The notes under the pieces: model-generated
Told to the model about the DNA's origin: nothing
Database searches by the model: none
The model's input: only the letters and a program-made list of their open reading frames with translations
Translations under genes and position numbers: made by a program
Part shown: in pieces, positions 1-64,000 of the stretch
Layout of the letters: every line of letters starts with the position of its first letter
Position numbering within the stretch: position 1 is the first letter of the stretch
From: Hamiltosporidium tvaerminnensis
Taxonomy: Eukaryota > Microsporidia > Dubosqiidae
NCBI GenBank assembly: GCA_022605425.2
Contig: CM061249.1
Coordinates: 496,001-560,000 of the forward strand
DNA length: 64,000 bases
Direction: 5' to 3'

Positions 1-1219
1 ACCTTCTAGAAGAGTAGCAGTATCTTCACAACGTGTATCATTTGTGGCTGACTTCTCTTTGTTAATCTCTAAGCCAATCACCTCTAAAAATACCTTAGCC
101 TCGTCTGTCATAGCACTCAATGTCGAACTGTCTTTAGCAAGGAGCTTTAGATCATCAATAAACAAGAATGATTAGTAGAATGAGATTCTGCATCTGTTTG
201 TACTGTCACTTTTGTGTATTTTTCATTAAGTTTTCGGCTTAATGGATCCATACACAACACAAATAACAAAGGTGACAGACTATCTCCTTGTAGAATCCCT
301 CTATCAATCTTCTTGCTCATGATTTTTTAAGGCCCTACTGAAATATTGATTTTCCATTTTGATATAATTACCTTAATAAATTTCAGGATCTAATCAGGTA
401 AATTAAGGTTTTCAATGCATTGAGTTAAATAAGCATGATCTTTTAAATCATAAGCCTTTTTAAAATCATCCATGTTGCCTTAAGATTATTTCCATACTCT
501 TTATTTAGGGCAATATATAGTAAAGCCTGCTCTTTCGCTCCCTGCACACCTCTTACCGCCCCTAATTGGTTCTCTGCAAGCAACCTTCGCCTTTCCACTT
601 CAATTTGAGCGACTTTCGTTACACACTTTGTCGTTAACTTGTAGAGGTAGGACATACAAGTAATTGGCCTGTAGTCAGAGCCTCTTCGTGGGATTCCTTT
701 CGGTATCAAATAGGTAAGCCCGCAGTAAAACCAATCAGCTTGAGGTGTTCCTTCTAAACATATAACTTTCACAATATCATAAAGATATTTGTGAAGAGTT
801 GTAAGTTTCTTAATGAAAAAATTGTAAATACCATCAATTCCAGCGGCTTTCCAATTAGGAAGCCAATTAATGATATTTATTAATTCATCAAGGAAAGGAA
901 ACGTGGTCGGATGATTATCTGATACAAATGGAATCAAATAATCACCATACGTGACTGTGTCATCATTTTTGTTCCACATTGTAGACCAAAAACTCACAAT
1001 TTCATCACAGCAAACCACATGCTCGGATTCTACACGCTCAGATAACCCACGATAAAATCGACCCCGGAAAAGCTCAAACATACGATTCTCTTTTCGGAAT
1101 TGCTTCCTACTTTCATGCATCGTAATTTTTTTCTCGTAAACATTCAAAGATTCATTCTTCTTAACTAAAGCCTCAGAAAGATCAGTTACACTGCTTAAGT
1201 TTAAATTAAACTCTCGCAT
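1..1219 (-). pseudogene. LINE copy 1 reverse transcriptase, broken
   Basis: The open part is 1219-443. It carries reverse transcriptase signatures in order: NWKAAGIDGI, LIPKG, DYRPITCMSYLYK and LLAENQLGAVRG. The frame is lost before catalytic motif A, where copy 3 reads IDVKKAYD, because of a 1-bp deletion shared with copy 2. The FIDD box region continues in another frame at the window start. It is not functional as read. Confidence 0.8.
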
Positions 1220-1240
1220 GATTTTCTTAAGGCTCTTCGT

Positions 1241-2188
1241 TTAAGAGGTGGAGAGCTTTTCCTGCTTACGAGCCTTCTCGAGAAAATCTTTGGAAAGTAC
1301 TAACTTAGAAATTTTACTTTCTATGTTTTCCTTCCAAGCGGATCTAGGCTTTTCTTTGCGTGTTGCCTCGTTATAGCATACCTGGGCTGCCTGGATTATC
1401 CGTGCCACTGCAGTTATCGTCATCGGCACACAAGATTCAGCATACTCACCGATAATTCGATTAATAAGGTCCAAAACTTTACTGTCAACCAATTCACTTG
1501 GAAGCTTTCGAGTTCGGACCACCACTTTTCCAATTTCCTTCTCCGTGATTTCTTTGATTTTACTCAAGAATTTATCTCTCAGGTTTATGTACTCCGTGGT
1601 GTCAGTCAGGGTGCATGGCTCAGTGAGGCAAATGGCGATTCTACGTCGCTCTCTATTCTCTTCTTGCCTTATTTCCCTTTCTGCCTTATTTTGTGCGAGT
1701 TATTTAAACGCATCGATATCTATTGTGCAGCTAAATTTCTCATTATAGTACCTCAGAGTAACGGGCCAGCCATTTCTGGGCATTCTCTCAAACCTCTTTT
1801 GCACTGCTAGAATAGCAGATCTAGGCCATTCCTGCCCTACGACTGTGACAGAGTCAAGTATTGAGTGCAATACCACCAGTCGATTCCCTTCTAGAATGGC
1901 ATGTGTATTGAGGTTTGTCATGCCGTTGGCTGGTCCAAACGCAGTGGCATCGGTACCAGAAGACGAGGGTATGGTGTCAACCAAGCAGACTAGACTATTC
2001 TGGCAACTACTGCTTGGTGGTTGGTGGGTGGTGTTATGGAAGGTCGGTGGAGGTGGAAGTCTCTCGGATAACATTGCTACATCTACATCACACATCAAAA
2101 TCTCTACTGCGGTGTTCTCCAGGTTGTTTACAGCCTTTATTTTTTCATTTCTTATATTTCCGCTGTCTACTTTTTTCCTTCTACCCAT
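1241..2188 (-). pseudogene. LINE copy 1 N-terminal region, one frame broken by TAA
   Basis: Two open stretches (2188-1700 and 1567-1241) lie in the same frame, interrupted by a single in-frame TAA at 1700-1702. A second TAA follows at 1241-1243. The first stretch is basic at its start and Pro/Ser-rich in the middle. The second holds a Trp-Lys motif with basic helices that resembles the region just before the reverse transcriptase in other restriction-like-endonuclease LINEs. The same stops occur in copies 2 and 3. Confidence 0.7.
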
Positions 2189-2311
2189 TTTTACTAAAAA
2201 AATAAATATATTTTGATATGTAATTATAAACCAAAAGCTGTTTTCTACTAAGCCTTATTCGTTTTATAAATCTCATTATAAATAATATTTTCTAGACCAA
2301 AAATTTCTTAT

Positions 2312-2438
2312 TTAGATATTAGATATTAGATATTAGATATTAGATATTAGATATTAGATATTAGATATTAGATATTAGATATTAGATATTAGATATTAGA
2401 TATTAGATATTAGATATTAGATATTAGATATTAGATAT
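2312..2438. repeat. (TTAGATA)n heptanucleotide array, unit 1
   Basis: About 18 perfect 7-bp repeats lie between the LINE 5' end and the 3' end of PIG-B. The homologous array in unit 2 has about 22 repeats, so this locus varies in length by whole units between the duplicated copies. Confidence 0.98.
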
Positions 2439-2562
2439 ACTATTTCAAAGAAACAATTGCCAAATATTAAAAATGTAAAAATGATGTAAACCTAAAAATT
2501 ATCGTATGAATCAAGCAATTTAATATTTTATAGATGATTATTATACTTTTTACTCTTTAAAA

Positions 2563-5448
2563 CTAACATATAAATCCTTTTTCTTCTTCAAACAGTACAT
2601 GGATATATTTAAAAGTATTTATAATTTCATATTCGTAAAAAACGTTAGAATATTTTTCAAAAATATGCTTATAAATTAAAATATAGTCATATCCTTCAAA
2701 AGAGTTATTAATAGATTTGTCTATAAAGGCATTATCAGTATCATCTCTATTGTTATTATTTCTCATTTCTTTTTCGACTTTTTCATCTACAATTTTGTCA
2801 TTATCTATTTTATTATTTTTATCCTTTTTGCTTTCCAATTGCGTTTTATAACTTTCACTTGTGGCTTCCAATAAATCCATATACATTTCATATTCATAGA
2901 AAATAACTTTTTGCCCATCAAATCTTTTACAGACAACTAAATCTTTCATTTTAACTGTTATGTCAGGATTTCTAGAAACGCTTTTTATATTTACATTTTC
3001 ATAGCAAATAAAAGAATATACTGGTAAAGAATATGGACAGACAAAATAAAGTATTTCAATATTTTTTGTATTTTGGACCACAGATATATCTTTACCCAAT
3101 ACATTTTGGAAATCAACAGATATTTCGATTTTATTTCTTTCCGAATTCTTTATATTTTTATTCTTGTAGAAATCCAAATCTGTATTTGCTGCAAAAAAAC
3201 TTTCTGTCAGTATTTTTTCGACTTCTGTTTTCATAAAAAAACTAATATCAAAAGTATTTTGATGTACCAATCCGATATAAAGTCCTATAAAAAATGTTAT
3301 ATAAAGATCAACATATAAAACACCGGAGTATAACTTTTTACGTATATAATTTATACCACCCGTATTTCTGTAAGACATTTTATTAATACTTATAGCACAT
3401 AAAAGATTACAAAAAGGTATAACAGGGACAATAAACCGCATTTCTTTATGCTTTAATGCAGAATAAAATATTAAATAAATTAAAACAGATATAGCAATAT
3501 TTTGATTGGCGTTAAAATTCAAAAATAAAAATGTACCAGTAAAACCTGTTAAAACAATGAAAAACCATACGTAACTTAGTACGTGTTGTTCGCCAAACAC
3601 TTCACTTACTGACCACCTTACATTTACATTAAAAAATACAAAAGGAACAAATGTTAATTCCTTATAAAAATAACTGTCCACCAAAGCCATCAATAGTACT
3701 AATAAAAGACAACAAGGTATATTCTTTATAAATACCATGATAATACTTAATACTCTTCTACCATATCTATTATATAAATCAAGATCTTCAGCATCTTCAA
3801 AATCATTAATCTTAGAATTTATAACAGAAACCTCTGTGTCTATTTGTCCTTTGATTTTAGATTGGCCATGTGTATCATCAGATTTGTAAATATCTTTATT
3901 TTTTGTATCTTTGATAGATTCTTTCGTTTTATAATCATTGCTTTTGTCTTCTGGCTTATAACATTCCTTTGCATCATTGTAAGAGATATTTTCTTCGTAA
4001 TGATTATATTTATTATCTTGTTTATAATTTACTTGATTATCTGCAAGTTTGAGTTGTTCGTTATCTTTCTCAGAATAGAAACATTCTTTGTAATTATTAA
4101 AATCAGTATTTTTTTCATTTGCAGATTTTTTTAAATTTTCATCGATTTTGGAATCTGTTTTACTACAAAAAATATTTCTTATTTTAAAAAACGCTTCAAC
4201 GAATTTATTCTTAATCATACGTATTATATAAAGACAAATACAACATACCTTCACAAGCTTCAAATAATTAACTATGCTATGCAATTTAGAGCAAGTTACT
4301 GGATTTACATTTTCTGTTCTATCTTTTGACTGGTTGCAATCATTATTATTTGTTTCATTACATTCTAATTTTTCCAGTTGTAAATTATTAGATTCAGGAA
4401 GATTCTTTTTATTCTTTCTCATTTTATCATCTTCGATTGATGAATAATTTTTTTGGAAAACAGCAAAAAAAATATGAACACCACTCAAAAATAAAATACT
4501 TGAACGTAAATAGAAAATAAAACACAAACACAAAAAGGAATTGTAGGTGTTTTAAATGTTTCTAGAGCATATAAACACAATACAGCCATAAAAAGTTCAA
4601 AAGAGTTTATATGAGATCGAGGGGAATATAACCACAATCCATGTGAAAGCGCAGTAACATAGATAAGTGTATCCTCGTCTGCTTTATAAATAGTTCCGAG
4701 TTTTATTATAAGATAATCTGCCAACCCCGCGATTATTCCATTTACTATTTTAGAAACCAAATATCCATATTTACCATACAAAGGTAAGATTGAATACTTG
4801 ACTACCATTTCATCAAAAAACTGATATTTCGACTCCAATATTACCAAAACAACCAAATATAAATTATTTAGTATATTTAGATGGCTTAAAAATCCTATAA
4901 TCTGTCTTAAACCAAATCTTTCGAGATTATTATTTTGAAAATTTGTTTTCCTTATTTTTAAAACCTCTTTTTCCCCATACATTTTAAAGCAACATCATCT
5001 TTAGGACAATTAATAATTTGATTTCTATTTTTGGTCTTTTCGTTAATAAGAAACCTACCAGAATCAGTTAATTTAAAAATACATAACACCACAGTAAAAC
5101 AACATAAAAGACAAAGAAATATAAAATTCAAAAACAAAAAAATATTAAAATTATTCCGTATATAAACCAGACAAAAAAATCTAAAAACATCGCTAAATAT
5201 CTTAAAAAGTAAAGTGGTATAAAATATAAAAGAACATAATTAACCGATCTTATACCAATCATCCAATCCCATGTAAGTGTTCCTTTAGTATAAAAAATAT
5301 AATTTATAGGTTCAAGATTCTGCCATATTTCATCCGGTTCAAATACTGTTTTGAGAAGAAATGAATTGTTAAGTCTGTAAAGAATAAAAAATAGAAGAAG
5401 ATTGTTCTTATGGTTTTCAAAATCATAAAAGGGTAAAAGTAAACGCAA
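2563..5448 (-). pseudogene. GPI10: GPI mannosyltransferase 3 (PIG-B/GPI10), unit 1 copy, three frames
   Basis: This is the GT22-family enzyme that adds the third mannose to the GPI-anchor precursor in the ER membrane. Coding pieces run 5448-5128, 4982-4485 and 4533-2563. N-terminal EPDE and TWDW motifs and a later HKEMRF motif match PIG-B. Compared with the unit 2 copy it lacks one base in the A-run near 5208 and one in the T-run near 4972, which adds a break. It also shares the unit 2 shift at about 4510. Its 3' end differs as well, through one base in the T-run near 2579. It is either a decaying duplicate or a homopolymer-error version of an intact gene. Confidence 0.8.
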
Positions 5449-6641
5449 TTAAAGTTTATTTTAATCATTTTATAAAAAGATAAATTAAAATATATTTATA
5501 AAAATTAATTTTTTATTTTTGTGAGTATTTTATTTATAATATTTGTTTAAAATCATTTCTTTTAAATTTCATTTCATTTTCGCACTTCAAACTTCTCATA
5601 TTTCTGCTCAGTGGATTTCAATTTCATTTTTTACTTTAAAATTATTTATTATTTTAAACGAGTTGCAAGTAATTTTCTTTCACTTTCTACTCTAAATCTT
5701 CTTAAAAAACAGGATTAAATCAAGTTATAGAGTTGAAAAAAAAGAATCAAATAGCCAATAAAATTTTACCCAAATATATTTGTCAATGTTTTATTTAAAA
5801 TATTAAATTTATCTTGAGAAACTACGTAATTATGAAATTATTGAATGAAATTATAAAAAAAAATGTTTTACAAATAAATATTTTTTGCAAAGAAGATTTC
5901 ACAAGACAGAAACTCATGATCAAAATTTTAATTTGGTATATTATGCCCTCCTTTTTTTACTATTGATTCGATGCATTATATAATTATTTAAATCTTTAAT
6001 GCTCTTCTTCGTTTCTTTCTGTATTTTTAATTATTTTTACCTACGAAATAAACAGTAAATATAACTCAGAAATAATAAACACCAATAAATATAAAAGAAT
6101 AATTGAAGATTTTCTTGTATCTTTAATTCATATTTCGAAGTAACTATATTACTGGTATAAATTAAATTTAATTGTAGTAAATCAGATTATGTATATTTTA
6201 TAAAAATATACGGAATATAAAATATATGAAGATTATATTTTCTAAAATTGATATGGAATGCAGGCTTTACCATATTTTGCTATAAAAATATAGATTTATC
6301 ACTTTTATTTACAAAAAAAATATTTACACACATTAAAACTACAACAATTTCAAATTATAAACTAGTATATATTACAGTAGAAAATAGAATTACATTCAAT
6401 GGATACAAATTTTTTAATACTTAGAAAAAATCGTATAACAGACGATTGCACCTTAACCAATATTTAACTAAAATAGAGCCTTCAAAGTAAACTTAAAATA
6501 TTTTTCAATTATTTTGTCGAGGCTTTTAGAATTAAAAATAATTTAATCAATTTTATATTGCATCTGTTAAAAATACATCCCAGAAAAAGTTATCCGAATG
6601 CCTTTCATAACTTGATAGTCCTTATATATCCTACTTTGATA
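5449..6641. other. AT-rich spacer upstream of PIG-B (unit 1)
   Basis: No gene, RNA or recognisable repeat was found here. It would contain the PIG-B promoter. The sequence is A/T homopolymer-rich throughout. Confidence 0.5.
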
Positions 6642-6787
6642 TTAGAAAGTTCTTATTTTTTTCTAAATTAAATAAACTTTTAGCAAAAATGTTAAGAGTT
6701 TTGATTATTTTTAACAAAAAGAATATAATTATATAGAAAATTTTATAAAAAGTTTATTTGATTTAGAAGAAAATAAGAACTTTCTAA
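6642..6787. mobile_element. 146-bp palindromic MITE-like element, unit 1
   Basis: Inverted arms of about 40 bp (6642-6681 and 6747-6787) match with only a few mismatches around a ~65-bp AT-rich centre. The arms begin TTAGAAAG and end CTTTCTAA. If the inner TA on each side is the target duplication, this is the layout of a Tc1/mariner-type miniature element. No coding capacity. As transcribed RNA it would form one long hairpin. Confidence 0.7.
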
Positions 6788-7098
6788 TCAGAATGAGGAA
6801 ATAAATTCTAAAAAAAACATTATAAAGAGACATAAGAGTTGTTGAGATAAATTTTTATCTTTATGATTAAAAAATATTGTAAATAGATCCAAATATAAAA
6901 TGAAAATTAAAAACTGGCAGTAAAATAAATCACAAGTAGAAAGTAAAAACAATATAAGCTAATCATTTATTGAAAGAGAACCAAGTAAATATTAAATAAA
7001 TAAATTTTATATGATGCTATTGGCCAGGCAGATTAAATTTTTTTAATTTTGAGCCATTTTTTTGATTTCTAATTTAACAGCATAATACAGAATTTCAT

Positions 7099-7170
7099 GA
7101 CCAGGCGGTGCAGAATGACGCTCTTCGATTCCAAATCGATATGTTGTAGGTTCGAATCCTGTCCTGGTCA
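7099..7170 (+). tRNA. tRNA-Trp (CCA), unit 1
   Basis: This is a 72-nt cloverleaf. The 7-bp acceptor stem is perfect (GACCAGG with CCTGGTC) and is followed by A73. The anticodon loop TTCCAAA gives anticodon CCA, and the T-loop is TTCGAAT. Length and spacing match yeast tRNA-Trp closely. The D-stem contains a mismatch and the T-stem has wobble pairs. There is no intron and no encoded CCA end. Confidence 0.93.
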
Positions 7171-7479
7171 CTTTTTATGATTACCGTCAACTATAAATTT
7201 TTCTAGTTACAATGTGAATATCTCCTTTTTTATTTTAGAATTTTTATACTTTATTTACATTATAACATAGATACTTCTAGCCAAATCTTTTATTTAAAAA
7301 TTGATTTGAAAATTTACTTTTTTAGATATAAATTTCACAAGGTTTGATTAAAAATAATTTTAAGATTTTTTATTCTACCCTACCCTTATAATTAATTACT
7401 TGCTTATTCCGTTCCTCTTTTACCTCTCAGTGTCGAGGATGAACAAATGAATGTTTTCCATCTGTTTCTTTTAATCATT

Positions 7480-7621
7480 GTAACACGGGATTATAGGGGA
7501 ATGGCCTATAGATTCGGTGTGGTTTATATCTCACAACAACGGCAGCAATAATTTTAATACGTATTTTAGACGTTCATTACTAAACAGGAAGTTTTTTAAT
7601 GTGGTTATCCTCCTTCCACAT
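7480..7621 (-). repeat. Decayed end of the ~730-bp dispersed repeat, unit 1
   Basis: The last ~50 bp (7574-7621) match the terminal segment of the dispersed repeat family (compare 35805-35850): a Lys/Phe-like A/T block, then a GTTATCCTCC-like end. The preceding ~90 bp match more weakly. It appears to be an old, truncated copy in the same orientation as the copy at 35.1 kb. Confidence 0.5.
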
Positions 7622-8364
7622 CTTATAATTTATTACTTGACGTAATAGAAAACACTTGGGTATGTCCACTCAACATATTTTGTACAGATTACATCTTTTG
7701 ATCTGAATTTAAGCGTAAAACGAAATGTATTCTCTTAGTTTAGAAATAATATCATAACGTTTTTAAATTATTTTGATTTAATATAAAAAGTGCGAACAGC
7801 AATAATTATTTTCATATATGAAATAAAAATTAGATTTGAGTTTCAATTTACATTAAAATTTAAGTTATTTAAACTAAAAAATGATTTTTTTTACTGAGAT
7901 CGAAATTATAAAATTACACTTTGTACTTAATATTGTAAATTTATTGATTTTTAATACAGTTGAATGGTTAAAGGAATAAATGTTTAAGAATATAGTATTA
8001 TTCACCAAATATATAATTTTTGAATTTGTTACTTTAAAAAATAGATATTTTGATATAATTAGTCTCTAAAATTATTAATTAAGTTTGATCTACAAGACAT
8101 GATTATTTTTTTAATAAATTTTATAATGAAATTTTTTTGGCTAATAAACCTACTTTTCGAAAATAAATATAAATTTAAGTCTTTAAAACGAATTATGAGT
8201 CAGATTCTCAAATATAATTTATAAAATGAGTATGCAGAAATAAGAGTGGACATAAGAATAAAAACTGATAGATAATATCAAGCAAGATAGACTTTATATA
8301 TTTTTCCATAAAATTTTAGTTATATAACGGCCCTATACAAGGGTTATCTAATAAGTTTATTTTT

Positions 8365-8390
8365 AAGATTTGTATCAAATTACAAATCTT
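8365..8390. repeat. 10-bp perfect inverted repeat at array edge, unit 1
   Basis: AAGATTTGTA and TACAAATCTT are separated by 6 bases, directly abutting the heptamer array. Conserved in unit 2. Confidence 0.8.
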
Positions 8391-8604
8391 ATGACTTATG
8401 ACTTATGACTTATGACTTATGACTTATGACTTATGACTTATGACTTATGACTTATGACTTATGACTTATGACTTATGACTTATGACTTATGACTTATGAC
8501 TTATGACTTATGACTTATGACTTATGACTTATGACTTATGACTTATGACTTATGACTTATGACTTATGACTTATGACTTATGACTTATGACTTATGACTT
8601 ATGA
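8388..8604. repeat. (CTTATGA)31 heptanucleotide array, unit 1
   Basis: There are 31 perfect 7-bp repeats with no variant unit seen. The count is identical in unit 2 (22493-22709), unlike the TTAGATA array, which differs between the units. Confidence 0.98.
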
Positions 8605-8907
8605 AGAGAATTAAATATAATAAGTATTTTTTATAAGTGTAGCGTCGAGATAATTTCTTATTTGATTGCATTATGTAATATTTTAGCAATATATATAATA
8701 TATATTTTATGACAAATTATCATCCAATTGTAGTACAAAAAATTAATTACATATTATTTGAAGGATAAAGAAAATCAGTATTAAGACAATCAAATAATAC
8801 AATTAAAAATAGGAAATTATGGCTTAAGAAATCAATCGTAAAGAAAATATAAACTAATCATCTATAAAAAGCATTTTTTCATAAAATATAATTATAAATA
8901 GAAAGTC

Positions 8908-9048
8908 ATGTCTCAAGAAAATATCAACGAAAAACTACAAACCAAGTCACACTTAAAACAACTATATCATCTTTACTACGTTTACAATGCATATTTAAAA
9001 GATAATGTACCAACACGTATACCTGTGACTAAAAAAACCTATCAATAA
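8908..9048 (+). CDS. Small hypothetical protein, 46 aa, unit 1
   Basis: An ATG-to-TAA frame of 46 codons begins MSQENINEKLQ and ends KKTYQ. It is hydrophilic, rich in Lys, Leu and Tyr, with no membrane segment or signal peptide. It is identical in frame in unit 2. It lies ~215 bp upstream of uridine kinase on the same strand. I do not recognise a family. Coding is only suggested by balanced composition in very AT-rich surroundings, so it may be a chance frame. Confidence 0.4.
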   Translation: MSQENINEKLQTKSHLKQLYHLYYVYNAYLKDNVPTRIPVTKKTYQ

Positions 9049-9254
9049 ACAGAACCTTCAAATAATTGCAATCCAATCAAATTTTAAAAACCTTTGATAA
9101 AAAAAAATGCTTAAAATAGAACAAATCATATGAAATTGAAAAATCAAATCTCCTTTTTCTGATCAATTATTCATATTAAATATCCTCCTTTTCCTTTCAA
9201 CAAACCACCCCTTTATTATCTTCTAATCCTATAAATTACATCCTTCCCTACATT

Positions 9255-9258
9255 ACCC
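9255..9258 (+). promoter_or_regulatory. CCC-type start-proximal motif of uridine kinase, unit 1
   Basis: ACCC lies five bases before the ATG at 9264, within a C-rich leader. Microsporidian genes commonly carry a CCC- or GGG-like motif immediately upstream of the start, so this supports the chosen start. Confidence 0.45.
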
Positions 9259-9263
9259 TCCTT

Positions 9264-10660
9264 ATGACTCTACATCGGTCAAATAACAGAGACACATTTC
9301 ATAAACTTACTAAAATTATCAAACAGCAATATAGCACTTTTACATCTCAAAACAAATATATTGTTTGTATTCAAGGATGTAGTGCATCGGGTAAATCTAC
9401 ACTTGCTTTAAATATTAAGAATACCCTTGAACAACACAATATATCTGTTTATGTTATACATCTTGACCAATATTATAAGAGTCTGAGTAAATCTAACGAG
9501 GATATAAAGGGTGTTATGAATGAGGGTAGTAACTTAGAGGGTGTTAATATCAACACTAGTGAATTTAAGGGTGGTAACACATGTAGTGGTGATTTAAAGG
9601 GGGATAATTATACTACTACTAATCATAAGGGTGTTAATATCAATATAAGTAATAATAAGGGTGTTAATATTAATACTACTAATCATAAGGGTGTTAATAA
9701 TAGTACTAGTAATCATAAGGGTGTTAATACTAATACATACGATTTTGATAACCCTTCAGCTATTGACTGGTTAAACGTACATAAAACCCTTTAGTCTTAA
9801 CACCAAATAACCCTTACATTCCAATATATAATTACTCATTTATAACAGAACAATCTACTGGTCCTACATATATTCCTAATACATATCCTACTGTTATAGT
9901 AATAGAAGGTATTTACGCTTATCAAGTATTATCTCCTATTCATTTTAATACAGACTTGTTAAATCCTTATTGTAAGAATAACACTGTAACTTACATACCT
10001 AACAAGTATAAAACTCTTTATTCTTTTCACTCTTCAAATAATAAGAATGGGTTATTTACTAGGAATTTAAACTTTGAAAATTTATTAAAATCCATGGGAA
10101 TAAAGGGTGATAAAAATAGTAATGATAACATCCCTTTAAATAACAATGATGGTAATAACACCCCTTTAAACATAGTACATACAAATAACACCCCCTTCAT
10201 AAATTTTCAAATTTAAAAATATTAAATATTCGCCTTTCTATTTATAAAAGTAAAGCCTTATCTATAAGAATAACTCGCGATACACTTTATTATAATAAGC
10301 TTTATTCTTATTCTTTACACCAATTCAATACACAGGTATGGCCATCTACACTTAAATATGTTAATAGTACAGTTTATACTGATAATATTAAAATTATACA
10401 CGGTTCATTTAATAAGAGATGTGAATATCTTATTAAAGGATTGGTAGATTACTTTGATGATAATAAATCTAATAATAGTAGTAAGAATAGTAATAATATA
10501 TTTTAATTGCAATAAACAATTAGTAGTTAGTAAACACATATATAATCAAGAAAGTGTTACTGTTCTACCTTCTCATGATTTGTACTGTAAGTCACTTGTA
10601 AGTTGTACGGGAGAATGCATATTTGAAAGTAATAACGATATTACACTTTATGATGAGTAA
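9264..10660 (+). pseudogene. Uridine kinase, unit 1 copy, broken frames
   Basis: This enzyme phosphorylates uridine and cytidine in pyrimidine salvage. The first frame (9264-9794) has the P-loop GCSASGKST at residues 38-46, HLDQYYK at 66-72 and YDFDNPSAIDW at 159-169. A shift near 9790 moves the gene to another frame carrying the IEGIYAY motif. A second shift in the C-run near 10192 ends that frame at 10216, where unit 2 (one more C) stays open. The tail resumes in a third frame to 10660. Residues 80-159 are eight decapeptide repeats not usual in the family. Confidence 0.75.
9501..9740 (+). repeat. Coding minisatellite, 8 x 30 bp, in uridine kinase (unit 1)
   Basis: There are eight 30-bp units coding a decapeptide with consensus NHKGVNINTS. 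They are inserted between the DQYYK substrate loop and the DNPSAIDW motif. The units near the 3' side are most alike and the 5' ones are degenerate. Present unchanged in unit 2. Confidence 0.9.
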
Positions 10661-12084
10661 AAAATTTTACGTTTTTTTGGTTTTTTTAGTAAATTTGAAA
10701 CATTATTTACAGTAAAATTTGAAAATTTTATTCATTATTAATAATATTTTGTTTCTGTTTATTTTCAGAAGTTTGTAAATTTGGTGTTTTTAAATATTAA
10801 AATATATTATTTGGAAGTTAATGAGTGTTTAAAATCAAAATGTAATTTTTAAAAATTATTTAGAAACGATAAATTCAATATATTTCTATCGTTTTTTCGG
10901 TTCTAAGAGAAACCCTGATTTAAATACTTTTTTTGTTTCTGTTTTATCTATAAGAAGATCTCCAAAATCTTATTGGTGTGATATATACTAGAATAGAAGA
11001 AAAATATTGTATTGTCTCAAATGATTACATGAATAATGAAATTAGGGAGAAATATTTTAAATTCATAATTACTTTTCTTTTTTCACTATCAAATCAAAAA
11101 ATATTTTTTAATCTCTCTATATAGAGTAAAGTTCGGAAATTTTCTATTATGTTTCTTGATCTTATAAACTTTGTATTGCACTTTTTCAAGAAATATTTTA
11201 ATAATAAATATTTTAAATTTTCGTAAAAGACGGCAAAAAATAAAGGTTCTGAAAACAATCCCTCAACTGCTATACAATATCTTTAGATATTTTAAAAGTA
11301 AACAATACTGCTATATTTCATGGAAAATATATAGTAGGTGAATTTACATTGGTTAAAAACTTACCTTTAAATATTAAATTCAAGTATAATAACATGCATT
11401 TCATTAGACTTAGATAAAATTATAAAAATTTGCCTGATTCGTCTTTTTTATTGCTTAATTTCAGAAGTTTTAAAATACTTTGAAATCCAAATAAAGATTT
11501 TTCTCATGATGGTGTTACCGGCCTATAAAAAAATATAATTTGTGTGAAAACCAACAATAATATTAGACTTAGGCAAAAATATTTTCACATTAAACATTTT
11601 GAATGTATTTTGAAAATATTATAGCTAAATTCTATTCCTCGAGCATACTTAAAACAACATTAACTCATATTTTATTTACTATATATTATAACGAATTAGA
11701 TTTAAAGTAATATATAGAGAATATAAGCGTATTTCATTAACTCTAAAAATTTATTGCAGGTTTATTTTAATAGTTTTATTTTTAAAAATGTCATATTTCC
11801 GCTTCTTTTTCTACCAATTAATCTACACTGAATTTTCAGCTTTCAATGCTTCATTAATAGATAAGTTTTTATTTAAATATGATATTGTTCCTGTATATTT
11901 ATTGTGTAAAAAAATCTAATCGAAGTTTACTAACTATTTGTGCTTAGCGTAGATGACCTTTAGATTTAGAATACTTGGTGAGAATTAAAAAAAATATTTA
12001 AAATAACCCTTGTTTCTTTGTCAATGCCTTTTTTATGCTTACTCCGCAATACTTGCCTTGCTTTTTGTATATTAATGTTGTACT
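10661..12084. other. AT-rich spacer downstream of uridine kinase (unit 1)
   Basis: No gene recognised. A short perfect hairpin (AAACGATA at 10864-10871 with TATCGTTT at 10887-10894, followed by T6) is the only structure seen. The corresponding stretch in unit 2 is 24771-26204. Confidence 0.5.
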
Positions 12085-12165
12085 TTTTTCTAAACATATG
12101 ACTTTTACAATATCATAAATATTTTTTTAATAAAGATAGAAGCTTATAAATATTGAATTATTTAT
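12085..12165 (-). mobile_element. LINE relic, unit 1
   Basis: The segment around TTCTAAACATATGACTTTTA and the following CAATATCATAAAT matches the LINE reverse transcriptase region at 14829-14860, with decay on both sides. It is a separate, older insertion than the adjacent full LINE. Confidence 0.55.
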
Positions 12166-12545
12166 TGGTTCGTTGGATAAACGTATATATTATATAAGAG
12201 CAAATATTTACTTCAGATTTTTTTTAGTTTTGAAGAATTGAAAAGACCAATCTTCTTTTCAAATTTCAAAAAATAATCAATTTTGCTTGTAAATAAATGT
12301 AAGTGCCGTAATTTTCGGGAAGGCAGCTAAGTTTGAAGTATGTCTCTAACAAGGAGATCGTATTCCTGCTCACCATTCCTCTGTTGTTGTAAAGTAAAGA
12401 ATTGTTTTTAGAAAAATTGTCTTTATTAATTTTGTTAATGATGGCACACCCCTCCTTTTTATTTTAAAATATAAAATAAAAATATTATATTTTGTGATAT
12501 AAATTTATTTAATAAAATTCTGGGTTAAAATATTTTTACCATTTT

Positions 12546-13832
12546 TTATATGTTTTCTTCTACCTCTTTAACCACTTTTGTCTCTTCTTCCAAATCCGAC
12601 TCTTTATTTACGTTATTGGTCGGTTCCTCTAAAGTAGTTCCTCCTTGTGAAATAAGGGATGCTTTATTTTTTGTTTTAAAATTTTTTGCACCATCTTCCT
12701 CTCTTTTCGCTTCTTTTAAAGGGGGTGTTGGTTCCTCATGCATCTCTGCTCTCATAATAACACACATTGACGCTCTTTCCAACTCTCTTCGGCATTAGTC
12801 CTGACTCAAGTCCTCTTCGTCGATCAAGGGAAATTGTTTCGACTGTCTTCTTAAGTACTATAGACTGAATGTATGCTTCTACATTCATGGGTATTTCTAG
12901 TCTTTTAAGATGAGATTTATAGTATTTTGTCACAATACCGTCCCAGGTCATCACATAAGGGATTATCTCAACACTAAACCTATAAATAAGACCCAACTCA
13001 TTGGCTAGCAGGTCATACTTCCTAAGTTTTTCAGTTTCACCATTTGAAGTGAATCTTGGGAAGTGATTCCTACTTCAATGAGTGTTATCTTATTCTTCTT
13101 CTTATCTAAAATAAATATGTCGGGTCTGTTATTCCGAATTTTAACATCAGTTTTAATTCTGGTGTCCACTCTTATCTCTGCATACTCATTATCAAGAATT
13201 TCTTGAACTGAGTGACTCCTAATTCGTTTTGAAAACTTAAACTTATATCTATTTAAGAGAAGTAAGTGTAGGCATCTAACCACTTCATTATGTCGTCTGG
13301 TGTAGTCATGGCCTAGCATTTTTTCGCATCGAGTGGCTAGATGATCTACAGTCTTACCAGATTTATTGCAATGTTGACACACACCATCTGCACCCCAGAA
13401 TACATTTCTATCCTGGATATAGCAGAACACAGCTTCATTTCGTGGCCGAATATTTCCTCTCTTTAGCCATCTTGAAAAGTCACTAACACTTACAAGCTCA
13501 TTTTTCCTTGCATTATATAACTTTGAATGGAGTTTTCGTTTTTCTATTTCGTTATATAGTTTTGCAAGTTGAGCTTCTTCTACCAACCTGTACTTTACTT
13601 TTAAGAAGCCTTTTATTAGTGCAAGGTGGGTTTTATTATTATTCTCAATCTTGAGGATTGCTGCTCGTCTAGTTGATGTTTCTTTACTTTTTTCCAGACA
13701 ATCCAAGAGTTGCAGAAGCATATGTTCGCTTCGCAACTCAACACTATGTAGACCTCTTCCAAGTTCTGTTCTAGGAAGGTATAAACGCTCTTTACATCCT
13801 GGGCGGAGATGTATCTTATTCTTTACCAACAC
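12546..13832 (-). pseudogene. LINE copy 2 C-terminal region: CCHC finger and restriction-like endonuclease
   Basis: The main frame is 13832-13005. A zinc-finger-like CQHCNKSGKTVDHLATRC is followed by GHDYTRRHNEVVRC, then by RPDIFILDKKKNKITLIEVG, the PD...(D/E)-type nuclease core of R2-like LINEs that nicks the target DNA. The frame shifts at about 13005 to 12996-12736. A final frame, 12782-12546, is Lys/Glu-rich. Relative to the copy at 49.6 kb it lacks seven codons (VTKKSLE) before EEAQLAKL. Confidence 0.8.
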
Positions 13833-13973
13833 CGCATGACCTGCATCATCTATCTTAGAGAAGTCAGCCGGTTCAAGTCGAAGTACTCCTATGTGGTAGT
13901 TGATTTACGATATCGCATGTTGATTGATTGCAGAAAATAAATTTTTTGCATTTAATCTAGTGTGAAAAAGTCT

Positions 13974-15294
13974 TTAAACTCTTGATATAAGTTTACTCTG
14001 TACTTCTTCAAATGAGCTACGTGTTGGGATTTCTCTGCTATCTTCTATTATTCCTAAATATTTGTAAACACTAACACCTTCTAGAAGAGTAGCAGTATCT
14101 TCACAACGTGTATCATTTGTGGCTGACTTCTCTTTGTTAATCTCTAAGCCAATCACCTCTAAAAATACCTTAGCCTCGTCTGTCATAGCACTCAATGTCG
14201 AACTGTCTTTAGCAAGGAGCTTTAGATCATCAATAAACAAGAATGATTAGTAGAATGAGATTCTGCATCTGTTTGTACTGTCACTTTTGTGTATTTTTCA
14301 TTAAGTTTTCGGCTTAATGGATCCATACACAACACAAATAACAAAGGTGACAGACTATCTCCTTGTAGAATCCCTCTATCAATCTTCTTGCTCATGATTT
14401 TTTAAGGCCCTACTGAAATATTGATTTTCCATTTTGATATAATTACCTTAATAAATTTCAGGATCTAATCAGGTAAATTAAGGTTTTCAATGCATTGAGT
14501 TAAATAAGCATGATCTTTTAAATCATAAGCCTTTTTAAAATCATCCATGTTGCCTTAAGATTATTTCCATACTCTTTATTTAGGGCAATATATAGTAAAG
14601 CCTGCTCTTTCGCTCCCTGCACACCTCTTACCGCCCCTAATTGGTTCTCTGCAAGCAACCTTCGCCTTTCCACTTCAATTTGAGCGACTTTCGTTACACA
14701 CTTTGTCGTTAACTTATAGAGGTTGGACATACAAGTGATTGGCCTGTAGTCAGAGCCTCTTCGTGGAATTCCTTTCGGTATCAAATACGTAAGCCCGCAG
14801 TAAAACCAATCAGCTTGAGGTGTTCCTTCTAAACATATAACTATCACAATATCATAAATATATTTGTGTAGAGTTGTAAGTTTCTTAATGAAAAAATTGT
14901 AAATACCATCAATTCCAGCAGCTTTCCAATTGGGAAACCAATTAATGATACTTACAAATTCATCAAGTGAAGGAAACGTGGTCGGATGATTATCTGATAC
15001 AAATGGAATCAAATAATCATCATACGTGACTGTGTCATCATTTTTGTTCCACATTGTAGACCAAAAACTCACAATTTCATCACAGCTAACCACATGCTCG
15101 GATTCCACACGCTGAGATAACCCACGATAAAATCGACCTCGGAAAAGCTCAAACATACGATTCTCTTTTCGGAATTGCTTCCTACTTTCATGCATCGTAA
15201 TTTTTTTCTCGTAAACATTCAAAGACTCATTCTTCTTAACTAAAGCCTCAGAAAGATCAGTTACACTGCTTAAGTTTAAATTAAACTCTCGCAT
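13974..15294 (-). pseudogene. LINE copy 2 reverse transcriptase, broken
   Basis: The palm and finger motifs lie in 15294-14518 (WKAAGIDGI, LIPKG, DYRPITCMS, AENQLGAVRG). Motif A is destroyed by a 1-bp loss. Motif B-like sequence (RGILQGDS) lies between the frames. The catalytic FIDD box starts the frame at 14240-13974, followed by LKLLAKD and the primer-grip region YKYLGI. Two Asp of the active site remain in FIDD, but the chain is not continuous. Confidence 0.8.
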
Positions 15295-15315
15295 GATTTT
15301 CTTAAGGCTCTTCGT

Positions 15316-16263
15316 TTAAGAGGTGGAGAGCTTTTCCTGCTTACGAGCCTTCTCGAGAAAATCTTTGGAAAGTACTAACTTAGAAATTTTACTTTCTATG
15401 TTTTCCTTCCAAGCGGATCTAGGCTTTTCTTTGCGTGTTGCCTCGTTATAGCATACCTGGGCTGCCTGGATTATCCGTGCCACTGCAGTTATCGTCATCG
15501 GCACACAAGATTCAGCATACTCACCGATAATTCGATTAATAAGGTCCAAAACTTTACTGTCAACCAATTCACTTGGAAGCTTTCGAGTTCGGACCACCAC
15601 TTTTCCAATTTCCTTCTCCGTGATTTCTTTGATTTTACTCAAGAATTTATCTCTCAGGTTTATGTACTCCGTGGTGTCAGTCAGGGTGCATGGCTCAGTG
15701 AGGCAAATGGCGATTCTACGTCGCTCTCTATTCTCTTCTTGCCTTATTTCCCTTTCTGCCTTATTTTGTGCGAGTTATTTAAACGCATCGATATCTATTG
15801 TGCAGCTAAATTTCTCATTATAGTACCTCAGAGTAACGGGCCAGCCATTTCTGGGCATTCTCTCAAACCTCTTTTGCACTGCTAGAATAGCAGATCTAGG
15901 CCATTCCTGCCCTACGACTGTGACAGAGTCAAGTATTGAGTGCAATACCACCAGTCGATTCCCTTCTAGAATGGCATGTGTATTGAGGTTTGTCATGCCG
16001 TTGGCTGGTCCAAACGCAGTGGCATCGGTACCAGAAGACGAGGGTATGGTGTCAACCAAGCAGACTAGACTATTCTGGCAACTACTGCTTGGTGGTTGGT
16101 GGGTGGTGTTATGGAAGGTCGGTGGAGGTGGAAGTCTCTCGGATAACATTGCTACATCTACATCACACATCAAAATCTCTACTGCGGTGTTCTCCAGGTT
16201 GTTTACAGCCTTTATTTTTTCATTTCTTATATTTCCGCTGTCTACTTTTTTCCTTCTACCCAT
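15316..16263 (-). pseudogene. LINE copy 2 N-terminal region, one frame with an internal TAA
   Basis: Frame 16263-15775 (162 codons from ATG) ends with DAFK and TAA. Translation past the stop stays open in the same frame through LAQNKAEREIRQEENRERR and LTEPCTLTDTTEYINLR to the next TAA at 15316-15318. That stop is again followed by open sequence leading to the reverse transcriptase in frame. These two TAA codons are the only stops across this ~320-codon region, in all three copies. Confidence 0.75.
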
Positions 16264-16386
16264 TTTTACTAAAAAAATAAATATATTTTGATATGTAATT
16301 ATAAACCAAAAGCTGTTTTCTACTAAGCCTTATTCGTTTTATAAATCTCATTATAAATAATATTTTCTAGACCAAAAATTTCTTAT

Positions 16387-16541
16387 TTAGATATTAGATA
16401 TTAGATATTAGATATTAGATATTAGATATTAGATATTAGATATTAGATATTAGATATTAGATATTAGATATTAGATATTAGATATTAGATATTAGATATT
16501 AGATATTAGATATTAGATATTAGATATTAGATATTAGATAT
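16387..16541. repeat. (TTAGATA)n heptanucleotide array, unit 2
   Basis: About 22 perfect 7-bp repeats, four more than in unit 1, between the LINE 5' end and PIG-B. Confidence 0.98.
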
Positions 16542-16630
16542 ACTATTTCAAAGAAACAATTGCCAAATATTAAAAATGTAAAAATGATGTAAACCTAAAA
16601 ATTATCGTATGAATCAAGCAATTTAATATT

Positions 16631-18637
16631 TTATAGATGATTATTATACTTTTTACTCTTTAAAACTAACATATAAATCCTTTTTTCTTCTTCAAACAGT
16701 ACATGGATATATTTAAAAGTATTTATAATTTCATATTCGTAAAAAACGTTAGAATATTTTTCAAAAATATGCTTATAAATTAAAATATAGTCATATCCTT
16801 CAAAAGAGTTATTAATAGATTTGTCTATAAAGGCATTATCAGTATCATCTCTATTGTTATTATTTCTCATTTCTTTTTCGACTTTTTCATCTACAATTTT
16901 GTCATTATCTATTTTATTATTTTTATCCTTTTTGCTTTCCAATTGCGTTTTATAACTTTCACTTGTGGCTTCCAATAAATCCATATACATTTCATATTCA
17001 TAGAAAATAACTTTTTGCCCATCAAATCTTTTACAGACAACTAAATCTTTCATTTTAACTGTTATGTCAGGATTTCTAGAAACGCTTTTTATATTTACAT
17101 TTTCATAGCAAATAAAAGAATATACTGGTAAAGAATATGGACAGACAAAATAAAGTATTTCAATATTTTTTGTATTTTGGACCACAGATATATCTTTACC
17201 CAATACATTTTGGAAATCAACAGATATTTCGATTTTATTTCTTTCCGAATTCTTTATATTTTTATTCTTGTAGAAATCCAAATCTGTATTTGCTGCAAAA
17301 AAACTTTCTGTCAGTATTTTTTCGACTTCTGTTTTCATAAAAAAACTAATATCAAAAGTATTTTGATGTACCAATCCGATATAAAGTCCTATAAAAAATG
17401 TTATATAAAGATCAACATATAAAACACCGGAGTATAACTTTTTACGTATATAATTTATACCACCCGTATTTCTGTAAGACATTTTATTAATACTTATAGC
17501 ACATAAAAGATTACAAAAAGGTATAACAGGGACAATAAACCGCATTTCTTTATGCTTTAATGCAGAATAAAATATTAAATAAATTAAAACAGATATAGCA
17601 ATATTTTGATTGGCGTTAAAATTCAAAAATAAAAATGTACCAGTAAAACCTGTTAAAACAATGAAAAACCATACGTAACTTAGTACGTGTTGTTCGCCAA
17701 ACACTTCACTTACTGACCACCTTACATTTACATTAAAAAATACAAAAGGAACAAATGTTAATTCCTTATAAAAATAACTGTCCACCAAAGCCATCAATAG
17801 TACTAATAAAAGACAACAAGGTATATTCTTTATAAATACCATGATAATACTTAATACTCTTCTACCATATCTATTATATAAATCAAGATCTTCAGCATCT
17901 TCAAAATCATTAATCTTAGAATTTATAACAGAAACCTCTGTGTCTATTTGTCCTTTGATTTTAGATTGGCCATGTGTATCATCAGATTTGTAAATATCTT
18001 TATTTTTTGTATCTTTGATAGATTCTTTCGTTTTATAATCATTGCTTTTGTCTTCTGGCTTATAACATTCCTTTGCATCATTGTAAGAGATATTTTCTTC
18101 GTAATGATTATATTTATTATCTTGTTTATAATTTACTTGATTATCTGCAAGTTTGAGTTGTTCGTTATCTTTCTCAGAATAGAAACATTCTTTGTAATTA
18201 TTAAAATCAGTATTTTTTTCATTTGCAGATTTTTTTAAATTTTCATCGATTTTGGAATCTGTTTTACTACAAAAAATATTTCTTATTTTAAAAAACGCTT
18301 CAACGAATTTATTCTTAATCATACGTATTATATAAAGACAAATACAACATACCTTCACAAGCTTCAAATAATTAACTATGCTATGCAATTTAGAGCAAGT
18401 TACTGGATTTACATTTTCTGTTCTATCTTTTGACTGGTTGCAATCATTATTATTTGTTTCATTACATTCTAATTTTTCCAGTTGTAAATTATTAGATTCA
18501 GGAAGATTCTTTTTATTCTTTCTCATTTTATCATCTTCGATTGATGAATAATTTTTTTGGAAAACAGCAAAAAAAATATGAACACCACTCAAAAATAAAA
18601 TACTTGAACGTAAATAGAAAATAAAACACAAACACAA
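16631..18637 (-). CDS. GPI10: GPI mannosyltransferase 3 (PIG-B/GPI10), C-terminal piece, unit 2
   Basis: This is the downstream part of the PIG-B gene. It has no ATG at its start and overlaps the upstream piece by 49 bp in the -1 frame, so it is a continuation rather than a separate gene. Residues 9-23 (around LRSSILFLSG) continue the membrane core. Residues ~31-255 are a hydrophilic Lys/Asn/Asp-rich insert unusual for the family. The core resumes at LLMALVDSYFY (281-290), then FNVNV, then the family hallmark HKEMRF at 362-367, followed by further membrane helices. The C-terminal ~200 residues are a divergent lumenal or cytosolic tail. The last codons differ from unit 1 through one T. Confidence 0.8.
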   Translation of the reverse strand: MCLCFIFYLRSSILFLSGVHIFFAVFQKNYSSIEDDKMRKNKKNLPESNNLQLEKLECNETNNNDCNQSKDRTENVNPVTCSKLHSIVNYLKLVKVCCICLYIIRMIKNKFVEAFFKIRNIFCSKTDSKIDENLKKSANEKNTDFNNYKECFYSEKDNEQLKLADNQVNYKQDNKYNHYEENISYNDAKECYKPEDKSNDYKTKESIKDTKNKDIYKSDDTHGQSKIKGQIDTEVSVINSKINDFEDAEDLDLYNRYGRRVLSIIMVFIKNIPCCLLLVLLMALVDSYFYKELTFVPFVFFNVNVRWSVSEVFGEQHVLSYVWFFIVLTGFTGTFLFLNFNANQNIAISVLIYLIFYSALKHKEMRFIVPVIPFCNLLCAISINKMSYRNTGGINYIRKKLYSGVLYVDLYITFFIGLYIGLVHQNTFDISFFMKTEVEKILTESFFAANTDLDFYKNKNIKNSERNKIEISVDFQNVLGKDISVVQNTKNIEILYFVCPYSLPVYSFICYENVNIKSVSRNPDITVKMKDLVVCKRFDGQKVIFYEYEMYMDLLEATSESYKTQLESKKDKNNKIDNDKIVDEKVEKEMRNNNNRDDTDNAFIDKSINNSFEGYDYILIYKHIFEKYSNVFYEYEIINTFKYIHVLFEEEKRIYMLVLKSKKYNNHL

Positions 18638-19554
18638 AAAGGAATTGTAGGTGTTTTAAATGTTTCTAGAGCATATAAACACAATACAGCCATAAAAAGT
18701 TCAAAAGAGTTTATATGAGATCGAGGGGAATATAACCACAATCCATGTGAAAGCGCAGTAACATAGATAAGTGTATCCTCGTCTGCTTTATAAATAGTTC
18801 CGAGTTTTATTATAAGATAATCTGCCAACCCCGCGATTATTCCATTTACTATTTTAGAAACCAAATATCCATATTTACCATACAAAGGTAAGATTGAATA
18901 CTTGACTACCATTTCATCAAAAAACTGATATTTCGACTCCAATATTACCAAAACAACCAAATATAAATTATTTAGTATATTTAGATGGCTTAAAAATCCT
19001 ATAATCTGTCTTAAACCAAATCTTTCGAGATTATTATTTTGAAAATTTGTTTTCCTTATTTTTAAAACCTCTTTTTTCCCCATACATTTTAAAGCAACAT
19101 CATCTTTAGGACAATTAATAATTTGATTTCTATTTTTGGTCTTTTCGTTAATAAGAAACCTACCAGAATCAGTTAATTTAAAAATACATAACACCACAGT
19201 AAAACAACATAAAAGACAAAGAAATATAAAATTCAAAAACAAAAAAATATTAAAATTATTCCGTATATAAACCAGACAAAAAAATCTAAAAACATCGCTA
19301 AATATCTTAAAAAAGTAAAGTGGTATAAAATATAAAAGAACATAATTAACCGATCTTATACCAATCATCCAATCCCATGTAAGTGTTCCTTTAGTATAAA
19401 AAATATAATTTATAGGTTCAAGATTCTGCCATATTTCATCCGGTTCAAATACTGTTTTGAGAAGAAATGAATTGTTAAGTCTGTAAAGAATAAAAAATAG
19501 AAGAAGATTGTTCTTATGGTTTTCAAAATCATAAAAGGGTAAAAGTAAACGCAA
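18589..19554 (-). CDS. GPI10: GPI mannosyltransferase 3 (PIG-B/GPI10), N-terminal piece, unit 2
   Basis: PIG-B transfers the third mannose from dolichol-P-mannose to the GPI precursor in the ER lumen. FEPDE (residues 36-40, the catalytic acidic pair of GT-C enzymes), IWQNLE, TWDW (59-62) and IRS (66-68) match the family, as does PRSHINSFE further on. Several hydrophobic helices follow. The first codon of this frame is TTG. The nearest ATG (19532), which has an ACCC motif just upstream, is in another frame, so the true N-terminus may need one base corrected in the T-run near 19500. The frame ends at 18589, after which the gene continues in the -1 frame. Confidence 0.85.
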   Translation of the reverse strand: MRLLLPFYDFENHKNNLLLFFILYRLNNSFLLKTVFEPDEIWQNLEPINYIFYTKGTLTWDWMIGIRSVNYVLLYFIPLYFFKIFSDVFRFFCLVYIRNNFNIFLFLNFIFLCLLCCFTVVLCIFKLTDSGRFLINEKTKNRNQIINCPKDDVALKCMGKKEVLKIRKTNFQNNNLERFGLRQIIGFLSHLNILNNLYLVVLVILESKYQFFDEMVVKYSILPLYGKYGYLVSKIVNGIIAGLADYLIIKLGTIYKADEDTLIYVTALSHGLWLYSPRSHINSFELFMAVLCLYALETFKTPTIPFCVCVLFSIYVQVFYF

Positions 19555-20748
19555 TTAAAGTTTATTTTAATCATTTTATAAAAAGATAAATTAAAATATA
19601 TTTATAAAAATTAATTTTTTATTTTTGTGAGTATTTTATTTATAATATTTGTTTAAAATCATTTCTTTTAAATTTCATTTCATTTTCGCACTTCAAACTT
19701 CTCATATTTCTGCTCAGTGGATTTCAATTTCATTTTTTACTTTAAAATTATTTATTATTTTAAACGAGTTGCAAGTAATTTTCTTTCACTTTCTACTCTA
19801 AATCTTCTTAAAAAACAGGATTAAATCAAGTTATAGAGTTGAAAAAAAAAGAATCAAATAGCCAATAAAATTTTACCCAAATATATTTGTCAATGTTTTA
19901 TTTAAAATATTAAATTTATCTTGAGAAACTACGTAATTATGAAATCATTGAATGAAATTATAAAAAAAAATGTTTTACAAATAAATATTTTTTGCAAAGA
20001 AGATTTCACAAGACAGAAACTCATGATCAAAATTTTAATTTGGTATATTATGCCCTCCTTTTTTTACTCTTGATTCGATGCATTATATAATTATTTAAAT
20101 CTTTAATACTCTTTTTCGTTTCTTTCTGTATTTTTAATTATTTTTACCTACGAAATAAACAGTAAATATAACTCAGAAATAATAAACACCAATAAATATA
20201 AAAGAATAATTGAAGATTTTCTTGTATCTTTAATTCATATTTCGAAGTAACTATATTACTGGTATAAATTAAATTTAATTGTAGTAAATCAGATTATGTA
20301 TATTTTATAAAAATATACGGAATATAAAATATATGAAGATTATATTTTCTAAAATTGATATGGAATGCAGGCTTTACCATATTTTGCTATAAAAATATAG
20401 ATTTATCACTTTTATTTACAAAAAAAATATTTACACACATTAAAACTACAACAATTTCAAATTATAAACTAGTATATATTACAGTAGAAAATAGAATTAC
20501 ATTCAATGGATACAAATTTTTAAATATTTAGAAAAAATCGTATAACAGACGATTGCACCTTAACCAATATTTAACTAAAATAGAGCTTTCAAAGTAAACT
20601 TAAAATATTTTTCAATTATTTTGTCGAGGCTTTTAGAATTAAAAATAATTTAATCAATTTTATATTGCATCTGTTAAAAATACATCCCAGAAAAAGTTAT
20701 CCGAATGCCTTTCATAACTTGATAGTCCTTATATATCCTACTTTGATA
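19555..20748. other. AT-rich spacer upstream of PIG-B (unit 2)
   Basis: Copy of 5449-6641. Nothing recognised. Confidence 0.5.
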
Positions 20749-20894
20749 TTAGAAAGTTCTTATTTTTTTCTAAATTAAATAAACTTTTAGCAAAAATGTT
20801 AAGAGTTTTGATTATTTTTAACAAAAAGAATATAATTATATAGAAAATTTTATAAAAAGTTTATTTGATTTAGAAGAAAATAAGAACTTTCTAA
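20749..20894. mobile_element. 146-bp palindromic MITE-like element, unit 2
   Basis: Same length and arms as the element at 6642-6787, carried along by the segmental duplication. Confidence 0.7.
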
Positions 20895-21205
20895 TCAGAA
20901 TGAGGAAATAAATTCTAAAAAAAACATTATAAAGAGACATAAGAGTTGTTGAGATAAATTTTTATCTTTATGATTAAAAAATATTGTAAATAGATCCAAA
21001 TATAAAATGAAAATTAAAAACTGGCAGTAAAATAAATCACAAGTAGAAAGTAAAAACAATATAAGCTAATCATTTATTGAAAGAGAACCAAGTAAATATT
21101 AAATAAATAAATTTTATATGATGCTATTGGCCAGGCAGATTAAATTTTTTTAATTTTGAGCCATTTTTTTGATTTCTAATTTAACAGCATAATACAGAAT
21201 TTCAT

Positions 21206-21277
21206 GACCAGGCGGTGCAGAATGACGCTCTTCGATTCCAAATCGATATGTTGTAGGTTCGAATCCTGTCCTGGTCA
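21206..21277 (+). tRNA. tRNA-Trp (CCA), unit 2
   Basis: Identical in sequence to the tRNA at 7099-7170: acceptor GACCAGG/CCTGGTC, anticodon CCA in loop TTCCAAA, T-loop TTCGAAT. The duplication raises the dose of what may be the only tryptophan tRNA gene. Confidence 0.93.
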
Positions 21278-21587
21278 CTTTTTATGATTACCGTCAACTA
21301 TAAATTTTTCTAGTTACAATGTGAATATCTCCTTTTTTATTTTAGAATTTTTATACTTTATTTACATTATAACATAGATACTTCTAGCCAAATCTTTTAT
21401 TTAAAAATTGATTTGAAAATTTACTTTTTTAGATATAAATTTCACAAGGTTTGATTAAAAATAATTTTAAGATTTTTTATTCTACCCTACCCTTATAATT
21501 AATTACTTGCTTATTCCGTTCCTCTTTTACCTCTCAGTGTCGAGGATGAACAAATGAATGTTTTCCATCTGTTTCTTTTAATCATTG

Positions 21588-21727
21588 TAACACGGGATTA
21601 TAGGGGAATGGCCTATAGATTCGGTGTGGTTTATATCTCACAACAACGGCAGCAATAATTTTAATACGTATTTTAGACGTTCATTACTAAACAGGAAGTT
21701 TTTAATGTGGTTATCCTCCTTCCACAT
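21588..21727 (-). repeat. Decayed end of the ~730-bp dispersed repeat, unit 2
   Basis: Copy of 7480-7621. The match to the family terminus is clearest at 21680-21727. Confidence 0.5.
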
Positions 21728-22264
21728 CTTATAATTTATTACTTGACGTAATAGAAAACACTTGGGTATGTCCACTCAACATATTTTGTACAGATTACAT
21801 CTTTTGATCTGAATTTAAGCGTAAAACGAAATGTATTCTCTTAGTTTAGAAATAATATCATAACGTTTTTAAATTATTTTGATTTAATATAAAAAGTGCG
21901 AACAGCAATAATTATTTTCATATATGAAATAATAATTAGATTTGAGTTTCAATTTACATTAAATTTTAAGTTATTTAAACTAAAAAAAAGATTTTTTTTA
22001 CTGAGATCAAAATTATAAAATTACACATAGTACTTAATATTGTAAATTTATTGATTTTTAATACAGTTGAATGGTTAAAGGAATAAATGTTTAAGAATAT
22101 AGTATTATTCACCAAATATATAATTTTTGAATTTGTTACTTTAAAAAATAGATATTTTGATATAATTAGTCTCTAAAATTATTAATTAAGTTTGATCTAC
22201 AAGACATGATTATTTTTTTAATAAATTTTATAATGAAATTTTTTGGTTAATAAACCTACTTTTC

Positions 22265-22785
22265 GAAAATAAATATAAATTTAAGTCTTTAAAACGAATT
22301 ATGAGTCAGATTCTCAAATATAATTTATAAAATGAGTATGCAGAAATAAGAGTGGACATAAGAATAAAAACTGATAGATAATATCAAGCAAGATAGACTT
22401 TATATATTTTTCCATAAAATTTTAGTTATATAACGCCCTATACAAGGGTTATCTAATAAGTTTATTTTTAAGATTTGTATCAAATTACAAATCTTATGAC
22501 TTATGACTTATGACTTATGACTTATGACTTATGACTTATGACTTATGACTTATGACTTATGACTTATGACTTATGACTTATGACTTATGACTTATGACTT
22601 ATGACTTATGACTTATGACTTATGACTTATGACTTATGACTTATGACTTATGACTTATGACTTATGACTTATGACTTATGACTTATGACTTATGACTTAT
22701 GACTTATGAAGAGAATTAAATATAATAAGTATTTTTTATAAGTGTAGCGTCGAGATAATTTCTTATTTGATTGCATTATGTAATA
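22265..22785 (+). mobile_element. Old LINE relic split by a heptamer array, unit 2
   Basis: Copy of 8161-8680: endonuclease-region LINE remnants flank the (CTTATGA)31 array. Confidence 0.65.
22493..22709. repeat. (CTTATGA)31 heptanucleotide array, unit 2
   Basis: There are 31 perfect 7-bp repeats, the same number as in unit 1, preceded by the same 10-bp inverted repeat. Confidence 0.98.
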
Positions 22786-23016
22786 TTTTAGCAATATATA
22801 TAATATATATTTTATGACAAATTATCATCCAATTGTAGTACAAAAAAATTAATTACATATTATTTGAAGGATAAAGAAAATCAGTATTAAGACAATCAAA
22901 TAATACAATTAAAAATAGGAAATTATGGCTTAAGAAATCAATCGTAAAGAAAATATAAACTAATCATCTATAAAAAAGCATTTTTTTTCATAAAATATAA
23001 TTATAAATAGAAAGTC

Positions 23017-23157
23017 ATGTCTCAAGAAAATATCAACGAAAAACTACAAACCAAGTCACACTTAAAACAACTATATCATCTTTACTACGTTTACAATGCA
23101 TATTTAAAAGATAATGTACCAACACGTATACCTGTGACTAAAAAAACCTATCAATAA
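23017..23157 (+). CDS. Small hypothetical protein, 46 aa, unit 2
   Basis: Identical to the frame at 8908-9048. The same doubts about whether it is translated apply. Confidence 0.4.
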   Translation: MSQENINEKLQTKSHLKQLYHLYYVYNAYLKDNVPTRIPVTKKTYQ

Positions 23158-23363
23158 ACAGAACCTTCAAATAATTGCAATCCAATCAAATTTTAAAAAC
23201 CTTTGATAAAAAAAAATGCTTAAAATAGAACAAATCATATGAAATTGAAAAATCAAATCTCCTTTTTCTGATCAATTATTCATATTAAATATCCTCCTTT
23301 TCCTTTCAACAAACCACCCCTTTATTATCTTCTAATCCTATAAATTACATCCTTCCCTACATT

Positions 23364-23367
23364 ACCC
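23364..23367 (+). promoter_or_regulatory. CCC-type start-proximal motif of uridine kinase, unit 2
   Basis: ACCC lies five bases before the ATG at 23373, as in unit 1. Confidence 0.45.
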
Positions 23368-23372
23368 TCCTT

Positions 23373-24616
23373 ATGACTCTACATCGGTCAAATAACAGAG
23401 ACACATTTCATAAACTTACTAAAATTATCAAACAGCAATATAGCACTTTTACATCTCAAAACAAATATATTGTTTGTATTCAAGGATGTAGTGCATCGGG
23501 TAAATCTACACTTGCTTTAAATATTAAGAATACCCTTGAACAACACAATATATCTGTTTATGTTATACATCTTGACCAATATTATAAGAGTCTGAGTAAA
23601 TCTAACGAGGATATAAAGGGTGTTATGAATGAGGGTAGTAACTTAGAGGGTGTTAATATCAACACTAGTGAATTTAAGGGTGGTAACACATGTAGTGGTG
23701 ATTTAAAGGGGGATAATTATACTACTACTAATCATAAGGGTGTTAATATCAATATAAGTAATAATAAGGGTGTTAATATTAATACTACTAATCATAAGGG
23801 TGTTAATAATAGTACTAGTAATCATAAGGGTGTTAATACTAATACATACGATTTTGATAACCCTTCAGCTATTGACTGGTTAAACGTACATAAAACCCTT
23901 TAGTCTTAACACCAAATAACCCTTACATTCCAATATATAATTACTCATTTATAACAGAACAATCTACTGGTCCTACATATATTCCTAATACATATCCTAC
24001 TGTTATAGTAATAGAAGGTATTTACGCTTATCAAGTATTATCTCCTATTCATTTTAATACAGACTTGTTAAATCCTTATTGTAAGAATAACACTGTAACT
24101 TACATACCTAACAAGTATAAAACTCTTTATTCTTTTCACTCTTCAAATAATAAGAATGGGTTATTTACTAGGAATTTAAACTTTGAAAATTTATTAAAAT
24201 CCATGGGAATAAAGGGTGATAAAAATAGTAATGATAACATCCCTTTAAATAACAATGATGGTAATAACACCCCTTTAAACATACTACATACAAATAACAC
24301 CCCCCTTCATAAATTTTCAAATTTAAAAATATTAAATATTCGCCTTTCTATTTGTAAAAGTAAAGCCTTATCTATAAGAATAACTCGCGATACACTTTAT
24401 TATAATAAGCTTTATTCTTATTCTTTACACCAATTCAATACACAGGTATGGCCATCTACACTTAAATATATTAATAGTACAGTTTATACTGATAATATTA
24501 AAATTATACACGGTTCATTTAATAAGAGATGTGAATATCTTATTAAAGGATTGGTAGATTACTTTGATGATAATAAATCTAATAATAGTAGTAAGAATAG
24601 TAATAATATATTTTAA
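23373..24616 (+). CDS. Uridine kinase, unit 2 copy, one internal frameshift
   Basis: This is the better preserved copy of the pyrimidine salvage kinase. Frame 1 (23373-23903) has the P-loop GCSASGKST (38-46), HLDQYYK (66-72), the eight-unit decapeptide insert (80-159) and YDFDNPSAIDW. At the CCCTTT near 23900 the gene passes to a second frame. That frame is open from about 23903 to 24616 and carries VIVIEGIYAY (the family's I-E-G-I segment), SIRITRDT and QVWPSTLKYI, the expected C-terminal nucleoside kinase features. The 1-bp break is present in both units. A second low-complexity Asn-rich insert (around NDNIPLNNNDGNNTP) lies in frame 2. A further frame continues to 24770 and may be the original C-terminus. 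Confidence 0.8.
23610..23849 (+). repeat. Coding minisatellite, 8 x 30 bp, in uridine kinase (unit 2)
   Basis: Same eight 30-bp units as in unit 1, with no unit gained or lost since the duplication. Confidence 0.9.
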
Positions 24617-24770
24617 TTGCAATAAACAATTAGTAGTTAGTAAACACATATATAATCAAGAAAGTGTTACTGTTCTACCTTCTCATGATATGTACTGTAA
24701 GTCGCTTGTAAGTTGTACGGGAGAATGCATATTTGAAAGTAATAACGATATGACACTCTATGATGAGTAA

Positions 24771-26204
24771 AAAAATTTACGTTTTTTTTTTAGTTTTTTT
24801 AGTAAATTTTAAACATTATTTACGGTAAAATTTGAAAATTTTATTCATTATTAATAATATTTTGTTTCTGTTTATTTTCAGAAGTTTGTAAATTTGGTGT
24901 TTTTAAATATTAAAATATATTATTTGGAAGTTAATGAGTGTTTAAAATCAAAATGTAATTTTTAAAAATTATTTAGAAACGATAAATTCAATATATTTCT
25001 ATCGTTTTTTCGGTTCTAAGAGAAACCCTGATTTAAATACTTTTTTTGTTTCTGTTTTATCTATAAGAAGATCTCCAAAATCTTATTGGTGTGATATATA
25101 CTAGAATAGAAGAAAAAATATTGTATTGTCTCAAATGATTACATGAATAATGAAATTAGGGAGAAATATTTTAAATTCATAATTACTTTTCTTTTTTTCA
25201 CTATCAAATCAAAAAAATATTTTTTAATCTCTCTATATAGAGTAAAGTTCGGAAATTTTCTATTATGTTTCTTGATCTTATAAACTTTGTATTGCACTTT
25301 TTCAAGAAATATTTTAATAATAAATATTTTAAATTTTCGTAAAAGACGGCAAAAAATAAAGGTTCTGAAAACAATCCCTCAACTGCTATACAATATCTTT
25401 AGATATTTTAAAAGTAAACAATACTGCTATATTTCATGGAAAATATATAGTAGGTGAATTTACATTGGTTAAAAACTTACCTTTAAATATTAAATTCAAG
25501 TATAATAACATGCATTTCATTAGACTTAGATAAAATTATAAAAATTTGCCTGATTCGTCTTTTTTATTGCTTAATTTCAGAAGTTTTAAAATACTTTGAA
25601 ATCCAAATAAAGATTTTTCTCATGATGGTGTTACCGGCCTATAAAAAAAATATAATTTGTGTGAAAACCAACAATAATATTAGACTTAGGCAAAAATATT
25701 TTCACATTAAACATTTTGAATGTATTTTGAAAATATTATAGCTAAATTCTATTCCTCGAGCATACTTAAAACAACATTAACTCATATTTTATTTACTATA
25801 TATTATAACGAATTAGATTTAAAGTAATATATAGAGAATATAAGCGTATTTCATTAACTCTAAAAATTTATTGCAGGTTTATTTTAATAGTTTTATTTTT
25901 AAAAATGTCATATTTCCGCTTCTTTTTTCTACCAATTAATCTACACTGAATTTTCAGCTTTCAATGCTTCATTAATAGATAAGTTTTTATTTAAATATGA
26001 TATTGTTCCTGTATATTTATTGTGTAAAAAAATCTAATCGAAGTTTACTAACTATTTGTGCTTAGCGTAGATGACCTTTAGATTTAGAATACTTGGTGAG
26101 AATTAAAAAAAATATTTAAAATAACCCTTGTTTCTTTGTCAATGCCTTTTTTATGCTTACTCCGCAATACTTGCCTTGCTTTTTGTATATTAATGTTGTA
26201 CTTT
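24771..26204. other. AT-rich spacer downstream of uridine kinase (unit 2)
   Basis: Copy of 10661-12084. No gene recognised. It differs from unit 1 mostly by A/T homopolymer lengths. Confidence 0.5.
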
Positions 26205-26285
26205 TTTCTAAACATATGACTTTTACAATATCATAAATATTTTTTTAATAAAGATAGAAGCTTATAAATATTGAATTATTTATTG
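26205..26285 (-). mobile_element. LINE relic, unit 2
   Basis: Copy of the reverse transcriptase fragment at 12085-12165. Confidence 0.55.
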
Positions 26286-26665
26286 GTTCGTTGGATAAAC
26301 GTATATATTATATAAGAGCAAATATTTACTTCAGATTTTTTTTAGTTTTGAAGAATTGAAAAGACCAATCTTCTTTTCAAATTTCAAAAAATAATCAATT
26401 TTGCTTGTAAATAAATGTAAGTGCCGTAATTTTCGGGAAGGCAGCTAAGTTTGAAGTATGTCTCTAACAAGGAGATCGTATTCCTGCTCACCATTCCTCT
26501 GTTGTTGTAAAGTAAAGAATTGTTTTTAGAAAAATTGTCTTTATTAATTTTGTTAATGATGGCACACCCCTCCTTTTTTTATTTTAAAATATAAAATAAA
26601 AATATTATATTTTGTGATATAAATTTATTTAATAAAATTCTGGGTTAAAATATTTTTACCATTTT

Positions 26666-27856
26666 TTATATGTTTTCTTCTACCTCTTTAACCACTTTTG
26701 TCTCTTCTTCCAAATCCGACTCTTTATTTACGTTATTGGTCGGTTCCTCTAAAGTAGTTCCTCCTTGTGAAATAAGGGATGCTTTATTTTTTGTTTTAAA
26801 ATTTTTTGCACCATCTTCCTCTCTTTTCGCTTCTTTTAAAGGGGGTGTTGGTTCCTCATGCATCTCTGCTCTCATAATAACACACATTGACGCTCTTTCC
26901 AACTCTCTTCGGCATTAGTCCTGACTCAAGTCCTCTTCGTCGATCAAGGGAAATTGTTTCGACTGTCTTCTTAAGTACTATAGACTGAATGTATGCTTCT
27001 ACATTCATGGGTATTTCTAGTCTTTTAAGATGAGATTTATAGTATTTTGTCACAATACCGTCCCAGGTCATCACATAAGGGATTATCTCAACACTAAACC
27101 TATAAATAAGACCCAACTCATTGGCTAGCAGGTCATACTTCCTAAGTTTTTCAGTTTCACCATTTGAAGTGAATCTTGGGAAGTGATTCCTACTTCAATG
27201 AGTGTTATCTTATTCTTCTTCTTATCTAAAATAAATATGTCGGGTCTGTTATTCCGAATTTTAACATCAGTTTTAATTCTGGTGTCCACTCTTATCTCTG
27301 CATACTCATTATCAAGAATTTCTTGAACTGAGTGACTCCTAATTCGTTTTGAAGACTTAAACTTATATCTATTTAAGAGAAGTAAGTGTAGGCATCTAAC
27401 CACTTCATTATGTCGTCTGGTGTAGTCATGGCCTAGCATTTTTTCGCATCGAGTGGCTAGATGATCTACAGTCTTACCAGATTTATTGCAATGTTGACAC
27501 ACACCATCTGCACCCCAGAATACATTTCTATCCTGGATATAGCAGAACACAGCTTCATTTCGTGGCCGAATATTCCCTCTCTTTAGCCATCTTGAAAAGT
27601 CACTAACACTTACAAGCTCATTTTTCCTTGCATTATATAACTTTGAATGGAGTTTTCGTTTTTCTATTTCGTTATATAGTTTTGCAAGTTGAGCTTCTTC
27701 TACCAACCTGTACTTTACTTTTAAGAAGCCTTTTATTAGTGCAAGATGGGTTTTATTATTATTCTCCACCTTGAGGATTGCTGCTCGTCTAGTTGATATT
27801 TCTTTACTTTTTTCCAGACAATCCAAGCGTTGCAGAAGCATATGTTCGCTTCGCAA
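26666..27856 (-). pseudogene. LINE copy 3 C-terminal region: CCHC finger and restriction-like endonuclease
   Basis: Frame 27856-27125 holds the CQHCNKSG...HLATRC zinc-finger-like segment, TRRHNEVVRC and the nuclease core RPDIFILDKKKN...LIEVG. The continuation is in another frame at 27116-26856 (VEIIPYVMTWDG) and the Lys/Glu-rich tail in a third at 26902-26666. The domain order finger then nuclease is that of R2-like LINEs, which insert by target-primed reverse transcription. Confidence 0.8.
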
Positions 27857-27877
27857 CTCAACACTATGTAGGCCTCT

Positions 27878-29415
27878 TCAAAGTTCTGTTCTAGAAATGT
27901 ATAAACGCTCTTTACATTCTTGGCGGAGATGTATCTTATTCTTCACCAACACCGCACGCACTGCATCATCTAACTTAGAGAAGTCAGCCGGTTCAAGTCG
28001 AAGTACTCCTATGTGGTAGTTGATTAACGATATCGCATGTTGATTGATTACGGAAAATAAATTTTTTGCATTTAATCTAGTGTGACAAAGTCTTTCAACT
28101 CTTGATATAAGTTTGCTCTGTACTTCTTCAAATGAGCTACGTGTTGGGATTTCTCTGCTATCTTCTATTATTCCTAAATATTTGTAAACACTAACACCTT
28201 CTAGAAGAGTAGCAGTATCTTCACAACGTGTATCATTTGTGGCTGACTTCTCTTTGTTAATCTCTAAGCCAATCACCTCTAAAAATACCTTAGCCTCGTC
28301 TGTCATAGCACTCAATGTCGAACTGTCTTTAGCAAGGAGCTTTAGATCATCAATAAACAAGAATGATTAGTAGAATGAGATTCTGCATCTGTTTGTACTG
28401 TCACTTTTGTGTATTTTTCATTAAGCTTTCGGCTTAATGGATCCATACACAGCACAAACAACAAAGGGAACAGACTATCTCCTTGTAGAATCCCTCTATC
28501 AATCTTCTTGCTCATGATTTTTCCAGGTCCTACTGATATATCAATTTTCCATTTTGATATAATTACCTTAATAAATTTCAGGATTCAATCAGGTAAATTA
28601 AGGTTTTCAATGCATTGAGTTAAATAAGCATGATCTATTGAATCATAAGCTTTTTTAACATCAATCCATGTTGCCTTAAGATTATTTCCATACTCTTTAT
28701 TTAGGGCAATATGTAGTAGAGCCTGCTCTTTCGCTCCCTGCACACCTCTTACTGCCCCTAATTGGTTCTCTGCAAGCAACCCCCGCCTTTCCACTTCAAG
28801 TTGAACGACTTTCGTTACACACTTTGTCGTTAACTTGTAGAGGTTGGACATACAAGTAATTGGCCTGTAGTCAGAGCCTCTTCGTGGGATTCCTTTCGGT
28901 ATCAAATAGGTAAGCCCGCAGTAAAACCAATCAGCTTGAGGTGTTCCTTCTAAACATATAACTATCACAATATCATAAATATATTTGTGTAGAGTTGTAA
29001 GTTTCTTAATGAAAAAATTGTAAATACCATCAATTCCAGCAGCTTTCCAATTGGGAAACCAATTAATGATACTTACAAATTCATCAAGTGAAGGAAACGT
29101 GGTCGGATGATTATCTGATACAAATGGAATCAAATAATCATCATACGTGACTGTGTCATCATTTTTGTTCCACATTGTAGACCAAAAACTCACAATTTCA
29201 TCACAGCTAACCACATGCTCGGATTCCACACGCTGAGATAACCCACGATAAAATCGACCTCGGAAAAGCTCAAACATACGATTCTCTTTTCGGAATTGCT
29301 TCCTACTTTCATGCATCGTAATTTTTTTCTCGTAAACATTCAAAGACTCATTCTTCTTAACTAAAGCCTCAGAAAGATCAGTTACACTGCTCAAGTTTAA
29401 ATTAAACTCTCGCAT
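27878..29415 (-). pseudogene. LINE copy 3 reverse transcriptase, two frames
   Basis: Frame 29415-28585 reads from MREFNL through WKAAGIDGI, LIPKG, DYRPITCMS and AENQLGAVRG to motif A in ATWIDVKKAYDSIDH, and stops at a TGA at 28585. Past that stop the same frame reads RGILQGDSLFPLLF, the motif B region. The catalytic FIDD box opens frame 28360-27878, followed by LKLLAKD and VYKYLGI. All recognisable polymerase motifs are present, but on two frames and across a stop. Confidence 0.82.
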
Positions 29416-30380
29416 GATTTTCTTAAGGCTCTTCGTTTAAGAGGTGGAGAGCTTTTCCTGCTTACGAGCCTTCTCGAGAAAATCTTTGGAAAGTACTAAC
29501 TTAGAAATTTTACTTTCTATGTTTTCCTTCCAAGCGGATCTAGGCTTTTCTTTGCGTGTTGCCTCGTTATAGCATACCTGGGCTGCCTGGATTATCCGTG
29601 CCACTGCAGTTATCGTCATCGGCACACAAGATTCAGCATACTCACCGATAATTCGATTAATAAGGTCCAAAACTTTACTGTCAACCAATTCACTTGGAAG
29701 CTTTCGAGTTCGGACCACCACTTTTCCAATTTCCTTCTCCGTGATTTCTTTGATTTTACTCAAGAATTTATCTCTCAGGTTTATGTACTCCGTGGTGTCA
29801 GTCAGGGTGCATGGCTCAGTGAGGCAAATGGCGATTCTACGTCGCTCTCTATTCTCTTCTTGCCTTATTTCCCTTTCTGCCTTATTTTGTGCGAGTTATT
29901 TAAACGCATCGATATCTATTGTGCAGCTAAATTTCTCATTATAGTACCTCAGAGTAACGGGCCAGCCATTTCTGGGCATTCTCTCAAACCTCTTTTGCAC
30001 TGCTAGAATAGCAGATCTAGGCCATTCCTGCCCTACGACTGTGACAGAGTCAAGTATTGAGTGCAATACCACCAGTCGATTCCCTTCTAGAATGGCATGT
30101 GTATTGAGGTTTGTCATGCCGTTGGCTGGTCCAAACGCAGTGGCATCGGTACCAGAAGACGAGGGTATGGTGTCAACCAAGCAGACTAGACTATTCTGGC
30201 AACTACTGCTTGGTGGTTGGTGGGTGGTGTTATGGAAGGTCGGTGGAGGTGGAAGTCTCTCGGATAACATTGCTACATCACACATCAAAATCTCTACTGT
30301 GGTGTTCTCCAGGTTGTTTACAGCCTTTATTTTTTCATTTCTTATATTTCCGCTGACTACTTTTTTCCTTCTACCCATAA
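28196..30380. repeat. Tandem duplication, partial third unit (LINE only)
   Basis: Homology to units 1 and 2 continues only through the remainder of LINE copy 3. It stops at the LINE 5' end (the CCCAT at about 30374-30378, which is the start codon of the first LINE frame). Beyond this, unique sequence leads into Nup155 instead of the TTAGATA array and PIG-B. The duplication breakpoint therefore coincides with the LINE. Confidence 0.9.
29437..30378 (-). pseudogene. LINE copy 3 N-terminal region, one frame with an internal TAA
   Basis: The first frame, 30378-29896 (160 codons), is two residues shorter than in copies 1 and 2 through a 6-bp loss near MCDVAML. After the TAA at 29896 the same frame is open to 29437. 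Trp-Lys and basic motifs (PRSAWKENIESKISKL) precede the polymerase, as in related animal LINEs. Confidence 0.75.
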
Positions 30381-30547
30381 TAATTAAATATTTTAAAAAA
30401 TATAATTTTAATTTATCAAATATAAAAAAGAATACAATTTTAATTTATCAAATGATATCCCTTTTAAAGTTAAAAAATCTCAAAATATAAAAAAATATTG
30501 AATTCTTAACCGAAAACCCCAAATAAATTCCTTAAAAAATACTTTAA

Positions 30548-31495
30548 TTACTCAACACCATACTTCTCTCTAACCTCTTGCTTCATCCTATCATACCACC
30601 CAATACCTCTTCCACCACACACTTCTATCTCCATCATTACCATTCTTTTAATACCAGGACAACCAACCTTTTCAATACACCCACCCATACATACAAGAAC
30701 TTCTTCTTTTTTCAGACCCAAATCACAAAGTTTTTTAATTAAATTTCCATCTCCTTTAACATATCCATTACAAACCAATGCCTCAACCACATCTTCACTA
30801 CACATCACACCCACCTTAGAAATAACATATATCAATATTTTATACCAATCTTCCTTCTTTACCACTTCATTCCAAACCTTTCGAATTATTTCTTTTTCTA
30901 TTTCCACTTTATATCCTAAAACAATACAAAGATCATAATATTTCATAAAATAACACACATCACTAAAAAGAGGCTGAGGAGATAAAAGATTGAAATTTAA
31001 AAAAGCGGTATTTGTAAAACAAGGATCTGTTTTTACATTAAATCTACCCTTTGAAATCATAGAAGAATCAGAACCAACAACACCCCCTATAACCCCAGAC
31101 ATATTCCCTTCCAAATTATTATTTCTATTCCCTCCCATCAGTGAATCACCTCTTACAAACCCAGACATATTCCCTTCCAAATTATTATTTCTATTCCCTC
31201 CTACAACACCACCTCCTACAACACCACCCCCTACAATACCACACATATTCATTTCCAAATTATTATTTTTTATTCTTCTAATCGCTTCAATCTGTATATC
31301 ACAACAAATAGCCATAAATTCTATTTTTTTACTTTTTTCTACAGTAGAACATATTTTTAAATATTCTCTCTTTTTTTCTAATTCTACACTTTCTATTCGT
31401 TGTAAAAGTACTTCAATAGCTTTTCTTCTATCATTTCTATAACAATAATATTTCCATAATAAATCAGATTCTTCATTTTCCACACTCAAATGCAT
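30548..31495 (-). CDS. Nup155/Nup170-type nucleoporin, C-terminal piece
   Basis: This is the alpha-solenoid end of a nuclear pore scaffold protein. SDLLWKYYCYRNDRRKAIEVL followed by EKKREYLKIC matches the Nup155 segment with a DLLW-YYEKN pattern and a LEYIARA-like helix. YYDLCIVLGYK and IIRKVWNEVVKKE match the next solenoid repeats. Residues ~83-145 are a Gly/Val/Asn-rich insert with two near-copies of NRNNNLEGNMSG. The frame is open upstream of the ATG at 31495 to about 31660 (through FISDPFFLQTFF), so this is not the true start. It continues the protein encoded upstream on the same strand. Confidence 0.75.
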   Translation of the reverse strand: MHLSVENEESDLLWKYYCYRNDRRKAIEVLLQRIESVELEKKREYLKICSTVEKSKKIEFMAICCDIQIEAIRRIKNNNLEMNMCGIVGGGVVGGGVVGGNRNNNLEGNMSGFVRGDSLMGGNRNNNLEGNMSGVIGGVVGSDSSMISKGRFNVKTDPCFTNTAFLNFNLLSPQPLFSDVCYFMKYYDLCIVLGYKVEIEKEIIRKVWNEVVKKEDWYKILIYVISKVGVMCSEDVVEALVCNGYVKGDGNLIKKLCDLGLKKEEVLVCMGGCIEKVGCPGIKRMVMMEIEVCGGRGIGWYDRMKQEVREKYGVE

Positions 31496-31559
31496 TTTTT
31501 CTTTAAAAAATGTCTGTAAAAAAAACGGATCTGAAATAAATTTATTTTCATTTCCATAA

Positions 31560-31690
31560 CTGATTCTACTATTGATATTAGAATTATTAAAATTATTAGA
31601 ATTATTAATATTATTGATATTAGAATTATAATTGAGATTTCTATTGATATTATTGATAGTAGAATTATTATTATTTCTTTTTCATAATTT
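31560..31690 (-). repeat. AAT/ATT-rich microsatellite in Nup155
   Basis: The stretch is repetitive ATTATTGATATTAGAATTAT-like sequence. On the minus strand it would encode an Asn/Ile/Ser-rich linker between the second and third nucleoporin pieces. The reading frame is lost at its 5' side. Confidence 0.7.
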
Positions 31691-31695
31691 TTTAA

Positions 31696-32679
31696 TTATA
31701 AATAAAAAACCATACTATTATTACCACTATCCCTACTATTATTACCACAATCATTACCATAAATATTATTATCCCTTTCTTTCTTACAACTGCTATATCC
31801 AGATAATTCAGAAACCTTAATAATATCACTTACACCCATACACACAACCCTCTCACTCCTTACACAACACAGACACTCAGTATTAAAAAATAAACATTTA
31901 TTATTCTTAAGTTCCTGTAACACACATTCTAAAACCGCACATCCAAAATCTTCTTTTTCTGTAAATAAAAATTCTTTTAAAGCTCCTTTACAATACAAAA
32001 CACTATTAATAAGACTTATTAACATATTATAAGAAATAACAGGTTTAACGGTTTTATACCATTCTCTTATAATAACACCTCCTCCACTATAATACCTGTT
32101 ATTTACATACATGTTAATAACACCCTTTAATTCATTAATATCTATTCCTGACTTAATCCATTCAATTAATACATTAACACTCTCTTCCATACTTTTTTTA
32201 CTTCTTTTAGAAATAAGATCAAATCCTCTTTTCTTTCTAAGAAGTGTACTATTTCTAAACATACTGTTATTTAATAAAGTATCTAATATAATACAACTTA
32301 ATATGTTATTTGATATAAGAGTACTTATTACTGTTTCTATTTGAGAAATTAGAAGAGATTGTAGGGTTAAAGATGGATAAAGGGTAGATAGTGTATCTAA
32401 GAGGGTGTTAGTATCATAAGATAAAAGTACCTTTATAAAGGTAAGAGTTGTTAATACGTTATTAACACTATAAGTAATATTAGGGGTACTAGGGGTATTA
32501 GGGGTGTTATTAGTAGTGTTACTAAGACCCTGTTGTTCATATGTACTATTACTAAGACCCTGTTGTTTAGTATCCCTATTACTAAGACCCTGTTGTTCAC
32601 TATGCCCTATTACTAAGACCCTGTTGTTTATTAGTACTGTTGTTAAGAGGGTGTTGGTTACTATCCCTGTTACTAACAC
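31696..32679 (-). CDS. Nup155/Nup170-type nucleoporin, middle piece
   Basis: The functional frame starts at about 32605, where one extra base in GGG separates it from the N-terminal piece; codons before that are a shadow. It begins with QQGLSN-type repeats, then leucine-rich helices (TLTFIKVLLSYDTNTLL, SYNMLISLINSVLYCKG) consistent with the Nup155 solenoid. It ends at 31696 in a homopolymer-rich stretch, after which the C-terminal piece follows in another frame. Confidence 0.65.
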   Translation of the reverse strand: MLVTGIVTNTLLTTVLINNRVLVIGHSEQQGLSNRDTKQQGLSNSTYEQQGLSNTTNNTPNTPSTPNITYSVNNVLTTLTFIKVLLSYDTNTLLDTLSTLYPSLTLQSLLISQIETVISTLISNNILSCIILDTLLNNSMFRNSTLLRKKRGFDLISKRSKKSMEESVNVLIEWIKSGIDINELKGVINMYVNNRYYSGGGVIIREWYKTVKPVISYNMLISLINSVLYCKGALKEFLFTEKEDFGCAVLECVLQELKNNKCLFFNTECLCCVRSERVVCMGVSDIIKVSELSGYSSCKKERDNNIYGNDCGNNSRDSGNNSMVFYL

Positions 32680-32740
32680 CCCCTACCACACTACTCCTGT
32701 TACTAAGACCCCCTATCACACTACTACTATTCCCACTACC
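32517..32740 (-). repeat. Coding minisatellite with QQGLSN units in Nup155
   Basis: Imperfect ~30-33-bp units containing ACTAAGACCCTGTTGTT encode QQGLSN-type peptides. The frameshift between nucleoporin pieces 1 and 2 lies inside this array (near 32605). Confidence 0.8.
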
Positions 32741-34630
32741 CCCTTTACTCTTAGTACTATACAAAACAACATTACTAATAAGCTTTATACATTTCTCTAC
32801 CTCAACAACATACCCATCCACATCTTCTTCAACCATCAAATCTCTTTTAAGAAGTGGTTCTATTAGTCTATAAACCCATTCTTCTAAAATATAATCCCTT
32901 ACATCACTAAAATAATGTTGTATACCACTAACATCCTCTTTCTCAGATATTAATGTCGAATAAGATACCCTTATATCACTAAAATAATGTTGTATACCAC
33001 TAACATCTTCTTTCTCAGATATTAATGTCAAATAACATAATTGTAATTCTTTATGTGTATAAGCATTAGAAAGTAAATATAATTCTTCTGGTTTACTTTG
33101 TAATAAATATTTATGTAACGGTACCCTATTATAAATATATAATTTATTACCTGTTAATATATAAAGAGATGTACTTGTAGTACAATAGGGTGTTGTTATT
33201 GATGTATTATTAAAATATTTTATATTATTTTTTATAAAAATATTTTTTATATTTGAAGAAGTATTAAATATTTGGTAATTTTCTATTGGTTGGTTTATAT
33301 CGTAATTGTAAAGTTGGTTTTCTTTAAGATAAGAAATTATTACAGAATTATTAGAATATCTTATAAATACAGGTATAAGTGATATTTTAGAATTTGTTTT
33401 TATGCATCTTTTTAGGGTTAGGCTAGGGTTAGGGTATTCAGTATTATTTACGTAAGAAATATCAGAATATGAAAAAAAAGTAGTATTTTTATCATATATA
33501 TCACTAGAAGGGTATAAAGGTGGTGGTATAGTACTTGTAGGGTTATTACTACTGTTTTTATCATATACATCACTAGAAGGATATAAAGAAGGTGGTATAC
33601 TACATATACGGTTATTACTACAGTTTTTATCATATGAATCACTAGGATGGTATAAAGGAGGTGGTATAGTACGTATATAACACCTAGTACTATATATATC
33701 ACGTGAACCATCATTTAAAGCACAAATAACCAATATATCTTCTTCTAAATCACCTATAATTCCAATTGCTTTATAATCCTTTCTTCTAGGTGTAATAGTA
33801 CATATATTTACTCTTTCCTTATACAATTGTATATGTTGTATTGTAAGAATAACAAGATAAGAATCATAAGCAGAGAAATGAAGTATTTTAGGAGAATTTA
33901 AAAGAAATGGAAATATAAAATACAATTTACTGTAATTGTAAGGTATTAAAGACACCTTTAAAGGAGAAAAAAAGGCATTTTTTATTCTGATGTAATATAA
34001 AGTATTATCTATTAGAAGATAAGGAAAACCGAAGGTGGTATTTGATATTGTATTATTTGTGGATGTGGTTGTATTATTTGTATTTGTGTTGGATGTATTA
34101 GTATTATTTGTATTTGTGTTGGATGTATTAGTATTTATATTAGTATTTATATCAGTATTACTTGTATTCTCATATTCTGTATCATACTCTTCACACCTCC
34201 TACTATCACCCCTACTACTATCATATCTATCTTCTAAATCCTTTTCTTTGTTCTTTTTTTCTAAATTTCCTTTGTCTGTTGGAATATTTACAGAACAATT
34301 TGTAACGAAGAGTGGTGTATCAGATAAACTATAAATATATAAGGTATACGGTGTAATAACTAAAAGAAGTGGATATTGATAAATATGAGTATTAGTTATT
34401 ATTGTACAATTTATAGGTACAGAAGTGAAAGGTATATTATAGGTTAGATGAGTATCTATATTGTAAATAGAAAGTGTAGTATTTATTATTGTAAGTATGT
34501 ATGGAGGGAATATGTGTGTAGGTGTGAAAGGAAGGTTGTGGGTGGTTGTGTGTGTTATAAATGTGTGTGAAGTGTAGTGTTTTTTGTTTTTTTTGTATAT
34601 TTGGGTTGGGTGTATAAAATTTGAAGGCAT
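32600..34630 (-). CDS. Nup155/Nup170-type nucleoporin, N-terminal piece
   Basis: This is a scaffold nucleoporin of the inner ring of the nuclear pore. The start is ATG at 34630. The N-terminal beta-propeller is recognisable by FPPYILTIINTTLSIYNID, which matches the propeller strand of Nup155. The region LYILTGNKLYIYNRVPLHKYLL followed by PEELYLLSNAYTHKELQLC matches the end of the Nup155 propeller, where the family has an RPVDQL-like turn and an ACA-type helix. Inserts include Asn/Thr repeats (residues ~165-195), three 23-aa units with PPLYPSSDxYDKN, and a 24-aa duplicated helix. The gene then shifts frame near 32605. Total coding length over the three pieces is ~1350 residues, normal for the family. 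Confidence 0.82.
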   Translation of the reverse strand: MPSNFIHPTQIYKKNKKHYTSHTFITHTTTHNLPFTPTHIFPPYILTIINTTLSIYNIDTHLTYNIPFTSVPINCTIITNTHIYQYPLLLVITPYTLYIYSLSDTPLFVTNCSVNIPTDKGNLEKKNKEKDLEDRYDSSRGDSRRCEEYDTEYENTSNTDINTNINTNTSNTNTNNTNTSNTNTNNTTTSTNNTISNTTFGFPYLLIDNTLYYIRIKNAFFSPLKVSLIPYNYSKLYFIFPFLLNSPKILHFSAYDSYLVILTIQHIQLYKERVNICTITPRRKDYKAIGIIGDLEEDILVICALNDGSRDIYSTRCYIRTIPPPLYHPSDSYDKNCSNNRICSIPPSLYPSSDVYDKNSSNNPTSTIPPPLYPSSDIYDKNTTFFSYSDISYVNNTEYPNPSLTLKRCIKTNSKISLIPVFIRYSNNSVIISYLKENQLYNYDINQPIENYQIFNTSSNIKNIFIKNNIKYFNNTSITTPYCTTSTSLYILTGNKLYIYNRVPLHKYLLQSKPEELYLLSNAYTHKELQLCYLTLISEKEDVSGIQHYFSDIRVSYSTLISEKEDVSGIQHYFSDVRDYILEEWVYRLIEPLLKRDLMVEEDVDGYVVEVEKCIKLISNVVLYSTKSKGGSGNSSSVIGGLSNRSSVVGGVSNRDSNQHPLNNSTNKQQGLSNRA
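32899..33036 (-). repeat. 72-bp in-frame tandem duplication in Nup155
   Basis: Two nearly identical copies, offset by 72 bp, encode LISEKEDVSGIQHYFSD twice in a row. The phase is kept. Confidence 0.9.
33412..33437 (+). repeat. Telomere-like TTAGGG motifs inside Nup155 coding sequence
   Basis: TAGGGTTAGG, CTAGGGTTAGGG and flanks give about four TAGGG steps on the plus strand. On the coding strand they read as a Pro-Ser-Leu-Thr-Leu segment, so this may be chance low complexity. Confidence 0.6.
33486..33671 (-). repeat. Coding minisatellite, 69-bp units, in Nup155
   Basis: Nearly three units of 69 bp encode a 23-residue repeat of the form IPPPLYPSSDxYDKNxSNN. Unit length is a multiple of three. 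Confidence 0.9.
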
Positions 34631-34744
34631 TTTTTTCTATTTTGGTGGAATGAAGGGTTCTTTAGAAAATTAAAGGTAAAATATTTTTTTGAAGGGGGGG
34701 AGTTTTCCGTTATTAAAAATGGAGGGATATTTTAAGTATGGGGT

Positions 34745-34845
34745 TTATTTAAATGTGTAGGGTTATTTAAATGTAGGGTTTATTTAAATGTAGGGTTATT
34801 TAAATGTGTAGGGTTATTTAAATGTAGCTTATTTATATTTAAGTG
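34745..34845. repeat. Tandem repeat with TTTAAATGTAGGG units upstream of Nup155
   Basis: About six imperfect 16-18-bp units of the type TATTTAAATG(TG)TAGGGT lie just before the Nup155 start on the minus strand. On that strand each unit supplies a CCCTACA, so the array lies in the likely promoter region. Confidence 0.85.
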
Positions 34846-34911
34846 GATAGAATGAAAAAAACGGTTATTTTTGTTTTAAGAGAGTATTGGATTTAAAAAT
34901 TGGTTAAAATA

Positions 34912-35024
34912 TTTCATTTTTTATTTCATTTTTTATTTCATTTTATTTTTCATTTTATTTTTATTTTATTTTTTATTTCATTTTTTATTTCATTTTTTAT
35001 TTCATTTTTTATTTCATTTATGGT
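34912..35024. repeat. (ATTTCATTTTTT)n tandem repeat
   Basis: 12-bp units, with some interrupted units in the middle. Confidence 0.9.
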
Positions 35025-35044
35025 GGAAAAAATTATTTAAAAAA

Positions 35045-35075
35045 AAGAATTTGTTAACCCAGAATTTTAATTCTA
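35045..35075 (+). mobile_element. LINE 3' tail fragment
   Basis: TTAACCCAGAATTTTA matches the common 3' end of the LINE family (compare 50712-50730). Only the tail is present, next to a copy of the ~730-bp repeat. Confidence 0.5.
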
Positions 35076-35119
35076 GTAATATTTATATTAGTTAGAATGT
35101 GAAGTAAAATAATAAATCC

Positions 35120-35853
35120 TTTACTTTATTTAAAAGTATCACATCTTTTTACAATAGTGGTAAGTGTTTTATTTGTTTTCATGACATTAATGCAGTTCTA
35201 GGTTTAACATAAATAACTGCTACCCCAAAACTCCATCGGTACATCTTACGATACCTACGCCCTAAAGCCTTTCATCTACCAGGTGTGTAAACCCTAATTA
35301 CTAGGCGAGGCAGTTGCCCGGAGTTCGTTAATGTCCATTGCATGGAGTGTGATCGAAGGCCGAAGCCCCCCCTTGACTCCCCCAAGACTATGCAGCATTC
35401 CCACTTACTCTACACTTTCTGAACCCAATAAACTTCTAGCTAAGATATATTTCAGAGATTTACATGGGGTCCACCTAGACAGTGCAATGTCATACCAACA
35501 GGTATAACCTGCTACTTAGCTCTCCCGGCTTTTAAGGGTTTTTATTTTTTATATCTCCCAGGCGCTAAGTCTTCTAACCCGAGTGAGCAAGGCTAGGTTT
35601 CCATGTTTTTACATGACAATTACCTGCATGTTCAGCCGCGGTCTGCAATCTGGTTACATAAAAAACTACAAATAAATTCGTAGAAAAAGTTTCTCCATTT
35701 TGTAGACCTCTCCTCCTCATAACAATTCTCATGGAACAACCGAAGATGTAGTGTGGTTTTATTTCCACCAAAAATCCAAACAATGACCTCACACCAGTTT
35801 CACACACTCATTGCCAAGCAGAAAGTTTTTTATGTAGTTATCCTCCCTCCACA
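35120..35853 (-). repeat. ~730-bp dispersed non-coding repeat, copy A
   Basis: This is one of five or more copies in the window. It is visibly richer in G+C than the surroundings. The conserved start (in the 50.8-kb orientation) is GGAGGATAACCACATAAAAA and the end is GATGTGATACTTTTAAATAAA. Well conserved internal blocks include CCTTGCTCACTCGGGTTAGA, AAAGCCGGGAAAGC and TTAAACCTAGAACTGCG. Indels between copies are not multiples of three, so it is not coding. No terminal inverted repeats or TG...CA ends were seen. Confidence 0.85.
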
Positions 35854-38800
35854 TGGAATATATCATAAATATTAAATATTCTTAGTTTATTAAAATATTA
35901 AATACTATCTATGATAAATCTAAAAACGAATTTTTTAAATTAATGATTTAAAATATTATTTATAATTCGTTTTGGTCGTTTTAAATAAATACTAACAATA
36001 TAAATATTCTTTTAAAAACGTTTTTTTTGTGGATCTGAATTTTTTAAGATTCTTGAAATGTGCTATACAAGCCTTATAAAAATTAATAATTGAGGTATAA
36101 TGAATGATACAGATAATTTAAATATACTTCTAAATACTAAAATTCTAGAATATCATATCTTTTAAACAAGAAAAAGAAAAGAAACTAAGAAATTTAAAAA
36201 CTAAATATTTCTTAACTAAAATAGAATTGTTTGATTAACAAAATAAAAATTATACGAAATAATAAAAAGGTTTTTTTTCGGGTGAAGATTGAAAATATTT
36301 TTTTTAATTCAAAAATTAACTGAAATTAACAGATTTATTTTTCGAGACAAAAAGCCGGCGTTTTATAAAACTTTTTGTTAAAGAAGCGGTTGATTGATTG
36401 CATGTGATTATATTGCGATTATAAAAGGCTTTATGAACGTAGTTCTAACAAAAAAAGAAAGACTCCCTTTATTGCAAAATGTAAACGCTAGATTTGTATT
36501 TTAATATATCTCTGAATATACAAATAAAAAGGTATAAAAACAGAATTTTTGGTTAAAAAGTTAATATTTTTAGATTTAAATTATGATTTTTTTATATAAA
36601 TTTTGATATGTTGGTTGTAAATAGTAAAAATTTCAGTGATAAATCTAAGCTTTTCTGGAGTATTAATTCAAAAAAAATTTCCAGCGATCTTGATGTAGAG
36701 TTAGTTGAAACACGCCACATAAAAAATCATTTAATAATCCATTAAAAATATTATATGTAATGTAATTTAAAATTTAAACATATCTATAGGATAGGAAGGA
36801 AAGGTTTCCTGACAAATTTAAAAACCAAGTTTAAGAAAGAAAGGTGCTTCAATGAAAAAAGAAGTGAATAACTTGTGAAATAGGTTAAAAAAGCTTAATT
36901 CGAGTAAAAATTGTAATTTAAAACAAAAAATTAAAACGATTTTTTCGAATCAGATACTAATTAAATCTTCGTGAATTATGTCTTTTATTATTGTTAAATC
37001 TGTATTAAGCGAATAAATCTAAGAAAAAAGAAGATTAACATATTTTTTATCTTGTTAAAATCATATGCTATGGTTTTTAAATAATGTCACTGGTTCCGCA
37101 GTAACACCAAAAGTCCAAATCGAGATTGATTAAAATTTTATACACCACTAAAATCAATTTTCTACAATTTAAGTACAAATTAAGCAAAAAAATATAAAAA
37201 AAATTTATACTAAATATTTTTCGTTATTATTTCTCGAGCCTATTGGCTTTTAAATATGTTATTTGTGTATCAAATCAAAAACCTAGACAGTTTTCTATTT
37301 TAATAGAATCAACTATTTGTTTTTAATAGTAAATCAAACTTAATAATTACTCGGATTTCATAAGGTCAGCTTATCTAAACACACGTTTCACTTCTAGCAA
37401 ACTACTAATATAATTTATTTACAATATATACTTAAACATGTTAGGATATAATATTATAAAGTATCTATAGAGTACTATAAAATGTATATTATTTATAGTT
37501 AATACTTTTATATGATTCCAGTTTTTTTTTATTATTTCTCGCTATCGTTATAAAAACTTAGGCATTTTTCATTGATTATACAAGTGTATTTTATATACAC
37601 ATTTTGAATAAATTTTAAATCACAGATTTAAACTTTTGTATTTGTGTCTAAACCCAAGATTGTGTCTATAGGTTCGAAATTAGAGAGCAAAATGAGAATC
37701 AAATGTATACGAGTTTTAGTTCATCTGAAAAGTATTAATAGATTTTAATTTTAAATTAAGCATATTTTATAATTATTTATAGTTTGATCTTATTATATAT
37801 TTTGTTTAATTTAATTAATTTACAATTTTATTTCTTTATACCTTGATATCTTAGTCTATTGTATTTTAAAAGACACATGGGAAAGATGATCAATACTTAA
37901 AAAGCAAACTTATGTTTAATATACCAGACCTGAAATCATAACCTTGATATAAAAGCTTTTCTGATTATCAATAATTTCCTAAAAGAAGAAATATAATAAA
38001 ATATTGATTCATGCTATACATCGTTTCTTCTGAGCTCTTTGATCAAAAAAAATATTTAAACACAAAAATATGAGAAACGGAAACTTTTTTACATATTTTT
38101 AGATCTTTAAAATATAAAAGTAAATGATTTATTAAGAAAGTTAAAAATTTGACAGCCGTTTTTGAAGATTATACTTCCATATTTTATACTTAGATTCTCG
38201 TTCTGTTTATAGGTTTAGCTTCTCCTAGTCGTAAATTTTTAAAGAGAGATTAGCAAAATTGATTTTTTTGAGACAGAGTGACGACGAAATCTAAATTTTC
38301 GAACAGTGATTTCTTTCTATGAAGCTAGTTTTCAGAAAGAATTGAAGAATCGATCATTTTTTGTAGTAATCTAGGGTATAAAACCGACATTATAACCTTT
38401 AGGTTATTCAAATCAAATTTGTTGTGTTTATCAGTGAAATTAAAAATGGTGTGATTTTATTGCATTTGTTTTCTACTATTTAAAATCTAATATATTTGAA
38501 ACTTTATAATACGAATCAAAGGAAATCATGTATTTTACTTAAATTATTGTTAATATCGACAGCTAATTTTTTCTTCAAATAAAATTTGGCTTCGGGTTTA
38601 TGATTTAAAACCTAATAACATAAGAAAACCGTATTGGGATGCTAGCTAATACAAATTAATTATAAACATTTTCCATCTCAAAAAAAGCAAATGTGAGTTC
38701 CAAAAAAATTTAATTAGAAATATATTTGTTGAGATATGATAATAAAAAAAATATATCCCATATAAGAACGAAACCACATTTCTGGTCTCAGGGAATATAC

Positions 38801-38933
38801 TGAAAGCAGTTAGAGCAAAGAAACCAACAGATAAAAGCAGATCGTTTATGATATGATAATAATTATCATACTTTTAGTTATAGCTATCTATAATTTATAA
38901 ATGTAATAAATCAAAAGATGTTAAATATCGTCT
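35854..38933. other. AT-rich spacer, no gene recognised
   Basis: About 3 kb of A/T-rich sequence without a long open frame, tRNA or clear repeat on either strand. Confidence 0.5.
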
Positions 38934-39677
38934 TTAATTATTATCTGTTAATGGATTATAATATAAGTATAAATAATGCAAGGTATTCATCTCCATTGCA
39001 CATAAAAACGTAAAATGATAAAGCAGTAATAACAAAGTCACTTTAAATTTGTTTTTCCTAATTAAATAAACGTAGCATAGTATCATTCCTATTCCATAGG
39101 CTATACTTTTCAATACGAATAGTATTTTGATATTTATTAAAAAAAATTTATAAATAAAGCTGTCTATTAGAATAAAAATGAATAGATAGTAGAAATAACC
39201 GATAAAGGTTATTATAGGAATTTCCTTTCGTATGAATTTGCAGCTATTAAATTTTATACAAATTGAAAAGTAGTTACCAAAACAAAAAATTACATATAAC
39301 AAAGCACATGGCCAAACCAATTCATATATTATTGTGATATTGAGATTGTGTATAAATAACTCAGCCAAAATCGAGAAAAATCCAAAGCTGAATATTATCA
39401 TATAATATAAGTCATGTTTGCTCTCAAAACTCTTTGAATATAATGTAAACACAAATGAACAGTTGAATAATAGCAATAGAATAAAATACTTGAATATAAT
39501 TTTATTAGAGTCGATTGCTCTCAAACCATAAATTATTTTGTATAAATACATCGGAATGAATATTTCTATAACAGCAAGGCATATATCCGCCAAAATTTTT
39601 AGAAATAGATCATAAATATTCAAGTGTCTATATGATACTATATCTCTGGGAATTCTTCTTTCTTTTTTTGGACTCAT
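38934..39677 (-). CDS. Multi-pass membrane protein, ~7 TM, paralogue of 61116-61853
   Basis: A 247-residue protein of unknown function. The start is ATG at 39677, with a basic N-terminus (SPKKERRIPR) likely cytosolic. Hydrophobic segments lie at about 25-46, 60-80, 90-109, 117-140, 153-176, 183-205 and 213-236. The segment ILAELFIHNLN (103-113) and the C-terminal KSIAYG...VYLIRKNKFK (190-212) are shared with the paralogue at 61.1 kb, which aligns along the whole length. It has no signal peptide and no motif I recognise; it could be a lineage-specific microsporidian transporter or receptor-like family. The gene is isolated, with ~3 kb of spacer downstream. Confidence 0.7.
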   Translation of the reverse strand: MSPKKERRIPRDIVSYRHLNIYDLFLKILADICLAVIEIFIPMYLYKIIYGLRAIDSNKIIFKYFILLLLFNCSFVFTLYSKSFESKHDLYYMIIFSFGFFSILAELFIHNLNITIIYELVWPCALLYVIFCFGNYFSICIKFNSCKFIRKEIPIITFIGYFYYLFIFILIDSFIYKFFLINIKILFVLKSIAYGIGMILCYVYLIRKNKFKVTLLLLLYHFTFLCAMEMNTLHYLYLYYNPLTDNN

Positions 39678-40340
39678 TTTCAGGCATTACTTACTTTATG
39701 TTTTATAAAAGAAATTAATTAAAATTAAATTTTAGATTATTCGTTATATTTTAATCATCTAACATTTCCAGATAAAATATTAAATATATTAATTTAATTA
39801 AAACAGATTTTGAATTTCAAAAAGAATAAATTACTAAAAAATATTTCTTACATTTGCTTTAGTTCAATGAGTCTTTATTTGGTTATATTGAGCCTTTCTT
39901 TTACTCTGTTACTAACAATAACTCGGTACTCTAGTGTTGTCTTTTAATTCTGCAAATTAAAGGTTAATTATATTGATAGTTGCAAGCTAGCACATTTTCT
40001 TGTTGAGATTATGATTTAATATATGTATAGGGGATCTTATAATCACAATTCAGCATTCTAATCTAATATGTGCTCCTCTGATTCTCGTCTTATTCCGTTT
40101 AATCTACTCCTATTTATCGACAATAGTACCGAAATAATTATTTATAAGATTAATTTACAGAGTGTATAGCAATATTTACATTGGCAACTGCAACTTTTCG
40201 AAGCTTTTATATCATATGAATATTTGTAAAAAACACACTCAAAATATTGTATAAGGAAATAATTCAGCTACGCATTCCTTGGATGAACTCAATTATCATT
40301 AAAATCATTATTTTGTTAGGCCTTGCCTTATGATTTTAAG
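39678..40340. other. AT-rich spacer between membrane protein gene and hAT element
   Basis: Contains the upstream region of the membrane protein gene. No feature recognised. Confidence 0.5.
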
Positions 40341-43264
40341 CCAAAGGTTTCTAAACTAAGGCTTGCTACTGTTTTTTTGTAAAATAGGCTTTTATCAATG
40401 ATAGAATATAATGAAAAAAATGAAAAAAAATTTACAAAAAATTACAATTATAGATAATTTTAATTATGAATTTGTTGTACAAAGAAAATATATTTAAACG
40501 ACAGCATTTTTTAAAAAAAAAGATCTTATTGTTTATTATTTTATCCGAAAAATCGAAAACAAAATTATACAATATGTGTAGCATAATTTTTTATTTATAG
40601 AATTGATGCAGTTGAGATTTATCCCTAATGATTTGCTGACTTTGTGCGTCAACTGTATTTGGTGAAATTATCAATAATGATTTCAAATGCTTATCTAGTA
40701 ATTCCATTTGTTAATATTTTATCTGTATTTCATTTAGAAGGTTGTTCTTTCACAAAGATAGGCAGTAACGAAAGCGGAAATAAACTCAAGACCAAGTTTA
40801 TGAGTAATGGAATTGTGTACCTGAAAAGCTCCCATAAAATTAAGTAATGGGGAATTTATATATGTTTTTTGCAAATATCACTAGATCACATATACATTAT
40901 TTTCACTAGAAGTTCCGTGGCTAGAGGTTCGATATCAGCTGCAAAGAATTTTGCAAAATTTTCATATCAGTTGCTCCCAAATCCAAATCAAAAAATGTAG
41001 AATATATTTTCTTTTAAATCATCTACAGTTTCTATTGCAAACTTTATTTGAATTTATGTTGTTATTTGCTCACCAAATTTTTGTAATGTATCAAAAAGAT
41101 TGAAACAGTTTTTGCCTAAACTAAATCGAAACAAATAGTATTTATTGACGAAATGATTTGGTACTCGTTTATAATTCAGAGTAGCTGATTTTTTACTTCA
41201 ATTTTAAAAGAAGAATAGGCATATATTCTAACAAAACTGTATATAAATATTTCTTCAAAAACCATTGTTTGCTTAATGACTTGACGAAGGGATAATTCTG
41301 TTATCTTAAAAATACTTCGATAATGTTCTAATTTATCGAAACTGCTTCAAATTTTTCTAAAACGAACTACCGAACTAAGGTATTAAGGTCAACTCATTTT
41401 CTCCAATTTCTTTAATGGACTCATGGAATGCGAAGGGTGTGCGAATGAGACTTAATATAGTTAACAGTTGCTTTGAATAGGCTTTAAACTTTCGAAAAGT
41501 CGAATCCTGTTCCACACAACAATTGTTTAATAAACAGAATACATTATCAATTGTTTTGGTTATTCTACAATTTATTCTGCCTTTGATACAAGAGGAATAC
41601 TCCTTTAGCTTTTCCTCTGATTTATTTTTGCCATCAGTTGAAACAACAGCAAGTTTTGCTATCGAAGATTGGCTTAACTATAAGATTTCTGGCTTTAATA
41701 AAAAAAATCTTATCTAGTGGTTATACTGTAAACGCTAAGAACGTCTAAAGGTCCTATCATAATTTATATAATTCAAATAAATTCCCATATATAAATATTT
41801 TAGAGATATTTTTGAACATCGTTTTACTAAACCAAAGCCAAAGACATCGTTCTAAGAATATGTTTTCTCAATGTTGAGTATTATATTGTCTGGAATGCTG
41901 ACGATTTTCTCCTTATTATCGGGACAACAACCTGATGTTTTTAAATGCATTGATTTTTTTATAGATTGATTGCTATGTAGGTGCGATAATACAATCTTTA
42001 ATTTATCCGCTTTCTGTAAATAGTTAAATAGATTTCGCAAAGAAATAGGCTAAACAAAAACATGCTTTTTTTCTCCTATGTTTTTATTTTTTATACGCAA
42101 TTGTCTGGCTTTAAGCCTAATAATAAATTTTGGGATTTAATATTTGTCAAATTCCACTATAATTCGAGTTGTTCTGAGAATGATTATTTATTTAATAGTT
42201 TTTTATTTTGTATTCTTAGAGAACCGAAATGTTTTCATTGTAAATAAGATATGTTACCACATTGCTCAAATAAATAAGAAAGAATTGACACCTTTATTGC
42301 TAGTTCAACACTTTGTATTACTAACTGTCTTTTCATTGTCGGACTTCATATTTATTGAAATTAGGAAAATAGAAAAAAATAAGAACATGTTAATATTGAA
42401 ATTTGCAGACAAAAATTAAATTAATAAGTTTGTTTGTCGTATTTAAAACAACCATAAAAACCCAAAGATTTTTAAGCTAAGATATTTTGTTCATAATAAA
42501 GTGCGAAGTGATAATTAGTTTTGATTATTTTGGCATAACATAACACTATTCATGGGAAAGTAATGACAATAATGATATGTTAGGTTTTTTATCATTAAAA
42601 AACAAAGCAGATTTTCGCGAACGAAAACACCTAGACGTCATAAATATGATCAGAATGCGACTCTGCACCAGAAAAAAAGTTTTTCCCCATCTTTATAAAC
42701 AAAGACTACTTCTTAATGCACGGTAGCAAGTATTTTCCAATACATTTAATCAATTTCATAAGTAAAAGTGTTTTCCTGGTTGCAATGCACACATAGCTTC
42801 GTTTTTTCCGATTTTGAAGCCCTACCTGCTTTCATTATACTTAAAATTTTACTAAAGTAAAGATGTGGTAGACGAAGGATTGTTGGCAAGGCGTAAGTAT
42901 CAGCATTATCCACAAATAAAGCCATCTATCGAAGTTCATTATGTCTCATCAGCAATAATGAGATTACAAAGACTAACACTTTAAATTTAGCAGTTTTTTA
43001 CGTCTTATTCCTCTATTTATTATATTCCTTTTATTTTAAATTGGCAATTTACTTTTTTAGATATTTATCTATAAAATATTGTTAAGTTTCATTATTATTT
43101 TTTTGAACGTATGTATGAAACTTTAAACATTTGATGCAAAATCAATAATTATATTTATTGAAGAAAAGCATTTTAGTTCGTTGATAAAAATATATAGATT
43201 TTGGTCCTCGAGACTTTTATAGATGGCAATGGGGTCTACACACCAGAATTTTTTTGACCCTTGG
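40341..43264 (-). mobile_element. Decayed hAT DNA transposon (ZBED5/GTF2IRD2-like), ~2.9 kb
   Basis: The left end CCAAAGGTTTCTAAACTAAG and the right end (complement CCAAGGGTC...) are decayed inverted termini of the hAT type seen in animals. The right ~300 bp align with the better preserved end at 63227-63548. Between them the minus strand encodes broken transposase (see the pseudogene entry). No clear 8-bp target duplication remains, as expected for an old insertion. Confidence 0.7.
40650..42850 (-). pseudogene. hAT transposase relic
   Basis: At 41340-41480 (minus) TVNYIKSHSHTLR followed by decayed frames matches the hAT segment VNYIKxRxLxxR that precedes the HTEVRWLSRG motif. At 40650-40800 AFVTAYLCERT then MKYR and NKW match the C-terminal dimerisation domain (pattern YLCExxFS, then KTKYRNKL). 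At 42700-42850 a Cys-containing stretch (KLCVHC) may be the remnant BED finger. Many stops and shifts make it inactive. The family is common in animal genomes. Confidence 0.65.
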
Positions 43265-44237
43265 TTCGAGAAAATTTTGCGCCACAATTTAGACTCAAAG
43301 TTGCACTATCATGATATAATTTTTATTATTGATTTACATTTCACTCTCATATTCTATGAACGCACATAAATTTTTATAATTCTCTCTAGTTTCATCTCAC
43401 CTATGTATTTCAAGAATTTACGTGGGTATTTGGTTGTATATTTGCTGTTAAGATTTACATTAATATCCATTTAGAAGAAAGATGTGGTTTAGTTATTTGG
43501 GTATAGTGTATGTGTTTCACACATTAGATATCCATTCTTTGAATACGCAGTCGATGAATCCATGATTTCGGTTATTTCTATAGGTTATCATTTGACTTGT
43601 AAACCCAAGAATTATATTTCAACCCGAGATTCAAGTAGAAATACTTTTTTATGTGACTTGTTTTTTATTTCATAAGCTACCATGAAAAAATTCATTCACT
43701 ATATTGCTGTGTGTTTTCATTCTTATATGACTGTAGATGTAATTAACTTCTTCTAAAAATTGATAGTCAAACGAACAAAATTACTTTTAGCCAGGGATTT
43801 AGTATTCTATATTTCGATTCGATAATTATTTATATCGGTAAATATAAGTCACTTATATGGCTTGTATTCTAAGAATTTCTGTATATGTAGCTCAATGATT
43901 TTAATTTAAAGATATATCGAACCTCGGCAAATATTTACCCAAAACTCAATAAATAATACTCTCTGACATTCTCAGATGTAAGAAGGGTGTCATCTTGTTT
44001 TCCATTTTGATCTAAAAATAACTTTTTTTCACCAGAAATACGCGTTTTGATTCATATAATTTAGAAAATTTACCTAGAAAATTTGAAGTAGTTCTATAGA
44101 TAATTTATTTAAAAATATTTAAGCTATATTAATGACATTAAACAAATCACCCGTGTTAAATTTACCATGAAATTCTTTTTCTACTTTGATAAAATATTCA
44201 TATATTTTGTATCTTCTTTATTATGAAATATTTATAA
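43265..44237. other. Spacer right of the hAT element
   Basis: No gene or repeat recognised. Confidence 0.45.
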
Positions 44238-44322
44238 CACGATAACCTTCTAAAGAATAGAGTATCTTCACGAAATGTATCATTTGTGGCTGATTTCTTT
44301 TTCGAACCTTTAACTCTTTTTT
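44238..44322 (-). mobile_element. LINE relic fragment
   Basis: The segment with AACCTTCTAAAGAATAGAGTATCTTCACGAAATGTATCATTTGTGGCTGA-like sequence matches the LINE reverse transcriptase region at 14075-14137 with several changes. A short isolated fragment of an old insertion. Confidence 0.75.
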
Positions 44323-46463
44323 TAAAGAAAAATCTCACGATGAATATTCAAAGACAACTGGGTTTTTTTTATATTGCACAATATTGCCATAATTATTGTG
44401 AAAAAAAGATGATTTTGTGTCAGGGATATTTTTCATTAGTATTTTAAGAGTTATTTATTCATATTTAGGCTTGTAGCATAACTGATACGAACAATAATTA
44501 TGAAAGAATTCTAAAAATATTTTCTCTTTCTAATTTCTGGTTTTATATTATCGCGTGCGGGTTTATTTTGTCTTGATTTTATCATTTATTTTCAAATTGA
44601 TTTTAATAAATCACTTATTCTAATAATTCATTTAAATATGAACCCATTCTTTCAAATATACTTTATCTAACAACCAAGGATCCTTTTAAATCAATCGATG
44701 AAAATATTAATTATTTAAGTTGCTCTCTTAGCCGTTAAAATCAAATACAGGTTTTTTCTGTATATCCTTCTCGTTCTTTTTTAACCAAATTGATTTTTAC
44801 TAGCAGTTTTTTCATTTACATTTATAAAAATCAACATGATCACTCAAATCGAAAAAATTAAAGGCCAAAAAATATTAGAATGAGGTCATACTCGAGAGAT
44901 TGTATTCAAAAAAACCGATAAGTATTTTTTCGATTTTATAATCGTTTACGGTCTACAATAATGTTAAATTGCAAATTGATTGGTATACTTTGTATATAAG
45001 CGCAAATTCTTATCTCAAACCCAATTAAGTAATTTTTAATTTAAATTTTAATTTTTAATAATTTGATATTTAATGTTTATACTTTGTGTTTTTGTTGAAG
45101 CAAAGAGCATTATGTTATAATTTTTGGTTTTTTGTATGATTTCTGAGGAAATTCTAGGGTTTTGTTTTGAATTTTGTAAAGATTCTTCTATAGGAAAGTT
45201 AGCGAACTTTAAAAACGTCTTGATTTATTCTTTCATGAAATACTTGCTAATAATCAAAGATTAGCTGGTTAGAGGTATGGCCAAGAAATTCTACTCTATG
45301 GCAATTACAAAAAAAAGCTTTTGTAAGTCATTTGTATTTTATGGATATATGGTTGCCATAAATATCTTAAAAGATGGTCTATTCTATATTTTTTAGCCAA
45401 TCTTTATTAAAAATTTTATGCCAAAAATCCAAATTTCTTGTTTACACATTATATACATAAGATCAATACAAATTTTAAACCTTCTAAATAATTTTCTGTA
45501 GTAAAAATCTGACAGAAACGTTTTGAAAACAGAATTACTTGAAATATCAATTTATAACCAAGAAATATGTAAATCATATATTTTCAGCTGAAAACTCTGA
45601 ATAAAAACAAAATACTGCCTTAAAGTAATTATAAATACCATAATTTGTTTAACATATATGATGTACGTAAAGTATAAAAATTTATTGGTTATAAATCAAA
45701 GCGTTATTGTTAATACATAGTTATATAATATTGGTTTTTGTAGTTATATGTTTAAAATCTGTTATTTTGTGTTATCAAAACACATTTCTTAATTTAATAT
45801 TTTTCATGTTTTTGATTATTAAACAGAACAAAAAAGAACGACAAAAAGGTGCAAATATTTTTTTGTAAAATAAAATATGATTTGGTATTATTTTAATCAT
45901 TCATTTAGATTACTAAACAAAATAATATTAAAATTTTCTTCGAATTTGAATCAGAAATGATTAAATGAATGCTTAAATAAAGTGGATATTTAATTTATCC
46001 AGTAATAAACCAGGATTTTACTTATTCATTTATTTTTTTAACCAGAATACAATCAAAGTAGAACAATGGCTCATCAAAGAAATTAAAAAATGTATTTAAC
46101 TGATATTAATCGAAATATCAATTTCTCATTATTATTGTTTTTTTTTATTAGCTTTTTCCTTTTCCCTATTTATGTAACTCAATCCAAAAATGAATTTAAT
46201 TTTCAGCAAGTTATAGCCATTCAATATTATTGTTTTTTGGCAAATTAAAAAACTAAGTTTTATCACCTATGGCTTAAAAATCTTTTATATCAAATTTTGT
46301 TATTAATATACTCTATCGAATATATATTGTTTAAATTACAGTATCTCGTGTACAAAATAAAAAAATTCTCATAAAAGTTTATTATCAGTCATTGCTATTT
46401 TATCAAAAAAATATTTAGTCATCATTTATAATGATTAAATAGAAATTCTATCATCTTCTTTAA
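44323..46463. other. AT-rich spacer upstream of the USP gene
   Basis: About 2.1 kb with no recognised gene, RNA or repeat. The promoter of the downstream gene should lie at its right end. Confidence 0.5.
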
Positions 46464-47501
46464 ATGCAAAAAAATGGAAATTTGCATATCATGAAGTCAA
46501 GAAAAGTGTTGTTTAGCCTTTTAATAACGCTAATAATTGTACAGATATTTGTTCTAATTGTCTTATTTAAAAAGCAAAGAAAAATAAATAACGAAAAAAA
46601 CCAATTGAATTCAAAAATAACTTCTTCATCCGGAAAAATTATTGTTGGTTTAAAGAATGAAAATCTTGTTTGTTATTTCAATGCGTTATTGCAAGCATTT
46701 TATTTTCAAAATAATTTTTTGGAAAAACTATTTTCGTATAAGCATACTCAAGATCAAAAGTGTATTAGTATTTTAAAAGAAGTATTTAATAAAATGTCAA
46801 AAGGTATTATTGTTAATACTTCTAAATATTTGAAGCAAATTTTGGATTTAGATGCGCAAAACAAAAGTTTTAAATTTGGGCATTTTGAAGATGCAGGTAC
46901 GTGCTTCAATATATTTTTCTTGCGAATTCTTAAAGAATTGAATAATGGTAGGGAAGTTATATGTAGTGAAATAACAGATATTGAGCAGTTTAAAACCAAT
47001 TGTTTTATTGGAGAATTGTACTTCTATCAGCTTAAAAGAACATATTATTGTTCGATATGCAATGAAACAAATATTGAATTTCAAAATAATCACACGGTAT
47101 GTCTTTATCTTAACAATTCCGTGCAAGAATCTATAAATATTATGTTTAATACAGAATGTTTCGAATGTTACCAGTCGAACCCCGAGGAAGGAGTTCACTT
47201 CGCAACAAATATATTTGAAATAACATCGCTGGGTTCAAATATTATAATTAAGAATACACATTTTCCGATGAAAAATGCAAATGTTTTAATAAACAATAAA
47301 ATAACGATACACAATCAGGAATATATATTTAAAGCCTGTGTATTTCATATAATCGGATTGCATTATTATACAGTTGCATCGCTTGAAAGTGTGCTCTATA
47401 AATTAGATGACCTCTCTGTTAGTAAGTTAAATATAAAATCGATTGAAGATTTTGGATTTAAACATTTACCAGATATTTTAATTTATGAAAAATCAGAATA
47501 G
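46464..47501 (+). CDS. Ubiquitin-specific protease (USP/UBP family), N-terminally membrane-anchored
   Basis: A 345-residue cysteine protease expected to remove ubiquitin from proteins. Residues 16-36 are a single hydrophobic helix followed by a Lys/Arg-rich stretch, so the catalytic domain probably faces the cytosol. The Cys box GLKNENLVCYFNALLQ (62-77) places the nucleophile at Cys70. HFEDAG (140-145) corresponds to the family's second box. Two CxxC pairs (196/199 and 232/235) form the finger zinc site. The His box HIIGLHYYTVAS has His300, and LDDLSV has Asp316, completing the triad. At ~290 residues the catalytic domain is near the minimal USP size. ATG at 46464 is used; a second ATG at residue 10 is possible and leaves the anchor intact. 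Confidence 0.85.
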   Translation: MQKNGNLHIMKSRKVLFSLLITLIIVQIFVLIVLFKKQRKINNEKNQLNSKITSSSGKIIVGLKNENLVCYFNALLQAFYFQNNFLEKLFSYKHTQDQKCISILKEVFNKMSKGIIVNTSKYLKQILDLDAQNKSFKFGHFEDAGTCFNIFFLRILKELNNGREVICSEITDIEQFKTNCFIGELYFYQLKRTYYCSICNETNIEFQNNHTVCLYLNNSVQESINIMFNTECFECYQSNPEEGVHFATNIFEITSLGSNIIIKNTHFPMKNANVLINNKITIHNQEYIFKACVFHIIGLHYYTVASLESVLYKLDDLSVSKLNIKSIEDFGFKHLPDILIYEKSE

Positions 47502-47846
47502 CGCAATTTTTAAAGCAACAAAAAGTAATATTCACTTATAAAATCCATCTTTATACACCAAGAATATCGTATTGAGAAATAAGGTTTATCATTAACTTTT
47601 ACATTTATAATAAGTTATTTTTGCAATTAAATAAATATACTTTTTTTAAAAAACAATTTTCTAATTATTTTAAAATATAAAGCATATAAGTATGATATAG
47701 GCCAAATTATTTTATATTTATTTAAAATTACTAAAACAGGCTACAAAAAGTTTTAATATTATATACATTAGTGGAAGTAAATTATAAATATTTTTTTGCT
47801 AGAAATTACAAAAATAATATATTCTTTAAAGAGTAAATATATTTTT
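47502..47846. other. AT-rich spacer after the USP gene
   Basis: No feature recognised between the USP stop codon and the dispersed repeat. Confidence 0.5.
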
Positions 47847-48570
47847 TGGAGCGAGCATAACAACAAAAAAAACTTTCTACTTGGCAATTAGTATATGAAA
47901 CAGATATAAAGATCATTGTTTGAATTTTTGGTGGGAATAAAACACACTACATTTTTGGTTGTTCCATGAATGTTTTTATGTTGAGTAGGTGTAGTCACGA
48001 AATTAAGAAATCTTTCGTCGAATTTATTTTGCAGTTTTTTGTGTAATTAGATCGGAGACCACGGCTGAACAAGAGGGTAATCGTGATGTAAAAGCATAGA
48101 AACCTAGCCCTGCTCACTCGGGTTAGTAGACCTAGCGCCTACGAGATACAAAATAAAAACATTTAAAGCCGGGAAAGCCAAGTAGGAGGTTATACTTATC
48201 GTTATGGCATTGCTTGCCTAAGTGGACCCGTTTAAGTCTCCGAAATATATCCTAACCAGAAGTTGTTTGGGTTTGGAAAGTCTAGATTGCGTGGGAGATC
48301 GTAAAACCGGAGAACCAAAGATGGCTTTCGACCTACGATCAAACACCACGAAATAAACATTAACGAAATCCGGGCAACCAATTCGCCGATTAATTAGGTT
48401 CTACGTATGTTTTAGGTGAAATTATTCAGGATGTTCTTGTCGCAGGGGTTACTGATAGACTATTAGACCAGCTTTTATCTATGTTAAACCTAGAACTGCG
48501 TTAATGTCATGAAAACAAATATAACCTTTGCCCCTATTTTAAAAAGATGTGATATGTTTAAATAAAGTAC
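47847..48570 (+). repeat. ~730-bp dispersed non-coding repeat, copy B
   Basis: Full-length but diverged copy. The blocks CCTGCTCACTCGGGTTAG, AAAGCCGGGAAAGCC and TTAAACCTAGAACTGCG are kept, while the G-rich middle seen in copy C is altered. Confidence 0.85.
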
Positions 48571-49464
48571 GATAAAAAAAACTATCTATATTCAATTAGA
48601 AGTTCATAAGTAAGAAACAATCTTCATAAATTTTAATTCTATTGTAGTGATCAATACTAATATAAGGTTATCTAAATAAACCAGGAATAAATTAATAACC
48701 ATCATATTTACAATTTCATTGTATTTTTTTATTCTAATAAACATTCTAAAAGTTAAATTTATATCAAATTACTAAATCAAGCTTTTGTATTTTTTGAAAG
48801 TGAAATTCCAAAGTAATCCTGTGTTTTAATTTCAAAATTCTCTTTAGTTTTGAATTTTTTGCAAAATATTTTAATTTGTAAACCAATAAACGATATTTAA
48901 GAAATTAGTTTATTTGGCCCAAATTTTTCGACGGGTTTAGAATTACATCTTTAAAAATAAAGATAAAAAGGTATTTTAAAAGCAGTTATATGGTTAAGTA
49001 TTGACTTAACCCGAAATATAAATTACTCCATAGGCAAAAAAATGTTTATATCAATATTTATGATTTTTTTATTAAATTTGGAATAAAGTTGTTATAATAG
49101 TAAAAAATCGGGCTTTTTATCAGGTGTTTTTACTAAATTGGCAGCTTATATATCTGCTAATTAAAAATATAAATTTCGAAACGCTTTGGGCTATTTGTGA
49201 ATTGGAATCAATTATAATCGATTTAAAAATACATAAATATTAGAAATATCCAGAATTTTTTCTGAATCAACTAGACTTCTAACTAAGTTCAAACTTAGTA
49301 TACAATACACATAGAATCGATTAAGATATTAAGGGCTTGTGTGACAAATAACTAAATGCCATTTTTCTTTTTTTGGCTAAAACGAGGATATGTGAACGCA
49401 GGTTTTTGACATAGTTTGTTTATGGTCTATCTTTTAATAAGTTTTTTTAAACCTTTTTCTTTTC
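48571..49464. other. AT-rich spacer
   Basis: No gene recognised between the repeat and the truncated LINE. Confidence 0.5.
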
Positions 49465-50745
49465 TAGAAGACCTACATAGTGTTGAGTTGCGAAGCGAAC
49501 ATATGCTTCTGCAACTCTTTGATTGTCTGGAAAAAAGTAAAGAAATATCAACTAGACGAGCAGCAATCCTCAAGGTGGAGAATAATAATAAAACCCATCT
49601 TGTACTAATAAAAGGCTTCTTAAAAGTAAAGTACAGGTTGGTAGAAGAAGTCACTAAGAAAAGTTTAGAAGAAGCTCAACTTGCAAAACTATATAACGAA
49701 ATAGAAAAACGAAGACTCCATTCAAAGTTATATAATGCAAGGAAAAATGAGCTGTGTAAGTGTTAGTGACTCTTCAAGATGGCTAAAGAAAGGGAATATT
49801 AGGCCACGCAATGAAGCTGTGTTCTGCTATATCCAGGATATAAATGTATTCTGGGGAGCAGATGGGGTGTGTCCACATTGTGGGAAGTCTGGTAAGACTG
49901 TAGATCATCTAGCAACTAGATGTGAAAAAATGCTAGGCCATGATTACACTAGACGGCATAATGAAGTGGTTAGATGCCTACACTTACTTCTCTTAAATAG
50001 ATATAAGTTTAAGTCTTCAAAACGAATTAGGAGCCACTCAGTTCAAGAAATTCTTGATAATGAGTATGCAGAGATAAGAGTGGACACCGGAATAAAAACT
50101 GATGTTAAAATTAGGAATAACAGACCCGACATATTTATTTTAGATAAGAAGAAGAATAAGATAACACTCATTGAAGTAGGAATCACTTCCCAAGATTCAC
50201 TTCAAACAGTTGAAACTTAAAAACTTAGGAAGTATGACCTGTTAGCCAATGATTTGGGTCTTATTTATAAGTGTAGTGTTGAGATAATCCCTTATGTGAT
50301 GACCTGGGACGGTATTGTGACAAAATACCATAAATCTCATCTTAAAAGGCTAGAAATACCCATGGATGTAGAAGCATACATTCAGTCTATAGTACTTAAG
50401 AAGATAGTCGAAACAATTTCCTTTGATCGACGAAGAGGACTTGAGTTAGGACTAAATGCCGAAGAGAGCGTCAATGGGTGTTATTATGAGAGCAGAGATG
50501 CATGAGGAACCAACACCCTTTTTAAAAGAAGAGAAGAGAGAGGAAGATGGTGCAAAAAATTTTAAACCAAAAAATAAAGCACCCTTTATTTCACAAGGAG
50601 GAATCACTTTAGAGGAACCGACCAATAAAATAAATAAAGAGTCGGATTTGGAAGAAGAGACAAAAGTGGTTAAAGAGGTAGAAGAAAACATATAAAAATG
50701 GTAAAAATATTTTAACCCAGAATTTTATTAAATAAATTTCTTTTC
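49465..50745 (+). mobile_element. 5'-truncated LINE copy (plus strand)
   Basis: Begins abruptly inside the LINE at the sequence encoding LHSVELRSEHMLLQ and runs to the common 3' end AACCCAGAATTTTATTAAATAAATT. 5' truncation is typical of target-primed reverse transcription. It retains 21 bp (encoding VTKKSLE) that the three minus-strand copies lack, so it comes from a different source element. Confidence 0.88.
49466..50695 (+). pseudogene. LINE C-terminal region (finger, endonuclease, acidic tail), broken
   Basis: The first frame reads to about 49766 (LRSEHMLLQ...KLYNARKNEL). 49735-50220 carries the zinc-finger-like CPHCGKSGKTVDHLATRC, TRRHNEVVRC and the nuclease core RPDIFILDKKKN...IEVG. 50254-50505 carries VEIIPYVMTWDG. 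50456-50695 is the Glu/Lys-rich tail ending VVKEVEENI. Here the finger keeps CxxC spacing with His and Cys ligands in place. Confidence 0.8.
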
Positions 50746-50808
50746 TAGCATTTGAGTAAATATTATGGGTAATATTATTGTAATTTAAATAATAATCATA
50801 TAGGTCGT

Positions 50809-51532
50809 GAAGGGAGGATGACCACATAAAAAACTTTCTGCTTGGCAATGAGTGTGTGAAACTGGTGTGAAGATCATTGTTTGGATTTTTGGTGGGAATA
50901 CAACCACACTACATCTTCGGTTGTTCCATGGGAGTTGTTATGAGGAGGAGAGGTCTAAGAAATGGAGAAAGTTTTTCTACAAATTTATTTGTAGTTTTTT
51001 ATGTAACCAGATTGCAGACCGCAGCTGAACATGTAGGTAATTGCCATGTATAAGCATGGAAACCTAGCCTTGCTCACTCGGGTTAGAAGACTTGGCGCCT
51101 GGGAGATATAAAACAAAAAACCATTTAAAGCCAGGAAAGCTAAGTAGCAGGTTATACCTGTTGGTATGACATTGCACTGTCTAGGTGGACCCCATGTAAG
51201 TCTCTGAAATATATCTTAGCTAAAAGTATATTAGGTGCAGAAAGTGTAGAGTAGTGGGAATGCTGCATAGTCTTGGGGAGCCCAGGGGGGGCTTCGGCCT
51301 TCGATCACACTCCATGCAACGGACACTAACGAATTCCGGGCAACTGCCTCGCAAATTAATTAGGTTTTACACATCTGGTAGATGAAAGGCTTTGGGACTT
51401 TTGTATCTCAGGAGGTAGTGAGGGTGTGGTGGGGTAGCAGTTATTTATGTTAAACCTAGAACTGCGTTAATGTCATGAAAACAAATATAACACTTGCCAC
51501 TATTTTAAAAAGATGTGATACTTTTAAATAAA
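50809..51532 (+). repeat. ~730-bp dispersed non-coding repeat, copy C
   Basis: The copy most similar to copy A. It lies 64 bp after the truncated LINE. It contains a G-run (GGGGGGG at about 51287) and the block GGCTTCGGCCTTCGATCACAC. Confidence 0.88.
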
Positions 51533-52293
51533 TCATATAGGTAATTTACACGAATTAAAATTGATAATTTATATTTGTTGAAAGCAAAATATATTTTTTA
51601 ATCAGAATATGTAAGTAATTTCTCATGGTGTTATTTCGACTCTCTTTTATACAATTAACGAATTTTGTTGGCTATGATCAATACCACAGCCACAAAAATA
51701 ATAAAAATATATTCAATTCATTTAAAATTGGATTAATTTGAATATTATTTCCTTTAGAAGGTTCTTTTAATTTTTTTAAGTTTAAAAATTCAATTAATCT
51801 GATAGAATCTACTAGATAATTATATAGAAGGGGAAATAAAGATATTAAAAAAATCAGATGATTTAATATTTATTTATCACCAAGTATAAATTCTGGCTAA
51901 TATTGCGATATAACTAGGTTAAAATACTTCTTTTTTCACTTATTTTCAATAATCCTAATACTTTATTAAGATTAATCTCAAGATATCCTTGATTCCCTTA
52001 TTTTTTTATCCTCAATACAATATTATTCTTTTAAAAATATATAAATAATTCAGTTTTAATTTGTTGCAGCAAAAAAAACCATTTGATTAAAAAAATATTT
52101 TTAAATGTTCAAAAAAACAATCGAAATGTTTTTTTTTTGAAAGCGAATTGGGTTTTACTTTCAAAATAATATTTTTTGATTTATCGACAGTTTCTATATT
52201 TTCTTTATCCATATTGAACAATGGACTTTCACTCCTTTCGATCACTTTTTTTTATTTTTATTTAATTATTACCGTCATTTTTTGTTATCAGAA
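51533..52293. other. AT-rich spacer upstream of Tom40
   Basis: No repeat or RNA recognised. Holds the Tom40 promoter region. Confidence 0.5.
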
Positions 52294-53193
52294 ATGGAAT
52301 TTATATCAAAAATTTACAATTATTTTACTTCTGATGTTGAAACAAAATCTTATGACGATTTATCAAATGAATTAAAAACAGTCATGATTTCTGGATCTAT
52401 TTATAACGGTGGAAGAACAGAAATAACGAAAACGATCGGAAGAAATTTACAAATTTATACATGCATGTCAGTTGGAGACATATTTAGTAAAAACAGTGAA
52501 AAATCACAAATAACCGCCAAAAATGTTCAATTTGGATGTGTAATGGCAGGAAATGGAAAAATATTAAATTTATTAATAGATGGCAATACATTACAAAGTA
52601 GATTATCCTTGTTTACCAGAAATATTGCAATCAAGTACGAAAACATCATTTCAAAAATAAATGGAATTCATTCTCAAGTGAACGTAGACCACAAAAACAA
52701 ATTCGGTGCAATAAGTTTAAAATATATTTCACCTTCTTTTCCTTTAAATACGAATGTATTTGTTATGAATTATGTTAAAAATTTTTATAAAAAATTGTAT
52801 TTTGGTTTTGAAAATATTCTCACGGATGTTACCGGAAAAAAAGAACTTGGAATTAGTGTAATAGGACGGTATGAAGGAAAAAATCACATTTCAAGTCTCT
52901 CAGTTCAACAATTTACTTCATTTTGTTTTTCTCATGTAAGAAAATTTAATGAAATATTTAAATTTGCGAATGAAATACATTTTTCACCATTTACAAATAA
53001 TTTTTACTCAAGTATTGGCATCCGACTGGATACTTATAAATCTATTGTCAAATCGGAAATCAATACCAATCTAAAACTTGCTTTACAAATTGAAAAGAAA
53101 CTTTTTGAAGGAATGATTTTTAATATTGGAACAGAGGTAGATCTTCTAAAAAATTCGAATATTTTTGGATTCGGTATTTCTTATGAATGTTAA
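52294..53193 (+). CDS. TOM40: Tom40, mitochondrial/mitosomal outer-membrane import pore
   Basis: A 299-residue beta-barrel protein that forms the channel for protein import, in microsporidia into the mitosome. The start is ATG at 52294 (MEFISKIYNYF); an upstream in-frame TTG was not used. The central alternating-hydrophobic strands and the stretch VQFGCVMAGNGKILNLLIDG match the Tom40 pattern in which strands carry an N-D-G turn followed by an R-L/F strand. The C-terminus (SIGIRLDTYKSIVKSEINTN, then LKLALQIEKKLFEGM, ending NIFGFGISYEC) matches the last strands and beta-signal of Tom40. Length is near the microsporidian norm, shorter than the yeast protein because the N-terminal extension is missing. 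It is intact, unlike many neighbours. Confidence 0.88.
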   Translation: MEFISKIYNYFTSDVETKSYDDLSNELKTVMISGSIYNGGRTEITKTIGRNLQIYTCMSVGDIFSKNSEKSQITAKNVQFGCVMAGNGKILNLLIDGNTLQSRLSLFTRNIAIKYENIISKINGIHSQVNVDHKNKFGAISLKYISPSFPLNTNVFVMNYVKNFYKKLYFGFENILTDVTGKKELGISVIGRYEGKNHISSLSVQQFTSFCFSHVRKFNEIFKFANEIHFSPFTNNFYSSIGIRLDTYKSIVKSEINTNLKLALQIEKKLFEGMIFNIGTEVDLLKNSNIFGFGISYEC

Positions 53194-54290
53194 TTTTTCA
53201 TAGTTTTAATCTATTATAGTATATTTTAATTTTAAGACTGGTTTTTAGGTAAAAACCACAAATTGATTTAGTTTATAGATAATAAAAATATCTCTTATTT
53301 TTTATATTTACTGTATTTTCGAATCGCTTTCGTATTTAGATTTGTATTAAATCTTACAAATAATTTTACAAACTTTTTATATTTTTTTAACCTGAAATGC
53401 ATTCAGATTTTATAAACTTAATAAAGCATATTTTTTAGATATTTTTATATTTAATATTTCTTTTAATGATCATAGAAAATTCATTAAAATCGTTTTATTT
53501 GGAAAGAATGTTGATGATATTGTAATTTAAAATATAAAGCTATGTTATTTTTACTTTCGAAAAAAATATTTCTTGTATCAGTTAGGAGCCATGAAATGAA
53601 TAAAATCAAATTTTTCAAATACATATAAAACTAAAAAGGAATATATAAATCCATTGAAATGTTGGCATAACTACCACTTTACGTTTATTAATATAAAAAT
53701 TTAAAACTTAAAACAATAATTTAAATTAGATGTATATTGTTTGAAAAAAAAATTGAAAAAATGATGAATGCAAAAGGAATTTTCTATCGTTTGAGTCATA
53801 AAAATATATTTTTAAGTCTTTTTTTTCTTTTATCTCTTCAATATTAGGAAATCGAATGATATGATATTTTTAAAAATATATTCGTTATATTCAATTCTAT
53901 TGCTACATGTTTTAAAGCTAGAAATATTATTTTTTGAACATCGATAAAAAACGTTTCTGCTACTGTAATTATAAAACCGTATATGGTTTATAACGCTACA
54001 AATTTTAAATAAATTCAAAAGTTTATAAATTTTTATTTTATATTAATTTTAATCATAATTTTCTATTTATTTTTACACTTCTGTTTTTGTAGATTCTCAT
54101 AAGATAACAGAATTTAAAGAATTTATTTTATATTAATTTATCTTAAAAAAATATCGATTTGACTTTTTATGATTAATTTTTCAAAATTTCGAATAAAAAT
54201 TCAAATTATCAACGATACCGTCTAAAAGTCTCACTTAAAAATAAATTATTTGTTGAATTATTTTACAATATTTTTTAAATTTATCTAAAA
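53194..54290. other. AT-rich spacer downstream of Tom40
   Basis: About 1.1 kb with no feature recognised. Confidence 0.5.
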
Positions 54291-55018
54291 GTGGAGGTAG
54301 GATAACCACAGAAAAAACTTTTTGCTTGGCAATGAGTGTGTGAAACTGGTGTGAGGATCATTTTTTGGATTTTTGGTGCAAATAAAACCCCACTAAATCT
54401 TCGATTGTTTCATGGGATTTGTTATTAGGAGGAGAGGTCTAAGAAATAGCGAAATTTTTTCTACAAATTTGTTTGTAGTTTTTTATGTAACCAGATTGCA
54501 GACCGCTGCTGAAACTATAGGTATTTGCTATGTAAAAGCATTGAAACCTAGCCTTGCTCACTCGGGTTAGAAGACTTATTGCCTGGGAGATATAAAAATA
54601 AAAACCATTTAAAGCCGGGAAAGCCAGGTAGCAGGTTATAGTTGTTGTTATAGCATTTCTTGTCCAAGTCGACCTATTTAAGTCTCCGAAATATATCTTA
54701 TCTAGAAGTTTATTGGGTTTAGAAAGTCTGGATTATATGGAAGAGCGTACAGCCTGAGAACTAAAGATAGCTTTAGACCTTCGATCAAACTCCACGCAAT
54801 CAACAGCAAAGAACTTCGGGCAACTGCCTCGCGTAGTAATTAGGTTCTACACACCTGGTAGATAAAAGGTTTTGGGATGTAGGTATCCCAGGGTTTAGTG
54901 ATGGTGAGGTGGGGTAGCAGTTATTTATGTTAAACCTAGAACAGCGTAAATGTCATGAAAACAAATATAAACTTGCCACTATTTGAAAAAAGATTGGATA
55001 CATACTCTTAAATAAAGT
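54291..55018 (+). repeat. ~730-bp dispersed non-coding repeat, copy D
   Basis: Full-length copy starting GTGGAGGTAGGATAACCACA and ending CTCTTAAATAAAG, with more substitutions than copies A and C. It lies ~85 bp beyond the 3' end of the dUTPase-like gene. Confidence 0.87.
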
Positions 55019-55101
55019 TTTTATTTGAAACCAAAAATTATTTAAACTCTTAAAATATTTAAAAATATTTTTTAATTTAGAATTATCCATTAAATACTCA
55101 T

Positions 55102-55443
55102 TTAATTACAAAATGTAAATACCATTTGAGCTATTCTATCATTTACATTATATATAAATTCCTCTTTTCCATAATTAGTTACACAAACCACTATTTCTTG
55201 TAATGTATTTGGTGGAATATATTCACCAGATACATCTATAAGATGTTTAGATGCTAAACCAGAACGTGGTAATATAAGTGTAAGATATGGTACTTCTAAA
55301 AGTATTCCTGTATGTATAAATGTGGTGGTTTCTGGTGCTATTTTACGCGATGTACATGTATATAAATCATAACCGGCTGAACCAGATGTTTGGCGATGTG
55401 GTACTTTGGCATCATGATGTATTTTTTTAATTGTATATGTCAT
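55102..55443 (-). CDS. dUTPase-like protein, short, lacking motif 5
   Basis: The dUTPase family hydrolyses dUTP to dUMP, keeping uracil out of DNA; the enzyme is a trimer. This 113-residue protein (ATG at 55443) has motif 1 (SAGYDLYT), motif 2 (PRSGLA) and a motif 4-like NDRIAQMVF. Motif 3, which normally supplies the catalytic Asp and the uracil-stacking Tyr in a GVIDxDYRGE pattern, is replaced here by GEYIPPNTLQEI. The Gly-rich motif 5 is absent because the frame ends at FTFCN. The family is usually ~140 residues. It may be a divergent, inactive or differently completed enzyme. I see no motif 5 in the next ~80 bp. Confidence 0.75.
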   Translation of the reverse strand: MTYTIKKIHHDAKVPHRQTSGSAGYDLYTCTSRKIAPETTTFIHTGILLEVPYLTLILPRSGLASKHLIDVSGEYIPPNTLQEIVVCVTNYGKEEFIYNVNDRIAQMVFTFCN

Positions 55444-55445
55444 TA

Positions 55446-55450
55446 TGGGT
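55446..55450 (-). promoter_or_regulatory. CCC-type start-proximal motif of the dUTPase-like gene
   Basis: ACCC lies three bases before the ATG on the minus strand (ATACCCATAATG), supporting 55443 as the start rather than the in-frame TTG further upstream. Confidence 0.45.
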
Positions 55451-55464
55451 ATTAAATTTAGCAA

Positions 55465-55821
55465 AAATATAGGAAAAAATGATTTTAGATAGAAATAACG
55501 GAAATGTTTAGATTTATTAAAAAATAAATTTGATTGCTCAAAAATATAAAGAAAAATGATTTCTTATTGTACTGTATGTTATGAATATTCACATAGTAAT
55601 GTTTTTCGTTTAAAAGTTTTTATTAGTGTATTTTTAAAAATAATAATTTTTTTCTATGTTTTTCTATATTTTTATGTTTCAAATCAAACATGTTTCTAAC
55701 TAATTATGTTTTACTATCTTTATAATAACAGAACTTCACTTCAATATTTTAATTGATAAATTATGTGGTAAACAATTTAATATTTATTTTTTGTAATAAT
55801 TATATTATATTTAAATTTATG
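55465..55821. other. AT-rich spacer
   Basis: Upstream of the dUTPase-like gene. No feature recognised. Confidence 0.45.
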
Positions 55822-57121
55822 CAAAGAACGTCTATACCTTCCACGTAAAGAACTTGAAAGCGGTTTAAATAGTGTCGAGTTCAAAAGCAGACATATGCTT
55901 TTGCAACTCTTGGATTGTCTGGAAAAACATAAAGATACATCGACCAGAAGAGCAGCAATCCTAAAGGTTGAGAATATCTATAAAACCCACCTTTCACTAA
56001 TTAAAAACTTTTTAAAAATAAAATACGGGTTGGAAGAGGAAGTCACAAAAAAGAAATTGGAAGAAGCTCAACTTGCAAAACTATATAACGAAATAGAAAA
56101 ACGAAAACTCCATTCAAAGTTATATAATGCTAGAAAAAATGAGCTGTGTGTGTTAGTGACTCTTCTAGATGGCTAAAGAGGAGGAATATTAGGCCACGAA
56201 ATGAAGCGGTGTTCTGCTATATCCAGGATAGAATTGTATTCTGGCAGAATGGTATGTGCCAGAACAGCAATCAATCTAAGAAAACAGTAGAATACTAAGC
56301 AACTGATGTGAGAAAATGCTTGTTCATGACTTTTATAGACGGCATAATGAAGTGGTTAGATGCCTACACTTAATTCTACTAAATAGATATAAGTTTAAGT
56401 CCTCAAAACGAATTAGGTGTCACTCAGTTCAAGAAATTCTTGATAATGAGTATGCAGAGATAAGAGTGGACACCAGAATAAAAACTGATGTTAAAATTCG
56501 GAATAACAGACCCGACATATTTATTTTAGATAAGAAGAAGAATAAGATAACACTCATTGAAGTAGGAATCACTTCCCAAGATTCACTTCAAATAGTTGAA
56601 ACTGAAAAACTTAGGAAGTATGACCTGCTAGCCAATGAGTTTGGTCTTATTTATAAGTGTAGTGTTTAGATAATCCCTTATGTGATGACTTGGGACGGTA
56701 TTGTGGCAAAATACCATAAATCTCATCTTAAAAGACTAGAAATACCCATGAATGTAGAAGCATACATTCAGTCTATAGTACTTAAGAAAACAGTCGAAAC
56801 AATTTCCTTTGATCGACGAAGAGGACTTGAGTCAGGACTAAATGCCGAAGAGAGCTTTTAGAGAGCGTCAATGGGTGTTATTATGAGATCAGAGATGCAT
56901 GAGGAACCAACACCCCCTTTAAAAGAAGCGAAGAGAGAGGAAGATGGTGCAAAAAATTTAAAAACAAAAAATAAAACCCCCTCTTTTCACAAGGAGGAAC
57001 CACGTTAGAGGAACCGACCAATAACATAAATAAAGAGTCGGAGTTGGAAGAAGAGACAGCAGTGGTTAAAGAGGTAGAAGAAAACGGATAAAAATGATAA
57101 AAATATTTTAACCCAGAATTT
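55822..57121 (+). mobile_element. 5'-truncated LINE copy, more decayed (plus strand)
   Basis: Starts inside the LINE at the sequence matching KERLYLPR and ends at the common AACCCAGAATTTTATTG tail. It keeps the VTKKKLE codons found at 49.6 kb. The truncation point lies ~57 bp upstream of that of the 49.5-kb copy, so it is an independent insertion. Confidence 0.87.
55895..57091 (+). pseudogene. LINE C-terminal region, broken
   Basis: 55895-56176 encodes MLLQLLDCLEKHKDTSTRR through KLYNARKNEL. The zinc-finger segment around 56225-56310 is scrambled and has lost its Cys pair. 56316-56669 holds RRHNEVVRC and the nuclease core RPDIFILDKKKN. A TAG then interrupts CSVEIIPYVMTWDG, and a Glu-rich tail ends at about 57091. 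More mutated than the 49.5-kb copy. Confidence 0.78.
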
Positions 57122-57280
57122 TATTGAAAAAAAGTATATTGAAAAGTCAAAATTTTTATATAAATAAAAAATCTTTGTATAATCGATATAAATTTTTTAA
57201 AATATAAATCAAAAATACAAATAAAATACTTTGAAAAATAGTTAAATCAAAAATACAAATAAAATATAATTTCATTTCTT

Positions 57281-57964
57281 TTATTGATACAATGCATATT
57301 TTTTTAGATTATTTATAATATATTGAATGTAATATATTATTTTTTGAACAAATATACTCGGATGTGCAAATCTGTTATATGAATCATATTTAAAGGCTGT
57401 ATATACGTAATTATGTACAGATTGAATGTTCTGATACCAAGAAAATATCAGTACAGTCAATAATGTTAGTATAAGTAGATTATATACGGTGTTTTTTATT
57501 CCAATAATTTTACCTTTTTGGTTTACGATTGATATTACCGGTTCCCGATCTGATTTTGAATTATCGACTGATGAAATCTCCCATTTTTTTGATAAAATCA
57601 GTTCTTTATTATTATTTGTTTCGTTTTGAGAGAGATGAGTGTGGAAGGCACTTAAAGGTAAAATTGGTTTAGAAGGATTATTTTCTGAAATTATCTTATT
57701 ATTTACACTTGTATTCGTATATGTCAAATACAAAGAACCATTTTTATCAACTATAGGAAGTAGATCATCTTTCCATCTCTTGATCATTTCAATCTCATCG
57801 GGTGTAAGCTCATGTAAAGAATCGTCATCGAATTGTGGAGTGTAAAAGGAGTTTAAATTATATTCATTGTCAGGTACACATGCATAACTTGTTCTGATTT
57901 CATTCCACTTGTTATTAGTTTTCTTTTCTTCTTTTATTTTTTTTATTGTTCCTACACTTTCCAT
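57281..57964 (-). CDS. Single-pass membrane protein of unknown function, 227 aa
   Basis: ATG start at 57964. The first ~155 residues are hydrophilic and acidic, with LTPDEIEMIKRWKDDLLP (residues 53-70) predicted helical and several Asn/Ser-rich stretches. One hydrophobic helix at about 159-176 (YNLLILTLLTVLIFSW) is followed by ~50 residues rich in Tyr, Ile and Lys. There is no N-terminal signal, so probably an internal anchor with a cytosolic N-domain. I recognise no family. The frame is intact and conserved-looking despite the adjacent LINE, 160 bp away and facing it tail to tail. Confidence 0.6.
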   Translation of the reverse strand: MESVGTIKKIKEEKKTNNKWNEIRTSYACVPDNEYNLNSFYTPQFDDDSLHELTPDEIEMIKRWKDDLLPIVDKNGSLYLTYTNTSVNNKIISENNPSKPILPLSAFHTHLSQNETNNNKELILSKKWEISSVDNSKSDREPVISIVNQKGKIIGIKNTVYNLLILTLLTVLIFSWYQNIQSVHNYVYTAFKYDSYNRFAHPSIFVQKIIYYIQYIINNLKKYALYQ

Positions 57965-58869
57965 TGTTTATGCTATTTTGTTTATTTTAATATTTTTTAA
58001 TAAAACATTTTTAAAACAAAATTTACTATTCTTGGTGTTATTTCTTTGAAATAAAATGTTTCAAAAAGTATTTTATAAGAAAAAAAGCGTTTTGATGTTG
58101 ATAGCAAACAATTTCATACTTAAAATGTTTTAAATTGTATATTTTCATGTATTTTAAAGATTGAAATTTTGATATAAATTTCTAAAGTATGAAATTTATT
58201 TTCTTATTTTTTAAAAAAATTATCATTTAAGTTTTTAATAGCGATATTTTAATTTGATGATCTCATTTTATCTTATAATGTTTAAAAGCAGGTTCTAAGG
58301 TTTTTATTTATTGATTATATTTTATTCATAGTTATAGATCTTTATATAGGTGTTTTATTTTGTTAAAAAGCTTATTTCGAGTTGTTTTTTTCATATAAAT
58401 ATTATCACCTTATTCCTTGCTTTTATAGCCGCTTAAACCTTTAAATTGTTTTTAAAACCTTGGAATTCATATAAATTTTATATTTTTATCGAATAAATCT
58501 TCATATGTTAAAAGAGATAAAATTAAATAATATTTTGTAATCTAAGGTGATCATTATGCCAATAATTATTCTAAATTCTGATTCATTTGTATTTTTAATA
58601 CAAATTTAATCTTTTATTTTGCTAAATAATTTTTAAAAAACAACGAATCTGCTTCAATCCCAATCTTATTCACCTAAAATGTGTTTACGAGTATATTCTA
58701 TAAAATAATTGTACTTTCTAAAATATATATATTGTAATAATTTAGGTGAATTCTATCTTATAAAATCTCCTAAAGAAATTTTTAAAAATAAAAACCATCA
58801 TAACAAATATTTTAATAGCTATAATCTGGTTTATATTTACTTGATAATATTACATATTTAAAAAACTGT
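57965..58869. other. AT-rich spacer
   Basis: No feature recognised. Confidence 0.45.
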
Positions 58870-59540
58870 GGTACGTGTTATATTGTTTCCTTGAAATCCA
58901 CGCGGTTTTGGTTTTAACATAGATAATTGATTCTCAGCACTACATCGATATCTAAATCCCAAAGCCTAAATCTATATGGTCTATAAAACCTAATTTCTGG
59001 TCTAAGCAGAACCCCAAAGTTCGCAAATTACGATTTTAGAGACTATTACTTACGCCAAAACCAACCCCGGGCTTTCCCAATACCATATCGCGCTTCCACT
59101 TACTCTATATTTTCAGATGCAAAGAAAATTTTAGCTAGGATATATCTAAGAGGCTTACATTTAATTCAACTAGACAGATCAATGTCATATCAAAGTGTAT
59201 AACCTGCTACTCAACTTTTCTGGCTTTATTAGTTTCATTTTTATACTTCCGTGCGCTATATCTTATAATCTGAGGGAACAAGCCTAGATTTCTATGCTTT
59301 TATATGGCAATTACCTACCAGTTCAGCTGCAGTCTGCGATTCTGTTAAATAACAAACTACAAAAAATAAAAAAATGGTTTTCCTATTTGTAGATTACCTC
59401 TTTCTCATACTAAAACCAAGGACTAACCAAAAATAGAATGTTGTTTTATCTCACCGAAAATTTAAACAAAGCTGTCATACATCAATTTCACATACTCATT
59501 GTCAAGCCGAAATTTTTTATTTGGTTATTTTCTCTATAAC
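58870..59540 (-). repeat. ~730-bp dispersed non-coding repeat, copy E (decayed)
   Basis: Alignable along nearly its full length to copy A, with many substitutions and small deletions. ATAACCTGCTAC, GGCAATTACCTACC and CTCATTGTCAAGCCGAAA are readable anchors. Confidence 0.78.
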
Positions 59541-61115
59541 TGTAATCCAGTTTAAAAGAAACAAACATCTATAATTTCTCGAAGATTTGTTATTATTGGG
59601 CTATAATTTAAATATAAAAAATGCACTAAATGATATATCTAGTTAAAATACCGAGCATTTACTCAGAAATACTTTGTATTACAGACAGTACGTTATTTAC
59701 TTCATGGTTTCGAATTAAAATTACTCAACATCAACTTTGGTTTTACCATCAGATAAACTTATTTTTCTAAGGTCAAAAGAAAAAATAGTCTAAATATATT
59801 TAAATTAAACTACAAAGAGCTATAATTTGCAAAAAAATATTTTTTTACTCATAATTTATTTAAATTTCTTGGAGACAACTTGGCATATACTGACAACCGA
59901 GAAAAAAAACTATAAAAATTGAAGAAGTCCAACATACCTTACCTCAATATATATTTAAATAATGCATATCCGAAATCTAATATTATATTTAAAACTACGC
60001 AGAAATAATTGAAAGCGTTTATCAGATATGAAATAAATAATTTTAAAATTGAAAACTAGTTGATGCGAAAAGATAATGAACTTGAAAAATTCATATTTTT
60101 ATAAAAGAAATTCCATGATTGCGTTTAAAGAAAAAAAATTTTTTTATAATCACAAATATTAGGCTTTTATTATGATAATTTGAATGAAATTAAAAAAATA
60201 AGAACTATAAATTACAAAATAATGATATTGCGAGAGCATGTTATAACTTGGCAATAATGTAAAGCCTTCTGTATACCGAAAAATATTTAAAAGTGCTAAC
60301 ATACCATTACTAGTCTGTTGAATATACGAATCAAAAGGCTGGTTTACATTTTGCAAACAATACAACTCTCTGTTAATAGAAATTTATTCCAGCATCAGGT
60401 ACATGTTTATTTTATTGAAAGAAACCGATATCATGCTGGAGTACATCTAATAAACCTGTAATGGAATTCAAAAAGTAAAACCAGCCAAATATGTTGGTAA
60501 CAATTTTTTGACAAAATACTAGAAATCAGAAAAATAAAGAAATTTGCAAGAAACTTCATCTCGTAATTATGTAAGGTAAAAATAAGTGATATAAGAAATA
60601 AATTTTATTTTAATATACGTGGCAATTTATTTATGAGTAGCTTTTGGATTCGAATATGGTTGCTTCCCATATGATCTAACTATATTAGAAACATTTGGCG
60701 AATTTTATTGATAACATTGCGCGTATTCATGTAAGAAGATTACGTATCAAATAATATTAGTAAGATTGCGGACCATACAGATGATACAACGAAAGTTATT
60801 AGTTTGGTGCGAATTATACTCCTAAACTTACCTTTTATAGTTTTAAAAATTATTATGCCACTCACATAGTATGAATTCCATATAAATTTGAAATATTATG
60901 AAATAATGAAATCTACAAAGTCTATTATCTTTTTATAAAATGAATTATAACGATTTTAAAGGAAATGTTCATGAATTAAAATAGGAATTTAAAAAACCCA
61001 AAATATTTTATTACTATCAGACTATGACCAATAAACACATATTCATAGAGAAATTGTAATTTTTTTCATTAATTATTAGAAAAATATTAGAATTAAATAA
61101 AAAACCACTATGATT
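59541..61115. other. AT-rich spacer
   Basis: About 1.6 kb between the decayed repeat and the second 7-TM gene. Short frames only, none convincing. Confidence 0.5.
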
Positions 61116-61853
61116 TTATTCTTCAATAATGTTATGTAGAGCTTGTATGTTCTTTAGCTCTAAAGAAAATAGAAGTAAGGAATAATACATACATAGCAAA
61201 AAGGATTGCTTAAAACTATTTTTCCTAATTAAATATATGAAAGTTATGATTATTACAAAAACATAACTTAAGGACTTGAATAAAACCAAGTCTGCTATGG
61301 TTATATAAAATACTTTAGCGAAAATATTGTCCACACTAATCATAACAAAAATAAAAGAGCAAAATTCTAAAAATAACTCAAAAGAGACTTTTTTCTGAAT
61401 AAAATTCCAATTATTATAGCGAAATGAGACAAACAAATACGATAAAATATTTAGTATAGCATATATAGCTTTTGCTTTTGAATCGAAATTCCAAAGAGAA
61501 CTAAAATTAAGTTTATGAATTAATATCTCTGATATAATTGATGAATATATCAATACCAAAGTTGTTAAATCGTATTTATCATAACTTCTATTGTTATCGG
61601 AATTAAACGGATTTAATAGATCAGATAAGCTCAACAGAAAAGCTATTATATAATATTTTATAAAAATAGTTTTCAAAGGAAATTCTTGATCTAAAATATT
61701 CCATCTCAGACAAAATGCAAGCACTATAACTAAAAGGATTATCCATTCTAAACATAGAATAATGAAATTATATACCATATTGTAAACTCTATATCGTTGA
61801 TTTCGTTTAAACTTGGCATATTCTCTTTTATTTTTCTTCAAACTCATATTCAT
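61116..61853 (-). CDS. Multi-pass membrane protein, ~7 TM, paralogue of 38934-39677
   Basis: A 245-residue protein of unknown function. ATG at 61853, with a second in-frame ATG two codons later. The N-terminus is strongly basic (KKNKREYAKFKRNQR). Hydrophobic segments lie at about 28-49, 62-80, 96-112, 128-144, 158-175, 183-206 and 215-232. SEILIHKLN (108-116) and FKSLSY...IYLIRKNSFK (192-215) align with the gene at 38.9 kb at matching positions. Outside these motifs identity is low although the helix layout is the same, so the duplication is old. Most likely a lineage-specific family with further members elsewhere. Confidence 0.7.
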   Translation of the reverse strand: MNMSLKKNKREYAKFKRNQRYRVYNMVYNFIILCLEWIILLVIVLAFCLRWNILDQEFPLKTIFIKYYIIAFLLSLSDLLNPFNSDNNRSYDKYDLTTLVLIYSSIISEILIHKLNFSSLWNFDSKAKAIYAILNILSYLFVSFRYNNWNFIQKKVSFELFLEFCSFIFVMISVDNIFAKVFYITIADLVLFKSLSYVFVIIITFIYLIRKNSFKQSFLLCMYYSLLLFSLELKNIQALHNIIEE

Positions 61854-62589
61854 GTATCGGTATATATATTAAAAAATATAATTAAAATTAAAACCCGAAA
61901 ATTTTTTTGTTAGTTAATTAATTAAAAAGTATCAAGGACAAATCTTTTGTTCTAATAGGATTGTTTATCATAAAATTTAGATTTTCTGGAAAAATGTTAG
62001 AACTATAACAACTTTTATTTTAAATGAAAAACAAAGAAATTCATTCGAACTATATACTTTAGAAAATAAATGGTTTTCGACTATAAATATAAAAAACATT
62101 TCAATTTTATCGTTAATTCTATAATATTATCTAAAAAATTTTCTTTTTAAATTTTCGATTTTTATAAAATATACATTCGAATTTCGATTATAAATTTATA
62201 TGAATTGCAATCCAGGACTTGTTATTTGTGTTGTTTAGAATTAATATCATCTTTTCTTTAATATTATAATTTACCTATCTGAATAAATTGTTTTTTAAGT
62301 TTATATTACTCACAAAACAGAATACAAGATTTAATTCAGAAAAAAGCGAATAATTAAAAATTCATATTTTCCAAATATCAAATAAATTAAAATTTAAAAG
62401 TAAATGAATATTTTGAAAGCTTTTGTGGTTTTCATAATCTATGGTTCATTATAAAAATATTTATTCCTTATATTATAAACCAAATCTTTTTTTAATTAAA
62501 AATTGCATCTTTTTAAAAAAGTAGAAAGGAATTTGTTTTCAAAACCTTGAAGAAGTCCTGAGTTCGAATTGGATAAATGTTCACGCAAA
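61854..62589. other. AT-rich spacer
   Basis: No feature recognised. Confidence 0.45.
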
Positions 62590-62945
62590 TTTATACCAGC
62601 ACTCCTAGAAACCTATATCAAATAGCTTTTAGTTTAATGAAGTCTAGAACCTATTGTATTGGGAAGTATTTCCCCGGGTTCATAAATTTAGGTTGCATTA
62701 GGCTATTGCAAACAATGCCGCAGCTCGAGGCTTTAAAACCAAAAGCATTTCTTTTTATTCAATACTTCCCGAATCTCATAAACATCCAGCCAAGATATAT
62801 CTCGGCGACTTACATGGGGTCCACCTATTGTAGCAAAGTCCTACCAAAACCTATAAACTGCTACCTAGCTTTCCCTGCTTTTAAAGGGAATTTTTTTATA
62901 TTGTCCAAGCGCTAGGTATTTTGATTCGAGTAGGCAAGATTATTT
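62590..62945 (-). repeat. ~730-bp dispersed non-coding repeat, partial copy F
   Basis: Matches the middle half of copy A (compare 35280-35600), including GACTTACATGGGGTCCACCT, CTGCTACCTAGCTTTCCC and CCCCGGGTTCATAAAT. Both ends are missing. Confidence 0.7.
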
Positions 62946-63226
62946 TTAATTTGCTTCCGAAGAGAAATCATCATAATTTAGATCGTAATTTCGATCTAAA
63001 CACATTTTAACGATCAAATTTTTCTTGAAAAGGTTTCATCATTTTCTAGAGTTCGTTCCCAAAAAAAAAATCTCACATTTTTAAACAGAATGTACTGTTG
63101 ATTCCATCCTAGTCAAACCTTAAACAATGTTTTTCAGACCAATTTCAAATATATATCACCAGGTATTAGTGTTGATTCAGTTTACACTTTCTACTGCCAA
63201 ATAACGACAAACTATTATATTATTAT
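62946..63226. other. AT-rich spacer
   Basis: No feature recognised. Confidence 0.4.
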
Positions 63227-63548
63227 CCAAGGGTTGCCAAACTTTGTGGCTCGCGACCCATATTGACTTCATAAAAAGTTTCGCAGGCTGAGAACTCATA
63301 ATATTTTATACATGCGCATTTAAAAGTATATCTTTTATGGTTACCATTAATATTTTATGATCAAATTTTCAGAGTTTCATCCATACGTTCAAAAAAATCA
63401 AAATGTATTTAACCATAGTTTTAAAAAAAAATTTAAATGTAAATCAATAATTTAAATTAAAAAGGAAGAAATAAATAAATAGAGATATATACTTTGGAAA
63501 ATTATGTCAATTCAAAGAGTAGAGCATTTATAATCTCATCATTTCACC
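63227..63548 (+). mobile_element. hAT transposon terminal fragment
   Basis: CCAAGGGTTGCCAAACTTTG followed by TGGCTCGCGACCC is a classic hAT-type terminus. The next ~300 bp align, reversed, to the right end of the decayed hAT at 40341-43264, with shared blocks CATACGTTCAAAAAAAT and ATAAATAGAG. The homology corresponds to the 5' side of the transposase gene and fades after about 63548. No transposase remains visible to the window end. Confidence 0.7.
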
Positions 63549-64000
63549 AAAAAATACAAAGAAAATTAATATTAAATAATTTTTAATTTATACTTTTGCC
63601 TTTTAAGCTTGGCCTACATGCCGTCAGCTGTCTCATCCTTATTTTACTCTGATAGTATAAATGTTAAAATTAACAATAGCTCATAAAATATGCATGACAA
63701 GCCCGAATTTTTATAATTAACAAGGTAAACAGATTTAATTAGATTCTGATCAAATGATTTACATGCGACTTGTAAATTTGCCAATTCAAACTGAGTTTAA
63801 TAAAACAGACTGATAAAAACATATTTATAATTTGGCGTCGAACCCTAGATTTATTAGAAAAGTGCAATGTTTTTATCACTATATCAATTGGTTAGTGTGA
63901 TCTTAATAAAAAAAACATAAAATTATGTCTTTGATAATTTTTTTTACTATTTTTTATCTTTTCTTTGCAATTGATACTGTTAAGTTATGTCAAAATTATC
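63549..64000. other. AT-rich end of window
   Basis: No gene recognised. A weak tRNA-like stretch at 63832-63904 on the minus strand is described under findings. Confidence 0.4.

Follow-up and report, generated by a model that had tools for sequence, protein, structure and literature searches.

The genome of Hamiltosporidium tvaerminnensis (21,638,905 bases in 17 contigs) contains, on contig C4, a stretch of 64,000 nucleotides (496001-560000; "the window") in which copies of a G+C-rich sequence recur. This raises the question of which kind of element is being copied and by which machinery. The organism is a microsporidian parasite of Daphnia, and its assembly has been published as 21.64 Mb in 17 contigs with 26.6% GC (PMC10542269). 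For the reasons detailed below, we are highly confident that the repeat is a non-autonomous, LINE-dependent, SINE-like retroposon of H. tvaerminnensis, with the dominant R2/R4-type LINE as its likely helper. Mobile DNA of this kind is known, but the family itself seems not to have been described.

Copies in the window and in the genome

The element is about 726 nt long. The GC content of its majority sequence is 41.8%, compared to 26.6% for the genome, so that its description in an earlier note as G+C-rich in an AT-rich background is borne out. The fixed ends described there were recovered in the aligned copies (start GTGGAGGGAGGATAACCACAT, end GATACTTTTAAATAAA). A sample of 63 distinct full-length or near-full-length copies with their flanks was taken from the window and from loci L001-L068. 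With few exceptions, these start at GTGGAGGGAGG and end with AAATAAA, mostly followed by G. Inspection of the ends of all 63 copies showed neither inverted repeats nor a poly-A tail, and no stop-free run is longer than 77 codons, in agreement with the earlier view of a non-coding element.

The window had been credited with at least six copies in 28 kb. The repeat is real, but what is present between 35 and 63 kb are five near-complete copies and one fragment. Copy C (50807..51532, plus strand) is of full length (GTGAAGGGAGG...TTTTAAATAAA) and is flanked on the same strand by a target-site duplication, TCATATAGGT, at 50796..50805 and 51533..51542. Two other copies are also of full length, copy A (35125..35852, minus strand; 92% identical to copy C) and copy D (54291..55016, plus strand; 83%), and a flanking duplication was found for neither. 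Copy B (47847..48566, plus strand; 77%) is old and nearly complete. Copy E (58835..59528, minus strand; 70%) is also old, its first 11 nt being unaligned. Fragment F (62756..62938, minus strand) corresponds to element positions 263-447 (74%). Among the five copies of the window, a flanking duplication was thus found only for copy C.

The repeat is genome-wide, and its abundance is far above chance. The exact motif from the middle of the element, a 15-mer and the first of three named in the earlier note, occurs at 389 places in the genome, compared to 0 for the reversed control. The motifs from the 5' end and the 3' end occur at 273 and 245 places, and for each of the three motifs named in that note, the observed count was reached in 0 of 100 shuffles. 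A mark-recapture estimate based on the motif places on C1-C3 (66, 98 and 60, the last being those of the 3' motif, with 44, 33 and 25 shared) puts the genome-wide total at 605 to 733 copies, which is a lower bound because the presence of intact motifs is correlated. Of the 63 sampled copies, 56 differ by less than 8% from the majority sequence, the youngest by 0.7%; this low divergence is biased because most sampled copies were chosen by score (the best 40 of 1279 first-look candidates). A 20-mer of the element was absent (0 matches) from both prokaryote genomes and viral contigs, which is a weak test, as these collections include no other microsporidian.

Insertion sites and truncated copies

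Target-site duplications were analyzed for 61 full copies with both flanks, of which 52 stem from score-ranked loci; copies whose alignment stopped before the ends, and those near a locus end, were dropped. Perfect flanking repeats of 9-19 bp, with a mode of 13, were found for 49 of the 61, compared to 26 of 1200 controls with mismatched flanks. The remaining 12 lack a perfect duplication of at least 9 bp, which counts against the assignment as a retroposon. In 47 of the 49 cases, 0-3 nt separate the duplication from the 5' end of the element. Between the 3' end and the duplication, a single G is the most frequent filler (17 of 49). All 49 duplications begin with A or T, as do 9 of 9 duplications of the dominant LINE.

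Target-primed reverse transcription, as established for non-LTR elements, characteristically leaves copies that have lost the 5' side but retained the 3' end. Four insertions of the repeat have this structure. Three of them are short, namely those at L072 (about 44 nt, 11-bp flanking repeat, part of a triplicated array), L079 (about 54 nt, 12 bp) and L115 (about 70 nt, 14 bp). The fourth, at L045, retains 368 nt, and its flanking repeat has just 9 bp.

An empty site is also available. The copy at L032 interrupts LINE sequence, and when its flanks are joined over one duplication, they correspond to an unbroken LINE found elsewhere in the genome. The joined flanks match L089, L090, L095, L096, L102, L104, L106 and L108 with 94-99% identity over 80-89 bp (L089, 98%; L104, 99%; L108, 98%). 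The joined flanks of L037, in turn, match L032 over 91 bp with 100% identity. The underlying search returned 160 spanning matches, mostly the copies' own flanks or AT-rich neighbours, and only the insertion of L032 into a LINE and the pair L037/L032 were counted. The duplications of varying length (9-19 bp), the 5'-truncated copies that also have duplications and the empty site together uphold one of the options raised earlier, a non-autonomous retroelement.

Another of these options was a solo LTR, left as a single copy when the paired repeats of an unusual LTR retrotransposon family recombine. Fixed ends and the lack of coding capacity would fit, and copies B, C and D share their orientation at spacings of 3.0 and 3.5 kb. 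They enclose, however, a truncated LINE and a porin gene rather than gag-pol, so that the proposed search for paired copies around a coding element went against an LTR in the window. The 98 motif places on C1-C3 include 8 same-strand and 11 opposite-strand neighbours at distances below 10 kb, and no spacing recurs. The ends are GTGG...AAATAAA and not TG...CA, the duplications vary between 9 and 19 bp instead of having one fixed short length, and 5'-truncated copies with duplications contradict this origin. We consider it extremely improbable. Even less weight, practically none, is given to a non-autonomous DNA transposon of the MITE type. Such an element would also be short, non-coding and numerous with both ends fixed, but terminal inverted repeats are absent from the 63 copies, the duplication length is variable, and the 5'-cut copies have kept their duplications.

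The candidate helper LINE and the element RNA

A SINE-like retroposon depends on the enzymes of a partner, and the dominant LINE of the genome is the candidate. A total of 150 scored matches of 456 candidates was obtained for PF00078, and stop-free LINE frames of about 1250 aa are common among the reverse transcriptase matches listed. The best match of the LINE protein is an H. tvaerminnensis reverse transcriptase (93%), and its only Pfam match is RVT_1. Besides the reverse transcriptase, it has C-terminal CCHC and PD...E residues and no AP endonuclease. Among 11 sequences, C1000, C1003, H1012, C1017, P1085 and D1086 are invariant, and E1101 is nearly so. These residues are presumably those of a restriction-like endonuclease, and we take the LINE to be of the R2/R4 type (tentatively R4/Dong). 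Its 5' end coincides with an ATGGG start or precedes it by a few nt, which leaves almost no 5' leader.

The window contains LINE copies as well. One, with reverse transcriptase, is located at 26624..30140 on the minus strand (92% to L089) within a 14.1-kb tandem repeat. A 5'-truncated copy of the presumed helper (49469..50736, plus strand) ends with TTTTATTAAATAAA. A further 5'-truncated copy (55819..57132, plus strand) has a decayed 3' end with TTGAAAAAA in place of TTAAATAAA. The statement that the repeat often sits beside truncated LINEs holds only weakly: some LINE is within about 1.5 kb of 22 of 55 copies, and LINE sequence makes up 11% of the flanks of these 55. All retroelements together are given as 7.07% of the published genome (PMC10542269).

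A link to the dominant LINE is suggested by the 3' end. Of 14 LINE copies seen, 13 end with TTAAATAAA (12 of 12, two of them from one tandem repeat, plus one of the two truncated window copies), and the repeat ends likewise. The last 9 nt of element and LINE are identical, as are 12 of the last 15. Only 0.1% of the 15-mers in the window match the LINE/element end as well as 12 of 15, and the 9-mer itself is found at 32 of 128020 window positions on both strands. The shared end resembles AAUAAA, and it could be convergent because A[A/U]UAAA is also the poly(A) signal of this species. LINE duplications have 13-15 bp in 9 of 12 copies; the two copies from the tandem repeat show none, and L089 is ambiguous. 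Apart from the shared end, the best blastn match between the element and the LINE loci had an E-value of 0.22, and an origin of the element as a deletion derivative of the LINE was rejected on this basis. A LINE that carries the same longer 3' end was also sought. All 60 listed places of the 3' motif on C1-C3 (of 245 genome-wide) belong to the element family, 38 according to motif spacing and 22 according to sequence, and none is in a LINE.

From these sequence features, the dominant R2/R4-type LINE is the likely helper. The same retroposon might instead be moved by another LINE, given that the dominant one shares just the terminal 9-15 nt or so and that at least two further LINE-like families exist (L091 and L092), with the 3' end of L091 not located. 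We consider this quite unlikely: the frame of L092 is followed by a (TTTTA)n-like region, which the element lacks, none of the 60 places fell into a LINE, and the dominant LINE agrees with the element in its end, in duplication length and in the first base of the duplication.

With the dominant LINE as the helper, mobility would proceed as follows. A source copy, with a promoter in or near it, would give rise to an RNA of about 726 nt that begins with GUGGAGGGAGG and ends with AAAUAAA(G). The LINE protein would bind the 3' end of this RNA, nick an AT-rich target at about ..ATT|T and reverse transcribe the RNA at the nick (target-primed reverse transcription). Each insertion would then be bordered by a duplication of about 13 bp, with 0-3 added nt where the 5' end joins the target and a short filler behind the 3' end. 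In two copies, the 5' end (GUGG...CCAC) is doubled.

How the RNA is made can be narrowed down. Similarity to Pol III A and B boxes is no better than in shuffled sequences (300, 143 and 289 of 300). RNA polymerase III is expected to stop at runs of five or more T, and all 63 copies have such runs within their first 230 nt. The RNA is thus probably not a product of RNA polymerase III, while the AAUAAA end would fit a Pol II transcript. A head derived from 5S rRNA, tRNA or a ribozyme had been considered on account of a by-eye likeness to 5S rRNA. It was rejected, as no Rfam family reached the cut-off; the best E-values were 0.32 for copy C (hits up to 10 considered) and 0.38 for L037 (up to 1).

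It had also been proposed that conserved internal blocks reflect constraint on an RNA, and the repeat might then represent a family of functional structured RNA genes, or retrocopies of one, under selection on the RNA. In eight old copies, the three named blocks are not specially conserved (mismatch z of -1.5, -1.2 and -0.7), with 103, 159 and 262 of 713 windows of 15 nt being more conserved. The element is significantly heterogeneous along its length (chi-square 103.6, 36 blocks), mainly because of the hot segments 141-180 and 461-520. In comparison with 20 shuffles, fold energies are slightly lower (z -1.7), but the opposite strand folds equally well (z -1.6). Changes on both sides affect 16 predicted pairs, compared to a mean of 7.1 in column shuffles, none of which reached 16 (0 of 300). 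Random column pairs with the same letters and preserved row relatedness, the preferred control because old copies carry most of the changes, have a mean of 14.0, and 124 of 400 reach 16. Either strand has a larger share of paired cells than random pairs do (0 of 400 in both cases), which is expected because the structure was derived from the alignment. With an RNAalifold covariation term of -0.15, the suggested covariation analysis thus yielded nothing beyond the matched control. Together with the failure of any Rfam family to reach the cut-off, this makes a functional structured RNA very unlikely.

Related systems and significance

The retroposon has the features of a SINE in the broad sense, which refers to target-primed reverse transcription: it is short, non-coding and dispersed, with variable duplications and 5'-truncated copies that retain the 3' end. 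It is not a strict SINE with a Pol III head. A further-reaching view, which we regard as doubtful, is that it founds a retroposon class of Microsporidia, in which an RNA derived from some non-coding RNA and made by another polymerase than Pol III, with a processed or otherwise fixed 5' end, is recognised through just its last 9-15 nt or so by a LINE with a restriction-like endonuclease.

Compared by description, the closest working likeness appears to be EhSINE1 of Entamoeba histolytica with its helper EhLINE1, although the host is unrelated to Hamiltosporidium. EhSINE1 is also non-coding and presumed to use LINE machinery, it has flanking duplications, and its length is about 500-600 bp compared to 726 nt (PMC2996970, PMC3118788). 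It is described as preferring T-rich sites, compared to AT-rich targets of the element, and, as for the element, no precursor small RNA is reported and resemblance to A and B boxes is weak (PMC2996970). According to a title cited in PMC3118788, the insertion sites of the Entamoeba pair are cut by a restriction-like endonuclease. EhSINE1 has internal repeats of 26-27 bp and is transcribed and polyadenylated (PMC2996970, PMC3118788), whereas the element is described here from genome sequence.

Other systems are less similar. The tRNA- and 5S-related SINEs of Aspergillus fumigatus are likewise short and non-autonomous, with direct repeats of 4-14 bp (PMC5063351), but the element lacks a head resembling tRNA, 5S RNA or any other Rfam family. 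Entamoeba ERE2 resembles it in having about 800 copies, duplications of 3-14 bp and AT-rich targets, but is 1.9 kb long, contains an open frame and has imperfect terminal inverted repeats of 22 bp (PMC2657916). Identity with ERE2 was rejected in view of these inverted repeats, and the nearest proteins are those of H. tvaerminnensis. The MITEs of Nosema are also short non-autonomous repeats of microsporidia, but they are DNA elements with inverted repeats (PMC4405373), which the element lacks, and it shows truncated reverse-transcribed copies. No report of a SINE in Microsporidia was found in the titles and abstract openings searched, and the words SINE and SINEs are absent from the main text of the microsporidian genome and transposon papers that were searched by passage.

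Microsporidia are a textbook case of genome reduction. For H. tvaerminnensis, interspersed repeats are given as 39.56% and the class "other" as 25.45% of the genome (PMC10542269). If our assignment is correct, part of these unclassified repeats would be a SINE-like family together with its helper. This would be a second pair of a SINE and a LINE with restriction-like endonuclease that lacks Pol III signals, and it would permit a comparison with Entamoeba as to how the RNA is made and recognised. Insertions that differ by 1-2% from the majority sequence could serve to mark populations of this Daphnia parasite.

Tandem repeat and skew switch in the window

Positions 1-30378 of the window are occupied by a tandem repeat with a unit of ~14.1 kb, present in slightly more than two copies (1-16263 versus 14076-30378, 99.0% identity). 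It contains the dominant LINE, a gene for an Alg9-like mannosyltransferase and a kinase-like frame. Two tRNA-like Rfam matches lie within it (at 7099 and 21206); ARAGORN found no tRNA. Between 30500 and 35000, in a region that spans low-complexity Asn/Thr-rich frames, the GC skew switches abruptly from -0.60 to +0.53.

5' ends of the LINE and of the SINE-like element

The dominant LINE has nearly no 5' leader. All nine copies with a target-site duplication (L097-L101, L103, L105, L107 and L109) start with ATGGG or at most ~11 nt from it. At two loci, L060 and L068, the initial ~22 nt of the SINE-like element (GTGGAGGGAGGATAACCACATA) are present twice, head to tail, which is perhaps due to template switching at the 5' end of the RNA.

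A second LINE-like family and relatives of the LINE protein

L092 represents a second LINE-like family, with a (TTTTA)n-like region downstream of it. For the protein of the dominant LINE, the protein search returned near relatives labelled as bacterial MAGs (Paraclostridium, Riesia, Turicibacter), which are probably microsporidian contamination. Further near relatives are labelled Theileria, Babesia, Octopus and Polistes, and the distribution is patchy.
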